Shown here one piece after another: positions 1 through 64,000 of a stretch of DNA of 64,000 nt. The stretch spans positions 5,334,062 through 5,398,061 of the forward strand of contig CM055905.1 of NCBI GenBank assembly GCA_029582155.1, read 5' to 3'. Source of the DNA: Panopea generosa. Taxonomy: Eukaryota > Mollusca > Bivalvia > Adapedonta > Hiatellidae. Each line of letters opens with the position of its first letter. Within the stretch, counting starts at the first letter, position 1. The notes below the pieces were generated by a model. It did no database searches and was not told where the DNA came from. It was given only the letters and a program-made list of their open reading frames with translations. Position numbers and translations under genes: made by a program.

Positions 1-109
1 GTCAGAAATACTCCTCTTAAACATTTAATTCGATTTCAGGCAACCTTGTGGTCTAGTTTAAAATTAGATTCTTTCAGATTGAGATATGATTTGATAAGTA
101 CTGATTGTG

Positions 110-394
110 GGTTTGAACACATATAAATGCTACACTGTATAACACATAGGTTGAACACATATACATGCTACACTGTATAAATAATGCTACACTGTATAAC
201 ACATAGGTTGATCACATATAAATGCTACACTGTATAACACGGAGGTTGATAACATATAAATGCTACACTGTATAACACGGAGGTTGATCACATATAAATG
301 CTACACTGTATAACACATAGGTTGATCACATATAAATGCTACACTGTATAACACGGAGGTTGATCACATATAAATGCTACACTGTATAATACAG
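110..394 (+). repeat. 38-bp minisatellite ending in a splice acceptor
   Basis: About seven units of roughly 38 bp built around TGCTACACTGTATAACAC, some truncated. The unit ends in an acnnggaggttga-like motif. The last unit carries the acceptor of the Abl exon at 395, so the array is the 3' end of an Abl intron. Some units carry 'cacatagg' (an AG decoy) and others 'cacggagg'. Confidence 0.85.
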
Positions 395-490
395 AGGTTG
401 AGAAGGAACTAGAGAAGACAGACACGCCGGGGACCGGGAAGAAGAATCGCACCCACAGCAGTGAGAGTAGTGATGGAAGACACAGTGCAG
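395..490 (+). CDS. ABL: Abl-family tyrosine kinase, exon just after the kinase domain
   Basis: Internal coding exon. It follows a tacag acceptor and ends before a gtacat donor, leaving one base (phase 1). The reading frame gives VEKELEKTDTPGTGKKNRTH and then a Ser-rich tail. VEKEL followed by a Lys/Arg-rich linker is the segment directly after the kinase domain in ABL1, ABL2 and Drosophila Abl (known family feature). The single leftover G joins in frame with GG at 2395 of the next exon, which carries unmistakable Abl C-terminal features. Upstream SH3, SH2 and kinase exons lie outside the window. Which vertebrate paralogue is closer cannot be said; invertebrates usually have one Abl. Confidence 0.82.
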
Positions 491-535
491 GTACATACAA
501 TTTTCTGAGTTCCATTATTTTTTTTATTTTTTGTT

Positions 536-1700
536 GGGGTTTAACACCATTTCCACATTTCAGGCATTATCCACTTTTATTATGCTCCCCCAAAGGGTGG
601 AAGCATCTAGTTGCCTACTTCGTCCGTGCGTGCGTGTGTACTGTCTGTGCGTGCGTGCGCCCACTAGTTTTTGTCTGGGCTATTTCTCTACAACCTCTGC
701 TTGGAATTTTATGAAACTTGCTAGGATGCATCATTACTAAGTGCAGATGCGCATATTGTTTTTGTGTTCCGGTTCCTTGATTTTTCACGGAGTTATGGCC
801 CTTTGATTCTATTTGTGACCAAATTCTTGTCCGCGCTATTTCTCTACAACCCCATGTTGAAATTTTATGAAACTTGCTAGGATGCATCATTACCAAGTGC
901 AGATGCGCATATTGTCTATGTGTTTTGGTTTGGTGATTTTTCCCAGGAGTTATGGCCCTTTGATTGAAGTCTGTGTCCAAATTCTTGTCCGCACTCTTTC
1001 TCTACATCCCCATGTTGGAATTTTATGAAACATGCTAGGAAGCATCATTACCAAGTGCAGATGCACATATTGTCTATGTGTACCGGTTCAATGTTTTTTC
1101 ATGGAGTTATGGCCCTTTGATTGAGTCTGTGACCAAATTCTTGCCAGCACTTTTTCTCTACAACCCCATGTTGGAATTTTGTGAAACTTGCTAGGATGCA
1201 TCATTACCAAGTGCAGATGCACATATTGTCTTTGTGTTCGGTTCGGCGATTTTTCACGGGATTATGGCCCTTTCATTCTGTCTGTGACCAAATTATTGTC
1301 CACGCTATTTCTCTACAACCCCATGTTGGAATTTTATGAAACATGTTAGGATGCATCATTACCAAGTGCAGATGTGCATATTGTATATGTGTTCCGGTTC
1401 GATGTTTTTTCACGGAGTTATGGCCCTTTGATTGAGTCTGTGATCAAATTATTGCCCGCGCTATTTCTCTACAACCCCATGTTGGAATTTTGTGAAACTT
1501 GCTAGGATGCATCATTACCTGCTATGCAGTTTGGTATTTTTCAACCAAGTAGCCAGTACAGAGTAAAACACTCATTTGGAGAGCATCCATCGGTTCCACC
1601 GATATTTTCTTGTTGATGGAGGAATACCTTAGAATAAATCTGAGTAAAACCACTGTCGTTCTGCAAGTAACTGGCAAACTTTCTCACAAAAAGCTTGCTC
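536..1700 (-). mobile_element. SINE family B copy, split by a tandem-repeat insertion
   Basis: The stretch 536-578 (gtttaacaccatttccacat) and the stretch 1583-1700 (gagtaaaaccactgtcgttc and following) are the two halves of a minus-strand copy of the SINE seen intact at 45665-45870. The block between them is the 156-bp array, so the SINE appears older than the inserted array. All of it lies in the last Abl intron. Confidence 0.5.
578..1529 (+). repeat. 156-bp tandem repeat, six units, in the Abl intron
   Basis: The marker CTAGGATGCATCAT recurs near 721, 877, 1035, 1191, 1346 and 1502, a spacing of 155-158 bp. Each unit also holds 'ttatggccctttgatt' and 'tctctacaaccccatgttgg'. The head has cgtgcgtgcg runs after 'cccaaagggtgg', a layout I know from dispersed mollusc repeats. 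The short open frame on the minus strand here is repeat translation, not a gene. Confidence 0.8.
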
Positions 1701-1993
1701 AAAAAAATTGATATCATTAAACCACACTAAAATAACACACGCCAAAACAACAATGTGCCGAAAACGACAAAGTATATATGGATGGAATAAAACATAATTG
1801 AATAACAAACTTCGAGTTTCTAACATGTTAAGTCAACCTGGCATTGACAAGTATTAATTTACTCTAATCAGTGGTAGAGCATAACCATGTCTTAATTTTA
1901 TAGTTTTGTTTACCATACTCGGAATAATAAAAAAAGAAAGAAAGTGTAGAAACATTTATAAAAAGTTGTCCTTTATTTTACAATTAAACATAG

Positions 1994-2291
1994 CTGGGCC
2001 CTGTTGGCTCAGTAAGTAGGGAGTCTGATGCCTCTAAATCCAGGGGTCGTGGGTTTGTATCTCCACCTGACCACAGTCTCCTTGATGATTGATATACAAC
2101 ATTGCCTCTCATTGTCGTTCCTCGCTCACCACTGATCCAAATATGAAAGTTAACAGTTACTTGAGGAGAGAGGTGTGCTTGATTACTGGTAAAACTTCAA
2201 GGATCCCAGTAAAGTGTGGTTAGGTTAACTGATCGTCTCTTAGCCCTCCAATGCATAAAAATGACGCTGAATATGCAAACAAACAATTGAA
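1994..2291 (+). mobile_element. tRNA-derived SINE, family A, copy 1
   Basis: The head is tRNA-like, with an A-box-like ttggctcagtaagtagg and a B-box-like ggtttgtatctcc. The body holds 'gatgattgatatac', 'ttacttgaggag' and 'gttaggttaactgatcgtct'. The tail is 'cataaaaatgacgctgaat'. Seven more copies in the window share this order of blocks. It sits about 100 bp before the acceptor of the last Abl exon. Confidence 0.85.
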
Positions 2292-2394
2292 ACATAACAT
2301 TGAAAGACAAAAAAAAAGTCATCTGTATTGATTTTTATTTTAAAATTAGTTGGGTTATTCAGATAGATAATCTAAAGATTTATTCTCCTTATAG

Positions 2395-4607
2395 GGCCCA
2401 CACCTCCAGCTGGCAGAAGAGTTCTCCCCCCTGACACTGACTTTAGCCTCCAGCAGGTGTCCGACCTTCTGGGGAGGAAGTCATCTGGTGGCCGCAAGAA
2501 AGGTTCGGCACCCACGCCGCCTAGGAGGACAGTGTCTGCCATTAAAGAGCAGGAGGAAATGGAAACTGAACTGAAATCCAAAATGAAACTACAAAAGGCT
2601 AAAATAGAAAGTAACACCATACCAGAATACCCTTTTGAAAGTAACAATTTCGCCAACACGACAGATCTGAGTGAATTCATTAATGCCCCACGTGTACCTC
2701 TGCAACCTCCAAGTCAGAAGAACTTTCAAAGGGCTGATAACCCTAAAGATGGTGCTAAAAGTGCAGAATTTCGCGGCATGGAGGATTCTGGGATATCGCG
2801 CGGTACTGGAAGTAGTGATAGTTTAAAACACATGGCTATTGATCGTTCTAAGTATTTGATAAACAGTGAGACTGCTACACGCTCGGCTGACTCGAAATCT
2901 AAGGAGAAGGATGTGCGAGGAAGTGGGCGCAAGTTTTCATACCCAATGATAAAGCAGGAATATAAACCAGCCAATGATAGCAGTGCTACAAAAAGTGTAG
3001 ATATAGGTACTAGTACTGTTGAAGAAAGTGTTCAAGTTTCTACCAGTTTTCGTAGTGGCAAACAATATCCTAAGGTTCCTTTGCCACTCCCACAATCGGC
3101 CAGTTTGCGACATAAAAAACGTGGTGAGCGACCTCGCTTACATACAAGTCACAGCATGGATGCTGATAATGAAGACGGGGGACCAGTGTCTATCGGAAAG
3201 CTCGACGTAAATAATGTAACACAGACTATAAATAGATATGGTACCATTCCTAAGGGTGTGCGGATCGGCGAATACCTGGCGTCCATGCAAAGTGACGTCG
3301 CCTCACAGAGGCATCAAGAGTTGGCCACAGTGGAAGACCATGATTCTGGTACAGACACTGCAAGCGTATCTTCATGTCCAGCATTGCAGCCCAATGGCAT
3401 TCAGCATGCTGGTATTGGATTACCAGGTTCGGCTGGTACCAAGCTCGTGGGCAAAACTGGAAGTAAAGATAATGAAAACAGTGAGGCTGGGATACAGCAA
3501 GAGTCTAATGTGCGTCCGTCTGCTGTGGTGAAATCCCAGTCCTCTCATGTGATAATTGATAACCCAAAAGCTCAATATAGTGCACTACAGAGGCAGAAAT
3601 CAGACTTAATCATGGGTAAATCTGCCGACAGCCCTGATCACTCTGGTGATCAGAGACCCAAACCTAGTCCTAGATTTTCACGCTTATTCCTTGATCAGAC
3701 TGAAAATGTTTTAAAACTGGAAGAAACTGAGACACACTCTCATGGGCCGCCTCCAGAGAGACCTACATCTTCTCCAAAGCTTTCTCAGACACATAAGGTA
3801 TATAAAGACTCTTTCAGTCCTTCAAGTAATGAATCAACTATAGTTAGTAGCCCCGACTCTGTCATGGATTCTAGGAGCAGACAGGGAGATTATAAAGCAC
3901 CGCTGAGGCCCCCATTTCAACAAAAGACAAGAGCTGGTTCCCTGCCAAATGAAGAGTTAATGAGAGGGGAGGCAACCACGGTTGGAAGTGGTGATGCTGC
4001 TAGTGCATCCGTTTTATCAAAAGTTGCCCGGTTTCAACCAAGTGTAGGTTCTGAATTCAGTTCTTTTAGGCCATTTCAGCGCGGGGAACCGGGTCGTGAC
4101 TCTTTTAAAGATGACAGATCCGCAAAGCTTCCACCGGATATACCAAACAAACCATTAGGTAAAGATGAAAAACCAATTATAACTGGTCACAAGCCAGTTT
4201 CAGCCGGTTCCCCAATTACTAACAAAACCCCAGACAGTTTTAACAATGGTGATAACAATCAAGTTAGCAACCAGCCTGATATGGCTCCTGTAACCAAGGA
4301 AACCATAATTAATGCTTCTGATAGGTTAAAATCGTGCATAGACTCCCTGGCGACTGCTGGGAATAAATCAAGTGTAAATTTTATGGTTTTATCTGAGGAG
4401 GTTCAGTTGTTTTATGAGGTGTGTTCCCAGTTCATAGACAGTTTGCCCCCACATGCAAAATTTCACACGAAGGAGCTTCTGACTCGACTGCAGGTTCAGC
4501 AGCAAAACTTGAAAACTTTCACAAGTACGTCGTCCACCGGGGGCGGGAAGCTGCTAGGTGATTTACAGTCATTAAATAAGGAAATAGTAGATGTTATACA
4601 GAGATAA
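2395..4607 (+). CDS. ABL: Abl-family tyrosine kinase, long terminal exon with F-actin-binding domain
   Basis: Non-receptor tyrosine kinase C-terminal tail, acting between signalling and the actin cytoskeleton. The exon follows a ctccttatag acceptor, completes a Gly codon with the base from 490, and stays open to a TAA at 4605-4607 (about 736 residues). What shows the family: a proline-rich KKGSAPTPPRRT near 2497, matching the Abl PxxP sites that bind SH3 proteins such as Crk; a long Ser/Pro-rich disordered middle with many Arg/Lys patches; and at about 4297-4604 a helical module with ASDRLKSCIDSLA, FYEVCSQFIDSLP and the final NKEIVDVIQR, which match the F-actin-binding domain that ends vertebrate ABL proteins in ...EISDIVQR. 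The frame from the previous exon reads straight through, so the apparent GTG start at 2457 is not a start. One large last exon is normal for Abl genes. No break is seen. Confidence 0.93.
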
Positions 4608-4960
4608 AATAAGGTTGTTGTAGGAAATATTGTTTAATTACCACTTGTTGATTGTAGAGATGCCTGAGCTCTGTAGTGCTGGAGCATTGTTAATTTAATT
4701 ATATATACAATACCAGTATTATGTTAGATACCTTCAATTTTATACCAAAATTTATTACTTAACACTTTTTCCTTTAAGCTTTCTCCAGTTTACTTTCTCC
4801 AGTATGCAAACTGGGCCGATATGAGAATTATTGGTCCTCAGACAGTAACATTGGTTTGCAGTCTAAGGCCTTTGGTTGATGACCATCCTTGGACCGATAA
4901 ATGGGTCAATATAAAACTACTATATTACAGTTAGGTTTTGATCCAGGGGCTCTCTAGTTT
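4608..4960 (+). other. Probable Abl 3' untranslated region
   Basis: AT-rich non-coding sequence directly after the Abl stop. No AATAAA lies within it; the first clear one is at 5535-5540, beyond the 58-bp array, so the array may be transcribed as 3' UTR (inference). Confidence 0.5.
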
Positions 4961-5424
4961 AAGAATTAGTTTAAATTCGGCGCCATTCGTTTAAAGGCAC
5001 TAGTTAATTATCTGTTGTAAGAATTAGTGTAAATTCGGCGCCATCCGTTTAGAGGCACCAGTCAATTATCTGCTGTAAGAATTAGTGTAAATTCGGTGCC
5101 ATCCGTTTAAAGGCACTAGTCAATTATCTGCTGTAAGAATTAGTGTAAATTCGGTGCCATCCGTTTAAAGGCACTAGTCAATTATCTGCTGTAAGAATTA
5201 GTGTAAATTCGGTGCCATCTGTTTAAAGGCACTAGTCAATTATCTGCTGTAAGAATTAGTGTAAATTCGGTGCCATCTGTTTAAAGGCACTAGTCAATTA
5301 TCTGCTGTAAGAATTAGTGTAAATTTGGTGCCATCCGTTTAAAGGCACTAGTCAATTATCTGCTGTAAGAATTTGTTTAAATTCGCCGCCATTCGTTTAA
5401 AGTAGCCAGTCAATTATCAATTAT
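4961..5424 (+). repeat. 58-bp minisatellite, eight units
   Basis: Unit begins AAGAATTAGTGTAAATTCGG and includes 'tttaaaggcactagtcaatt'. Starts recur every 58 bp from 4961 to 5367. The first and last units are the most diverged and the middle ones nearly identical, as expected if units are homogenised by unequal exchange. Confidence 0.9.
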
Positions 5425-5449
5425 AACCAATATAGCTCATAACTTTGAT

Positions 5450-5560
5450 TTACGGCTATGAGTCACCCACCTCTGAACATGTGGGGAAGTAGTCAGTGAC
5501 ATGCTGAGGTTAGGTGTTTTGAACTACTTATGAGAATAAAGGTGCAAAACACCCATATAT
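5450..5560 (+). mobile_element. SINE body fragment
   Basis: 'cggctatgagtcacccacct' followed by 'atgtggggaagtagtcagtg' is a single diverged copy of the 88-bp unit amplified at 14000-14345. A conserved AATAAA lies inside at 5535-5540. From 5561 to 5917 I see no gene. Confidence 0.5.
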
Positions 5561-5917
5561 AAACCAACAAAGTAAAACTGGAGTATAGATCTTAAGGAAA
5601 ATTCAGCGAATGGTGAGGTTCTGTCAATAATGTTCATTGTGATCCAAATTTTGTGCCTTTAATGGCGGTAGGAATACAAACCCGAGGATAACACACTACA
5701 GTGAACATGGTTGTCAGGACCTCGGTGTCTATGTAGACATCACTGTAGTAGACATTGCTCCAGCATCACACAGTTATTTGCAAACATACAGTGTCGGTAT
5801 CATGTTTAACATTTTCGATGATACGACCCTGTTTTCAAGCCATCATATGGAATTGTTTGTGTATGATTATTTGCAAACAGGGATCATTTTAGTAGATTAT
5901 TTTCTCAAATCTATAAT

Positions 5918-6145
5918 ATGGGGTCCTCAATGGTAGAGTGGTCCAAGATGCTGTTGTCCGACGACCACTTAACCCTCACACTGAGGTTCAAACCAAGCTT
6001 GGTTCAAAACATTTATTTTATAAAGTTTGCCAGCTACTTGAGGAAGGACGGTGGTTGTTCTCCAAGGTCTTCTAGCACCAATAAAACGGGATTTGCCATA
6101 TATAACCTGTCATGTGTTAAAAATGGCGTTTAAGCCCCATTCCTT
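5918..6145 (+). mobile_element. SINE family B, plus-strand copy
   Basis: tRNA-like head (ctcaatggtagagtggtcc, then gaggttcaaacc as B box). The body holds 'ttgaggaaggacggtggttg', and the tail 'gccatatataacctgtcatg' then 'aaatggcgtttaagccccat'. The tail is the reverse complement of the minus-strand copies at 12735, 39390, 45665 and 61597. The 71-residue frame here is repeat translation. Confidence 0.75.
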
Positions 6146-6787
6146 CAAATTATTTTATGTGATGATTGCTTAAATGTGACTTTTGTAAATAATATTGAGT
6201 AAAACTCTCTCCCTTATTCAGTAGGGAGTTTTTTTTTCATTTATTATTTCCTTATTTGTATTTAAGTTAACACAAATCTTTGTTCTGGTTTTGACAGTTC
6301 TGTATTTTACCAGATGTTAAATATATGGAGAGTTCAGTGCAAAATGGTTCTCTCTGTATAAAACAAATACGTGAAATAGAGCACTGTTGCATTGAACCGT
6401 CAAATTATCAGATTTTATAATTTTGGAAAATCATGATACATGTATTTGGTTTCCATAAAAGATTTTCTGGTTTTGATATTTTTACACAAATATATTCCAT
6501 CTCGATTGGTTTGAAAACCATTTTTCTATATGTTGAGGTCCACAACAGAGAAAAATGGTATTACAATTTTCTTTTTTAATAGAAAATATTATTTTGTCAT
6601 TTAATGACTGGTATGTTGAATTATGATAAATTCACTTGTACAGGGAATAGTGTTAGATCTGAGATAAGGTGTGAGGAATTCTTTAAAGCAGCCAGCATAA
6701 GGAAATACTCTAAAAATTGGTAGTATGGAATCATGGGGAAAATATAGTGGTTGAAATTAATACCATGTTGCAATATTGTTTGCGAGT
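6146..6787. other. Intergenic, no gene seen
   Basis: AT-rich sequence with no supported exon, RNA gene or array on either strand. Confidence 0.5.
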
Positions 6788-7059
6788 TGACCCTGGTTAG
6801 CTCAGTCAGTAGCACACTTGACCATCAATCAAGTCGTGAGTTTGAATCCCTGTTCGGCCACAGTCTCTGTTAAGATTGATATATGACTTTGTGTATTGTT
6901 GTCTTTTATTTCTCTTTGCTGATTCAAGTGGGAAAGTTATCAGTTACTTGTGAAGATATGTGTGCTTGAGCACTGGTTAACCTTCCAGGATCCCAGGAAA
7001 CAGTAGTTACATTGTCTGTTAGCCCTTGATGGCATAAAAATGACGCTAAACATTCAAAC
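6788..7059 (+). mobile_element. tRNA-derived SINE, family A, copy 2
   Basis: Head 'ggttagctcagtcagtagca' (A box) and 'gtgagtttgaatccctg' (B box). Body 'gggaaagttatcagttactt' and 'ccttccaggatcccaggaaa'. Tail 'ggcataaaaatgacgctaaa'. One of the better-preserved copies. Confidence 0.88.
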
Positions 7060-8155
7060 TTTGGTAGATGGGCCATTGCTGGAGTTTGCTTTGATGCAGG
7101 TTGCTTTAAACTATGAATTGTTCTAGAAATTTACACATTTTATTATTTACTAATTAAGGTTGACCTTTTTGTATTAATCAGATTAATGTATTTAGCAAAC
7201 CATTTAAAATGTAGTTTGTATTCCCCTTTTGTCGATGATAAATTCATAAATATGTATACATATTGGTTGTGTAATTTTTCTGTTATAGCTTGCATGTCTT
7301 TAAACAAGAAAACGGAGCTGTTGTCGTCATGAGAGCGTCCAAATGTTGCTCCGTAAATTTTTGCCTTCAACTTCATTACTTTCTATATACAAAACTATAG
7401 TGCTATGAATGTGAACATACTTGTACAGCACTTCCATCATGGAAAGTTTGGCATTATCATTCTATTTACACTTCATGGGTATGTCATGACATTTATATCA
7501 ATTTCAAATATAGAACACTGACCTTGACCTTTATAAGGGTCAGTCTACATGAGCATTCTGATTGACACTTTTACACCTTAATTTTTCAAAGTTTGTACAT
7601 TTAAGTTTATTATCCCATTCATACTATCAAAAAGGTCAAAATGACTTGGCCATGACCTTGACCTACCCAATTGACTGTTTTGGTTAAATGTTTATGCTGT
7701 GTTCAGTTTCTATGATAGTAACGCAATAAAGTAATATAAGCATGTTATTAAAAGAATACAGAATAACCTTGGCCTATTAGTAGACATTTTTTTGTGTTGA
7801 GTACAAATTTTTAAAACACCAGTTCACAGAAGGTCATCATATTTCAAAGTACACTATAAAAGAGGTAGGATTTAACACCAGACCTGACTTTGGCCTCCTC
7901 ACTTATATTGGTGTATGTGAGGGGTTTGTGGATCCTAAGATGATAGTTCATTAAGATTTAGTCCTGGCAATTAAAGACTTTAAAGTTGTTATTATCTGTT
8001 ATACATACATTGTAGTTCATACAGACACTATCCTATTTTCATTACAGTATGTAGTAGATTGTCTATATCTCAGTTAATTCTTCATACGTAATAATTGTGT
8101 GAGAACTAAATGAAAGTTGTCTGTTATTCTTGAATTATTTGTTGTGCTGCTGTCC
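7060..8155. other. Intergenic, no gene seen
   Basis: AT-rich. Around 7500-7700 there are scattered 'gaccttgacct' motifs of a kind common in mollusc dispersed repeats, but I cannot define an element. Confidence 0.4.
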
Positions 8156-8449
8156 CAGATCATAAACATCTTTGCTGTGAAAGGCTTGATAAAAATGAAT
8201 GTAACAGATCATTAACATCATTGCTGTGAAAGGCTTGATAAAAATGAATGTAACAGATCATTAACATCATTGCTGTGAAAGGCTTGATAAAAATGAATGT
8301 AACAGATCATTAACATCATTGCTGTGAAAGGCTTGATAAAAATGAATGTAACAGATCATTAACATCATTGCTGTGAAAGGCTTGATAAAAATGAATGTAA
8401 CAGATCATCTTAGTGAAAGACTTGATAATATTGAAAGAAACAGAACATA
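8156..8449 (+). repeat. 49-bp minisatellite, about six units
   Basis: Starts of CAGATCATTAACATC recur at 8156, 8205, 8254, 8303, 8352 and 8401. Units two to five are almost identical; the ends degrade into partial 'aaaggcttgataa' pieces up to about 8505. Confidence 0.9.
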
Positions 8450-8732
8450 TTATAAAGCTTGATAATTGTGAATGAAATTTCATTGCTATAAAAGGCTTGA
8501 TAATTATGTCTCGTCTAAATTTTTTGTATCTTTTTTATTTTTAGTTTACTGACAAAAAACAAAACAAACAAGTGTATATCGTCATTATGAATATTGTTTT
8601 CTGTTGCCCATCTCGTTTTTATCAATTCACAAATTGTAATCGTACCATCATGCAATTGTACCATAAGATTATAACCAATATTTCATGCAACATTTTCCAT
8701 TACCATTTATTTGCGTTTTCCATGTCCATCAG

Positions 8733-8787
8733 GGAGGAGGAACAGTATACGGATGTACAAATCCAGTCATTGGTTGATTTTTGGTAA
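8733..8787 (+). CDS. Candidate terminal exon (weak)
   Basis: A good acceptor (ttgcgttttccatgtccatcag) precedes a short frame reading EEEQYTDVQIQSLVDFW and a stop. The composition looks like protein, but 8754-8850 contains a second diverged copy of the same words (acaaattcaatcattggctg), so this may be a two-unit repeat. No upstream exon with matching phase was found. Product unknown. Confidence 0.22.
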
Positions 8788-9256
8788 TCCTGTGAAATAA
8801 AATGTATGAGTACAAATTCAATCATTGGCTGATTTTAATAGTCCTGTGATAACATATTTTACCATTTTTGAATTTATTCATCGGTTTAGGAACCTGTAAC
8901 ACATCATTATTTTATGAAAAAAAAAGAGCCTTAAAAGGTTGTCTTACCTCTGACCTCACAAATTTAAATAGTTAAAGTTCAAAGTAACCTTTATGGTTCT
9001 GTTTATATGCCAGCATTATAATATTGGGTTGTATTTACATAGTTCTACACCTACTTATTTTTTATGAAAAGCTGAAATTAGTGCAAAATGTGTAAAATTG
9101 TATCTTTACACGAATTCCCAAAATGTTTAGAGGACAAGCTGTATTAATTTTAGGTTAATATGTCAAAGCTGCTTGATCAAAGAACAAAAAATTTAAATGA
9201 CTATGGGATATGAGCAATTACATGTATATGTGACTATTGTTTATTTTGTATGACAG

Positions 9257-9349
9257 AAAAATCTGTTTACGAGTTCTGTTCAGTTTGATCAGAATTTAGA
9301 GGGAGAATTGGCTCAGTTGAAAGGAAAACTCAGAGCTTATATGAGATAG
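9257..9349 (+). CDS. Candidate terminal exon, unknown gene
   Basis: The acceptor 'tttattttgtatgacag' is followed by 30 codons and a TAG. The frame holds QFDQNLEGELAQLKGKLRAY, a heptad-like, coiled-coil-looking stretch rich in Leu, Glu and Lys, unlike the AT-rich surroundings. The partner exon upstream is not found, and the candidate at 8733-8787 ends in its own stop, so the two do not chain simply. It could be an alternative last exon of an upstream gene or a chance frame. Product unknown. Confidence 0.35.
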   Translation, partial: KNLFTSSVQFDQNLEGELAQLKGKLRAYMR

Positions 9350-10060
9350 TTGAACGCTACAGTAATGATTCGATGGAAAAGTATAAATTCTAAAGAATGG
9401 ATGATAAAATTTGATAAAATATTATTAAAGACACAGTATGAATAATGAATTTACAGGGTCTATAGGGAGAACTTTGCAAGACAGTGCAGTAATAAGTTGG
9501 TAACTCTTGGTGCTATAAAAGGATAAAAAATAACAAGTTACTTCCCTTTTTTCATAGTTGTTACATTTATGTACACGTTTTTTGTTCTTGTTGTACATGT
9601 ATAACTTATTGTTAATTTTTTTTATCATTTAGTCAAAGACTGAAATATTGAAACAAAGATAAATGAAAATACTCATTCGCCTTTTGCCGAGAAATACTGT
9701 AGGTCCTGTTCATTCGTGACAGATAATGTAAAATATATTTTAAACCATTGTAGAGATGTTGTATGGTGATATAAGTTATTGTAAGATTTGTATTTTATAG
9801 AAGCATAATTTTTAATGCACGGAAGTGTGATTATTGCGTTGTTGAGCGAATATTTATGGCCTACCCGAGTTTAATTATAGCCATGTTGTTGGAAGACGTG
9901 ATGTGAATCCTTCCTTTGTAACCAGTGTAAACCATTAACTGTCATTAAATTTTAAATTGAAATAATTGTTTTTGTATTTTAAAGGGACATACAGCAATGT
10001 TAAAATGGAATTCAGACTCGTATTCAGATATCAAATTAACTATCACACCTTTAAAAGTAT
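9350..10060. other. Intergenic, no gene seen
   Basis: AT-rich. If the exon at 9257 is real, ATTAAA at 9422-9427 could serve as its poly(A) signal (inference). Confidence 0.35.
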
Positions 10061-10293
10061 GGATTCCTGCTTGGTTAGCTTAGTCGGTAGCACTTCTGAC
10101 AATTGGGGGCAATATCGTATATCATTATTGCGTCTCTTTGTCATTTGTTTCTTACCACTGATTTAAGAGAGAAAGTAATATCAGTTGTGGAGATGGTTGT
10201 GCTTGAGTACTGGTTAACCTTCCAGAAAGAATGGTTATGTTAACTGATCGTCTGCTAGTCCTCGATGACATAATGATGCATACTATTCAAACA
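10061..10293 (+). mobile_element. tRNA-derived SINE, family A, copy 3 (degraded)
   Basis: Head 'cttggttagcttagtcggta' is kept, but the B-box region is deleted. Body 'gagtactggttaaccttcca' and 'gttaactgatcgtctgctag' remain. Confidence 0.75.
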
Positions 10294-10435
10294 GACGTAT
10301 AAAACAAAAGTATGGTGATATTAATCTGAATCTATATATTACATAAATAATAAAGAGTTTTCTATTAAATTTGTTGCATCTTACAAGTTTTGAAAATATG
10401 ATAAATGAAAAAAAAAAAATTTTTTTATATCCTAC

Positions 10436-10690
10436 TGGGGGTCCTTAGCAGACGAGTGATCAAGGGCATTTTCATATAAATATCACTGACCTCTCAATAA
10501 TGAGGTCATGGGTTCGAGCCTAGTTCGGTGCAATAGCTTGGATTGAAAGTTCTCCAGTTACTTGTGGAAGGACAATGGTTATACGGGTACCCAGGTACAT
10601 TCTGAAATCTTCCACCACCAACAAAACAGTATATGTGGTATGTAATGTGTGTTGGAATTGGCGTTAAATCCCGATAATACAGATTAAACC
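10436..10690 (+). mobile_element. SINE family B-like copy
   Basis: B-box-like 'gggttcgagcctagttcgg', body 'cagttacttgtggaaggaca' and tail 'tggcgttaaatcccgataat'. The layout matches the 5918 copy but is diverged. The following stretch to 11644 shows no gene on either strand. Confidence 0.65.
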
Positions 10691-11644
10691 TAAAGTATAT
10701 TTTACACTTTTTGTCATCGTTGAGTGTTCGTATACATGTTGGGGTATTTTAATTTTATACTTACATTCATGCAGTTACTACTACATAATATACGAAGTGA
10801 AATTTTATTAAGAATACCATGTGTTCATTTAATATTTAAAAGTATTCATCCATACATGTATTCAGAATTAACTGGACAATAATGGGCACTAAATAGTATA
10901 TTCTTGTTTACCAGTATAGGATATCTGTTATTTTATCTTGCCATTGCATTCATTTCTGTTGATAAACTAACTGCCTGTCTGATAAACATAGGTTTATCAC
11001 ATTAATGCAATATATCAGGCACATGACATCATTATGTATAATTATACATTTTGACCTGGATGGAATATCTACAAGCTGTAACAAAAGTTTGATGCTGATT
11101 TCAATTTCATAAAAAAGACAAATTAGAAATATTGACATGATCAAGAAAGTACCATCAGGTTCCGCACTAAAAAACACAACCAGGACTCAGCAGAACCTCG
11201 TCGTGATATATTTTCTAAGACTCACCTGATGAAGTTGATAATATCAGACACTAACATGGTATTCTCTACTTACCAGTGTGGGATACTGTTGCCGTTTACA
11301 GTCAAGATAAAATTCTGTCGCTCTATGATTTGACATATTGAATATATATGTCGTAAATTATACGATTTGACATCTTCCAAGTACTTGTCTTGTATGCAAG
11401 AAAAAGATTCATTTGTGTCTTTCGATTTCCGATAGAAAATTCCGTGCCTTGGGATAATTGTTCATGCATTCCTGGCTAAACAGTTATCCCTCGAGACGCA
11501 ATTTTTATTCGGACCTCAAACCAAGATAAAAATAATATAATTTTTACATTGTAAGATTTTGTTTAAAGCACATGATTTTCAGAGTATAAGTGATTGAATA
11601 TTGATAAGCATTCAGTATCTCACTTTCTTTCTTTCTTGATAGCT

Positions 11645-11920
11645 GGGCCAGATTAGCTCACTTGGTAACGCATCCGACTATCAATCCTGGAGTTGTGTGA
11701 GTTTGAATCCCTGCCAAAGCAACAGTCTCAGTGATGATTGATATACGACATTGTGTCTCATTATCAGTCATCTCTCACTATTGATTCAAATGGGAAAGTT
11801 ATCAGTTACTTGTGGAGATGGGGTGTGTTCGAGTACTGGTTAACCTATCAGAATCCCAGAAAACAATGGTTAGGTTAACTGATCATCTGTTAGCCCTTGA
11901 TGGCATAAAAATTTTTTTTT
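11645..11920 (+). mobile_element. tRNA-derived SINE, family A, copy 4
   Basis: Head 'gattagctcacttggtaacg' and B box 'gtttgaatccctgc'. The body is complete to 'gatggcataaaaa', then an A/T run. Confidence 0.85.
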
Positions 11921-11998
11921 CAATAAATCAATCTCTCTTTATTTTTTGTTTAAAATAAAGTATCATATGGGCATCCTGAAACACGTCCAGATTTGATA

Positions 11999-12322
11999 GA
12001 ATTCATGTTCTACTTAAGTTTTGTTTTAAAGAATTCATGTTCTGCTTAAGTTGTGTTTTGAAGAATTCATGTTCTGCTTAAGTTGTGTTTTGAATAATTC
12101 ATGTTCTGCTTAAGTTGTGTTTCGAAGAATTCATGTTCTGCTTAAGTTGTGCTTTGAAGAATTCATGTTCTGCTTAAAGTTGTGCTTTGAAGAATTCATG
12201 TTCTGCTTAAGTTGTGTTTTGAAGAATTCATGTTCTGCTTAAAGTTGTGCTTTGAAGATTTTATGTTCTGCTGAAAGTTGTGCTTTGAAGAATTCATGTT
12301 CTGCTTAAAGTTGTACTTTGAA
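11999..12322 (+). repeat. 32-33 bp minisatellite, about ten units
   Basis: Unit GAATTCATGTTCTGCTTAAG followed by ttgtgytttgaa, repeated with small length changes (an extra A in several units). Each unit carries an EcoRI-type GAATTC palindrome. Confidence 0.88.
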
Positions 12323-13605
12323 CACTAGATAAGCGACTTGTAAACCTTGAACTTGACACTGGTTAAAAATATTTGTATGCACCCTCCTCTTGAATGACAT
12401 TATTTATCTTTAATATAACGTATACCGGTAGTTTACCTTTACGTAGTCTGTGTTATATTGGTCAAGTCTATTTATAGAACAATCAGAGTGACCTAGAATT
12501 TTCGGAAGTTTAGCAGAGATATTTTTAATCCTTTCCAACTGTATTGGTGTTCATCTTATAATTCCTACCCTAGCCTTGGAGTTATTTACATTGGGGTTTT
12601 TTTGTAGACTGAATTGTAACATAATTATTTTCGTTTGGTTACTGTACATTGCTTTTTGTTTTTTTTATGTTGTTAATGGTAGGAGTGGTTTCTCCAAATG
12701 TGTGTAATTTCAATCTTCATCAACTTTTTTCTTTTTTTTTGAATGGAGTTTAATGTCATTATCAACACATGACAGGTTATATATGGTATATCCACTTGGC
12801 CATGGAGGGCTCTCATCGTCATCTTCTAATATTTTGTGAATTTTGATCTTTTAGATCACAGGTGTTATCAGGGTGCAACTTGAGTGGTGGTAAGGTTAGT
12901 CTGAAACTTCTATTTCTGTAATCAATTGAGGTAACAATTAAGCTTATAGAGAGCACAATAATTACAACAGTATAGTGAAAAACATGTCAGAGAAGTAAAC
13001 CAAGTTAGTAAATATTGGTTTAATAACTTGACACTCATAGGCATGTTACTAATTTATCCATTTTCTGTAGTTATAAGTTCCCCATATCTGAAAGTTAATT
13101 ATTTACTCTAGGTTTGAAGACCAAATATGTAAAATCTGATAAATTGTTTATGGTTTTTGTGTATTGGGAGGCCATGATACTTTCAAATTTATACAAATAA
13201 GGCCAATAATAACATTTAAAATATTAATGACAAAGTTCTCTACTCCTGTCTGCTAAGGACATACCAATAGAAAATGATACCGGTATTTGTTTTCTATCCA
13301 TGTTCATGTTATTTTTTTTGGTAGTTTTATTAAAACTGTCTCTTCACGGCTCTCCTTCTCATCTCTGTCCTTGGTGCCGGTCTCTCATCTTCAGATACGC
13401 TGCCAGTTATGTGAATAATTATTTTCTAGTCAAGATATAGAAACAAATCATTTCATTTAAAATATGTTGTATTTTAAGTCTATGTCACTGTCAGCATTTT
13501 TGTTTTGCAAGAAAAGTGCCTTTATTCTAATTCATTTTAATTTGATTGCGAAGAAAGCTTAAAGCTTAGATGAACTACTCTCAAATCTTAAAGCTTAGAT
13601 GAACT
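12323..13605. other. Intergenic with a SINE B fragment
   Basis: No gene seen. At about 12735-12830 'aatggagtttaatgtcatta' and 'gacaggttatatatggtata' mark a truncated minus-strand SINE family B copy. At 13555-13610 a 28-bp word (cttaaagcttagatgaacta and following) occurs twice in tandem. Confidence 0.45.
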
Positions 13606-13712
13606 ACTCTCAAGTCTGCTTGCTTGGTAGAACCAGTACTGAGTGTTTTTAGAAGCATTTCAGTCGAGCTGGGGATTGAACATGCAACCTCTGGCATGAG
13701 TAGCAAGTTCTG
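13606..13712 (-). mobile_element. tRNA-like retroposon fragment, family D
   Basis: Read on the minus strand it gives a B-box-like 'tgcatgttcaatccccagct' and then 'actcagtactggttctacc'. The same word order recurs at 56815-56945 (minus) and loosely at 38758-38880 (plus). Confidence 0.5.
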
Positions 13713-13892
13713 TTAGAAGTTCCTGTAAATGTTTTTAGCTATATCCCGGCTGTTCTACATGTAACAGACGGCTTTATATATTCATGGAACATGGTCTCAC
13801 TAGGAACTGGGTTGTTGATAAGTTTTCAACCTTTATTGCAAAAGGCATAACAGATGTATCAGTTTGGATTTCCATGCTTTTTACTATGTTTA

Positions 13893-14410
13893 AGTCGGGC
13901 CCAGCTAGTGCAGTTGATAATATGACCTGACTTGTCAATCCAGAAGTTGTGAGTTTGAATCCCGGCTCACCACAGTCCGTGTGTTGACTGGTCACTTACT
14001 TTGTTCTGCGGCCATGAGTTTCCCACATCTGGATATGTGGGAAATAGTCAGTGATATACAAACATAAGGTGTGTCTAGTTGTGGGTAACTGTTCTGCAGC
14101 CATGAGTCTCCCACATCTGGATATGTGGGAAATAGTCAGTGATGTACAAACATAAGGTGTGTCTAGTTGTGGGTAACTGTTCTGCAGCCATGAGTCTCCC
14201 ACATCTGGATATGTGGGAAATAGTCAGTGATATACAAACAAAAGGTGTGTCTAGTTGTGGGTAACTGTTCTGCAGCCATGAGTCTCCCACATCTGGATAT
14301 GTGGGAAATAGTCAATGATATACAAACATAAGGTGTGTCTAGTTCTGTTTAACTGCTTAGAAACAATGATGAGGTATTATATAACTGAAATACTGTTGGA
14401 AAAAGACCCA
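13893..14410 (+). mobile_element. SINE with an internally amplified 88-bp body
   Basis: A tRNA-like head with B box 'gtgagtttgaatcccggctc' is followed by four 88-bp units and then a SINE-type tail 'ataactgaaatactgttgga' running into 'aaaagacccaaaaccc'. The unit marker CATGAG recurs at 14013, 14101, 14189 and 14277. One unit matches the single-copy fragment at 5450, so the array looks like an expansion inside one retroposon. Short minus-strand frames here are repeat translation. Confidence 0.7.
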
Positions 14411-15985
14411 AAACCCTATAGTAACAAACAAATCAAGCGTTCTGTGCAACACTATTCTATCTAAATATAAACAAATGTGTAGATTAATCATTGTTTAATT
14501 GAACCATCGTAATATTTTCTCCACTTTTATCCACCCTGCATCAGCCATATTTGTTGTGTAGGGATCTGCAATAATATTATATAACATGATGATGTATGTA
14601 AAATGTTATTACTAATGAATTCTTATTAAACACGGGCTTGAAAAACAATATGTGTTTGTGATGCTGCTTCCTGCTGAGTAGCACAGAATACCACAATGTC
14701 ATCAAAAAGTTTATTGTATGTCAAACTTTATAATTTTGTTGAAGATTCAGTCTGTATAAAATTATAGACATTTATGATACAACGTAAAAATGCTGCCTTT
14801 CTTTGACCGCATGATTTCATGTATAATGTGAGCAGGGCAGTATTAAATTGAAGTTGAATTATAAATAGTTGATTTCAGTGATTAAAAATTCAGTAATATT
14901 AATTTCTATTTCATGGAAAATTTCAGTTTAGTTTAGTTATTACGGCAGGTCTTGCATGATTTCATTGTTAAAATTTTAGGATTTCTGTTATCATACAAGA
15001 TTTAGAGATTCTTTGAAACGAACAGCATCTTAAACTGTTATAACAGGTAGCTCATATTATCATAGAAAATATTACCATTGTAGTGGCTGCATGGTGTATA
15101 TTTCCATGGAAAATGTTATGTTAATCTAGATCACAAAATAGAGATATCTTAGAATATGTATGATTTTCTCAGAGTGTATGTCCTACTCTCGTATCTTTGC
15201 ATGTGAGGATTTACTTTTTGTGTGATGCAAGGAACTACTTTCTGTGCTTAGTAACTGAAGTATGCATGTGCTTTATAACATATCACTACAGTGTAACAGT
15301 TATAACTGTAAATAGCTGTAACATGATGGGAAAACAATGGGAAACCAACCCATTTTTATTTTAATTTAATTGTGTGTTTCCATGGTTATTTAAGCTATTT
15401 AAAAAAAATGTTGTTTTCATAATAAAATGTTTGGATTATAGTTTAATTTCAAGAAGTTGAGATTGGTGCATAAGCACCTAAATTTATTTTATGGAAGTGA
15501 AAGCTTTTGTGTTTATCCTTTGGGATAAAACAACTTCAGAACTATTATTATAAAATTCAAAATGGATATTACTTAAAAACCCAAACAGATATATAAGTTT
15601 TACAAGTAACAATGAATAATTGTAACATCTTAAAAAAATCAAAACCATATCCTCCCCACACCCCACCTATCTTTTATGTAGGTATATCATACTGTCCTGA
15701 TTCTATACATTATTTCATCTTGTGTGACATATATAGACATTTTTACATCAGCATGCCAGCTTTAGTTGATGAGAGCTGGTTCTTGTAATAAATATATTAA
15801 TATCAATAAATATATTTAATATAATATATAAATTATGTAACAAAAAAATAGATGGAATGCGTGTGTAAATTATCAGTAAAACTGCTACAGGTCTTGTGTT
15901 TATTTTCATTTCCATGTCCTGTTAAAATATTTAGTGAAAAAAGAAAATGTTATTGAATTTAAAATGTTAATTTGAATAAGAACGA
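14411..15985. other. Intergenic, no gene seen
   Basis: AT-rich sequence. No supported exon, array or element on either strand. Confidence 0.45.
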
Positions 15986-16178
15986 ATACCGTATATCTAT
16001 GAATAAACGCCCTGATGGGGACTATGCAGTTTGAAAATGGTGGGTGGTGGAGGTGGCGAGCATTTATTTGAGTCGGAGATATCAGTTTATATATGAAATA
16101 GGTGACTTACTTCCATAGTGTCAAGTCATTTTATTTTCAGGGGTAGGGGCTGGGTATTTGGGAGTATACGGTATATCT
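15986..16178. mobile_element. Short TIR element (MITE-like)
   Basis: The ends are inverted: 'ataccgtatat' on the left and 'gtatacggtatat' on the right. The interior words 'gaataaacgccctgat' and 'gcgagcatttatttgagtcg' are themselves partly inverted, as in foldback MITEs. About 190 bp. Confidence 0.55.
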
Positions 16179-17152
16179 AGATTTAAGGGAAGATGTGGCA
16201 GTTTTGATACATTTTTACTTAATACACCTAATGTAAATGTAAATATATATATATAATTACATATAAATGGTACAGGTCAAGGTCAATCTTTGTCGACGTC
16301 GGTCAAATTTTAGAGGAGCATCATAATGGCCACACGAGAGTTATGACCCATTTTTGACTTATTTATGTTTTTTTTTATAAAATGATGGTTTTAGATCAAT
16401 AATTTATTCGATAAACATCTTCTCTGCAGCGGTTAAAATATAAAATACCCAAAAAAATTGATATTTGCCGATGTTAGTCAAATATTAAATGAGCTGTGCC
16501 CTATTTCGACTTAAATTTTTATAAAGTAATGGTTTCAGATGAATTACTTCTGAAAGAGCCATACTCGGAGGTAAATGTCTGCATGTGGCTAAATATTTGT
16601 AAGTGCAAAGTTGGATTTGAAACATGAATATTAGTAAAAATATATTTAAAAATTGCCAGATGTCCTTTTTAACAGTGCTGAAAATTATATATGTAGCATT
16701 ACTAATCATTGAACCACGACTATGTTTGTAATACTGGGTGTGTCTGTTATTCTATGTGCAATTGTCAGCTGTTCACGCGTGAAGAAACTTTGACTGTTAA
16801 TCCACTGTTGTCATTTATTTTATTGTTGTTTACACCCATGCCCTTTCTAGTTGTGTCTATAATAACTCTTACAGAAAATCTAGACCCAGACCAGGCTTCT
16901 GTCACCACCATTTTAATATAAGAAAAGCGTCTAGGTGATCATGATTTTAGACTGGCTCCAGTACAAAGTACAATTGATTTAACTGAAAGTGATTAGATAA
17001 AACATAAGTAACCAGTCAAAAATCAGTTGAATTTTGAAGTATTTAAAGAATATTTTTTTAATGAAATGGTGATTTTGAGTCCCTAGTCTGAGATTTGGAC
17101 TCATTAGGTCCAGTTTAATTACTAAGTAAAAACCAATATATGTGTATGTTTA
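16179..17152. other. Intergenic, no gene seen
   Basis: AT-rich sequence. A 70-residue frame at 16709-16921 has no splice or promoter support. Confidence 0.4.
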
Positions 17153-17625
17153 GTTCAAACCAGTAGCTCTACAGAATTCAAACCAGTAGCTATACAGAGA
17201 TCAAACCAGTAGCTCTACAGAGACCAAACCAGTACTTCTGCAGAGTTCAAACCAGTCTCTTTACAAAGTTTAAACCAGTAGCTTTACACGATAAAACTAG
17301 GTTTTCTGCAGAGTTTAAACCAGTGACTATACAGGAATCAAACCAGTATCTCCACAGAGTTCAAACCAGTATCTCCACAGAGTTCAAACCAGTATCTCCA
17401 CAGAGTTCAAACCAGTATCTCCACAGAGTTCAAACCAGTAGCTCTACAGGGATCAAACCAGTAGCTCTACAGGGATCAAACCAGTAGCTCTACATGGATC
17501 AAACCAGTAGCTCTACAGAGTTCAAACCAGTAGCTCTACAGAATTCAAACCAGTAAGCTTTACAGGGATCAAACCAGTAGCTCTACAGGGATCAAACCTG
17601 TAGCTCTACAGAGTTCACACCAGTA
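17153..17625 (+). repeat. About 22-bp minisatellite, some 22 units
   Basis: Unit TTCAAACCAGTAGCTCTACA plus gag or ggga. Two subtypes occur in blocks: 'gtatctccacagag' units near 17340-17430 and 'gtagctctacaggg' units after 17440. Confidence 0.9.
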
Positions 17626-18380
17626 TTTATACCCCATTTTTATATGTTCATAATTACGGGGTACTCATGAGAGGACTTTTATTGATGTATTATTTCAAAA
17701 TGAGCAGATTTGGATTGGCAGTCATGGTTTCAGCTTGAATACATTAATAAGAAATAAGTATACGCTGTATTGTATACAATTTGTATAAAGATTGTATAAA
17801 GGTGTACATACGAGCATTTATATGTGATTCCTGTATAAATAGATGCATCGCATCATGCTATCGCTTTGTATCATTTTGATTAAAAATTCTTCCATTTTGA
17901 AATTGTTTCTGTATTCTATTTTGTACCAAAAAGTATACCTGGCATTGACAAAAATATGCATTTTCAGAGCTTTTCTGATCACCTTGTTTCAGTCGTCCAT
18001 CCATTTAAGAATATTTTGTGAACTCTACCACCCTTGCATTTTTCACCAAGCTTACCATAAGCTCTCGTAAAAGTTCTTGGAACTGGCCAAATCAATGAAC
18101 TAAAGGTAGCAGTTATGGTCCATGAATTGTTAAAATTGTATTGTTAAAATTTTGACCTTTTGTGCACTCTATCACCCGCATTTTTATTTGATCTTCACCA
18201 AAGTTACTCAGTACTTGTATAACTATATGTCTTTGATAAGTTCTTGAATTTCTAATTAATGTTGTGGCCCTTGAAACAAAATATGTGCTATGTGCTCTAT
18301 TTTGCATTTGATACACACCAAACTTACATAGTAGTTGTATAATTTTGATGTCTCAAGTCAAGTTCTTGATCTGGTCAAGC

Positions 18381-18668
18381 CGGGCCCTGATTAGCTCAGT
18401 CGGTTACACGTCCGACTATCAATCCAGGGGTCGCGAATTCGAATCTCTGTCCAGCAACAATCTCCATGATGATTGATATACTGACATTGTGTCTAATTAT
18501 CATTCGTCTCTCACTGCTGATTCAAGTGGGAAAGTTATCAGTTACTTGTGGAGATGGGGTGTTAACCTTTCAGGATCCCAGGAAACTGTGGTTAGGTTAA
18601 CTGATCATCTGTTAGCCCTTGATGGCAAAAAAATTATGCTAAATATTCAATCAATCAATCGATCAATG
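18381..18668 (+). mobile_element. tRNA-derived SINE, family A, copy 5
   Basis: Near-complete: head 'gattagctcagtcggttaca', B box 'gaattcgaatctctgtc', full body, tail ending in a (TCAA)n-type run 'aatcaatcaatcgatcaatg'. Confidence 0.9.
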
Positions 18669-19148
18669 AACTTGCTAAATTTGATAATCAGTGTCAAGAG
18701 TTGTTGCCATGGAATATTAAAAAAAAAATGTTTGTATTTGATTTTGTGTTCACTCTGGCAATTTTCATTTATTTGTAACCAAATTTACATATCTTTGACG
18801 ATTTCTTGAACATATTAAATCAGATAATTAATGTTGGAGTTGACATCGTCATCAATTTAGTTAATTTATTTTATAACCAAACTTACACAGTTGTGATATC
18901 TCGAACAAATTAATATTGAACTGGTTAATTCAAATAAAAAGTACCAGAGTTATGACCCTTGAATTGTCAAAAACTGCATTACACGATAGTTATATGATGA
19001 TAATATCTCAGGCAAATTCTTGAGCTGTTAAAATCGGATAATTATTATCAGAACTATGGCCCATTGTAACATTAAAAATGTTCCTTTTTTTACCTGTGTG
19101 CACTGTAGCACATGTATTTTTTAATTTGATCTTCATCCTTATTGTGCC

Positions 19149-19441
19149 AGGCCCGATGAGCTCAATCGTTAGTGCGACTGATTATCAATCCAGGGGTTGT
19201 GAGTTTGAATCCCCGCTTGGCTACTATTTTCGTGATGGTTGATATACGACATTGCATATCATTATCATTCGTCTCTCACCTCTGATTCAAGTGGGAAAGT
19301 TATCAGTTTCTTGCGGAGATGGGGATGTGCTCGAGTACTGGTTGATCTTCCAGGATCCCAGGAAACAGTGGTTAGGTTACTGATTGTCTGTTAGCCTCGA
19401 TGACACTAAAAATTCAATCAATCAATCATTTCAATCAATCA
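19149..19441 (+). mobile_element. tRNA-derived SINE, family A, copy 6
   Basis: Head 'gatgagctcaatcgttagtg', B box 'gtttgaatccccgct', full body, (TCAA)n-type tail. Confidence 0.9.
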
Positions 19442-20154
19442 TCAAACTTGTACTGTAGTTATACATGTAGCACCATAATATCTTGGACAATTCTTGAACG
19501 GTCTAATGTTGGAGTTATTGCCCTTGAATTGTCAACAATTGCAGTTATTAGACCATGTGTTCACTCTGGCACAGGCAGATTTGAATTGATCTTCATCAAA
19601 CTTATAAAACTAGTTATAACAATAATATCTTGGGACAAATGTTTGAACTTGCCAAATCAGATAATTATTGTCAGAGTTTTGGCTTTGAATTGTCAAAAAT
19701 TGTTATGTTTGACATTTTGTTCACTCTGCCACTCTTAGTTATCATTTGGTATTGACACAGTAGTTAACAACCAAAGTATGTCGGTCAAGTTTTTGAGCCG
19801 GTCAAATTGGATAATAAATGTTAGAGTTGTGGCTTTTGATCTTAAATAAAAAGGTATTTTGTACATGTGCAGCCCTAGCACTCACAGTTTTTATTTGACC
19901 CTCACTGAACTTACCCAGTAGTTTTATAACAATAATATTTTCAGACAAGTTCTTAAATTTTAAACTGGCCAAATCGAAATATCAATATTGGAGTTATGGA
20001 TATATAATTTTCAAAAATTATACCTGTTTACACTTTCATGCATTATCTAATCTGATTTTCATCAAACTTGCTTTCAAACAGACTAAGTTGGATAATTCAT
20101 GTTGGAGTTACATGTTTGGCCCTTGAATAAATAAAAGTTTTTGGTTTGTTTTGT

Positions 20155-20210
20155 AACGGGGGTTTAACACCATTTTCAACATGTATCAGGTGAAATATGG
20201 CATATGAAGT
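20155..20210 (-). mobile_element. SINE family B 3' fragment
   Basis: 'gggtttaacaccattttcaa' and 'caggtgaaatatggcatatg' are the reverse of the SINE B tail. Truncated. Confidence 0.45.
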
Positions 20211-20481
20211 TGTTTGACATTATGTACACTTCTAGCAGCCACAGTTTTCATTTGATCAAAGTTCTTACAAAGAAGTTATACCTGTTTTAAATATATAATA
20301 TGCCATCTGACCAACTTTAAATGCTTGAGGTATGACCTTTGCATTATCAAATTATCATTGGCCTTCTTTTTTTCTATGTAAAGTAGTAGATTTACGATTT
20401 TGGCCTCCGATAAAAAAACACAAATCATGAAGTGAATGGTATTGGACTAACAACACATAACATGTTATATATAACTTAAAC

Positions 20482-20766
20482 CAGGCCTGATTAGCTCACT
20501 TGGTTATGCGTCTGACTATCAATCCAGTGGTCATGAGTTCAAATCCCCACCAGGCAACAGTCTCAATGATGACTGATATAGGACATTGTGTCTCATTTAC
20601 ATTCGTCTTTCACCATTAATTCAAGTGGGAAAGTGCAGAGATTGGTAGCTCAAGTACTGGTTAACATTTCAGGATCCCAAAAAACAGTGGTTAGGTTATC
20701 TGATCTTCTGTTAGCCCTCCATGTCATAACAATTAGGTTAAATATTCAATCAATATTCAATCATTA
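20482..20766 (+). mobile_element. tRNA-derived SINE, family A, copy 7
   Basis: Head 'gattagctcacttggttatg', B box 'gagttcaaatccccacc'. The body has a small deletion after 'gtgggaaagt'. Tail 'aatattcaatcaatattcaa'. Confidence 0.88.
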
Positions 20767-21132
20767 TAATTATACTGTAATAGCAAATATTTTTGCTTTA
20801 TAAAAATGTCCTGAATTTTAAAATCTGATTGTGTTCGCAAGGGTGAATGATTGCGAAGTATATTTTTATAGTGATATTTTAAAGTTTTCTTCTGTTTTTT
20901 TCTCTCCCAGGTTTGTTGTCAGTGTATTGTAATTTCACTGCAAATCTAATATACTGTAAGGTTAAACAAATGCTCGGTGAGTTGCAGAGCCACATTATCA
21001 AACTATTTTAAGCAATATTTACAGTAAGTATATGTATGAAAAGGTATTTCATTATAATTATTATCATAGTTATCATTTTGACAAAAGTATCAATGAAATA
21101 CTTTACATATATATTCTAAATATTGATTACAA

Positions 21133-21265
21133 TACAGTCAAACCTGAGGTCACCTCTATTAAGCAGCCACATTTACTATTTCCCATTTCTATGCTTTCAG
21201 AGTAAATTAACCTGTATTAAGCAACAACCTGTCTTAAATTCCCCAGGTGTTTTCTTTTTTATACT
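21133..21265. mobile_element. MITE family T, truncated copy
   Basis: Left end 'tacagtcaaacctgaggtca', interior 'attaagcaacaacctgtctt'. It lacks the right inverted end seen in the full copy at 62059-62240. Confidence 0.6.
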
Positions 21266-21589
21266 TTCAATATACTAAGTTTGAAGTGAAATTAAAATAT
21301 GCAGAAAATAAACCTGAGATTTTATCTAAAAAATCATGAAAAATGTCTGTCCAATAAAATATAAAAATGTATGAAAATGAAAAAGACAAAATTTGCAAGA
21401 TTTAAAATAATCTTTCTAAGTAATTTATTAGTATATGTATGCATCCATATATAAGTTTTAATTAACATATTGATATATACAGTTTCTGGAAATGTTCTAT
21501 CTCGTGTAGAATGGAAATTGCATGTTGCCTTTGAGCTAACTACCACACAATGGTTCAGTTATATTATTATTAATACTGTATAAACACCT

Positions 21590-23230
21590 TGAACTGTCAT
21601 CAAATCTATCCATGTAAAAATATTATAAAAACACCAAGAAATGCAATCAAAATTTATCCATGGGGAAATATTATAAACACCAGAAATATAAAAATTTATT
21701 CATGGAGAAATATTATAAACACCAGAAATGTCATCAAAATCTATCCATGGGAAAATATCATAAAAACACCTAGAAATGTCATTAAAATGTATCCATGGGG
21801 AAATATTATAAACACCTAGAAATGCCATAAAAATTATCCATGGGGAAATATTATAAACACCTAGAAATGCCATCAAAATTTATCCATGGAGAAATATTAT
21901 AAACACCAGAAACGTCATCAGAATCTATCCATGGGAAAATATCAAAAAAACACCTAGAAATGCCATCAAAATTTATCCATGGGGAAATATAATAAACACC
22001 TAGAAATGTTATAAAAATCTATCCATGAGGAAATATTATTAACACCTATAAATGCCATCAAAATCTATCAATGGAAAAATTTAATAAACACCAAGAAATG
22101 TCATCAAAATCTATCCATGGGAAAATATCATAAAAACAGGAAAATATTATCAGAAATCTATCCATAGGAAAATATTATAAAAATACCTAGAAACGCCATC
22201 AAATTCTATCAATGGAAAAATTTGATAAACACCCAGAAATGTCATCAAAATCTATCCATGGAAAAAAATCATAAAAACACCAAGAAATGCCATCAAATTT
22301 ATCCATGGGGAAATATTATAAACACCTAGAAATGTTTTCAAAATGTATCGATGGGAAAATATTATAAACACTTAGAAATGTCATCAAAATCTATACTTTG
22401 GGAAATATTATAAACACCTCGAAATGTCATCCAAATAAATAAATGGAAAAATATAATAAACACTCAGAAGTATCATCAAAATCTATCAATAGCAAAAATA
22501 AACAATTCTAAATGTTTTCAAAATCTTTTCATGGGAAAATATTATTAACACCTAGAAATGTCATCAAAATCTATCCATATGAAATATTATAAACACCTAG
22601 AAATGTTATCAAAATCTATCCATATGAATAATATAATAAACACCTAGAAATGTCATCAAAATCTATCCATATGAATAATATTATAAAATGTCATCAAAAT
22701 CTATCCATATGAATAATATAATAAACACCTAGAAATGTCATCAAAATTTATCCATATGAATAATATTATAAACACCTAGAAATGTTATCAAAATCTATCC
22801 ATATTAATTATAACATAAACACCTAGAAATGTCATTAAAATCTATCCATATGAATAATATAATAAACGCCTAAAAATGTCATCAAAATCTATCCATAGGA
22901 AAAAATTATAAACACCTACAAAAGTTTTCAATATATATCTTTTGGAAATATTATAAACACCTAGAAATGTCTTAGAAATCTTTCCATAGGAAATATATTA
23001 TATACAACTAGAAATGTCATTAAAATCTATTCATATGGAAAAAAATATAAACACCCATATTGTCACCAAAATCAATCTATCCATATAAAAATATTATAAA
23101 CACTCAAATTGTCAACAAAATCTATAGATTGGGAACATTTTATAAACAAATAGAAATGTCATCAAACTCTCCCAATAGGGAAAATATTATAAACAACTAG
23201 AAATGTCAACAAACCCTTTACATTTGAATA
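21590..23230 (+). repeat. About 45-bp satellite array, some 37 units
   Basis: Unit AAATGTCATCAAAATCTATC then catggggaaatattataaacacctag. The first third uses 'catggggaaa' units and the later part 'catatgaataata' units, so there are sub-blocks of local homogenisation. Frames here are repeat translation. Confidence 0.92.
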
Positions 23231-23452
23231 ATATCAAACTATTAAACTCGTCCTCCGTTACGTGTAATCTCTTTGACATCGCTAGAGATTATTGTAGTTA
23301 CTTATTGTTGATTAAAATGATTATGCAAACGTAGTTTTACGTGCATGAATTCAAGTCTGACTGCACGATGGAATTTCGCTCTTTGTTAAAAAGTTCACAT
23401 GTATTGAAAAGTAATTTTTCCACAGCAAAAATGTATCCGCACATAAAAATGC

Positions 23453-23527
23453 ACAATAACTGGTGGGTTGGCAATAACTGGTAGGTTGGCAATAACTGGT
23501 GGGTTGACAATAACTGGTGGGTTGACA
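23453..23527 (+). repeat. 19-bp minisatellite, four units
   Basis: CAATAACTGGTGGGTTGGC repeated four times with single-base changes. Confidence 0.9.
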
Positions 23528-23649
23528 AGTTTTTCTGGAGCAATCTGAACTCTTCCTGCACTGTTTTCAAAGGCCTTCTGTGATTGGTGCGGGAAAACGC
23601 GTATCTATGGAGTAAAGGGTTAATATAATATACAAGTAACTTTTTAACG

Positions 23650-23800
23650 CCAGTGTTGACGTATTGCAGTATATGCTATGCAAGTTTTTGCTCTACTCAT
23701 CTGCAGCAAGAAAACACAGTTCCATCCCACCCTTCCCCTCGAACCATTTCAAAATAGGACTCTCTTTTTAGAACAAGAATCTTGCTATCGTCACTAAAAA
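23650..23800. repeat. Dispersed repeat R1, copy 1
   Basis: 'tattgcagtatatgctatgc' then 'tttttgctctactcat' and 'agaatcttgctatcgt'. The same words in the same order occur at 58255-58395. Nature unknown. Confidence 0.6.
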
Positions 23801-24084
23801 GTGAAACGTGAATAAGCCAATTAAAAAGTTTGATTTCGTTTAAAAAAGCACCAATAACGTCTCTTACTTGTATTTTATTATAAAATGCGCGATATTGGAT
23901 TTTTGATGCTTACAAAGAACATACTCATCGGAGTATATATAGATAGTTTTGTCTCTCTTTTTAGGCGCTGAATGTGTTTGAAAAGTTGTAATTGCAATAC
24001 GTTTTGCCTTTTAATTAAGAGCAAGCTTGCTGTATCGGTTGTGATATTCTTGAATATTTTAAGAAGATGGGAATACCAGAGTTT

Positions 24085-24262
24085 CGATTGTCCGACACGA
24101 CTATGTGTAGTGTCGTTGAGTAAGACACTTTATATGCCAAGTACTGTTGTTATACTCAGGAATAACTCGAGCGTGATTTGTCAAAGCTGTAAGATCATGT
24201 TTCACAATCAATGCAAAATAGATAAGTTTAAAAAGAATGTCGGAGGGATAATTCAAATAAAA
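24085..24262 (+). mobile_element. Retroposon family C, 5'-truncated copy
   Basis: 'gtgtcgttgagtaagacact', 'ataactcgagcgtgatttgt', ending 'aaaatagataagtttaaaaa'. The same order occurs at 31520 and 32325, where a tRNA-like B box (gttcgatcctcc) precedes it. The 97-residue frame over this region is not a gene. Confidence 0.65.
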
Positions 24263-24770
24263 TAAGGAAAGCATTGTATATTAAGTGGTTTCAGAGAGGA
24301 TTTTCTGTTAAAATTCCTTAATTTTGATCTATATTTAGTAGTTTTGGCCATATTGGATTACTGGCGACGGCAAAACATAAATATAATGTATATAAAGGGT
24401 ACCACTGGAGAAACGATTTGGAATATTTTATTTAAATACATGTGTCGACATTGTTATATCATTTCTATACATATTTCTATGCTCAGTAGAAACTTTAGTT
24501 GAGTATTTTTTATATTTTGTTTACAGAAACTTTATATCCTAACAAGTTTAAATGAACTTAAATGTCATATCACACACATTTTCACTGAAATATCAAACAA
24601 TTCAAATCAATAATCAAAGCATCAAAAGTACTGTTGGCAAAACTTTAGTAAGTATTCATACATCGTCCTAATTTTGATCGATATTATTAAAGCGTTTGTT
24701 CGTATTATGTAACATTTTTTAAAAATGAAATAATACAATGTCCAAAATATATTTTCGTTGTTTGATTTGT
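24263..24770. other. Intergenic, no gene seen
   Basis: AT-rich sequence without a supported feature. Confidence 0.4.
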
Positions 24771-24905
24771 TGTTGCTTACATATATAAACACATGAAAAA
24801 ATAAAATTCGAGTAATAAAAAGTAGTTCCTGTCGCGTACGATTATTTGGCGGTGATTAAGACTGCAAATCTTGATCACGACGACATAAGCAGGACGATGC
24901 TTTTG
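24771..24905. repeat. Dispersed repeat R2, copy 1
   Basis: 'ggcggtgattaagactgcaa' then 'cttgatcacgacgacataag' match 60390-60525 closely, including 'agtcctgtcgcg'-like words upstream. With R1 they form two pairs in the same order. Confidence 0.6.
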
Positions 24906-25405
24906 GCATAAAGCCTGAATGTGTGAATGTCCAGAACCAGGAGATTCAGAGTAAAGTTTATTTTTTTCTCACCATAACATAACATAATTATTAGGGGGGA
25001 AACAGCGAAAATCTTCAGCCAGGGGGCGCTGTTAATAAGAAACTGCGGCACTATATTTAAAAAAAAAGCTAAACGAAGGCTGCAATTGTATAGATTTTTG
25101 ATAATTTACCCTAGATGTAAAAAAAAATTAGTAGGAACACCGCAAACACGACATTTAATTTCTTACGCATATATAAAAAGTGCGCCGATAAAAGAACAAT
25201 GTGATCTAAGTTTTATTGTTATATATTGAACTAAGAAAGGATTTAAACGACGACAATGGTTACAACTTGCTGCAGACATAGCCTAGCTTAGATACAATGA
25301 TGAACTAAAACAAAGTAAATGCACGCCTGTACATGTTCTCGAGCGAACACACACGTTGTTATTCGAGAATCGTGACAGGCAACATGTCCTGGTTGCTTTG
25401 CTTAA

Positions 25406-25770
25406 CTAGCCGAACCAAAATGTATCAGCTTGATGTGAACCACCCGAACTTGTCAGTGCTTGAAGACTATCGATGAAATGGTGGTATTCTTCCGCGCTCA
25501 GCGTTCCTTCGTAGAGAGCAGAATTTATCTCCGTCTTCCAATGCGCATACTCCTCTGCAGTTACGTGACCCTTTTTGACCTGGTCGAGGATATGGTCCAG
25601 TAAAGCTGATATGTGATGGTCAGGAGCGTGTCTCTCCGTCGGTACCTCCTTCGACACTTCGTTACTGTGGCCTGGGGGCTCGGCGTGTGCAGTACGCTTT
25701 ATCCGGTGCACTGTTATCGAATGCAACTTTTTCCAGAAAACCTCACCCGTAGGAATATCGTTCAGTTTGT
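25406..25770 (-). CDS. Terminal exon of a secreted-protein gene, paralogue 2b (unknown function)
   Basis: Minus-strand exon with acceptor ttattttattattttag at 25771. It starts with AC, which needs one base from the previous exon (phase 1), and runs to a TAG at 25406-25408: about 121 residues. A preceding G gives Asp. The C-terminal part reads LLDHILDQVKKGHVTAEEYA then HWKTEINSALYEGTLSAEEY, strikingly like the exon at 32783-33027. Two 'GxxTAEEY / GTLSAEEY' helices suggest an internal duplication, and the pattern faintly resembles SHOCT-type short C-terminal helices (weak comparison). N-terminal to it is a basic, dibasic-containing stretch (HRIKR), possible as a processing site. AATAAA on this strand at 25212-25217 would suit as poly(A) signal. 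The open frame upstream of the acceptor (to 25852) is intron. Not recognised as any named family. Confidence 0.6.
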
Positions 25771-25807
25771 CTAAAATAATAAAATAAAGACAAATATAAA
25801 TGAAGAA

Positions 25808-26475
25808 AATGTCACGTGTCTGTAACATAGCAATGCCACGTGTCTGTAACATAGCAATATCAAATGATTATAACATGACACTGTAACGTGTCTGTTACAT
25901 GATAACACCACGTGCCTGTAACATGGCAATTTCACCTGTATGGAATATGTCTGTAAAATATAATGTCATGTGTATGCAACCGTGATACCAATGTCACGTC
26001 TTTGTAACATGACAATGTCACGTGTCAGTAACATGGCAATGTCACGTGTATATCACATGGCAAAGTCACGTGTCTTTAACACGGCAATGTTACGTGTCTG
26101 TAACATGAGAATGTCATGTGTATGTAACATGACAATATTACGTGTCTATATCATGGCAATGTCACATGTATTCAACAGGTCAATCTCACGTCTCTGTAAC
26201 ATAGCAATGTCATGTATCTGTATCATGACAATGACATTTGTTTGCAACATGACAATGTCACGTGTCTGTAACATGGCAATATTACGTGTCTGCAACATGG
26301 CAATATCAAGTGTATTCAACATGTCAATGTCACGTCTCTGTAACATGGCAATGTCACGTCTCTTTTACATAGCAATGTCATGTGTCTGTAACATTGCAAT
26401 GTCAAGTATCTGTAACATGGCAATGTCACGTGTATGTGACATACTAATGGCAATGACACGTGTATGTAGCATGAT
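25808..26475 (-). repeat. 24-bp minisatellite, about 28 units, abutting an acceptor
   Basis: Unit CAATGTCACGTGTCTGTAAC atgg, with many CACGTG E-box-like palindromes. It ends about 37 bp from the splice acceptor of the exon at 25406-25770 and so fills its intron. The 179-residue plus-strand frame is this array read as protein. Confidence 0.9.
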
Positions 26476-26514
26476 TATGATTATGTCATTATGTGTGCTG
26501 TACATATGACACAA

Positions 26515-26582
26515 AGCTGTAGTGGAGGATCAGACCACCCACGGCGCTCTGATCCTAAATCCGATCCTCTACTACTGGACCA
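26515..26582. repeat. Short foldback
   Basis: 'gtagtggaggatcag' and 'gatcctctactac' are inverted about a GC-rich centre (cacccacggcgctctgatcc). About 65 bp; possibly a MITE remnant. Confidence 0.5.
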
Positions 26583-26720
26583 CGCATACCGTACGAGTAT
26601 TGTTTTAACATAAGCCGTATTTGTGTAAACTATGGCCGTTAACAGTATTTTATCTATTGAAAGCATCAAATGTGTTACGGAAATAAGAACGTTAATAGAA
26701 TAAAAAAAAATGTGTTTTAA

Positions 26721-26722
<2 letters not shown>

Positions 26723-26767
<45 letters not shown>
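26723..26767 (+). repeat. (GT)n microsatellite
   Basis: Some 22 uninterrupted GT dinucleotides. Confidence 0.97.
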
Positions 26768-26768
<1 letters not shown>

Positions 26769-27117
26769 AAGTTGGTATTTTATTAATATTTTGTTTGTTT
26801 TTATTTGTTTATTTTATGTTATTTTTTTATACATGTAGTAAAATATAATTTTTTTATGAAAATAAAAAAGGACGGGGCGGCATGAAAGTTATGAGGAGCG
26901 GGCGGGGATGATAGTCTAGCAATTTATTTGCTATGGCCTTACAAAGATATTTTGATTTCTCGTGCAATTACAGTTAAAACAAATGTTATTAAATATATTA
27001 TTAACTTTCAAAAGAGCATACCGTTATTTTTTACATTGACATCAGCTATCGATGAGAATGAAGCATGTTTCATTCTGTGAATTATTAAAAACAAATAATA
27101 GAAACAAGTAATAGAAA

Positions 27118-28564
27118 CAAGAGGGCCGAGATTGCCCTTTATCGTTCACCTGAGTGACCTTGAGTCACCCAAATTAATTAGATTATATAGTAAATGTACA
27201 CTCAAAAGTCCAGAAAAACGAGATGGGAGAGTAGTTAGAATTTTGATTTGTTTTGAAGATGTAACAGATGCGTAGAAGAGTTGTGCGATAACAATAGTAT
27301 CCTTGTGCTGATATCTGGATATCAGATTTCGAAAGAAAGTTTTCACTATATATCGATAAAGAAAACTAGCCTCCTCTCCTGGCGACTATGTTTTTCGACG
27401 AATCGCAATGGCTGGAACAAACTTGGTAGAGGTTCACCCATGTTAAATGTCAGTGAAATTACATCGAAATCAGGTCAGTAGATTCTGACAAGAAGGTCTT
27501 GAAGTTTTAACTATAGCTGCCTATATCGTAAACTAGCACCTCACTGTGGTGGTCATGTTTTTAAAAAATCACAACGGCTTAAACAAACTTGGTAACAGGT
27601 CACCCAAGGAACATTTCTGCAAAATTGTTTTAAAATCGATTCGGTGGTTTCTGACAAGAAGATTTGTTAAGTTTTTACTATAGCCTATATAGTAAACGCA
27701 CCCTATCCCCTGACCGCCGTGTTTTTTGACGAATCATTACGGTTTGAAAACACTTGGTGAAGGGTCATCCAAGGAACATTTTTGTGAAATTATTTTAAAA
27801 TCGAGCCAGTAGTTTCTGACAAGAAGATTTTTTTAAGTTTTTACTTATTAAACTTGCCCCGTCCTCTGGCGGCCATGTTTTTTTACGAATCAAGATGGCT
27901 TGGAATAGGGTCACCCAAGGAACATTTCTGTGAAATTATTTTAAAATCGAGCAAGTAGTTTCTGAAAAGATGATTTTTTAAGTTTTTACTGAAGCTTATA
28001 TAGTAAACTAACCCCACCCTCTGGCTGCCATGTTTTTTGACGAATCAAGACGGCTTGAACAAACTGGGTAGAGGGTGACCCAAAGACCATTTCTGTGAAA
28101 TTTTTTAAAATTGAGCCAGTAGTTTCTGACAAGAAGATTTTTTAAGTTTTTTACTATAGCTTATATAGTGAAATAACCCACCCCCTGGCCATCATGTTTT
28201 TTGACGAATCAAGATGGCTTGAACAAACTTGGGAGAGGGTCACCCAAGGAACATGTCTGTGAAATTATTGTAAAATCGAGCCAGTAGTTTCTGACAATAA
28301 GATTCTTTAAGTTTTTACTAATTAAACTTGCCCCGCCCCCTAGCGGCCATGTTTTCTGACGAATCAAGATGGCTTGAACAAACTGGTAGAGGGTCACCCA
28401 AGGAACATTTCTGTGAAGTTATATCAAAATTGGCCCAGTGGTTTCAGAGGAAAAGTTGTCAGAAGCTAAAAGTTAACGACGGACGTCAGATGACGGACGA
28501 CAGACGACGGACACCAGGCGATCACAAAAGCTCACCTGTGAGCCTTCGGCTCAGGTGAGCTAAA
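27118..28564 (+). mobile_element. Helitron-like non-autonomous element with 160-bp internal tandem repeats
   Basis: Starts near 'caagagggccgagattgccc'. It contains about seven units of roughly 160 bp (marker 'gttttttgacgaatcaagat', seen near 27388, 27558, 27720, 27878, 28031, 28195 and 28350). It ends in a strong hairpin, 'agctcacctgtgagcc' against 'ggctcaggtgagct', directly followed by a CTAA end. Hairpin plus CTRR and central tandem repeats is the layout of Helitron-like elements, including the pearl-type elements of bivalves (established knowledge). No Rep/helicase frame is present. The flanks 'agtaatagaaac' on both sides show insertion into a short repeat. Confidence 0.6.
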
Positions 28565-28969
28565 AAGTAATAGAAAAGGTAATAGAAACAGGAATTATTA
28601 ACAAAGTGTATTGCTTGCACGATTGTCAATGGTCTTGCCATAACAAAACACAAGTCGCATAGTGGACAAGATGGCCGGATGTGTAGATTTTAACAATAAG
28701 AAAATAGAATACCAACAGGAGACGTAACAGTTAAAGCACACATCCAGCACAGAAGCACATTAAACATAATCAATATACAGGATGATTATACTTAGTAGCA
28801 CATACACACACACGCAGGGTGCCCACAACCCCATCCCATAACTTCTATATTTTATCAAATTACACTATATAACTATTGAAGAACATGTGTTTCCGTTCAG
28901 ATTTTGTTTTGTGTTCGCCTCCTCTAAACTGAACTCCTGATTCCGCCTATACACACGTCCGCACGCTAA
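28565..28969. other. Intergenic, no gene seen
   Basis: No supported exon or element. Confidence 0.4.
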
Positions 28970-29052
28970 CATCCATCCATCCATCCATCCATCCGACCAT
29001 CAGGCCAGCCAGCCATCCGGCCATCCGGCCATCCAGCCATCCGGCCAGCCAT
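28970..29052 (+). repeat. CCAT / CCGGCCAT simple repeat
   Basis: (CCAT)n passes into 'ccggccat' and 'ccagccat' variants. Confidence 0.9.
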
Positions 29053-29300
29053 CCAGACATACAGAGTAGTGACAGCATGGCTCACCGATCGGTCTGTAGC
29101 AAAACCGTCATTGGGGAGATTAAGCCTAGCTTAGTTTACGACCTCACACTCCGACCCCCACCCCCCCATGTAGTCCATCATTAAACGAGACAATGTAAAT
29201 AGCAGAAGTCCCAGCCAGACTATTCTCTAACAATTATGACAGCAGGACATGTACATAAATGTATGGTGTAGAGCACATGCATGCCAAGTTAGAAAAAAAT

Positions 29301-29482
29301 ATACAGAAAAATTTGTGAAAGGGGTCACCCCTATTGAGCAGCCATTTGTATTAAGCAGCCATATTTGTAAATTCCCATTTCTATGCTTTCAAGGCAAGTA
29401 AACCTGTTTTCAGCAACAACCTGTCTTAAAAGTCCACTTTTGTTTCTTCTATTGACTGGCTGCTTAAGACATGTTTAACTAT
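29301..29482. mobile_element. MITE family T, copy with diverged ends
   Basis: Interior 'cagcaacaacctgtcttaaa' and right end 'tgcttaagacatgtttaact' match the full copy at 62059-62240. The left inverted end is degraded (atacagaaaa). Confidence 0.65.
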
Positions 29483-29510
29483 ATATAGTATAAAACAAAC
29501 AAGTGACGAT

Positions 29511-30371
29511 TTAACGCAGGTGCACACAATCATTAGCCAGAGCAGTGTGGGAATAAAATTTAAGGGTACGACAAACACCTACGTCCCTCCGTCTGTTTAA
29601 GGTGAAGAATTCGTCGTCATCAAGTCCCTTGTATTGTCTGCTGGTCATCGCACAATTAAAGACGAACACGTGATGCCCTGCCACCAAACATACACATCGC
29701 TGCAGAATCAAAGGACCATTATATCGTTTGATAACTATCTTGATATGTTTGGGCCAATAAGATTTTATTGTGACAATAACCCAGGATTTTACGGAGTCTA
29801 AAAAACGCATGACCATAAAAGTCAAACGTAAAGGCAAACTTATGTCACAAAAGTGATCATAAATTGACAATGTATTTGCAAATGAAAGGAGAAATACGGT
29901 GGTAGAACTTACAAAATACATACTGGAATAAGTCATAAAGAGAATCTTGTTTTAAAAGTTCCGCAACAGAGATAAAAATCGAATAAGTTGAGTAATGTTC
30001 ATCCCATATGATGTAACTCGGTGCAAAAAGGGCACTTAACAATATCGATTTCAACATCATCAAACCAACCACCATTACCAATAGAGCCGGTGATGCAAGT
30101 CAAGAAATACAACGTCAGTTGATTTGTTGGGACGACGCCCACCAGGATTAATATTTATTATTAATTCAGTGAAAAATGAATTGTCTGTGTTAAGTATAAG
30201 TATATCGACGAAGAATCTAAATGAATTATTGAAGGTAATCATGACATCAGCTTGTGTATAAGGCGAAAGGCTTGCTACGAGATCCATCATGTGGCTATTT
30301 AAAAGCCCAAGAAAACTGTTTGCATTACAGAACGCAAATCTATTGCCAATACATTTAATTTTCAAGATTGG
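29511..30371 (-). CDS. Possible two-exon gene, unknown product
   Basis: Two minus-strand open exons chain by splice signals and phase. Exon one is 30371-30079 (acceptor aaattattttag, phase 0; donor ttg|gtaatg, phase 2). Exon two is 29922-29511 (acceptor ctttatgacttattccag; stop TAA). The intron is 156 bp. The joined product would be about 234 residues and incomplete at the start. Exon two is basic, with Cys at RCVCLVAGHHVFVFNC and a C-terminal LNRRRDVGVCRTLKFYSH. I recognise no domain. The intron is also open in another frame beginning MVVGLMMLKSILLSALFAPS, which looks like a signal peptide and could be a competing first exon ending at a GTAAGT donor. Either model could be chance; long open frames are uncommon in this AT-rich stretch, which is the main support. 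Confidence 0.35.
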
Positions 30372-30642
30372 CTAAAATAATTTTTTTCTCATTTCAGCAC
30401 CACTGATCCAGTTTTGCCAAAATGATACTTAATTATTCAAACATGCCAAAATGACATATTGAAAAGGGATTTCAAAATTTGAGCTACGCGCCTATGTTAG
30501 ACTAAAATAGATTTCCCGATCAAAATGGCAACATATTTTGTGACGTATTAAAGCGTTTATCCTGATACACTCCCTTTAAAATTATTCCGTATGGTATTTG
30601 CATTTCCCGTGTCGTTAAATGACCTTAATTCTTCTCAAAAAT

Positions 30643-31043
30643 GTTCAAAGGTGTAAGCCCACCATTTCTTTTTGTTCTTTATTGTGTAGTAAATAATACA
30701 AGTTTGAAGGCTCGTCATTCATAGAGAGACCCAAATAAAAGAAGTGAAACTTAGTGTTATTGTTTGGCAAAATCTGCTCTACAAAAATAGAATGAGAAAA
30801 AATAGGGGTCATGTGTCATATAAGCGATTTTTTCCCTGTTCAGTGTGCATACTGTTAAAAGACGCCAGCAATCATGTATTCATACCTACATTTCCAAGCA
30901 TCATTTTTCTAAATTCACAATTTAAACATGATAATGCTTTCAAAATGTTCAGAACACATCAATAATGCTATTCAAATAAATAACTAGCAATAAAGTAAGC
31001 GACATTTTTAAATTAGAAGAAACAATAATTATTTATAACCGCC
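30643..31043 (-). mobile_element. MITE family M, diverged minus-strand copy
   Basis: 'aggtgtaagcccaccatttc', 'ttgaaggctcgtcattcata', 'aggggtcatgtgtcatataa' and 'ttatttataaccgcc' are the reverse complement, in order, of the twin copies at 41815 and 42837. The inner end is truncated after 'ataaccgcc'. The 60-81 residue frames here and just downstream are not genes. Confidence 0.8.
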
Positions 31044-31519
31044 TATGTCTGGCGAATTTGGTATATTTATATTAGGCCAGACAATTTCGCAGTCGGGTTT
31101 TAATTGTACAATTTCTCCCGAAGTAAATTCGGTCACTATTTCTATAAGGATGCCTTTATGTGATTGTTTATGTGGGTTTGGAGGGCGGCCGTATTTACAT
31201 ACGCTAATATTATCTTTATTAAATTAAAGTATTCGTATTATAAAATTGAACTACCTATCCAAATTTCTGTGCCTAATATTACACAAGGTTTAACACAGGG
31301 TAGGATTTCTTCGAGGTTTGATGAATTGGAAATTTGTAGTGAGGGACTTAGGTGTTTATTTATGTTTTTATTAATTGGTGACTTTATTTCAGTATGTGAT
31401 AAAGTGTAGCTAAAAGATGAAAGTTTGCTGGTGTACTGACAGAGATATCGTTATTTTTATTTTGATAAGGGGGGAGATGATGATTTTGGTGCGTCAGTGC
31501 TATATGATATCAAATCGAG

Positions 31520-31715
31520 CACCGAACCCATGATCGAAGTATTGTGAGTTCGATCCTCCACAACGGCTATGTGTGGTGTTCTTGAGTAAGACACTTTTTC
31601 TGCATGTGCTTAGTACTGGTTCTACCCAGGAATACTTCGAACGCGATTTGTCTAAGTTGTCAGAATTTGTTTCCCAATAGAAGTAAAATAGATAAGTTTA
31701 AACTAAAATAACGAA
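31520..31715 (+). mobile_element. Retroposon family C copy
   Basis: B-box-like 'gtgagttcgatcctccacaa', then 'cttgagtaagacacttt', 'cttagtactggttctaccca' and tail 'aaaatagataagtttaaac'. Confidence 0.7.
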
Positions 31716-31937
31716 GATAAGGAGTTTAAGGTACTAGTTTCGGCATGGAATACTAGTATACAGATTTAACATTTGGCTAACCCCCTTAAAATACAAATTT
31801 ATAATTTGTTCCATTTTTTTCTTTTATGACAATAAAATCTGATAAAAAATCGTCAACCGCTTTGTTATAGATGACCAAATTGCACGAAACAATTGTTTTA
31901 CAATAAATAAAAATGGAATATATTAATATGTCAATTC

Positions 31938-32229
31938 GGGCCCGATTAGCTCAGTCGATATTGCGTCTGACTATCTCAAACCAGGGGTCGTGAGTTCGAA
32001 TCCGTGCTCGGCAAAAGTCTCCGTGATGATTGATATGCATAAACGACATAACGTCTCATTGTTATTCGTCTATCATTGCTGATTCAAGTGGGAAAGTTAT
32101 CAGTTACTTGCGGAAATGGGTGTGCTCGAGTACGGGTTAACCTTCCAGGATTCCAGGAAAGAGTGATAAGGTTCACTGATCGTCTGTTAACCCTCGATGA
32201 CATGAAAATGACGCTAAGGATTCAAACAA
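31938..32229 (+). mobile_element. tRNA-derived SINE, family A, copy 8
   Basis: Head 'cgattagctcagtcgatatt', B box 'gagttcgaatccgtgctcgg', full body and tail 'catgaaaatgacgctaagga'. Confidence 0.9.
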
Positions 32230-32324
32230 ATGTACATCGAGGTTGAAAGTTTGAACACACCACGGTTGATGTCTCCATGGGTAGAAACAAAACTTTAGCA
32301 TATACGCTTGTTGACCACGTGGTT

Positions 32325-32515
32325 TGCTTGTGCAGGACCAGGGGTCGTGGGTTCGATCCTCCGCAACGAATATGTGTAGTGTCCTTGAATAAGACACACT
32401 ATCCGCATATTCTTAGTACTTGAATGCTCCGAGCGCTATTTGTCAGAGATATATCAGCTATAGTTGTAAGAGAATCTGTTTCACAATCGATGTAAAATAA
32501 ATAAGTTTAAACGTG
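32325..32515 (+). mobile_element. Retroposon family C copy
   Basis: tRNA-like 'ggggtcgtgggttcgatcct', then 'gtgtccttgaataagacaca' and tail 'aaaataaataagtttaaacg'. It lies less than 300 bp beyond the stop of the exon at 32783. Confidence 0.7.
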
Positions 32516-32782
32516 TCGTACTGAAGGACCCTATGTACGATCGAAACAATGAACTTCCTATCCTGGGTCAAGTAAAATTCCAATAAAATTCCACTAGGCC
32601 AACTGAGCCTCAGTTTCATGATCGTGTAGAGAACAATGGAGGTGGATGTGAATTTCCGGTTCAACTTTAATATTTTATGAATTCTATTGACAATCAAATG
32701 GAACACCAATCTAGCAATGTCCTCATTGTTTATTTGTTATATACATTTACATCAACATCACATATTGGCAACGCGTTTTGTT

Positions 32783-33027
32783 TTATCCAAATAGACAACA
32801 ATGATCGCTACTCTCATGTCCCGGCATCAGACCGGCTAGCTTAACCTTGAATGCGTCTACTTGATCTTCGGTAAGTGTTCCGTGATCCAGTGCGTGTTGA
32901 ATTTCCGTCTTCCAGTGCGACATGCTATGGGCTGTAACGTGGCCCTTTGTTACCTGTTCCAGTATATGATCGAGTAATCTCTCTCCATTATGTTCTCTAC
33001 TGGTTCGACGAACACGAAAATGTTGAT
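32783..33027 (-). CDS. Terminal exon of a secreted-protein gene, paralogue 2a (unknown function)
   Basis: Minus-strand exon with acceptor tttttatttttacag at 33028. It begins AT, needing one base before it (phase 1); the G at the end of the exon at 49079 gives Asp. It ends in TAA at 32783-32785, about 81 residues. Contents: an N-terminal basic FRVRRTSRE (furin-like RVRR), then LLDHILEQVTKGHVTAHSMS, HWKTEIQHALDHGTLTED and a C-terminal CCLFG. It aligns without gaps over about 45 residues to the exon at 25406-25770 (LLDHIL.QV.KGHVTA, HWKTEI, GTL). AATAAA on this strand lies 49 bases past the stop (32729-32734). The start Met upstream of the acceptor is not real; the exon needs the signal-peptide exon. 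Family not recognised. Confidence 0.68.
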
Positions 33028-33079
33028 CTGTAAAAATAAAAATGTCCGGTATGACTATAATACGCAATGTCGATTTTAT

Positions 33080-33660
33080 AGCGCACTGGTCGCAATGACG
33101 ATAAAAAATTGAAATAACTAAATATGTATTTGTCTTAAATTCATTTATTTTAGCAGAGTAATATAATACAAACCTTAATTGAAGAAGTATTTATCAACGA
33201 TAAAATGCTTTTAAATTAATTTGATATGTAACATTGAATTAATTTCAATTTTTCATCGTTATTGCGTCGTTGAATTGAAATATAAAACGCCGGTAACAAT
33301 AACTTAAGATGTAATGTCTCAAATTCATTAGATATTAATACAATAATGACTCACCAGCAATAAATTGCTTTTAAATGAATTAGATATTAAGTAATCTTTA
33401 AACTGATTAGTTTTAATCTATCATCGTCATTGCACCAAAAGAATCGCTTGGCGATAAAAAATAAAATAACTTAAATTGTAAAGTTTTAATTTCATTTAAT
33501 TTATCGACTGACTATAACTCTTTATAAAAGCAATGAAGTGTTTTAGTTGGTGATAAGTTGGTGGGATGTATTTGATACGAACTCTTGAAATAAATCTTAT
33601 TTTTCATCGTCATTGCCCGAAATTTCGCTGTTTATGCGTATACTTTTTACACTCATTTAT
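33080..33660. repeat. Degenerate tandem repeat, about 175-bp period
   Basis: 'gcgataaaaaataaaataac'-type words recur near 33096, 33276 and 33446, and 'tttttcatcgttattgc' near 33250, 33417 and 33603. Three to four diverged units directly upstream of the exon 2a acceptor. Confidence 0.55.
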
Positions 33661-33667
33661 TTTACAT

Positions 33668-33765
33668 CGACTGTGAAACAAGTGTTTTAGGCTTAGACAA
33701 ATCACGCTCGAAGTCTTCCCGAGTAGAACCAGTACTAACTACATGTGGATAAGTGGCTTGTGCAA
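33668..33765 (-). mobile_element. Retroposon family C fragment
   Basis: 'acaaatcacgctcgaagtct' and 'agaaccagtactaac' are the reverse of the family C body. Confidence 0.6.
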
Positions 33766-33850
33766 GGACGACACACAGACGAAGACGAACGTATACTTCC
33801 AGGACGCTATATTTTGAGAGGTCGTCTAAACATTACTTATTTTTAGTAAA

Positions 33851-34153
33851 GACCGCGGCGTGGTCTAGTGGTAGAGCGTCCGCCTCGCATGCGGAAGATC
33901 GTGGATTCAATCCCCGGCCGGGTCATACAAAAGACTTTAAAAAAGGTACTAGAAGCTTCCTCACTTGTCGCTCAGCATTTAGAGAAGAGTTCTAGGTCTG
34001 GTCGGCCCAGCGTCAGTATAATGTGACTAGGTGGGGTATCATACCATGTGTCTGCGGCATGATACTCCAGTGTGATAGCGCTTAGAATACTGTCTCAAGT
34101 CGTCACCGTCGCGATATGACTGAAAAATTGTTGAAAGCGACGCTAAACACCAT

Positions 34154-34213
<60 letters not shown>
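33851..34213 (+). mobile_element. tRNA-Ala-like SINE with a conserved central domain and (CAA)n tail
   Basis: The head 'gcgtggtctagtggtagagc' (A box), an anticodon-like loop CTCGCAT and 'gtggattcaatccc' (B box) resemble a tRNA with a CGC (Ala-type) anticodon. The middle 'ggtggggtatcat' / 'tgcggcatgatactccagtg' and 'atgactgaaaaattgttgaa' look like the deeply conserved Nin-DC type SINE core (from memory, moderate trust). 'cgctaaacaccatacaacaa' leads into about 60 bp of CAA repeats. Well preserved, so probably young. Confidence 0.75.
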
Positions 34214-34514
34214 TTATTTTTAATATTGACGACTATACATTGTATTATAAACCGTAGGAAGATGTGCAGACAGAAACCCGTTACCGTATTAGTAGTCTAC
34301 AACGTTTATAAAACCGGCTTAGTTCTTATAATTCATGGGAAATTTAATCATAGCTGAAATTGTGGAGCAAATTAAAACTAATATTTGGGAAAGTATTCTG
34401 ATCAAATAGATATATTTCATTAAACTTATTCTAAGTTTTCTTAGGATTTTGGCATATTTTATTGTATTCCGTCTGATTCTCATAGATAAGCTCAGCAACA
34501 GGACCTTTATGCTG

Positions 34515-36440
34515 TCGTGATTGTCTCGCAAGCAGGAGCAGCAAACTGAGCAGGAGCAGCAATCTGAGCAGATCAGCAATTTGAGCCGGAGCAGCAATCT
34601 GAGCCAGGCAATCAGAGCCAGGCAACAATCTGAGAAGGAGCAGCAATCTGAGCAGGATCAGCAATCTGAGTCAGGAAACAATTTAAGCAGGAGCAGCAAT
34701 CTGAGCCAGTCAATAATCTGAGCAGGATCAGCAATCTGAGCCGGAGCATCAATCTGAGCCAGGCAACAATCTGAGCAGTTATATGAGCAGGATCAGCAAT
34801 CTGAGCAGGAGCAGCAATCTGAGCCAGGCAACAATCTGAGCAGGAGCAGCGATCTGAGCCAGGCAACAATCTGAGCAGAAGCAGCTATCTGAGCCAGACA
34901 CCAATCTGAGAAGGAGCAGCAATATGAGCCAGGCAACAAAATGAGCAGGAGCAGCAATCTGAGCAGGAGCAGTAATTTTAGCAGGAGCAGGCAACAATCT
35001 GAGAAGGAGCAGCAATCTGAGCCAGGTAACAATCTGTGCAGGAGAAGCAATCTTAGCAGGGGTAGTAATCAGAGCCAGGCAACAATCTGAATCTGAGCAG
35101 GAGCAGCAATCTGAGCCGGGGCAGTAACCTGATCCGAAATAGCAATCTGGGCATGAGCAGTAACCTCAGCCGAACCAAAACCCTAGTTGGACCACCAACC
35201 TGAGCCGGAACCGCAACATGTGCACGACCAGCTACCTGAACGGGTCTGTGCCAAGTAACCCGATCCAGAACCGCAACCCGTGCACCACCAGCGACCTGTG
35301 CGGGATCAATAACTTGAGCGGGACCAGCATTCTGAGCCGGAGTAGCAACCATCTGAGTACAACCAGCAACCTGGGCTATACTAACAATCTTAGCGGGACA
35401 AGCAGCGTGAGCCAGACCCGCAACCTGTGCACGACCAACAACCTGGGCACGACCAACATCCACTTACGGGACAAACAACCTGAGCTGGAGCCATAACCTT
35501 TGCGCAACCAGCAGTCTGAGATGGACCAACATCCACTTGCGGAACCAGCAACTGTTCACGACAAGTAACCTTGGTCGGACCAACATCCACTTGCGGAACC
35601 AACAGTCTGAGCCGGAGCCACAACCTGCGGACGACCAACAACCTGGGCCGGACCAACATCCACTTGCGGTACCAGCAAACGGTTCACGACGAGCAACCTG
35701 GGCCAGACCAACATCCATTTGCGGGACCAACAGCCTGAGCCGGAGACACACTCAATCTGTGCACAACCAGCATGAGCCGGACCAACATCCACCTGCGGGA
35801 CCAGCAACTTGAGCCGGCCCAACATCCACTTGCTGGACCAACAGCCTGAGCCGGAGCTGAAACCTGTGCACGACCAACATCATGTGCCGGGCCAACATCC
35901 ACTTGCTGAACAAGCAACTGTTCACGACGAGCAACCTGGGCCGGACCAACATACACTTGCGGGACCAGCAGTCTGAGCCGGCCCAACATCCAGTTGCGGG
36001 ACCAACAGCCTGAGCCGGAGCTGAAACCTGTACACGACCAGCAGCTTGTGCGGGACCAACATCCACTTGCGGGACAAACAGCCTTAGCCATAGCCTTAAC
36101 CTGTGCACAACCAGCAATATTGGTCGGACCAACATCCACTAGCGGGACCAACAACCGGAGCCGGAACCTCTGCACGATCAGCAAACTTGACCAACCAACA
36201 TCCACTTGCGGGAACAACAGCCTCAACCAGAGCCGCAACCAGTGCACGACCAGTAACATGAACCGAACCATTATCTTTTTGCGAAACCAACAGCCTGTGC
36301 ACGACCAACAACCTGGGCTGGACAAATATCCACTTGCAGGACCGGCAGTCTGAGCCGGAGCCGAAACCTGTGAATGACCAGCAACATGGACCGGACCAAC
36401 ATCCACTTGCGGGACCAGCAGTCTTAGTGTTCACGACGAG
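34515..36440 (+). repeat. Two-part GC-rich satellite block
   Basis: 34515-35110 is built from 16-18 bp units 'gcaggagcagcaatctgagc' with 'caggcaacaatctgagc' variants. 35110-36440 is built from longer mixed units with 'gaccaacatccacttgcggg', 'accagcaacctgggccgg' and 'gtgcacgacc'. The link word 'ctgagccgg' occurs in both, so the second block may derive from the first. Several overlapping frames on both strands are repeat translation with no shared start or splice support. Confidence 0.85.
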
Positions 36441-36739
36441 CATTCTGGACAGGAGCAGCCACCTGCCAGAAGATAAAATATATCCTAATATACATCCTAT
36501 CATTACAATCTTCTGCTCTAAACAATTGATCTGGCGTGAGAACGACTATCGCTCCATCTACCGGCCACGTGGCGTTGTTTTTTCAAGTAAATACAATGTA
36601 ATGTTTACTTAGACATCACCAGCTTGCCTTAGGAAAAATACGGAGTTGGAAACAATATTGATCGCTTATTGGATTGTCAGCTTGTTTGAATGAGTCTGCG
36701 TCAGGTCAATTCGGAGACAACAAGGACGACAGAAAAAAG

Positions 36740-37800
36740 AACATTCACGACAGCGACTGTAATAACTGTACAGCACTTGTGTACAGAAAAAATCCCCAAC
36801 AGCGACTTTAATAACTGTACATGTCCGTGCAGCACTTGTGTACAGAAGAACATTCACGACAGCGACTTTTATAACTGTACAGCACTTGTGTACAGAAGAA
36901 CATTGACGACAGCGACTTTAATAACTGTACAGCACTTGTGTACAGACGAACATTGACGACAGCGACTTTGATAACTGTACATGTCTGTGCAGCACTTGTG
37001 TGCAGAAGAACATTCACGACAGCGACTTTAATAACTGTACATGTCCGTGCAGCACTTGTGTGCAGAAGAACATTGACGACAGCCACTTTAATAACTGTAC
37101 ATGTCCATGCAGCACTTGCGTGCAGAAGAACATTCACGACAGCGACTTTAATAACTGTACATGTCCGTGCAGCACTTGTGTGCAGAAGAACATTCACGAC
37201 AGCGACTTTGATAACTGTACATGTCCTCCGTGCAGCATTTGTGTGCAGAAGAACATTCACGACAGCGACTTTAATATCTGTACATGTCCGTGCAGCACTT
37301 GTGTGCAGAAGAACATTCACGACAGCGACTTCAATAACTGTACATGTCCGTGCAGCACTTGTGTGCAGAAGAACATTCACGACAGCGACTTCAATAACTG
37401 TACATGTCCGTGCAGCACTTGTGTGCAGAAGAACATTCACGACAGCGACTTTAATAACTGTACATGTCCGTGCAGCACTTGTGTGCAGAAGAACATTCAC
37501 GACAGCGACTTTAATAACTGTACATGTCCGTGCAGCACTTGTGTGCAGAAGAACATTCACGACAGCGACTTTAATAACTGTACATGTCCGTGCAGCACTT
37601 GTGTGCAGAAGAACATTCACGACAGCGACTTTAATAACTGTACATGTCCGTGCAGCACTTGTGTGCAGAAGAACATTCACGACAGCTACTTTAATAACTG
37701 TACATGTCTGTGCAGCGCTTGTGTGCAGAAGAACATTCACGACAGTGACTTTAATAACTGTACATGTCTGTGCAGCACCTGTGTACATAAGAACATTAAT
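36740..37800 (+). repeat. 60-bp satellite, about 17 units, open in several frames
   Basis: Unit 'cattcacgacagcgacttta' then 'ataactgtacatgtccgtgc' and 'agcacttgtgtgcagaagaa'. Because 60 is divisible by three, frames stay open throughout: on the plus strand CVQKNIHDSDFNNCTCPCST (273 residues) and a second frame of 295, and on the minus strand 326 residues. The first units (36740-36960) include 50-bp variants lacking 'atgtccgtgc'. Units from about 37321 to 37680 are nearly identical. No signal peptide, splice signal or promoter supports a protein. Confidence 0.9.
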
Positions 37801-38757
37801 TGGATTTATTTTGCAAACTAATTAATATTAACACGCATTACATTGCTTTCATTTTATAGAGTATACGTTTTGTGTCACCATAAAGTATAAAGATTGGGTC
37901 GGTGTTTTCTGCTGTGGATAATGCGGTTTATTATGTTGAGATGATCCCTTAAAATATAGTGTCCTAGAAGTTCACCTTTGTCTTCGAGCACTGAGATCAG
38001 ATCATGAAATAAGATTAAAAAAATGATAGAAAATTTAAATATCTCAACTGCAGTTTAGGACACCTAACATCGTAATCCATACACGTGTGGTGTTTGCTGT
38101 TTCATTTGAGAAAGTTTGGCGGAGGGTGTGGGGATAGAACGAGGTTGGGTGTTTTCCTTTAACCAGCCTTTGCTTCCGGTTATCCAAAGCTGATGATTCT
38201 GGTTGTCACGTCTCCAGTGTGTCTGTATTGTTTATCACAACTGATGTCATTCTATGTATAAATTATGTTTTCTGCTGTAGTGGTGATCATGTCTTTTTAA
38301 AGCTAAGTTTTATGTTGGTCATATATTTTGTTATATTTTTTGAGTAATTATTTCAAGATGTGTTTTGTTTTTGTTTAAATGATTCGAATACAAACTGTGA
38401 TAACAACCGCAGTCATTTACTTTGACCGCCATATGAAGATGTCGCCTACCAAACAGCATTATGCATTTGCATCGTTTCACTCATTCATTTAAACAAATTG
38501 AACATTTTTTGCTAGCACTTAATTTCTTTTACGTTAATTTTCGAAAGGGACGATGCATTCTTTTAACATTGCCATGAGAATCACGCCGCCAAGAGAAGCA
38601 TTGGTTTGACATGTCGGCCACCTATCATCTAGTGATAGCTGCTATTATTTCAATCTCATGCGTACTGTCAATGATCTATACTGCATAAAAAAGGAATAAC
38701 ATTGCCACAAAGTCTTATTCTATGATGCACTCATGCTGCGGAAATTACCTTCTTTAA
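37801..38757. other. Intergenic, no gene seen
   Basis: AT-rich, no supported feature. Confidence 0.4.
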
Positions 38758-38903
38758 AGTGGGGTGATAGTGCATTGGACAGAGTGTGTGCCGCTCACGG
38801 TAGAGGTTGCGGGTTCGACACCCCCAGTTCAACCAGATAACCTCTTAAAAACAACACTCAGTACTACCCACTAACTACTTTTTAAAAAAAAAAAAAAAAA
38901 AAG
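38758..38903 (+). mobile_element. tRNA-like retroposon with poly(A), family D-like
   Basis: 'gatagtgcattggacagagt' (A-box-like), 'aggttgcgggttcgacaccc' (B box), then 'aacactcagtactaccca' and a run of A residues at 38884-38902. A short tRNA-headed retroposon rather than a functional tRNA: no complete acceptor stem. Confidence 0.55.
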
Positions 38904-39389
38904 AGTGGATTGTCCAAATAGTACAAAACGGTGTCAGGGATATTTTTTATATTAATGGGAACATGTGCGTTTACTCGTGTTATCCACGCGCTAGGCGAGT
39001 CATGTCGTGTGTGATTATTTATTCATGTCAATCTATTGTACCGACTTATCAGACTTCGTTTATCGGGTTGATGAGTGTCACCGTGACCATGTACGGTCTA
39101 TAGCTAGCTCAAGGACGTGTTTGTACAGTTTGTAAAACCAAACTTCCGCGAGCACCGCGACATTGCTAAAATTAGGTATTATTGTTGTTTACAGCACGAA
39201 GGTAACCTTGTTCTGGTTTTATTCGATCAAATGTTAATTTACAGTCTGTTTTTTGTTTTTTGCTTATTTTTTGCTTACCCAAGAACGGTTGTTAACGGCT
39301 TATGGCCCTTTTTTTACTTAATTTTTGGTATTTTTTTTTTATTGCAAATAGCATTGGCATCCATGTCATATGACACCTTTCTAGTTTTA
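38904..39389. other. Intergenic, no gene seen
   Basis: A 94-residue hydrophobic frame at 39117-39401 comes from T-rich sequence and runs into a SINE; not supported. Confidence 0.4.
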
Positions 39390-39530
39390 ATTGGTAATTA
39401 ACACCATTTCCATCACATCACAGCTTATATACATCGATGGCATCCAGTTTTTATTCCAGACCTCAGATTGAATCTGAGTAAAACTACGGTAACAGTCCTT
39501 CTGCTAATAACTTGCAAACATTCTCATATT
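39390..39530 (-). mobile_element. SINE family B copy
   Basis: 'ttaacaccatttccatcaca', 'attgaatctgagtaaaacta' and 'aacttgcaaacattctcata' are the reversed SINE B body, diverged. Confidence 0.6.
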
Positions 39531-40079
39531 TATAAACGTTTTGGACTGAGAAAACTTTGTGGTGAGAGGTGATTTTAAACTTTACTATACTAAATGTTAT
39601 TATCACATCTTTTTCAGTTATTTGTGTGCCAATACATTTGGAAGAAGGGTGTTGTACCCCGGGCAACTGGTCTTATCAACACTTTAGTCGGTAGTTTAGA
39701 TTTTTATTTTAAAAACAGCCTGGTCCGATTAGCTTCGTCGGTTCAATACAGGTTAGACATGTTTATATGTAAACAATAATTACCTGCTTTATTTAGTATC
39801 GATTTTGATATTTTTATGCTGTACAAGTCCCATTTAACTAACAGATTGCGGTGTTTCTGTATTCAGTATAATATGCTCATTTTGGAACCGATTGTGATGT
39901 TCTCATTTTTTCAAACTTGAGTTATTAATTGTTATGAATTTATTGTAGACAGCAAATTGGTATGTATTTATTGTATAAAATGCCAATTTAGGTAGTCCAT
40001 TTGTTATGTTCTAATGTATAAAATGTTCAATTTGTTAGCCAATTATTGTAATCTTTTCCTTAAGTTGATTAATTGTTGT
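39531..40079. other. Intergenic, no gene seen
   Basis: AT-rich, no supported feature. Confidence 0.35.
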
Positions 40080-40231
40080 AATTTTGTTGTTACTACTGCT
40101 ACTAAAATACTACTTCTTTCTACTACTACTAGTAGTAGTAGTAGTAATAGTAGTATTAGAAGTAGTAGTAATTGTTGTAGTAGTAGCAGTAGCAGTAGTT
40201 ATAGCAGTAGTAGTAGTACAAGTAGTAGTAG

Positions 40232-40265
<34 letters not shown>

Positions 40266-40617
40266 GCTACAACTACTGCTACTGCTACTGCTACTACTAC
40301 TACTACTACTACTACTGCTACAAGAAGTAGTAGTACTACATGTACTACTACTTGTACTTCTACTACTACTGCTACAACTACTGCTACTTCTACCACTACT
40401 ACTACTACTTCTACTGCTACAACTACTGCTACTTCTACTACTACTACTACTACTACTACAAGAAGTAGTAGTACTACATTTACTACTACTTGTACTACTA
40501 ATAATACTGCTACAACTACTGCTACAACTACTGCTACAACTACTGCTACTGCTACTACTGCTGCTGCTGCTGCTGCTGTTGCTGCTACTGCTACTACTAC
40601 CACTACCACTGCTACTG

Positions 40618-40649
<32 letters not shown>

Positions 40650-40800
40650 GCTACTACTACTACTACTACTACTACTAGAAGTAGTAGTACTACATGTACT
40701 ACTGCTACAACTACTACTACTACTACTGTTACTGCTACTGCTACTACTACTGCTACCACTACTTCTACTACTATCACTATTACTACTACTACTACACGTT
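40080..40800 (+). repeat. (CTA)n/(TAG)n trinucleotide array with strand switches
   Basis: Mostly (ACT)n with GCT variants, but 40125-40235 is (AGT)n, and the block 'agaagtagtagtactaca' recurs at about 40322, 40460 and 40678. Each switch makes a self-complementary hairpin (gtagtagtactac). Open frames rich in Thr or Leu here are simple-repeat translation. Confidence 0.95.
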
Positions 40801-40949
40801 TAATTATTTGATACTTTATTAAAAAAACTTCAAAACTCGTTCTTGCATTCCACATTCATAGGCTTCGGTACCATACTTTAGTACCATACTTCAGTACCAT
40901 ACTTTACATTGATTATATGACGATAGGTATGTATTTTGCTTTCTCAGTT

Positions 40950-41386
40950 TAGTAGATAATACATCTGGCAACAATGCCTTTGTCTGCTCGGTATAGTAGA
41001 TATATCTGACAGGTATAGACTGTCCGCTCGGTAAAGTAGATACATCCGACATGTACATGTATAGACTGTGTCCGCTCGGTATAGCAGATACATCTGACAG
41101 GTATAGACTTTGTCCGCTCGGTATAGTAGCTACATCTGACAGGTATAGACTTTGTCCGCTCGGTATAGTAAATGCACCCGACATGTTCATGTATAGACTT
41201 TGTCTGCTCGTCATAGTAGATACATCTGACAGGTATATACTTTGTCCGCTCGGTATAGTAGATACAAATGACAGTATAGACTTTGTCCGTTCGGTATAGT
41301 AGATACATCCGACATGTACAGGTATAGACTTTGTCCGCTCGGTAAAGTAGATACATATAACAGGTATAGACTTTGTCTGCTCGGTA
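40950..41386 (+). repeat. About 42-bp minisatellite, some ten units, interrupted by a transposon
   Basis: Unit 'tttgtccgctcggtatagta' then 'gatacatctgacaggtatagac'. A further unit, 'gctcggtatagttgatacag', lies at 43633-43665 on the far side of the TIR element, so the element inserted into the array. Confidence 0.9.
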
Positions 41387-41814
41387 CTGAGGAGCTTGGG
41401 GAGTGGATAATAACGTTTAATGGGGGTGGGCAGGTCCCGTAGCGTATATATAGAGAAAAGGAAAGAAACGAACGTAGATCCCTTCCCCGATAAAAATTAG
41501 AGTTTCTAAGTTAAAAGGCCATCAGTTTTAACAAACCCGGTCTCGTTCTATCGTTGAATGATTTATCTTCAAGATCGTACCGATGTTAATGCATAAATCA
41601 GCGGTTTGAAGACGATATTGCCCTGGTTTCCTAAAAACTGCGTAATTTTTTATCGTCAACAGGTCTGGCAACGGATATGACGTCATTATCGTATGGAACA
41701 GTGCCGTGTCTGATTGGTTAAAATTTGCTGTAGTCCGATCCAAATCATGGAGATGCTTACGTTCCAAAAATTTTCATAAGCGCCTCAGCGACTCGGATCA
41801 GATTGGCTCGCTTC

Positions 41815-42283
41815 AGGCATAGTGCCACCATTGCAAAAAGGAAGTGCTTCCGTGGGGTAGTCGCATAATGGCGGTTATAAATAATCCTCAATTCTTCTTC
41901 TTTAAAAATGCATTTTCCTAATTTTAGTGCTCATTTTTTTATTTGAATGGCATTATTGATGTATTTTGAACATTTTGATAGCATTGTCATGTTTGAATTG
42001 TGAATTTAGAAAAAAAAATGATGCTTGGAAATTGGGGTATGAATTCATGATTTCGGAAGTCTACTTTCACTTTGTCACCAGTGTACACACTGAGCAGAAA
42101 AAAATCTCTTATATGACACATGACCCCTACTTTTCTCATCATATTTTGATAGTGCAGAGGTTGACAAACAGTAAAATGTAGGTTTCACTTCTTTCATTTG
42201 GGACCCTCTATGAATGACAAGCCTTCAAACTTTTATTATTTACTATAGAATAAAGAACAAAAATCAATGGTGGGGTTACACCT
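41815..42283 (+). mobile_element. MITE family M, twin copy 1
   Basis: 469 bp. The ends are roughly inverted: 'aggcatagtgccaccattg' on the left and, reversed, 'aggtgtaaccccaccattg' on the right. Nearly identical to the copy at 42837. Confidence 0.8.
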
Positions 42284-42836
42284 ATAAGAGAGACTTGAGT
42301 GAAATGGGGGTGATTTTCCAAAATGTTAATTGTAGTTAAAATAACCTCTTTTTTACACTCTCATAGTATTAAATGACAAATTGGAGACATTTGCTTCATA
42401 AAAAAACACATTTTGGCAAGTGTATGCCTCAAATAAAGCATATATGTGCATATTTACATTGAAATTTCATGAAAAATCACAAAATTTTGAAGATTTTTTA
42501 TTTTGGATGATTTAAATGTGCAATTTTTAGCATGTACATTGTATTGAATAATGTATTTTGGTAAGATAATGTCTTCAGTGTATCATGAGACTATTTTGGT
42601 GTAAAAATTTAATGGAATTAGGTAAAAAAAAATTTTTTTTGGTAAAATTAGTCAAACACATCAAAATTGCATGTCGGTCAACATCTCGCGCCTGTATATA
42701 ATGATCATGTAAAAAGTGGTATTTTGACAAAAGTTTCAGTATTTAATGCCTGCAACTTGGCAGTATTTCTTCGAATTGGTAGTACTTAGTAAAAATGAGG
42801 TAATTATGAAATTAAAAAAAAAAAGAGTTTCCTTAT

Positions 42837-43307
42837 AGGCATAGTGCCACCATTGCAAAAAGGAAGTGCTTCCGTGGGGTAGTCGCATAATGGCGGTTAT
42901 AAATAATCCTCAATTCTTCTTCTTTAAAAATGCATTTTCCTTATTTTAATGCTCATTTTTTTATTTGAATGGCATTATTGATGTATTTTGAACATTTTGA
43001 TAGCATTGTCATGTTTGAATTGTGAATTTAGAAAAAAAAAATGATGCTTGGAAATATGGGTATGAATTCATGATTTCGGAAGTCTACTTTCACTTTGTCA
43101 CCAGTGTACACACTGAGCAGAAAAAAAATCTCTTATATGACACATGACCCCTACTTTTCTCATCATATTTTGATAGTGCAGAGGTTGACAAACAGTAAAA
43201 TGTAGGTTTCACTTCTTTCATTTGGGACCCTCTATGAATGACAAGCCTTCAAACTTTTATTATTTACTATAGAATAAAGAACAAAAATCAATGGTGGGGT
43301 TACACCT
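42837..43307 (+). mobile_element. MITE family M, twin copy 2
   Basis: 471 bp, same orientation as copy 1 and differing by only a handful of bases. The 553-bp spacer between them (42284-42836) is AT-rich without coding. CTTCA lies outside both ends of the pair (41811-41815 and 43305-43310 region), so the pair may have moved or been duplicated as a unit. Confidence 0.8.
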
Positions 43308-43665
43308 TCAGCGCGTGGTCAGTTTTAAAAAATAAAGCCGAGGATATCCAAACATGCTACTTCCGTTGGTGGACAAAAAAAATATGCTGTTAACGCTGAA
43401 TATTTACCTTTAAACATCGTTTTTGCTTTACTTACCGGATCGATCTTGAAGATAAATCATTCAGCGATTGAACGAGACCGGGTTTGTTAAAATTGATGGC
43501 CTATTGACTTAGAAACTCTAATTTTCATCGGGGAAGGGGTCCACGTTTGTATCTTTCCTTGACTCTATATATACGCTAGGGGACCTGCCCGCCCCTCATT
43601 AAACGTTATTATCAACTCCCCAAGCTCCTGTGGCTCGGTATAGTTGATACAGCTGGCAGGTATAT

Positions 43666-44234
43666 ATTGTGTAGACGACGATAACGATGCCCTATTTCTA
43701 AGACATGCACGCCGGTGTGATAATCAGGTTAAACACGCTGCTGTCATGAATTGAATGGATGGACTATGGTCCGACACCGGCTGACCCATTTCCCACGTTC
43801 AACATTACATGTAGACAGCGAGTTGTTACTACGGTGGAATCTTCACAAACTTTGAAGTTAAAAGCAGATGACATTGTTGTACACTACGTATAAGTACATC
43901 AGCACGCTACCGATATACTTGAACAAATTAGGACAGATCTTGAAAAATAAAATGCGTTTTCAACTTATTTTTTATGCTACCGATAATGTATTTTAGTTAC
44001 GGAACAATCAAGGACATATCTCTCCCATGACTCTACAAGTTTTTATTTTCTTAAATGTGTTTTCATGCTGCTGATACTTAGTCAGGGAACAATCCAGGAG
44101 AGATCCATTATCAAGATAATTTAGTAAGAGGCAAATTAAGTTCATGTCACCATCAACGTATTTTTGTAGCACTACCGTAATTTCATTTCGTGAGGTGTTC
44201 ACGAAATAATGGCCACATTTAAAATTCAGAAAAA
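43666..44234. other. Intergenic, no gene seen
   Basis: No supported exon or element. Confidence 0.4.
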
Positions 44235-44905
44235 CTTCTTGGTTGTTGCCCAGATAAACATGGTCGTTATCCAGATATACTGGTAGTTACCTGGATAAAG
44301 CAGCCGTTACCCAGATAAACTTGACTGTTACACAGATAAACATGGTCGTTATCCAGATAAATATGGTCGTTATCCAGATAAACTGGTAGTTACATAGATA
44401 AACCGGTCGTTACCTAGACAAACTTGACCGTTACCAAGATAAACATGGTCATTATCCAGATAAACATGGTCGATAAACATGGTCGTTATCCAGATAAACA
44501 TGTTCGTTATCCAGATAAACCAGTCGTTACCCAAATAAACTTGACCATTACCCAGATAAACATGGTCGTTGTCCAGATAAACTGGTAGTTACATAGATAA
44601 ACCATTAGTTACCGAGATAAACATGGTCGTTATCCAGATAAACTTGTAGTTACCTAGATAAACCATTCGTTACCCAGATAAACTTGACCGTTACCCAAAT
44701 AAATATGGTCATTATCCATATTAACTGGTCGTTATTAAGATAAACTGGTAGTTACCCACAAAAAAACAGTCGTTACCCAGATAAACTTGACCGTTACCCT
44801 GATAAACATGGTCGTTATCCAGATATACTGGTAGTTACAAAAATAAACTAGTCGTTACCCAGATAAACAAGATCTTGGTTGCTTCTCAGATAAACTTGGT
44901 CGTTT
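44235..44905 (+). repeat. About 21-bp minisatellite, some 31 units
   Basis: Unit 'ggtcgttatccagataaaca', with types 'catggtcgttatcc', 'cttgaccgttaccc' and 'ctggtagttaca' alternating in a rough higher-order pattern. Confidence 0.92.
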
Positions 44906-45664
44906 GAATATATGGTAAGGAATTATTTTGAATAGTAATTTGATAATACACGTATATTCGTTCAGTATGCCTTATTACATCCCACAGATAAAATAAAATA
45001 AAATAAAACACATACACCTCCCAACAACTCTCAGGACCCGATATATTGATAGTAAGCTTATTTTTTGTTGGATGAAAATGTCAAACTGGACTTAATTCAT
45101 TTTATTATGGAAAATGAATGGAAAGTAAAATTGTTGAATTATTTGTTCATACTGAAAGGATAACTTCAAGGGGCAACACATGGTAAAAAGTGACACTATT
45201 GACACCATTTTTTTGACATTTTTATTTGAATCTAAGATAGTAATTTAATATGATTCATGAATATTCGATCCGCAAACGTAAGAAACAGTGAAACTCAGGT
45301 CAAACGTTATAATGTAAATCTATGGGAAACGCTTTGGTGGTAGCTGACCTTATTTACATTTGTACTATTTTGACGGCCGTGTGGTTTGAATGCTGTGTCT
45401 CCTACTGGTCATACAATTTCTTACTTTGTGAATAAAGATCTTTAAACGAAAATATGAGTCTGCATACTTTCAAAGGGACACATGGCAATTTTAATCAATT
45501 TTCATATAATTCTGTTTCTGAAAAATATTGATCTACAAAATGCAAAAACGGTTTTAAAGTATTTCAATATGTGCAGATCCTTAACTTTGTTTCAATTTTA
45601 GAAAGCATAAGTTTTGTTGTAAACTGATGGAATCCATATTTATAACGACTATGCATTGAGTATT
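44906..45664. other. Intergenic, no gene seen
   Basis: AT-rich, no supported feature. Confidence 0.4.
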
Positions 45665-45870
45665 TTTTTAAAACTGTTTAACGCCATTTTCAACACATTT
45701 CAGGGTATATATGGCCTATCCAGTTTGTATTGGTTGAAGAAGATCTCAGAATGAATCTGATTAGAACCACCGTCCTTCTTTGCGCAAGTAATTGGCAAAG
45801 TTTTTGGAGCAAGCGCCTACGACCTCAGCGTTGAGACGGCACCACAGCCCACTCGGCACGCTCTTGATTC
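45665..45870 (-). mobile_element. SINE family B, best minus-strand copy
   Basis: 'gtttaacgccattttcaaca', 'gggtatatatggcctatcca', 'agaaccaccgtccttctttg' and 'ctcagcgttgagacggc', in the reverse order of the 5918 copy. Confidence 0.75.
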
Positions 45871-46290
45871 AATTTTTGAAAGGGGCATAACTCTGGTTGA
45901 TTAATTGGATGAAGTCCATTTTTGATTCAACTATTCGCTCTGTCACTGTTGTTATTATTTCTGATACCTTGGACTCATGGAACACAGTCAGTATTGTTCG
46001 AAAATAGTATAAGTGGTACAACATATTCCGTTACCCTTCATGAACAGAGACATGGGCGTAGGAGCGGTTCAATTATTGGGGTGGGGGTCAACCTGCTGCC
46101 CCACACCAAACTTGAACATTATGGGTGGGGGTGGGGGCGGCCCCCATGGCCCCTCGGCTCCTTCGCATATGAAAGAGTCTGCTATTTCTTTTCTTGTTTG
46201 TGTCCTGTGAATGTACTACAAAGAACGCCTTTTTATCAGATATTATATATTTGTGTGTATTGTATCGCATCTTTCATTGATTTGCTTTAG

Positions 46291-47534
46291 TATCAATATA
46301 AGCTGTATACAATGAAATGGAAAATAAACATGTTCTACTCAGTTATGGTAGAATAGAAGATATTCCTACTAAACAATATATAGCTTGTAAGCTTCCCATC
46401 ACCGAGGTATTGCTTATAAATAAGAAAAATCCGCACTGGAAGCACATCCCCGCCACCAAATGACGGTTTTGTGTTTCAGCAATTCTTTTTTCTTTCCAGA
46501 AATAAAAGCTAAATACCAAATTTTAATGGAATAAAGATCATACATTCCAGAGTTGTTTTGCCAAGTTTCAGCAAATTCTGTGTGGTATGACATCTGAAAA
46601 TTAAAACTAAAATAACCGCTGATCCACTTATACATCTTGTACAGTGAGTGTAGAAAATTCAGAGTTAATGGCCTTATTTTAGATTCTGCTGTATTTTTTA
46701 CTCTTACTCCGGTCTTTGTTGCATTTTCATATTTTCTTCCTATGTTGCATTTTAATATCTTGTGGGTGTATTTGATGAATATGATAAATAGAATCTGATA
46801 AAAATACTCGCTGCATAAAATCTATGTCGTTCTCATTTTCATGTTAAAAGTACAATACTATATTCCAATTCATTTCGTTTTTTTTTTCGATAACTAAGAC
46901 AAATATTCCAACATATTTCAAATAAAGTTTAAACAATTGCACCTGCCTGTAGCAACTTTATATTTCGCTGATCTTTTTACTATAATGTATTTGTTAAACA
47001 ACACATGAGATTTCTTAGGAAACGTGAACAATGGCATTATGCTGGTGAGCAAAAAGACATCTACGGTGGTATTCACCAACCATTCTAGAGAATAACCTAA
47101 GACTTGAACTCAAGAACAAATATAGAGATAATTTTTTGAGGCCAAAGTGTGCAAGCATGTGGGGACACCTAATATATAGTCAAATGAACAGTTATTCTAT
47201 CTGTCATGGCTAACTAGATATTTAAGGTTGAAATTTGGATTTTCAAGCTCAAGTCTAAGAATAATCATTCTCAACTTGAGAATGATTGGTGAATACGACC
47301 GCAGCATTTCTAATTAAGATAGGGTAATTTAAATTGCTTTTTGCGTTTTTTTTTAAATTTTTATAAACGTTATGCTTTTATCGTTCACCTAGACCGTTAC
47401 TGAGAAAACATCCTAGCCAAATCTTTAAGTCAAATGTGTACTACTACTGTAGAACGTTGTCTCGAACACGGATGGGTGGAACACCACATATAGCTCGAAC
47501 CACTTATCTGGTCCCGGCCAAATTCATATTTTGA
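46291..47534. other. Intergenic, no gene seen
   Basis: AT-rich. Near 47085-47300 'caaccattctagagaataac' and 'attctcaacttgagaatgat' contain short inverted words, without a clear element. Confidence 0.4.
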
Positions 47535-48560
47535 TGTATATGCGTTATTAGACATGATATTTATTTGATTAGTACGTAATTAGACATAATATTTAATTGA
47601 TCAGCGCGTAACTAGACATTATATTTATTTGATTAGTACGTAATTAGACATAATATTTAATTGATCAGCGCGTAACTAGACATTATATTTATTTGGTTAG
47701 TACGTAATTAGACATAATATTTAATTGATTAGTGCGTAATAAGACATAATATTTAATTTAGAAGTACGTGATAAGACATAATATTTATTTTATTAGTACG
47801 TATTTAGAAATAATAATTATTGAAATAGTACCTACATTGATGTAATATTTATTTGAATAGTACATAATTTGATATAATATTTTATTGATTTGCGCGTTAT
47901 TAGACATGATATTTATTTAATTTGTAGGTAATTAGACATAATATTTAATTGATTAGTGCGTAATTAGACATAATATTTAATTGATTAGCGCGTAATTAGA
48001 CATAATATTTAATTGATTAGTGCGTAATTAGACATAATATTTAATTGATTAGCGCGTAATTAGACATAATATTTTAATTGATTAGTGCTTGTTATAAGAC
48101 ATACTATGTATTTGATTAATACATAATTACACAAAGTATGTATCTAATTATCACCAGATTGGACATAATATGTAATTAGTTAGCACGTAATAAGACAGAA
48201 CATGTATTTGATTAGTGCGTAATTAGATATAACATGTATTTGTAGGTAATTAGAAATATTAATTAATTGTTTAGCCCGTAATAAGACATAATATTAAATT
48301 GATTAGTTCGTAATTAGACATACTATTTAATTGATTAGTGCGTAGTTAGACATAATATTTAATTGACTAGCGTGTAATTAGAGATAATATTTTAATTGAT
48401 TAGTGCGTGTTATAAGACATAATATGTCTTTGATTAACACATATCTAATTATCACCTGATTGGACATACCATGTAATTAGTTAGCGCGTAATTAGACAGA
48501 ACATGTATTTGATTAGTGCGTAATCAGACATAATATGTATTTATTTAATTAACCTGTTAT
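47535..48560 (+). repeat. About 32-bp AT-rich satellite, some 32 units
   Basis: Unit 'aattagacataatatttaat' then 'tgattagtgcgt'. Some stretches (47580-47700, 47935-48075) show a two-unit period with 'gcgcgtaa' and 'gtacgtaa' alternating. Confidence 0.9.
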
Positions 48561-49078
48561 TGGACATACTGTTTATCTCAGCCACTATGCAACCCAATTT
48601 TATTCATTTTTTTTTTCAATTCAATAGTTTATTCACTCATTTCATGGTATACATGACAATATGAGTAATAACAAAAATACATACAATATACAGTAGAGGA
48701 TAAATTATATATGATCAGGAAAATGGAATATTGCAAAAAATACTATAGTTATACTTTAAATGAGTATAAAATAATTGTTGTTATTATTGTTGTTGTTGTT
48801 GTTGTTGTTATTGTTGGGTGTTTTTGTTTTGCCAATGGGAGAGTACCCTACATTTATTGAAACTAAATATTCAATGAAACAATCCAGACATTATCAAATT
48901 ATATTATGTAACTGGTATAATGCTAAAACTCAACGACGTTGTTATAATGTGTTGCCAGACATGTTCTTATCTATTTCTTAATATAAAAATAAAAAAGGAG
49001 CACGGTATATTAACTAGCTCACTACAGAAATCATCCTAGCACTTGCTTGGTTACATGTTAACTGTCTTAAAACATTAC
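48561..49078. other. Intron or intergenic, with a TTG run
   Basis: Contains a (TTG)n run at about 48776-48815. No exon seen before the donor at 49078. Confidence 0.4.
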
Positions 49079-49172
49079 CTTGGTTTAGCCTCCTGGTCCG
49101 TTGACGAAGAGAAGCGCCGGACACGATTGTCACCAAGCACAGTAATCCGAAATACACCAATAACTTAAACAT
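49079..49172 (-). CDS. First coding exon with signal peptide, secreted-protein gene
   Basis: Minus-strand ATG at 49172-49170 opens 31 codons and one extra base before a G|gtaatg donor (phase 1). MFKLLVYFGLLCLVTIVSGA is a textbook signal peptide: a Lys, a hydrophobic core and a small-residue cleavage site. SLRQRTRRLNQ follows, with a dibasic/furin-like RTRR. The extra G joins to AT (33027) or AC (25770) to give Asp, so this exon fits both paralogous terminal exons. A TATA-like element on this strand at about 49250-49259 (gcataaataa) lies about 80 bases upstream. The linkage rests on phase, orientation and the secreted, basic character of both parts; the intron to 33027 would be 16 kb. Other exons may lie between. 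Confidence 0.6.
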
Positions 49173-49479
49173 GTTGTCACAGTAGCAGTCGGTCCACTTG
49201 AATGTTTACAATACTTAACTTTACTGGTATTAATACCACAACAGAACTGTTTATTTATGCAACACTTTGTGGATACGTTCAAGTTCAAGTTTAGGATAAC
49301 GCACGTTCTTATTAGTAAACTACGTAAGAATTCCAATGTCAAGAGTCACTGATAACAGGGTCGCATTTCTATTTTACAGTTGCAGCAGACGAATGAGATT
49401 TCACGAGCGGTAATACACATTAACTACAGGATCATCTGGCGCTTGATGAAGGTAATTATACTCTTTAAACGATCCGCGA
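49173..49479. promoter_or_regulatory. Upstream region of the signal-peptide exon
   Basis: About 300 bp before the satellite. It holds the TATA-like 'gcataaataaac' (minus strand) and no open frame worth calling. Promoter role is inferred from position only. Confidence 0.3.
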
Positions 49480-51128
49480 AATATATATTTTAACATATTG
49501 TAGACAAATATACCTTAAAGGATCTGAGAAATACATATATCTTAAACGGTCCTAGAAATATATTCTCTTTAAACGATCCTAGAAATATACTTTAACAGAT
49601 CCTAGAAATATATACTTAAAATGATCCTTGAAATATACTTTAACAGATCCTAGAAATATATTCCTTTTACGATTCTAGAAATATATTCTTTAAACGATCC
49701 TAGAAATATAAACTTTATACAATTCTAGGTATATATACTTTAACAGATCCTAGAAATATATACTTTAGATTCTAAAAATGTATACTTTAACTGATTCTAG
49801 AAATATATACTTTAATAGATTCTAGATATATACTTTATACAATTCTAGAATATATACTTTAATAGATTCTAGAAATATATACTTTAACAGATCCTAGAAA
49901 TATATACTTTAACAGATTCTAGAAATATGTACTTTAATAGATTCTAGAAATATATACTTTATACAATTCTAGAAATATATATTTTAATAGATTTTAGAAA
50001 TATATACATTAACAGATCCTAGATATATACTTTAACAGATTCTAGAAATATACATTTTAACAGATTCTAGAAATATATTCTTTAAACGATCCTAGAAATA
50101 TATATTTTAAACGATCGTAAAAATATATTCTTTAAACGATCCTAGAAATATATACTTTAAACGATCGTAGAAATATATATTTTAAACGATCCTAGAAATA
50201 TATACTTTAAACGATCGTAGAAATATATATTTTAAACGATCCTAGAAATATATATTTTAACAGATCCTAGAAATACTTTATACGATTCTAGAAATATATA
50301 CATTATACAATTCTAGAAATACATATTTTAACAGATCCTAGAAATATATACTTTAAACGATCCTAGAAATATATACTTTAAACAATTCTAGAAATATATA
50401 CTTTAACAGATCATAGAAATATATACTTTAGGAGATCCTAGAAATATATACTTTAAACGATCCTAAAAATATATACTTTAAACGATCCTAGAAATATATA
50501 CTTTAAACGATCCGAGAAAAATATATACTTTAACAGATTCTAGAAATATATACTTTATACAATTCTAGAAATATATACTTTAACAGATCCTAGAAATATA
50601 TTCTTTAAACGATCCTAGAAACATATACTTTTACAGATCCTAGAAATATATACTTAAAACGATCCTAGAAATATATACTTTAAACGATCCTAGAAATATT
50701 TACTTTAACAGATTCTAGAAATATATACTTTATACAATTCTAGAAATATATTCTTTAACAGATCCTAGAAATATATTCTTTAAACGATCCTAGAAACATA
50801 TACTTTTACAGATCCCAAAAATATATACTTAAAACGATCCTAGAAATGTATACTTTAAACGATCCTAGAAATATATACTTTAACAGATCCTAGAAATACA
50901 TACTTAAAACGATCCTAGAAATAAATACTTTAAACGATCCTAGAAATATATACTTTAACAGATCCTAGAAATATATACTTAAAACGATCCTAGAAATATA
51001 TACTTTAACAGATCCTAGAAATATATACTTTAACAGATCCTAGAAATATATAATTAAAACGATCCTAGAAATATATACTTTAAACGATCCTAGAAATGTA
51101 TTCTTTATAGGATCCTAGAAATATATGC
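49480..51128 (+). repeat. About 24-25 bp satellite, some 65 units
   Basis: Unit 'gatcctagaaatatatactt' then taaac or taaca. Two subtypes, 'taaacgatcc' and 'taacagatcc', interleave. Ends exactly at the LTR start. Confidence 0.93.
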
Positions 51129-51130
51129 TT

Positions 51131-52875
51131 TGTAACAAAATAGTTAAGGTTGTTGTGGCCAATTTTAGTAGTGTCAGTTAGTACGTGTCCATTGTACTGA
51201 TATAAGGCTATATTTAGAACAAGTAGCGCGGAATTGTTAAAGCTCGATAGAGTCAACGTTTTTAAGATCTTTTTACATTTTCATTCTTTGATTAAAGAAT
51301 AAATCATTTTGAAGTGTATTTCATCAAATACCATTAAGTATTAAGAAAGTTAGAGTAATAAACGGGTTTATTTGTCATGAAACTAATTTAAGTTTACATT
51401 GGCCTAATAACGTAAAATTCGCATCGTACGATGTTTGAAAGTTTGTTATTTCATGAGTTGCACGAAATTCACTAAGGTATGTGGGCTGTTTTGCTATATA
51501 TTCTGACTGTATTATGGAAGCACTGTCCACTACTATAAGAAAAACATCTTTGGAGTTGGCGTGACGAGAAGGATTTAGCTTAGTTACTGTTCCAGTAGAT
51601 AATCGGCAGATGGGATATGTGAATTTCATATTATGCTGTATTTAAATGTCTGATAGATATATTTTTGACATAATCAGATCTAACTGTTAAGTTGTATAAA
51701 TTGTTCATATCCATTCCGACGATAATGTCTTTAATTTAATACACATCCGCGGTATGGAGAGGCGTTTTGTTAGACTATAGGCCGAGGTATCTGAGAACGT
51801 ATTTTGAGCTGTTGATATTGTGTTTACGATGAAGTGTTGAAATTCATCATGTTAGAATTTCTTGATGTGTGTTATTAGATTTTGTTGACTGCTTTTTCTG
51901 ATATTAACAATGTGAATTGATACAGAATTGGTGTATACTTCATATTATAAATGAGAAATTATATAGAGATATATTTGCTATTTTGAGAATGACTGAATGT
52001 CATATATGAGATGTTGTTTAAACTGCCATGAAACTGCAGATAATAAGAATTGAATTAACTGTTATCATATATTGATAAATCTACCATGAAACTGTTAGAT
52101 GGTAAGAATTGAATGTACTGTTATAATATGTTGATAAATATACAATGAAACTGTTACATGGTAAGAATTGAATGCACTGTTATCATATACTGATAAAAAT
52201 GCCATGAAATTGATAGATGGTAATAATAGACGCCATGTTATTACAAATTTGAGTACTAGTAAATCTGAGTTTATATATATATTATAGCCGTTTTTAGACG
52301 TAAGCGAGACATGTGTCCGCTACGTTAACGACGTATAGACGTGACAGGAAGTCAGATAGTGGTAGTACCATCATAAGGACAGCAACCCATATAATTCATT
52401 ATATGGACGACTTGACGGTCCTGACGTCGGAGTACGGTCGACAGTCGGTGCGAGGCGACGTAAAGCCAGAAACTAAGTATAGAGTTCTACGTAGGATAGC
52501 CCAGTTTCTATCGCCAACACCACAAAGGACGATCGATGCTAAATCTACGCTAATCCGGACGCGGTAGTAACATCTTAAATACAATATAAGTGCATTGTAA
52601 AAAACAGTTAACATTCATATGATGTAAGCAGTTTGAATCGCGATATAGATTACGAGCGCGTGTAGGAGAAAGAACTGTGTAAACAAGTGTTATTTCCATC
52701 ATAGAACATTTTAAACCAGCTGTGTTTTTTTTGTTGAGTAATTATCTTTAAATTGTATATATCTTATAATTGTATATTCGTTATTTCATTCATGTAAAAT
52801 TAAAATTGTAAATTTTATTTGAGTATACTTGTATTCTACCCTCGTGAGTTGTCGGCCCTTGGTCATTTTGCTACA
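51131..52875 (+). mobile_element. Probable LTR of a Ty3/gypsy-like retrotransposon (5' LTR)
   Basis: Starts TGTAACAAAAT and ends ATTTTGCTACA, an imperfect inverted pair with TG...CA ends. It is followed one base later by a tRNA-Leu-type primer site. About 1.75 kb, long for an LTR. Contains a 62-bp tandem repeat at 52022-52240 and short frames at 51375-51629 (minus) and 52313-52567 (plus) without recognised domains. No matching 3' LTR is in the window. Confidence 0.5.
52022..52240 (+). repeat. About 62-bp tandem repeat, 3.5 units
   Basis: 'catgaaactgttagatggta' and 'agaattgaatgtactgttat' recur near 52030, 52085, 52145 and 52202. Confidence 0.85.
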
Positions 52876-52876
52876 A

Positions 52877-52894
52877 TGGTGTCAGAAGCGGGAT
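52877..52894 (+). other. Primer-binding site, tRNA-Leu type
   Basis: TGGTGTCAGAAGCGGGAT is nearly the complement of the 3' end of tRNA-Leu (TGGTGTCAGgAGtGGGAT). It lies one base after the LTR end, the expected place. Confidence 0.65.
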
Positions 52895-53914
52895 TTTGAT
52901 TGCATTATGCATCAAAGACGACAACGCGCTTGAGGTAGAATTATATAGAAATAGTGTAAATATTCCTCTTTAAATTGTTTATTGTTTCTTTCATAAGTGA
53001 ATTCTTAAAATAAGAAATAATCAAAAATTGTTCATAGAACTTGATAAAGTATCATTTATAATTTTCGTTCAAAATTGTTTGATATTTAATTAAATAAGTT
53101 CCATTTCAGTCACGACAACCCCGGGGTGGTATTTGCCCATCTGTGACAGAGTTAAGTCAGTAAAATAAAGCGTCCATGTACCTGAGGTGAGTCATAATTT
53201 TAGAAAATAATTACCCTGTGATGTGACACAGCGTCGCTTGTGTAAGCGTTCTGTTGTAAAGCGCGGAACTGAGGGTATCAGACAGGCTGTGAACCTGTTA
53301 TGGGTGACTGAATTACATAGATTTTTTACCTTGTGCAGCTTTAAATTTGATTTAAATTTTTGAACTTATTTTTGATATTTGATTACTGTATACTGACGAG
53401 AATTTTATAACGTTAGTAACACGTGAAATATATATAAAAGTGAACTGAGCAGGGTTGGCCAGTTATAGTCAATAAGAGTCGGTAGTAAATGTATGTAAGA
53501 TAAGTTGTATTTATATCTAGTATTCATATGTTATGAGATCCGTGTATAACGAAGTGTGAACTGTACCGTAACATATACGCGTACGTGTAAATAGTAATTG
53601 AGATAGTGGATCAGAATAGAATAGTTCGCATAGAATGGTAGCAGTTTGCGATATTTAATCGGAGTGTGTAGCTTTAACGTACACAAAAGAAGAATAGCAC
53701 TTTGCGATATTTAATCGGAGTGTGTAGCTTGTTATTTACACACGCTTTGTGTAGTAGGTACGGTACTGCTAGCGAGTTATAAATAGTCGCTTGCGGTTAA
53801 ACTGTGTTTACAGTTTAATACTGTTTGATATTGTACATTAATTTTTGTTGGTATTGTTGTTAAAATTATTGTAATACAAATTATATTGTGGTAGATCATA
53901 CGCAATAATTAATC

Positions 53915-53971
53915 ATGACTAGTATGAAAGAGTTAACCGAATTAGGAGAGAATTTTGGTTATGAAGGTTAG
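53915..53971 (+). pseudogene. Broken start of a gypsy-type gag
   Basis: ATG opens MTSMKELTELGENFGYEG and hits TAG at 53969. The next codons read ELQTFLKR in the same frame before another stop. This 'L..LG...GYEG.ELQ.FLK' start is typical of gag in mollusc Ty3/gypsy elements (from memory). A leader of about 1 kb separates it from the primer site; within it a word of about 35 bp (ttgcgatatttaatcggagt and following) occurs twice near 53647 and 53702. The rest of gag-pol is absent, so the element is a 5' remnant. Confidence 0.5.
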
Positions 53972-53989
53972 GAACTTCAGACTTTTTAA

Positions 53990-55396
53990 AACGATTTTAG
54001 TAATTCCCAATTTATACCCTTTTGGGGCCCCTCCTGACCCCTGAAGACGTAGGAACCCAGTCAATTTTACAAATCTAAACCTCCTTCACCTAACAATACT
54101 TTTGTGAAGATATAGGCAAAATCATTTCCATTTTTAAAAAAAGTAATATATTGACATGTGTCCCCTAATTGAACCCTCGGGGCGGGTTCATTTTTAACAC
54201 TAGGGACACCATTTGAAGAATCTAACAAAACTATAGTTGGTCATCAATACTACATAAACATTTTGAAAATATGTTGGGCCGTTCATAAGATTTTTTAAGT
54301 TTTGGACTATTTTTAGTAACGGCGGCCATCTTGAATTTCAGACCTTTGGCCAGTACAGCTAATAAGAACATGATATATCGACAACAGGAGACTAAATCAG
54401 CACATTCAATTCAGACACACGTTCAAAGGGCTATTAAAGAGATACTAACATGCCATCCAGCATGTCACCCGTGTATCCTGCCAGTCTATGTAATTATTAG
54501 TTATTAAACTAACGGTGTTATATTAGCTTTGTCACGTGGGTAAAATCTTTAAAAATACATTTTTTTTATTTTTCTTGTAACCTTTTTTATCATACCGATA
54601 CGAAAGAATTAAATTTCAAGCATTTTACCAAAGGTTATGTCTCTTTTCAACAAAGACACAAGATTGAGTTCATATTTGCATTATGAAGATACCGTGACAC
54701 CATTGTGAAAAACCGTGCTGAGTGAAGATATAACGCAATTGCTGTGTTAATTTAATAAGACGCTGTTCTAAATCAGAGCAACACATTGTAAGCATTAGAT
54801 AAACTTTTAGGTTAGCGACAGGTCATATGTCCACCATGGTGTCAGAGGCATGCCGGACACTGTTATGAAATACCCGCCATTTCGAAACAAAAATCGCTCC
54901 TACTGCGTATATGTATTTGAACGGTTACAGCTCGGTCCAAAATATATAACATTACATGTGTTGAAAATGCGATACAATCATTAATTAAATTCTGTTTATA
55001 TGTCTCAGGACATAAATTCAATATTCTGAGATATAGACTTAGACTCAAAATGTCAAAATTAAAGATTCAAATATCATATCTTAAGCAAACAACTCACTAC
55101 ACGTATATGTTACTACATGTATATGTATTTGCAGTACCAAGTTTTAATGTTTATTTACAGGATCACATTTCTTACTCGTAACAAGGACTATATATAGTTC
55201 CTTGCCCACCAGTGCATGTTTTAAAAAAAATCAAAGTCCCATTGGAAATAAGCGCGTTTGTTGCTTTAATGGGTTATCCCGGATTATAAGATCTGTTATA
55301 TTTAGATGATTACTATATTTATTTATTTTACTTATTTATTTTTCTTGATTTATTACTGTTAATTTATTGTCATGATATATATGTTGTGTAATGATC
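53990..55396. other. Intergenic, no gene seen
   Basis: AT-rich sequence of unknown origin. At 54834 'tggtgtcagaggcatgccgg' shares ten bases with the tRNA-Leu primer site but lacks the rest. Confidence 0.4.
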
Positions 55397-55435
55397 TTAT
55401 ATACCTGAATAAATTTGAATTGAATTGAATGTACG
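55397..55435 (+). other. Possible LINE 3' tail
   Basis: 'cctgaataaatttgaattga' ends in repeated GAATT, the style of some LINE 3' ends. No upstream reverse transcriptase frame. Confidence 0.3.
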
Positions 55436-55570
55436 GGGTTTTACAAAAATGAAAGATTTGAGTCGGTGTCCGATTCTCAGACTCAAATTATTGATGAATT
55501 TAGATCCTGATATTGTACAGTGTAACGTCCTGGTCAGCTTTACTGCCGGCAAAAATAGTAAAACAATGTG

Positions 55571-55576
55571 TTTATT
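55571..55576 (-). terminator. Poly(A) signal candidate for the EML gene
   Basis: AATAAA on the minus strand about 320 bases past the EML stop codon. Position only. Confidence 0.35.
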
Positions 55577-55896
55577 GATATAATTATAAAACAAAACTAT
55601 TCCAAATACATTGTTTTTTTGAAAACGGTATTGGCACGTGATGTTATATATATTGAATTTGATTGGATAGCCGATGTTTTAGCAAGCACGTGTTACATCC
55701 GGGTACCTTTCCTTCAACTGCTTATTTTTTTCCCCACACGTAATTCAGCACGAAAATGGGTTATCATATACGATTTGAAGGCTCAAACAATTTTATACAA
55801 GTTATTGAAGAATTTGGTGTCAATTAAATATTATTGTCCCAGGTTTAAGTATTTTACACAATATTGTATAGTTGTATTTGTATGAAACAAAGTTAG

Positions 55897-56019
55897 TCAC
55901 ACGAGCTCCCACTGTATGAGACAGGAATCACGACCTCCAACGGAAAACACATATTTACCACAGGGACTGAAACGTATAGCATGCACTGTAGCGTGACTTT
56001 TGTAGGTGTGGCAAAATAC
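55897..56019 (-). CDS. EML: EML family WD-repeat protein, terminal exon
   Basis: Minus strand. Acceptor cattttattttacag, phase 0, 40 codons and TGA at 55897-55899. It encodes the last WD blade: CHTYKSHATVHAIRFSPCGK, then the closing FSVGGRDSCLIQWELV. Human EML proteins end in the same way (a SHVTNVSF-like strand, STGGKD, IIQW). EML proteins bind microtubules through an N-terminal trimerisation region and a TAPE double propeller; this exon closes the second propeller. Confidence 0.88.
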   Translation of the reverse strand, partial: VFCHTYKSHATVHAIRFSPCGKYVFSVGGRDSCLIQWELV

Positions 56020-56098
56020 CTGTAAAATAAAATGTGAATATTTAATTATTCATACATAAACACGCAAATTTATATTTTTAATAGTAAACAAATCTATA

Positions 56099-56105
<7 letters not shown>

Positions 56106-56156
<51 letters not shown>
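56106..56156. repeat. (AT)n microsatellite
   Basis: About 26 AT dinucleotides, within the last EML intron. Confidence 0.97.
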
Positions 56157-56158
<2 letters not shown>

Positions 56159-56311
56159 TTTCCTCCAGTATCGGCGAGCAGTATAAATTTCTTAACGGAA
56201 CAGCTAACTTGCCACCTGATATTTCATGCATTTTCTCAAAAATATTAGAGTAATTTCATTGAAATCTAGACTTGCATAAAAAAGAATGTTTATTTTTAAT
56301 AACTTAAATGT

Positions 56312-56461
56312 ACGGAACAACTAACCCGCAATTTTTGTATTTCAAATATTTTCGTTCAGCTATTAAGTAGCGCCATCATGTCGTATACAAGCTCTAATAG
56401 CGCTACGTAATAGTTAAACGAAAATATTTGAAATACAAAAGTTGCGGGTTAGTTGTTCCGT
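56312..56461. mobile_element. Foldback MITE in the EML intron
   Basis: Two arms of about 63 bp are near-perfect inverted copies (acggaacaactaacccgcaa outward on both sides, then tttcaaatattttcgtt). The loop is about 25 bp (atcatgtcgtatacaag). At 56192 'acggaacagctaacttgcc' resembles one arm tip. Confidence 0.85.
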
Positions 56462-56535
56462 TCAGTATAAAACAAAGAGAACAATGAAAACAAGATAACA
56501 ACAACAACATTCGAATTTCAGTACTTTATATTAAT

Positions 56536-56660
56536 AATTATGCATTCACAGACTGGCAAGCAACCACTCGCACACATACACACATTGAAACATTTAACAT
56601 AATTATGCATTCACAGACTGGCAAGCAACCACTCGCACACATTGAAAACATTTAACATAT
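56536..56660 (+). repeat. Two-unit tandem repeat, about 66 bp
   Basis: 'aattatgcattcacagactg' and 'gcaagcaaccactcgcacac' occur twice. Confidence 0.9.
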
Positions 56661-56814
56661 GTATTCTCTTATATATACATATCTCACAAAAGTGAGAATT
56701 AACGTTGTTTTGTAGCGTGTTATAAAGTTCCAAGGTATATTTTCCATGTAGTACAACGTTTTGATTAGTTTATGATAAAGTAATTAATTTTGGCTTATTT
56801 GAACCGCTATTGGG

Positions 56815-56945
56815 TCCATTCCCTAGATAGAACCAGTACTGAGTATTGTATCTTTAAGAAGATATCGAGTCGAGCTGAAGATCGAACTCGCAAACTCCAA
56901 CGAGAACGGCCAACATTCTATCCACTTCACAACCGCTCTGCTTAT
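56815..56945 (-). mobile_element. tRNA-like retroposon, family D
   Basis: Read on the minus strand: 'cagagcggttgtgaagtgga' (A-box-like), 'gtttgcgagttcgatcttca' (B box), then 'caatactcagtactggttct'. Confidence 0.6.
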
Positions 56946-57487
56946 ATGGGTATGTAAGTTTTCATCTACATAATAAGTTGTTTACAAACACTATTTTAAC
57001 AGGCCTCATCTATATTGCGATATTTGTTTCGATCTTAACAACAAACCTGCACATTAATTTAAAACATCATATATCAAGAATATTCTGTTCAATAATTTAT
57101 ATTGTGCTTTGTCTTTGTAGTGTAAAAATCTTTAATTTAATTGACTAAATACTTAATCGCGGCCCGTGATAAAGTCACTCATTGGCTGTGATCGGTTATA
57201 CTAAAACACTGATGAATAATACGGAAAATGCCGACTTGTGTATTAACGAATTTCTCATAAATAAAATAAACATGATGGACGGAACAAACCATTATCTTTG
57301 AATGGGACCTCTATCTTTGTGATTCAATAAACTTTCCATCATTTACTGAAGAGAATGTTACAGGTGATGCATCTTTAAATTAATCACATAGTTACTACAA
57401 CGCATTCCTAGCAACGTTGTTATGCTGTGTTCACTTTACAGCTACACTCATGCTGTTGACAACAAAGTCGAAAGAAGATAAACTCAC

Positions 57488-57717
57488 CCCACTAAGACTG
57501 CACGGATAACGGAAGAGACTAATACCCCCGCAATTATCCCCCATGGCGATCAGAGTTTCTGATTGGTTGACACCTAGTGACGTCATTTCCTTTTCTCCCA
57601 CACATTTTGTAGCCAGGATACCGGCAATCGACACATGGACATGTACAGAATGAGACAACCATCGCGTTCGTGAAATAATGGGCGTCTTCACAAAACTTTC
57701 AAGTGTCGCAGGTAACC
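57488..57717 (-). CDS. EML: EML family WD-repeat protein, penultimate exon
   Basis: Minus strand. Acceptor ttccattccattcccag, starts GG (phase 1) and ends AGTGGG before gtgagt (phase 0, matching the terminal exon). About 76 residues: TRWLSHSVHVHVSIAGILA aligns with the W-T-Y-T...G-V-W stretch of EML, and ETLIAMGDNCGGISLFRYPC with the EML signature strand V(I)AVADDFCKVHLFQYPC. The 'PCS' motif before the last blade is a hallmark of the family. Confidence 0.85.
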
Positions 57718-58254
57718 CTGGGAATGGAATGGAAAACAATGTAGTAACACTATTGTCGTCTTATCTTGTGCACGAAGTATATAAAAAAACATTTTATGGT
57801 GTCTTGACGTCAATTTCAACACATACTAGGATTTATGTGGCAGCCAGTTTTATCTGTGAATGAAGAGCTAATCTATTCCAGTCCCTGATATCTCCAGAAC
57901 CGGTCTCCGAAACACCAATGCACAGAAGAGAATTACAATATTTATACTTTGACGTTTACCAACTGTGACTCACTTAAGCAACTGCTCAATCACTTATTCA
58001 AATCTCACTGCTATGTGACGGACCGTAGCCGGGAGAGCTTGCTCCGTTCTACAGTCTAGGTCTTACTACACAGTTGACTTTTGTTGTATATAAAACTAAA
58101 ATTCCACATAGTAAGAAATCAATTCCACATAGAATTTTTTTAAAGTATTTATCTTCATAGAAGGGATGTATACCCGCTTAAAAATGTACAATAACATGTA
58201 GGTTGACCAGCTTGTTTTTTTAAAGAGGGTGCAGTAGCACCCTAATATTTTACA
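57718..58254. other. EML intron with a SINE B fragment
   Basis: 'tcaatttcaacacatactag' at about 57805-57890 looks like a degraded minus-strand SINE B. I looked here for the missing EML blade exon and saw none. Confidence 0.4.
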
Positions 58255-58395
58255 CCTATGATGTCTTATTGCAGTATATGCTATGCCAGTTTTTGCTCTA
58301 CTCATATGCAGCAAAAACACAACCACCGTGAACCACTTTAAAAATATTTCAAAACCTTGGACTTTTTTAGTGTAAGAATCTTGCTACCGTGGGAA
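58255..58395. repeat. Dispersed repeat R1, copy 2
   Basis: 'tattgcagtatatgctatgc', 'tttttgctctactcatatgc' and 'agaatcttgctaccgt' match 23650-23800. Confidence 0.6.
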
Positions 58396-58639
58396 AAAGA
58401 GGCATAACTGTGTTGTGTGATGCATTGCGGAATGGTCGTGATTACTGGCATGCTTGCTCGTGACAATACCATTCAGTGCTTACCCAATAAAATAAAAATA
58501 TTATTTTACTTAAACGAACATAATTCTCTACAAAAAAATGCATTTCGGTACAAGATATCTCCCATCACTTACAAAACTTTAGTTCCTGCGTTGTTGAGCT
58601 ACTTCTGATTAAATAGCCTTCCTCCGATTTCTTTGAAGA

Positions 58640-59110
58640 CCAGTCTATGCCATTTATTGGACTACTATGACCCTGTAAAACACAACATCATATATGATAT
58701 TGATTACCAGTCTATACCTTTTTTTGAACTGCTACGACCCTACTATATTATATATGTAATTGATTACCAGTCTATATACCATTTAATGCACTGTTACGAC
58801 ATTGTAAATCACAACATTATAATATGATAGTGATTACCAGTCTATACCATTTATTGGACTGCTATGAACCTGTAAAACACAACATTATATATGGTATTGA
58901 TTACAAGTCTATACCATTTGTTGAACTGCTACGACCCTGTAAATCGCATCATAATATGTAATTGATTACCAGTCTATACCATTTATTGAACTGCTATGAC
59001 TCTGCTACATTATACATGTTATTAATTACCAGTCTATATTATTTATTGGGCTGCTAAGATCCTGTAAAACACAACATTATATATGATATTGATTACCAGT
59101 CTATAAATGG
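58640..59110 (+). repeat. About 67-bp tandem repeat, seven units
   Basis: Unit 'gattaccagtctataccatt', 'tattggactgctatgaccct' and 'gtaaaacacaacattatata'. Confidence 0.9.
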
Positions 59111-59129
59111 GTCTTTCGCCAAACATGCA

Positions 59130-59750
59130 GGACATTGTATAATCAAAGGATCATAGTCCATTTTGATCAACTTCTTGAAATGGTAAGCACATAAGGTTTT
59201 AATGCAATGCACTAGGATCTTACGAAGGCTATAAATCACATTATCACCAATGTCACTTAAAGATCAACTTCTTGAAATGGTAAGTACATAAGGTTTTAAT
59301 GTGGCAATGCCCTAGAATCTTACGAAAGCTATAAATCACATCATCACCAATGTCACTTAAAGATCAGCTTCTTGAAATGGTAAGTACATAAGGTTTTAAT
59401 ATGGCAATGCCCTAGGATCTTACGCAGGCTATAAATCACATCATCACCAATGTCACTTCAAGATCAGTTTTAATATGGCAATGCCCTAGGATCTTACGCA
59501 GACTCTAAATCACATCATCACCAATGTCACTTAAAGATCAGCTTCTTGAAATGGTAAGTACATAAGGTTTTAATGTGGCAATGCCCTAGGATCTTACGCA
59601 GGCTATAAATCATATCATCACCAATGTCACTTAAAGATTAGCTTCTTGAAATGGTAAGTACATAAGGTTTTAATGTGGCAATGCCCTAGGATCTTGGGAA
59701 GGTTATAAATCACATCATCACCAATGTCACCTAAAGACAAACCATACCAC
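59130..59750 (+). repeat. About 110-bp tandem repeat, six units
   Basis: Unit 'cttcttgaaatggtaagtac', 'aatgccctaggatcttacgc' and 'aatcacatcatcaccaatgt'. One unit near 59455 lacks about 45 bp. Confidence 0.9.
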
Positions 59751-60070
59751 AAAGCTGTTTTTGTATTTGCAAATGAGAGATGAATTAGGTAGTAGAATTT
59801 AGACACTATCTTAGGTGATGTGTGGTAAACTGTTCATCTCTGTTACACCGTACAAGACAATGTATAGTAAATATAATGAACGTTATATTTATCAAGCCAA
59901 TATAAAATATATGTGTCAAGTACATGTACGTGTATTATGAATTTTGGTGAGTTAAAACACTCCATAATTAAAAGATTATATATTTTAAAGAATTGGATGG
60001 AGCTCATTCTTTTTTATTCGAAAATAGAATATCGCTTTAAAAACGAGTGCTTTTCTCCCCTAAAACAAAC

Positions 60071-60177
60071 CTTTAGCTTTCCGAGAAATTCCCACACAAA
60101 GGTACCGTCATCTTTTGGAAGATATGAATATATGTAAATGGCTGTGTCATGTGATCCAATCGCTATGCTGCATTTGT
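60071..60177 (-). CDS. EML: EML family WD-repeat protein, internal exon
   Basis: Minus strand. Acceptor ggtgtctattacag, starts AC (phase 1) and ends before gtttgt (phase 0). IAIGSHDTAIYIYSYLPKDD matches the strongly conserved EML blade LLAVGSHDNFIYLYTV. The next blade (a GHSS.VTH.DWS...D.EI..W unit) should follow but is not seen before 57717, and phase 0 here does not fit phase 1 there. Confidence 0.87.
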
Positions 60178-60389
60178 CTGTAATAGACACCGATACGTAA
60201 CGCTTTACAACTTTATTTAACACTTTTATACATCAAAGCACTTAAAGTACTGACAGCCGGGCTTTGATATATAAACATACGTCTTCCTGATTAGAATGAT
60301 TTTATTCAAGTGTTTGGTTTATTTTATGCAACATTATTTAAAAAAAAGCTATAATGCAGTTGTTACAGTACATTTTTATTGTTAGATTT

Positions 60390-60530
60390 GTTATTGCCTA
60401 CATACCTGTATAAAATACATACGCATTGAAATTCGAGGAATAAAAAGAAAAGTAGTCCTGTCGCGAATGATCATTTTGGCGGTGATCAAGACTGCAACGC
60501 TTGATCATGTCGACATAAGCAGTGCAAACT
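60390..60530. repeat. Dispersed repeat R2, copy 2
   Basis: 'agtcctgtcgcgaatgatca', 'ggcggtgatcaagactgcaa' and 'gtcgacataagcag' match 24771-24905. Confidence 0.65.
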
Positions 60531-60779
60531 GGTAGTTAATTTTGATTTTACCATGCGTTAAGTACATTTATAATATGTTAAAATCAAAGTAAATTTAAAA
60601 TTACATGCAAGTCATTAAACGAAGTATTTAGTTTTAAGTATATTTGTGTTGGCAGGTATTTTGGTAGGTGTATCTTTTATTACTAAATAAATTTAGTGAA
60701 AAACTCGGAAGAAAAAAAATAAAAGGAAAATAAGTGAACATGTAAACATAGCAACTTTAGTAACCAAAAGTTATTTTAC

Positions 60780-60874
60780 CTGGTGACAGTTTGATACAGT
60801 CTATTCTATCTTTGCACAACTTCCTGTTCACAATCTCTTTCCAGTGTCCCTCTATAAACTCTAGTATTTGAAGG
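60780..60874 (-). CDS. EML: EML family WD-repeat protein, internal exon
   Basis: Minus strand. Acceptor tatattgtgtttaag, one base completing the previous CA (phase 2), donor CCAG|gtaaaa (phase 1). Reads LQILEFIEGHWKEIVNRK then DRIDCIKLSPD: the end of one blade and the start of the next, as in EML 'WFVLDAETRDL...LSVMRYSVDG'. The nearer AG choices (60858-60860) break the frame, which fixes this acceptor. Confidence 0.75.
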
Positions 60875-61237
60875 CTTAAACACAATATTATATAATAATT
60901 ACTGAAATAGTTTAGACCAATCGAACTAAAAGTACTAGACGTACTATTTTATTCACAATAATACATATTGATACAAAAATTTCGATATAAACAGTTCAAA
61001 TATTAGATATTTGAACAGGATCCAGAACGAATATTAACACTTATATAACCTGTCTCCTTAACGACACTGTGTCATATAAATACATGGACAATTATATTCG
61101 AAAAAAAACAACAAACTAAAAATAACTGGTAGGAATCGCCAATATCAAACGCACACGGAGAAGTTAATGTGGATTATTTTGTTCATGCGTAACTGTATCA
61201 TCAGTATGCGTAAGATCATGCATCCACGACTACTTAC

Positions 61238-61308
61238 TGTCCGTCTTTAGTTCCCAAAACAATAAGCGTTCCACTTTCATCCGTATCAATGCATATGTAC
61301 TGGTTCCC
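61238..61308 (-). CDS. EML: EML family WD-repeat protein, internal exon
   Basis: Minus strand, 71 bases. Acceptor tttattgttgtag (phase 0), donor CA|gtaagt (phase 2). GNQYICIDTDESGTLIVLGT then KDG corresponds to the EML 'HCADFHPSGTVVAIGTHSG' strand pair. Confidence 0.8.
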
Positions 61309-61596
61309 CTACAACAATAAATTGAATAATATAAAAATTTGGTTTTATATAAATTCAGTATTAGATCTTAAACACAATTATCACGTTTCGTAAATATTGA
61401 TACACTGTAAATAATCAAAATGATAGACACGATAGCCGTTCGCAAAAATCAAAACCATTACACAATACACTTCTAAATTGTGTTAATTCATAAAGGTTAT
61501 TTCAAACGCAGCAACACTATATCACTATATCATGTCATATAATCGAATATGAATGTGTCAAGAAATACAGTTTAGAGTAGTACCATCTTCAGTTTA

Positions 61597-61790
61597 CTGG
61601 AACTTTAACGCCATTTCTACACATTTCATGTTATATATATGGCATATCAAGTTTTATTGGTGGAGGAAAGCTGAGTAGAACCACCGTCCTTCTTTCTCAC
61701 ATTAAAAAATTGGAGCGAGCAGGACTCCTACCTTCGACTTTTAGCGGGTGTGGTAAGTGATCTTGAGACGGCGCCCTCGGGCCAATATGG
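61597..61790 (-). mobile_element. SINE family B copy in the EML intron
   Basis: 'ctttaacgccatttctacac', 'atatggcatatcaagtttta', 'agaaccaccgtccttctttc' and 'gagacggcgccctcggg', the reversed family B order. Confidence 0.75.
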
Positions 61791-62058
61791 CCAATAAGCA
61801 CACCTCTACCGGTCAATAACCTTTGATTATTATGTGCATCGTACAGATATATATAACTTTCAGAATATTTTTTTAAATTCACAATTATCAAAATTATCAT
61901 GGATCCCCGTGTTAATGTGATCATTGTTATTGGCAAGATCATTAGTGAAACACCTTTATATATCTAGTATATGTCTATAATCTAAATCTGTAAAATCGCT
62001 AACAATAGTTTGATAGTATGACTATAAAATTCACTGCTGTTTCTTCACCCTTTTAGTA

Positions 62059-62240
62059 TACAGTCAAACCTGTGAAAGCGGTCACCTCTGTAAAGAAGTA
62101 ACTTACCTTTAGCAGTCATATGTTCCATTTCCCGTTTATATGCTTTCAGAGCAAATCAACCTGTATTAAGCAACAACACGTCTTAAAATGCAACTTTTGC
62201 TCCTTCCGTTGACTGACCGCTTAAGACAGGTTTAATTGTA
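62059..62240. mobile_element. MITE family T, full copy
   Basis: Ends 'tacagtcaaacctgtgaaag' and, reversed, 'tacaattaaacctgtcttaa', an inverted pair of about 15-20 bp. The interior, 'attaagcaacaacacgtctt', is shared with the copies at 21133 and 29301. About 180 bp. Confidence 0.78.
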
Positions 62241-62328
62241 CATGCTAACTATCGTCTATAACCAAGGGACACTAAGTAAACATAAATGGGTCATCTTGTA
62301 TTAGGCGTCATTAAAATGATATTCTTAC

Positions 62329-62463
62329 CTTTAATTGGAACTTAAAGACTGGTTTCTTCTCGTTGGAATTAAAGGCACAAACAATACCATCGAGACCGGC
62401 TGTCAGTATGTCTGTACTGGAACCCGACACGGTCGTAAGTCCTCGCAGGTCGTCGTAGTGACA
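62329..62463 (-). CDS. EML: EML family WD-repeat protein, internal exon
   Basis: Minus strand, 135 bases, phase 0 at both ends. Acceptor gtatctgccccaaccag, donor aag|gtaaga. HYDDLRGLTTV, DILTAGLDGIVCAFNS and KFQLK match the EML blade 'HTDELWGLATH...FLTCGHDRQVCLWN'. The usual Trp of the WD end is Ala-Phe here. Confidence 0.87.
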
Positions 62464-62849
62464 CTGGTTGGGGCAGATACAAAATTTAATATAGTCATAA
62501 CGCTCTAATCCGACAAATACATAGTCTGTAGAACGGACTCACCTCTCCCGATTGGGTCCGTTACATAGCAAGTGTTACGAGCACGCTGATTTGCTATTAT
62601 CTAGCAATATAGTAGGAGCACGCTGATTGGTAAGTGCATTTGATGTTGGAAAAGCTACATATGAGCACGTTGATTAGTCAGTTGCTTCAGGGAAAGTTTG
62701 AATAACGTCACAGTTTGATAAGCGTTCAATAGCTATGAATTGTGGGACAGAGATGGAATTCACTGCTCTTTCATTGGTGGTTTATAGCCCTGATTCGGGA
62801 GATATCACGTTCTATATATAGATTATACAAATCACAAATTCCTTTACAA

Positions 62850-62975
62850 AGAAATGGTCACCAAGACCCTTACTTTTGGCTCTGCAGATGTCAACAAACA
62901 ATAAAATGTATGCCTTTCAATGGTTTCATTCATTTTATAAAAAAGAAGGAAAAGCAATGGTGGACTTACACCTCA
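62850..62975 (+). mobile_element. MITE family M, 3' fragment
   Basis: 'gtcaacaaacaataaaatgt', 'gtttcattcattttat' and the end 'aatggtggacttacacct' match the right part of the 41815 copy. Lies in an EML intron. Confidence 0.65.
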
Positions 62976-63166
62976 AAGCAATTTGTGAATTAAGGAAGGA
63001 GATACATAACGGATAAGACTTCCTCTACAGACGGACGGGTGTTTGGACATAGTAAAATAAGTATACCTCCCCACTGCGTTATTGCGTGGGTGTGGCAAGC
63101 TATCATCAGACTTTTGAATACGTTAATTTGTAACTGTACATTTCTGTACTACATGACATAACCGAC

Positions 63167-63319
63167 CTGCGTCACAGCGAAAGGATCCATAATAGCGTCC
63201 TGCAACGGAAACTCTTCACTGGGCATTGTTATAACCAACATGGAGTTCATGGTAGTTCCCACCAACAACTTGTCCTGAAACACTGTAAGCATTCGGATAC
63301 CGCCATCTGTCTTTGGCAC
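63167..63319 (-). CDS. EML: EML family WD-repeat protein, most upstream exon in the window
   Basis: Minus strand, 153 bases (51 residues), phase 0 at both ends. Acceptor ttcaactttcggacag, donor cag|gtcggt. GGIRMLTVFQDKLLVGTTMN followed by SMLVITMP is the EML strand 'VRTLSPHGDVILVGTTKNSIL'. The gene continues upstream, beyond position 64000. Confidence 0.88.
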
Positions 63320-64000
63320 CTGTCCGAAAGTTGAATGCAGTTTTGAGATAGATAAAATGTTCAAAATGGTAAATCTTTTATGCTGTCAAGAGCATCAACA
63401 CAGTAAACAGTAACTGTGTATAATATATTCGACAACTGCAGAAACTATGGTTCTAGATATAAAACTTTAGTTAAGGTATTATAGAACATTTGGAAGCTAG
63501 GTGAACACACACAAGAAAAAAAAGGAATTGCAATGTATTCTATATATAATTCAAAGGTGCACGACTCAGCCAAAATAGTTTTATTATAATAGAAGAACTT
63601 GGCCAAGTTGTGAAATTCACAACGAATTAAATCAACCGAATGAAATGACAGAGATATTGTTTCTATAACAAAACTTAATTGCAAAGAATTTTACAATTCA
63701 GGGGATATCACTCATGTAGATATTATCCAAACTGGACACTTCACACTAGACATTAGGGAAGATCAAAAAGATAAATGCGGGTTGAACGGTATAAAACATG
63801 CCCTTGTAGAGAAAACATACTTAATGTGCTTATGAATGGCAAATACACCTACAACTGTTATAGTATTAAGCAATATATCGACTAATTAATGAATTCGATT
63901 TGGACTTGTGATTCTTGACGTTTTATAATGTTGTGGCTTAGTTTAAACATATTTATTGCTTATAATCATAAAATAACATTCCAATTGTAGTATAATTATA
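63320..64000. other. EML intron, no exon seen
   Basis: AT-rich. No further EML blade on the minus strand before the window ends. Confidence 0.5.

Follow-up and report, generated by a model that had tools for sequence, protein, structure and literature searches.

A candidate gene of Panopea generosa with one signal exon and two paralogous terminal exons

In a 64,000-nucleotide stretch of the Panopea generosa genome (contig CM055905.1, positions 5,334,062 to 5,398,061; the window), flanked by genes of the ABL and EML types, the minus strand carries an exon for a signal peptide (exon 1) followed by two related terminal exons, A and B. The initial annotation left two options for this locus: alternative last exons that give two secreted products from one promoter, or a tandem duplication with a second first exon. 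Here we ask which arrangement the sequence favors and what kind of products it would encode.

Exon 1 (49079..49172, minus strand) was confirmed as annotated: it reads from ATG to CCAAG, is followed by gtaatg, and encodes MFKLLVYFGLLCLVTIVSGASLRQRTRRLNQ, after which a single G is left over, so that it ends in phase 1. Judged by hydrophobicity and the −3/−1 rule (not by SignalP), a signal peptide is likely, and the likely signal-peptidase cut, by the same rule, is VSG|ASLRQ. The basic site RTRR is also found in this exon. The 5′ splice site (gtaatg, 49073..49078, minus strand) is of moderate strength, with a generic donor score of 3.9988 bits (4.0 when rounded). A TATA-like CATAAATA (49252..49259, minus strand), a consensus match only, lies ca. 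80 bases upstream of the start codon and is a possible core promoter. In tblastn searches up to E 10 against the animal's own 1.47-Gb genome, exon 1 matched only itself, and within the limits of tblastn sensitivity no second recognizable copy was found in the genome or in the window, where the best other match had E 0.14.

Our first scan for signal exons, with a donor cut-off of >4, returned three minus-strand rows and missed exon 1 at 3.9988. A looser scan, which included the −3/−1 rule, returned four rows on the minus strand including exon 1, and none on the plus strand; the other three lie at 61900 in the EML region and at 2680 and 2620, antisense to an ABL exon. As a control, first-order Markov sequences were scanned at a donor score of >3.9 bits and a hydrophobicity of at least 3.0, a setting picked after the scores of exon 1 were known. 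Two of the 40 sequences had one match each, and the real window had two on the minus strand (exon 1 and 61900) and none on the plus strand.

Exon A (32783..33027, minus strand) encodes 81 residues including the split Asp and ends in its own TAA; TTTTTACAG directly precedes 33027. Exon B (25406..25770, minus strand) encodes 121 residues including the split Asp, ends in its own TAG, and is directly preceded by ATTTTAG. Both start in phase 1 and complete an Asp codon (G|AT in A and G|AC in B), and each has a nearby AATAAA on the same strand, starting at 32734 for A (32729..32734) and at 25217 for B (25212..25217). The motifs LLDHIL.QV.KGHVTA, HWKTEI, and GTL are present in both exons. The exons with their phase, Asp codons, stops, AATAAA signals, and motifs had been described in the initial annotation and were confirmed here.

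Aligned without gaps, A and B are identical at 30 of 60 residues. In tblastn against the six-frame window, the two exons found each other, with E 5e-15 when A was the query and 2e-14 when it was B, while all other matches had E 0.20 or worse; the resemblance is far beyond chance. Over the 60 codons, the differences at the first, second, and third positions number 21, 19, and 38, and the NG86 estimates are dN 0.49 and dS 1.98, the latter near saturation. This codon-position pattern, together with dN below dS, is consistent with two coding exons under purifying selection. When the regions around A and B were compared as DNA, one match was the coding core. Three further strong matches (E 7e-12 or better) fall beyond the exons and have a single target stretch in common, and for this reason we read them as dispersed repeats; four additional matches are 16–23 bases long (E 0.039–0.48). 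With A and B as queries, the 1.47-Gb genome yielded no relatives other than these two exons. One further match (contig C5; E 9.8) sits in a satellite array and was rejected as a chance match.

The annotated basic sites were all found, namely RTRR in exon 1, RVRR in A (33005..33016, minus strand), and HRIKR in B (25694..25708, minus strand). In both A and B, a furin-type motif lies upstream of a core of 50 residues. Convertase-type basic sites ahead of the mature peptide (RTRR, RVRR, and RIKR) are, at the level of sequence, what a prohormone precursor would carry, and such a precursor would also have its N-terminal signal peptide if exon 1 is spliced to A or B as proposed. Cleavage at these sites would leave a product of 73 residues from A (32786..33004, minus strand; ending CCLFG) and of 95 residues from B (25409..25693, minus strand; ending FWFG), each counted with its C-terminal Gly. 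For the cores (A, 32828..32977; B, 25454..25603; both minus strand), three helices each were predicted, in the order helix–GHVT–helix–GTLT–helix in A and helix–GHVT–helix–GTLS–helix in B. The pLDDT blocks of the cores were 82–90, in models that rest on two sequences and have mean pLDDT values of 71.7 and 78.5. The core also holds an internal repeat of 21 residues, whose segment score was reached in 4 of 2,000 shuffles; neither this repeat nor the three-helix core was mentioned in the initial annotation.

Both exons end in Phe-Gly-stop, a feature that the initial annotation did not mention and that is possibly an amidation signal. A C-terminal Gly as amide donor is common, though not required, in prohormones. 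Among 182 minus-strand stop-to-stop open reading frames of at least 50 codons, six have a hydrophobic residue followed by Gly as their last two residues, A and B among them; since A and B are homologous, their common ending counts as one event and not as two independent ones. In both tails the stop comes directly after the Gly, and no basic pair adjoins it. The Arg-Phe-Gly end of an RFamide is absent from both. The tail of A has two cysteines that the tail of B lacks.

The earlier statement that no family was recognized held against Pfam, PDB sequences, a fold search, and short strings in open-access text, and none of the Pfam, PDB-sequence, or fold comparisons gave a significant match. HWKTEI, KGHVTA, and HWKTEL were unmatched in open-access text, a text search that leaves room for a published family. 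LLDHIL occurred there in unrelated context only, in a search whose scope was text and not sequence databases. A search for FWFamide, CCLFamide, FWFa, FWF-amide, DTFWF, and DTFWFG gave, among the matches listed, only FWFa in unrelated text. SHOCT and SHOCT-like helical hairpins (PF09851, PF22746, and PF08044) were matched weakly, below their gathering scores and from the B core only (15.5 bits for PF09851 against a gathering cut-off of 27); the A core had no match to SHOCT-type profiles up to E 1. The SHOCT pattern is a helix, the turn G-x-[IVL]-[TS]-x-E-E, and a second helix, and the core of B has two such helix-turn-helix patterns. However, SHOCT is a mainly bacterial family, whereas a signal exon is proposed for the present gene. 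The UPF0291 protein YnzC (3bhp) also counts among the nearest known proteins. Compared with the profiles in Pfam, the two peptides appear to form a family that matches no named one.

In gene layout, the closest parallels are found among known neuropeptide genes. The FMRFamide genes of Lymnaea, Helix, and Haliotis asinina join one 5′ or signal-peptide exon to alternative downstream exons, yielding different secreted peptides, with copies of FMRFamide and FLRFamide in each of the two Haliotis variants (PMC4208409). Those genes carry many short RFamide copies, whereas here each exon has one predicted helical domain and no RFamide, and A and B, unlike the FMRFamide alternatives, are paralogous to each other. 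Alternative splicing is likewise described for the insect neuropeptide genes orcokinin A/B, calcitonin, and CNMa (PMC4237046); the likeness drawn here is one of layout, in that a single gene yields two types of secreted peptide depending on how it is spliced. A catalogue of molluscan peptides holds 65 families, including egg-laying hormone/DH44 (PMC6425005).

Because the leader is unique, no equal start precedes B, and both acceptors are in the matching phase, we favor a single minus-strand gene with a shared leader and alternative last exons A and B that give two related secreted peptides (probability ca. 0.55). Of the two options left by the initial annotation, alternative last exons thus gained and duplication with a second first exon lost ground, since exon 1 matches only itself genome-wide. 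The link of exon 1 to A or B is suggested by phase, strand, uniqueness, and order; the introns of 16 and 23 kb carry many tandem arrays and have room for missed exons.

A whole-gene tandem duplication, in which exon 1 goes with A while a separate promoter and first exon, located between the two terminal exons, serve B, would fit two diverged paralogues 7 kb apart, but we consider it unlikely. The widest scan (25771–49078) found 48 hydrophobic starts among 512 ATGs, of which 15 had a phase-1 donor above 0 bits. Those in the right phase between A and B include 30242 (2.1 bits), 30075/30060/30057 (1.8 bits), 29936/29921 (0.5 bits), and 26274/26250 (0.9 bits); the 30075/30060/30057 candidate has a GTAAGT donor near 29912 and is unique in the genome (checked for 30057 alone). 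However, these donors are weaker than the 4.0 bits of exon 1, and of those above 3 bits one belongs to an open reading frame with 148 genome matches and the others lie within exon B itself. Apart from a repeat and a frame within B, no start between exon 1 and B equals exon 1 when scored for a signal exon whose donor is in phase 1. With only one genomic match to exon 1, the leader of a copied gene would have to be unrelated or strongly diverged, and DNA similarity between the two regions is limited to the core, the presumed dispersed repeats, and the four short weak matches. That exon 1 comes from another gene, and that A and B use unrecognized leaders or exons with products secreted or not, is quite improbable: the long, repeat-rich introns do make the link circumstantial, but the other minus-strand rows of the scan fall in the EML region or antisense to the ABL exon, and furin-type sites before both cores suit a secreted product. 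We give very little weight to an unspliced B that starts at the in-frame ATG at 25852 or 25828 and uses its own hydrophobic stretch as signal peptide. Its frame runs through the acceptor without a stop and FFIYICLYFIIL is scored as hydrophobic, but this stretch coincides with the polypyrimidine tract that leads into a consensus acceptor, both ATGs lie within a 24-bp minisatellite (25808–26442), and both starts are lost once the −3/−1 rule is required. Moreover, A has no in-frame upstream ATG, so that the two structures would differ.

With one gene and alternative last exons as the preferred reading, exon 1 would encode the signal peptide together with a short pro-segment and would be spliced to A, ca. 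16 kb away, or past A to B, ca. 23 kb away, each served by its separate stop and poly(A) signal. The leader would be removed in the secretory pathway, and a furin-like or prohormone convertase would cut after RVRR in A or RIKR in B to release the 73- or 95-residue peptide. Each product is expected to combine a compact domain of three helices with a flexible tail, whose Phe-Gly end an amidating enzyme may turn into a C-terminal Phe-amide. The two would act as paralogous extracellular signals, hormone- or cytokine-like, selected by splice or poly(A) choice. Alternatively, and compatible with any of these gene structures, the products might be proteins with a structural or defensive role in blood, mucus, or shell, their Gly staying unamidated. 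Most amidated neuropeptides are shorter than 73–95 residues, and a three-helix product of this size would fit such a role; the common Phe-Gly-stop and the convertase-type sites better suit a prohormone, and we regard this alternative as rather doubtful. We propose, tentatively, that the peptides belong to a so far unnamed family of hormones with a three-helix fold and an amidated C-terminus, in which one gene picks between two paralogues through the use of its last exon.

If the family proves widespread and already present in proteomes as uncharacterized proteins, the finding would amount to annotation. If the proposal is true, it would add an orphan pair of secreted signals with a defined processed form, and the molluscan layout of one leader with alternative last exons would be extended to paralogous folded domains as the alternatives.

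The signal-peptide exon of the locus (exon 1; minus strand, 49079–49172) encodes MFKLLVYFGLLCLVTIVSG followed by ASLRQRTRRLNQ; its final base is a G, which leaves the exon in phase 1 and is followed by gtaatg. The two terminal exons on the same strand, A (32783–33027) and B (25406–25770), are preceded by TTTTTACAG and ATTTTAG, and their first bases (AT and AC, respectively) each form an Asp codon with the G of exon 1. The frame is open in both up to each exon's own stop, and AATAAA starts 51 (A) and 191 (B) bases past the first base of the stop codon. On re-reading of the sequence, the exon positions in the initial annotation were exact, and the phase-1 G end, the Asp codon rebuilt by both exons, and the separate stops and AATAAA signals were borne out. 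A 24-bp minisatellite (25808–26442, about 27 copies), whose unit contains an E-box-like CACGTG, ends ca. 40 bases before the B acceptor, and about 290 bases upstream of exon 1 there is a 25-bp tandem array with about 67 copies (49463–51131).

This minus-strand gene is located between ABL-type and EML-like neighbours. At the left end of the window, a long plus-strand ORF (2376–4607) contains an F-actin-binding domain (PF08919, E 2.7e-22), from which we presume that it is the final exon of a gene for an ABL-type kinase. At the right end there is at least one minus-strand EML-like exon (57434–57760), which matched PF23414 (E 3.6e-9) with 36.8 bits. The cut-off of 90 applies to the whole domain, and a single exon may fall short of it. 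Judged by eye, adjacent ORFs in this EML region (55900–63385, minus strand), as far as one that ends at 55900, resemble additional EML-like exons. A 60-bp tandem array (36771–37797, about 17 copies), across which three frames stay open for about 300 codons each, is probably not a gene.

A and B shared 30 of 60 residues without gaps, and matched each other in the six-frame window with E 5e-15 and 2e-14, compared with 0.20 for the next best match. Thus, at the sequence level the resemblance is real, as the initial annotation had proposed in calling the exons paralogous. In DNA, the exons matched over 77 bases of the coding core. Comparison of the A and B regions gave three further strong matches, all outside the exons and with one target stretch in common, which we read as dispersed repeats, and four short, weak ones (E 0.039–0.48). 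The differences by codon position (21, 19, and 38 in 60 codons) and the NG86 estimates (dN 0.49, dS 1.98; dS is near saturation, making the ratio rough) point to two old, diverged copies under purifying selection.

The initial annotation had left two options, alternative last exons or a tandem duplication with a second first exon. We searched the whole genome, which comprises 39 contigs and 1,474,161,289 bases, with the window at C12:5334062–5398061. B (E up to 0.001) and its core (E up to 10) matched only B and A; A (E up to 10) matched A, B, and a satellite on C5 (E 9.8). Exon 1 (E up to 10) matched only itself, a query of 31 residues for which only first-look candidates were scored, so that a strongly diverged second leader could escape. 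When both strands of the window were scanned for signal-peptide starts whose phase-1 donor exceeds 3 bits, the plus strand yielded none and the minus strand four, namely exon 1, a start at 61900 within the EML region, and two lying antisense to the ABL exon. A stricter setting, picked after the scores of exon 1 were known, gave one hit in each of 2 of 40 Markov sequences versus two on the real minus strand.

The main rival is a second leader for B, unrelated to exon 1. A very loose scan from exon 1 to B found 48 hydrophobic starts among 512 ATGs, 15 of them with a donor above 0 bits. The top donor, 28535 (6.6 bits), was rejected: its minus-strand ORF (28535–28641, ending AHLSRRLTGELL) is part of a dispersed repeat with 148 genome matches at E 10 or better when 150 of the 603 candidates were scored. 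Most of these matches are on contigs C1 to C20, a distribution that would suit about 19 or 20 chromosomes. The 25852/25828 start is improbable, its frame being B itself read back via the polypyrimidine tract into the minisatellite. Weaker candidates between A and B speak for the rival: 30242 (donor 2.1 bits) and 30075/30060/30057 (GTAAGT near 29912, 1.8 bits), of which 30057 is unique in the genome in a search up to E 0.01. On the genome and signal-exon scan results, we favour as the best reading a single leader that would be spliced to either of two alternative last exons.

Two of the basic sites pointed out in the initial annotation are furin-type sites that follow the leader and precede the 50-residue core (32828–32977 in A, 25454–25603 in B): RVRR (33005–33016) in A and HRIKR (25694–25708) in B. 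Cleavage there would yield 73 (A) and 95 (B) residues. Phe-Gly-stop closes both exons, whose tails are otherwise unlike. Among 182 minus-strand ORFs of at least 50 codons, 10 end in Gly and six in a hydrophobic residue plus Gly, A and B being among those six. A C-terminal Gly preceded by a hydrophobic residue is a usual substrate of the amidating enzyme, and C-terminal amidation of both products is predicted. Both cores contain a 21-residue internal repeat, the score of which was reached by 4 of 2,000 shuffles. AlphaFold models, built from the two-sequence alignment of A and B, placed helices at 6–20, 25–41, and 46–59 in A (mean pLDDT 78.5) and at 25–41, 46–62, 67–82, and, short and with low confidence, 87–94 in B (mean pLDDT 71.7). 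The tails were of low confidence in both, and G-x-[VL]-[TS] turns are modelled between helices one and two and helices two and three.

In Pfam, the B core gave only sub-threshold SHOCT-like matches and the A core none; searches of PDB sequences and folds gave no significant match. We take the likeness to a doubled SHOCT-type hairpin as a hint about shape rather than as evidence of family membership. Short core and tail strings retrieved no relevant paper among the open-access matches listed; PMC6425005 catalogues 65 molluscan families. The peptide family could not be named, in line with the initial annotation; the gene layout is already known. PMC4208409 provides clear precedents in molluscan FMRFamide genes: in Lymnaea and Helix, two FMRFamide-type messages have the 5′ exon alone in common, and in Haliotis asinina a signal-peptide exon is common to two messages, each encoding FMRFamide and FLRFamide. 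We infer that the A and B products may act as amidated signals, a role that can be tested.
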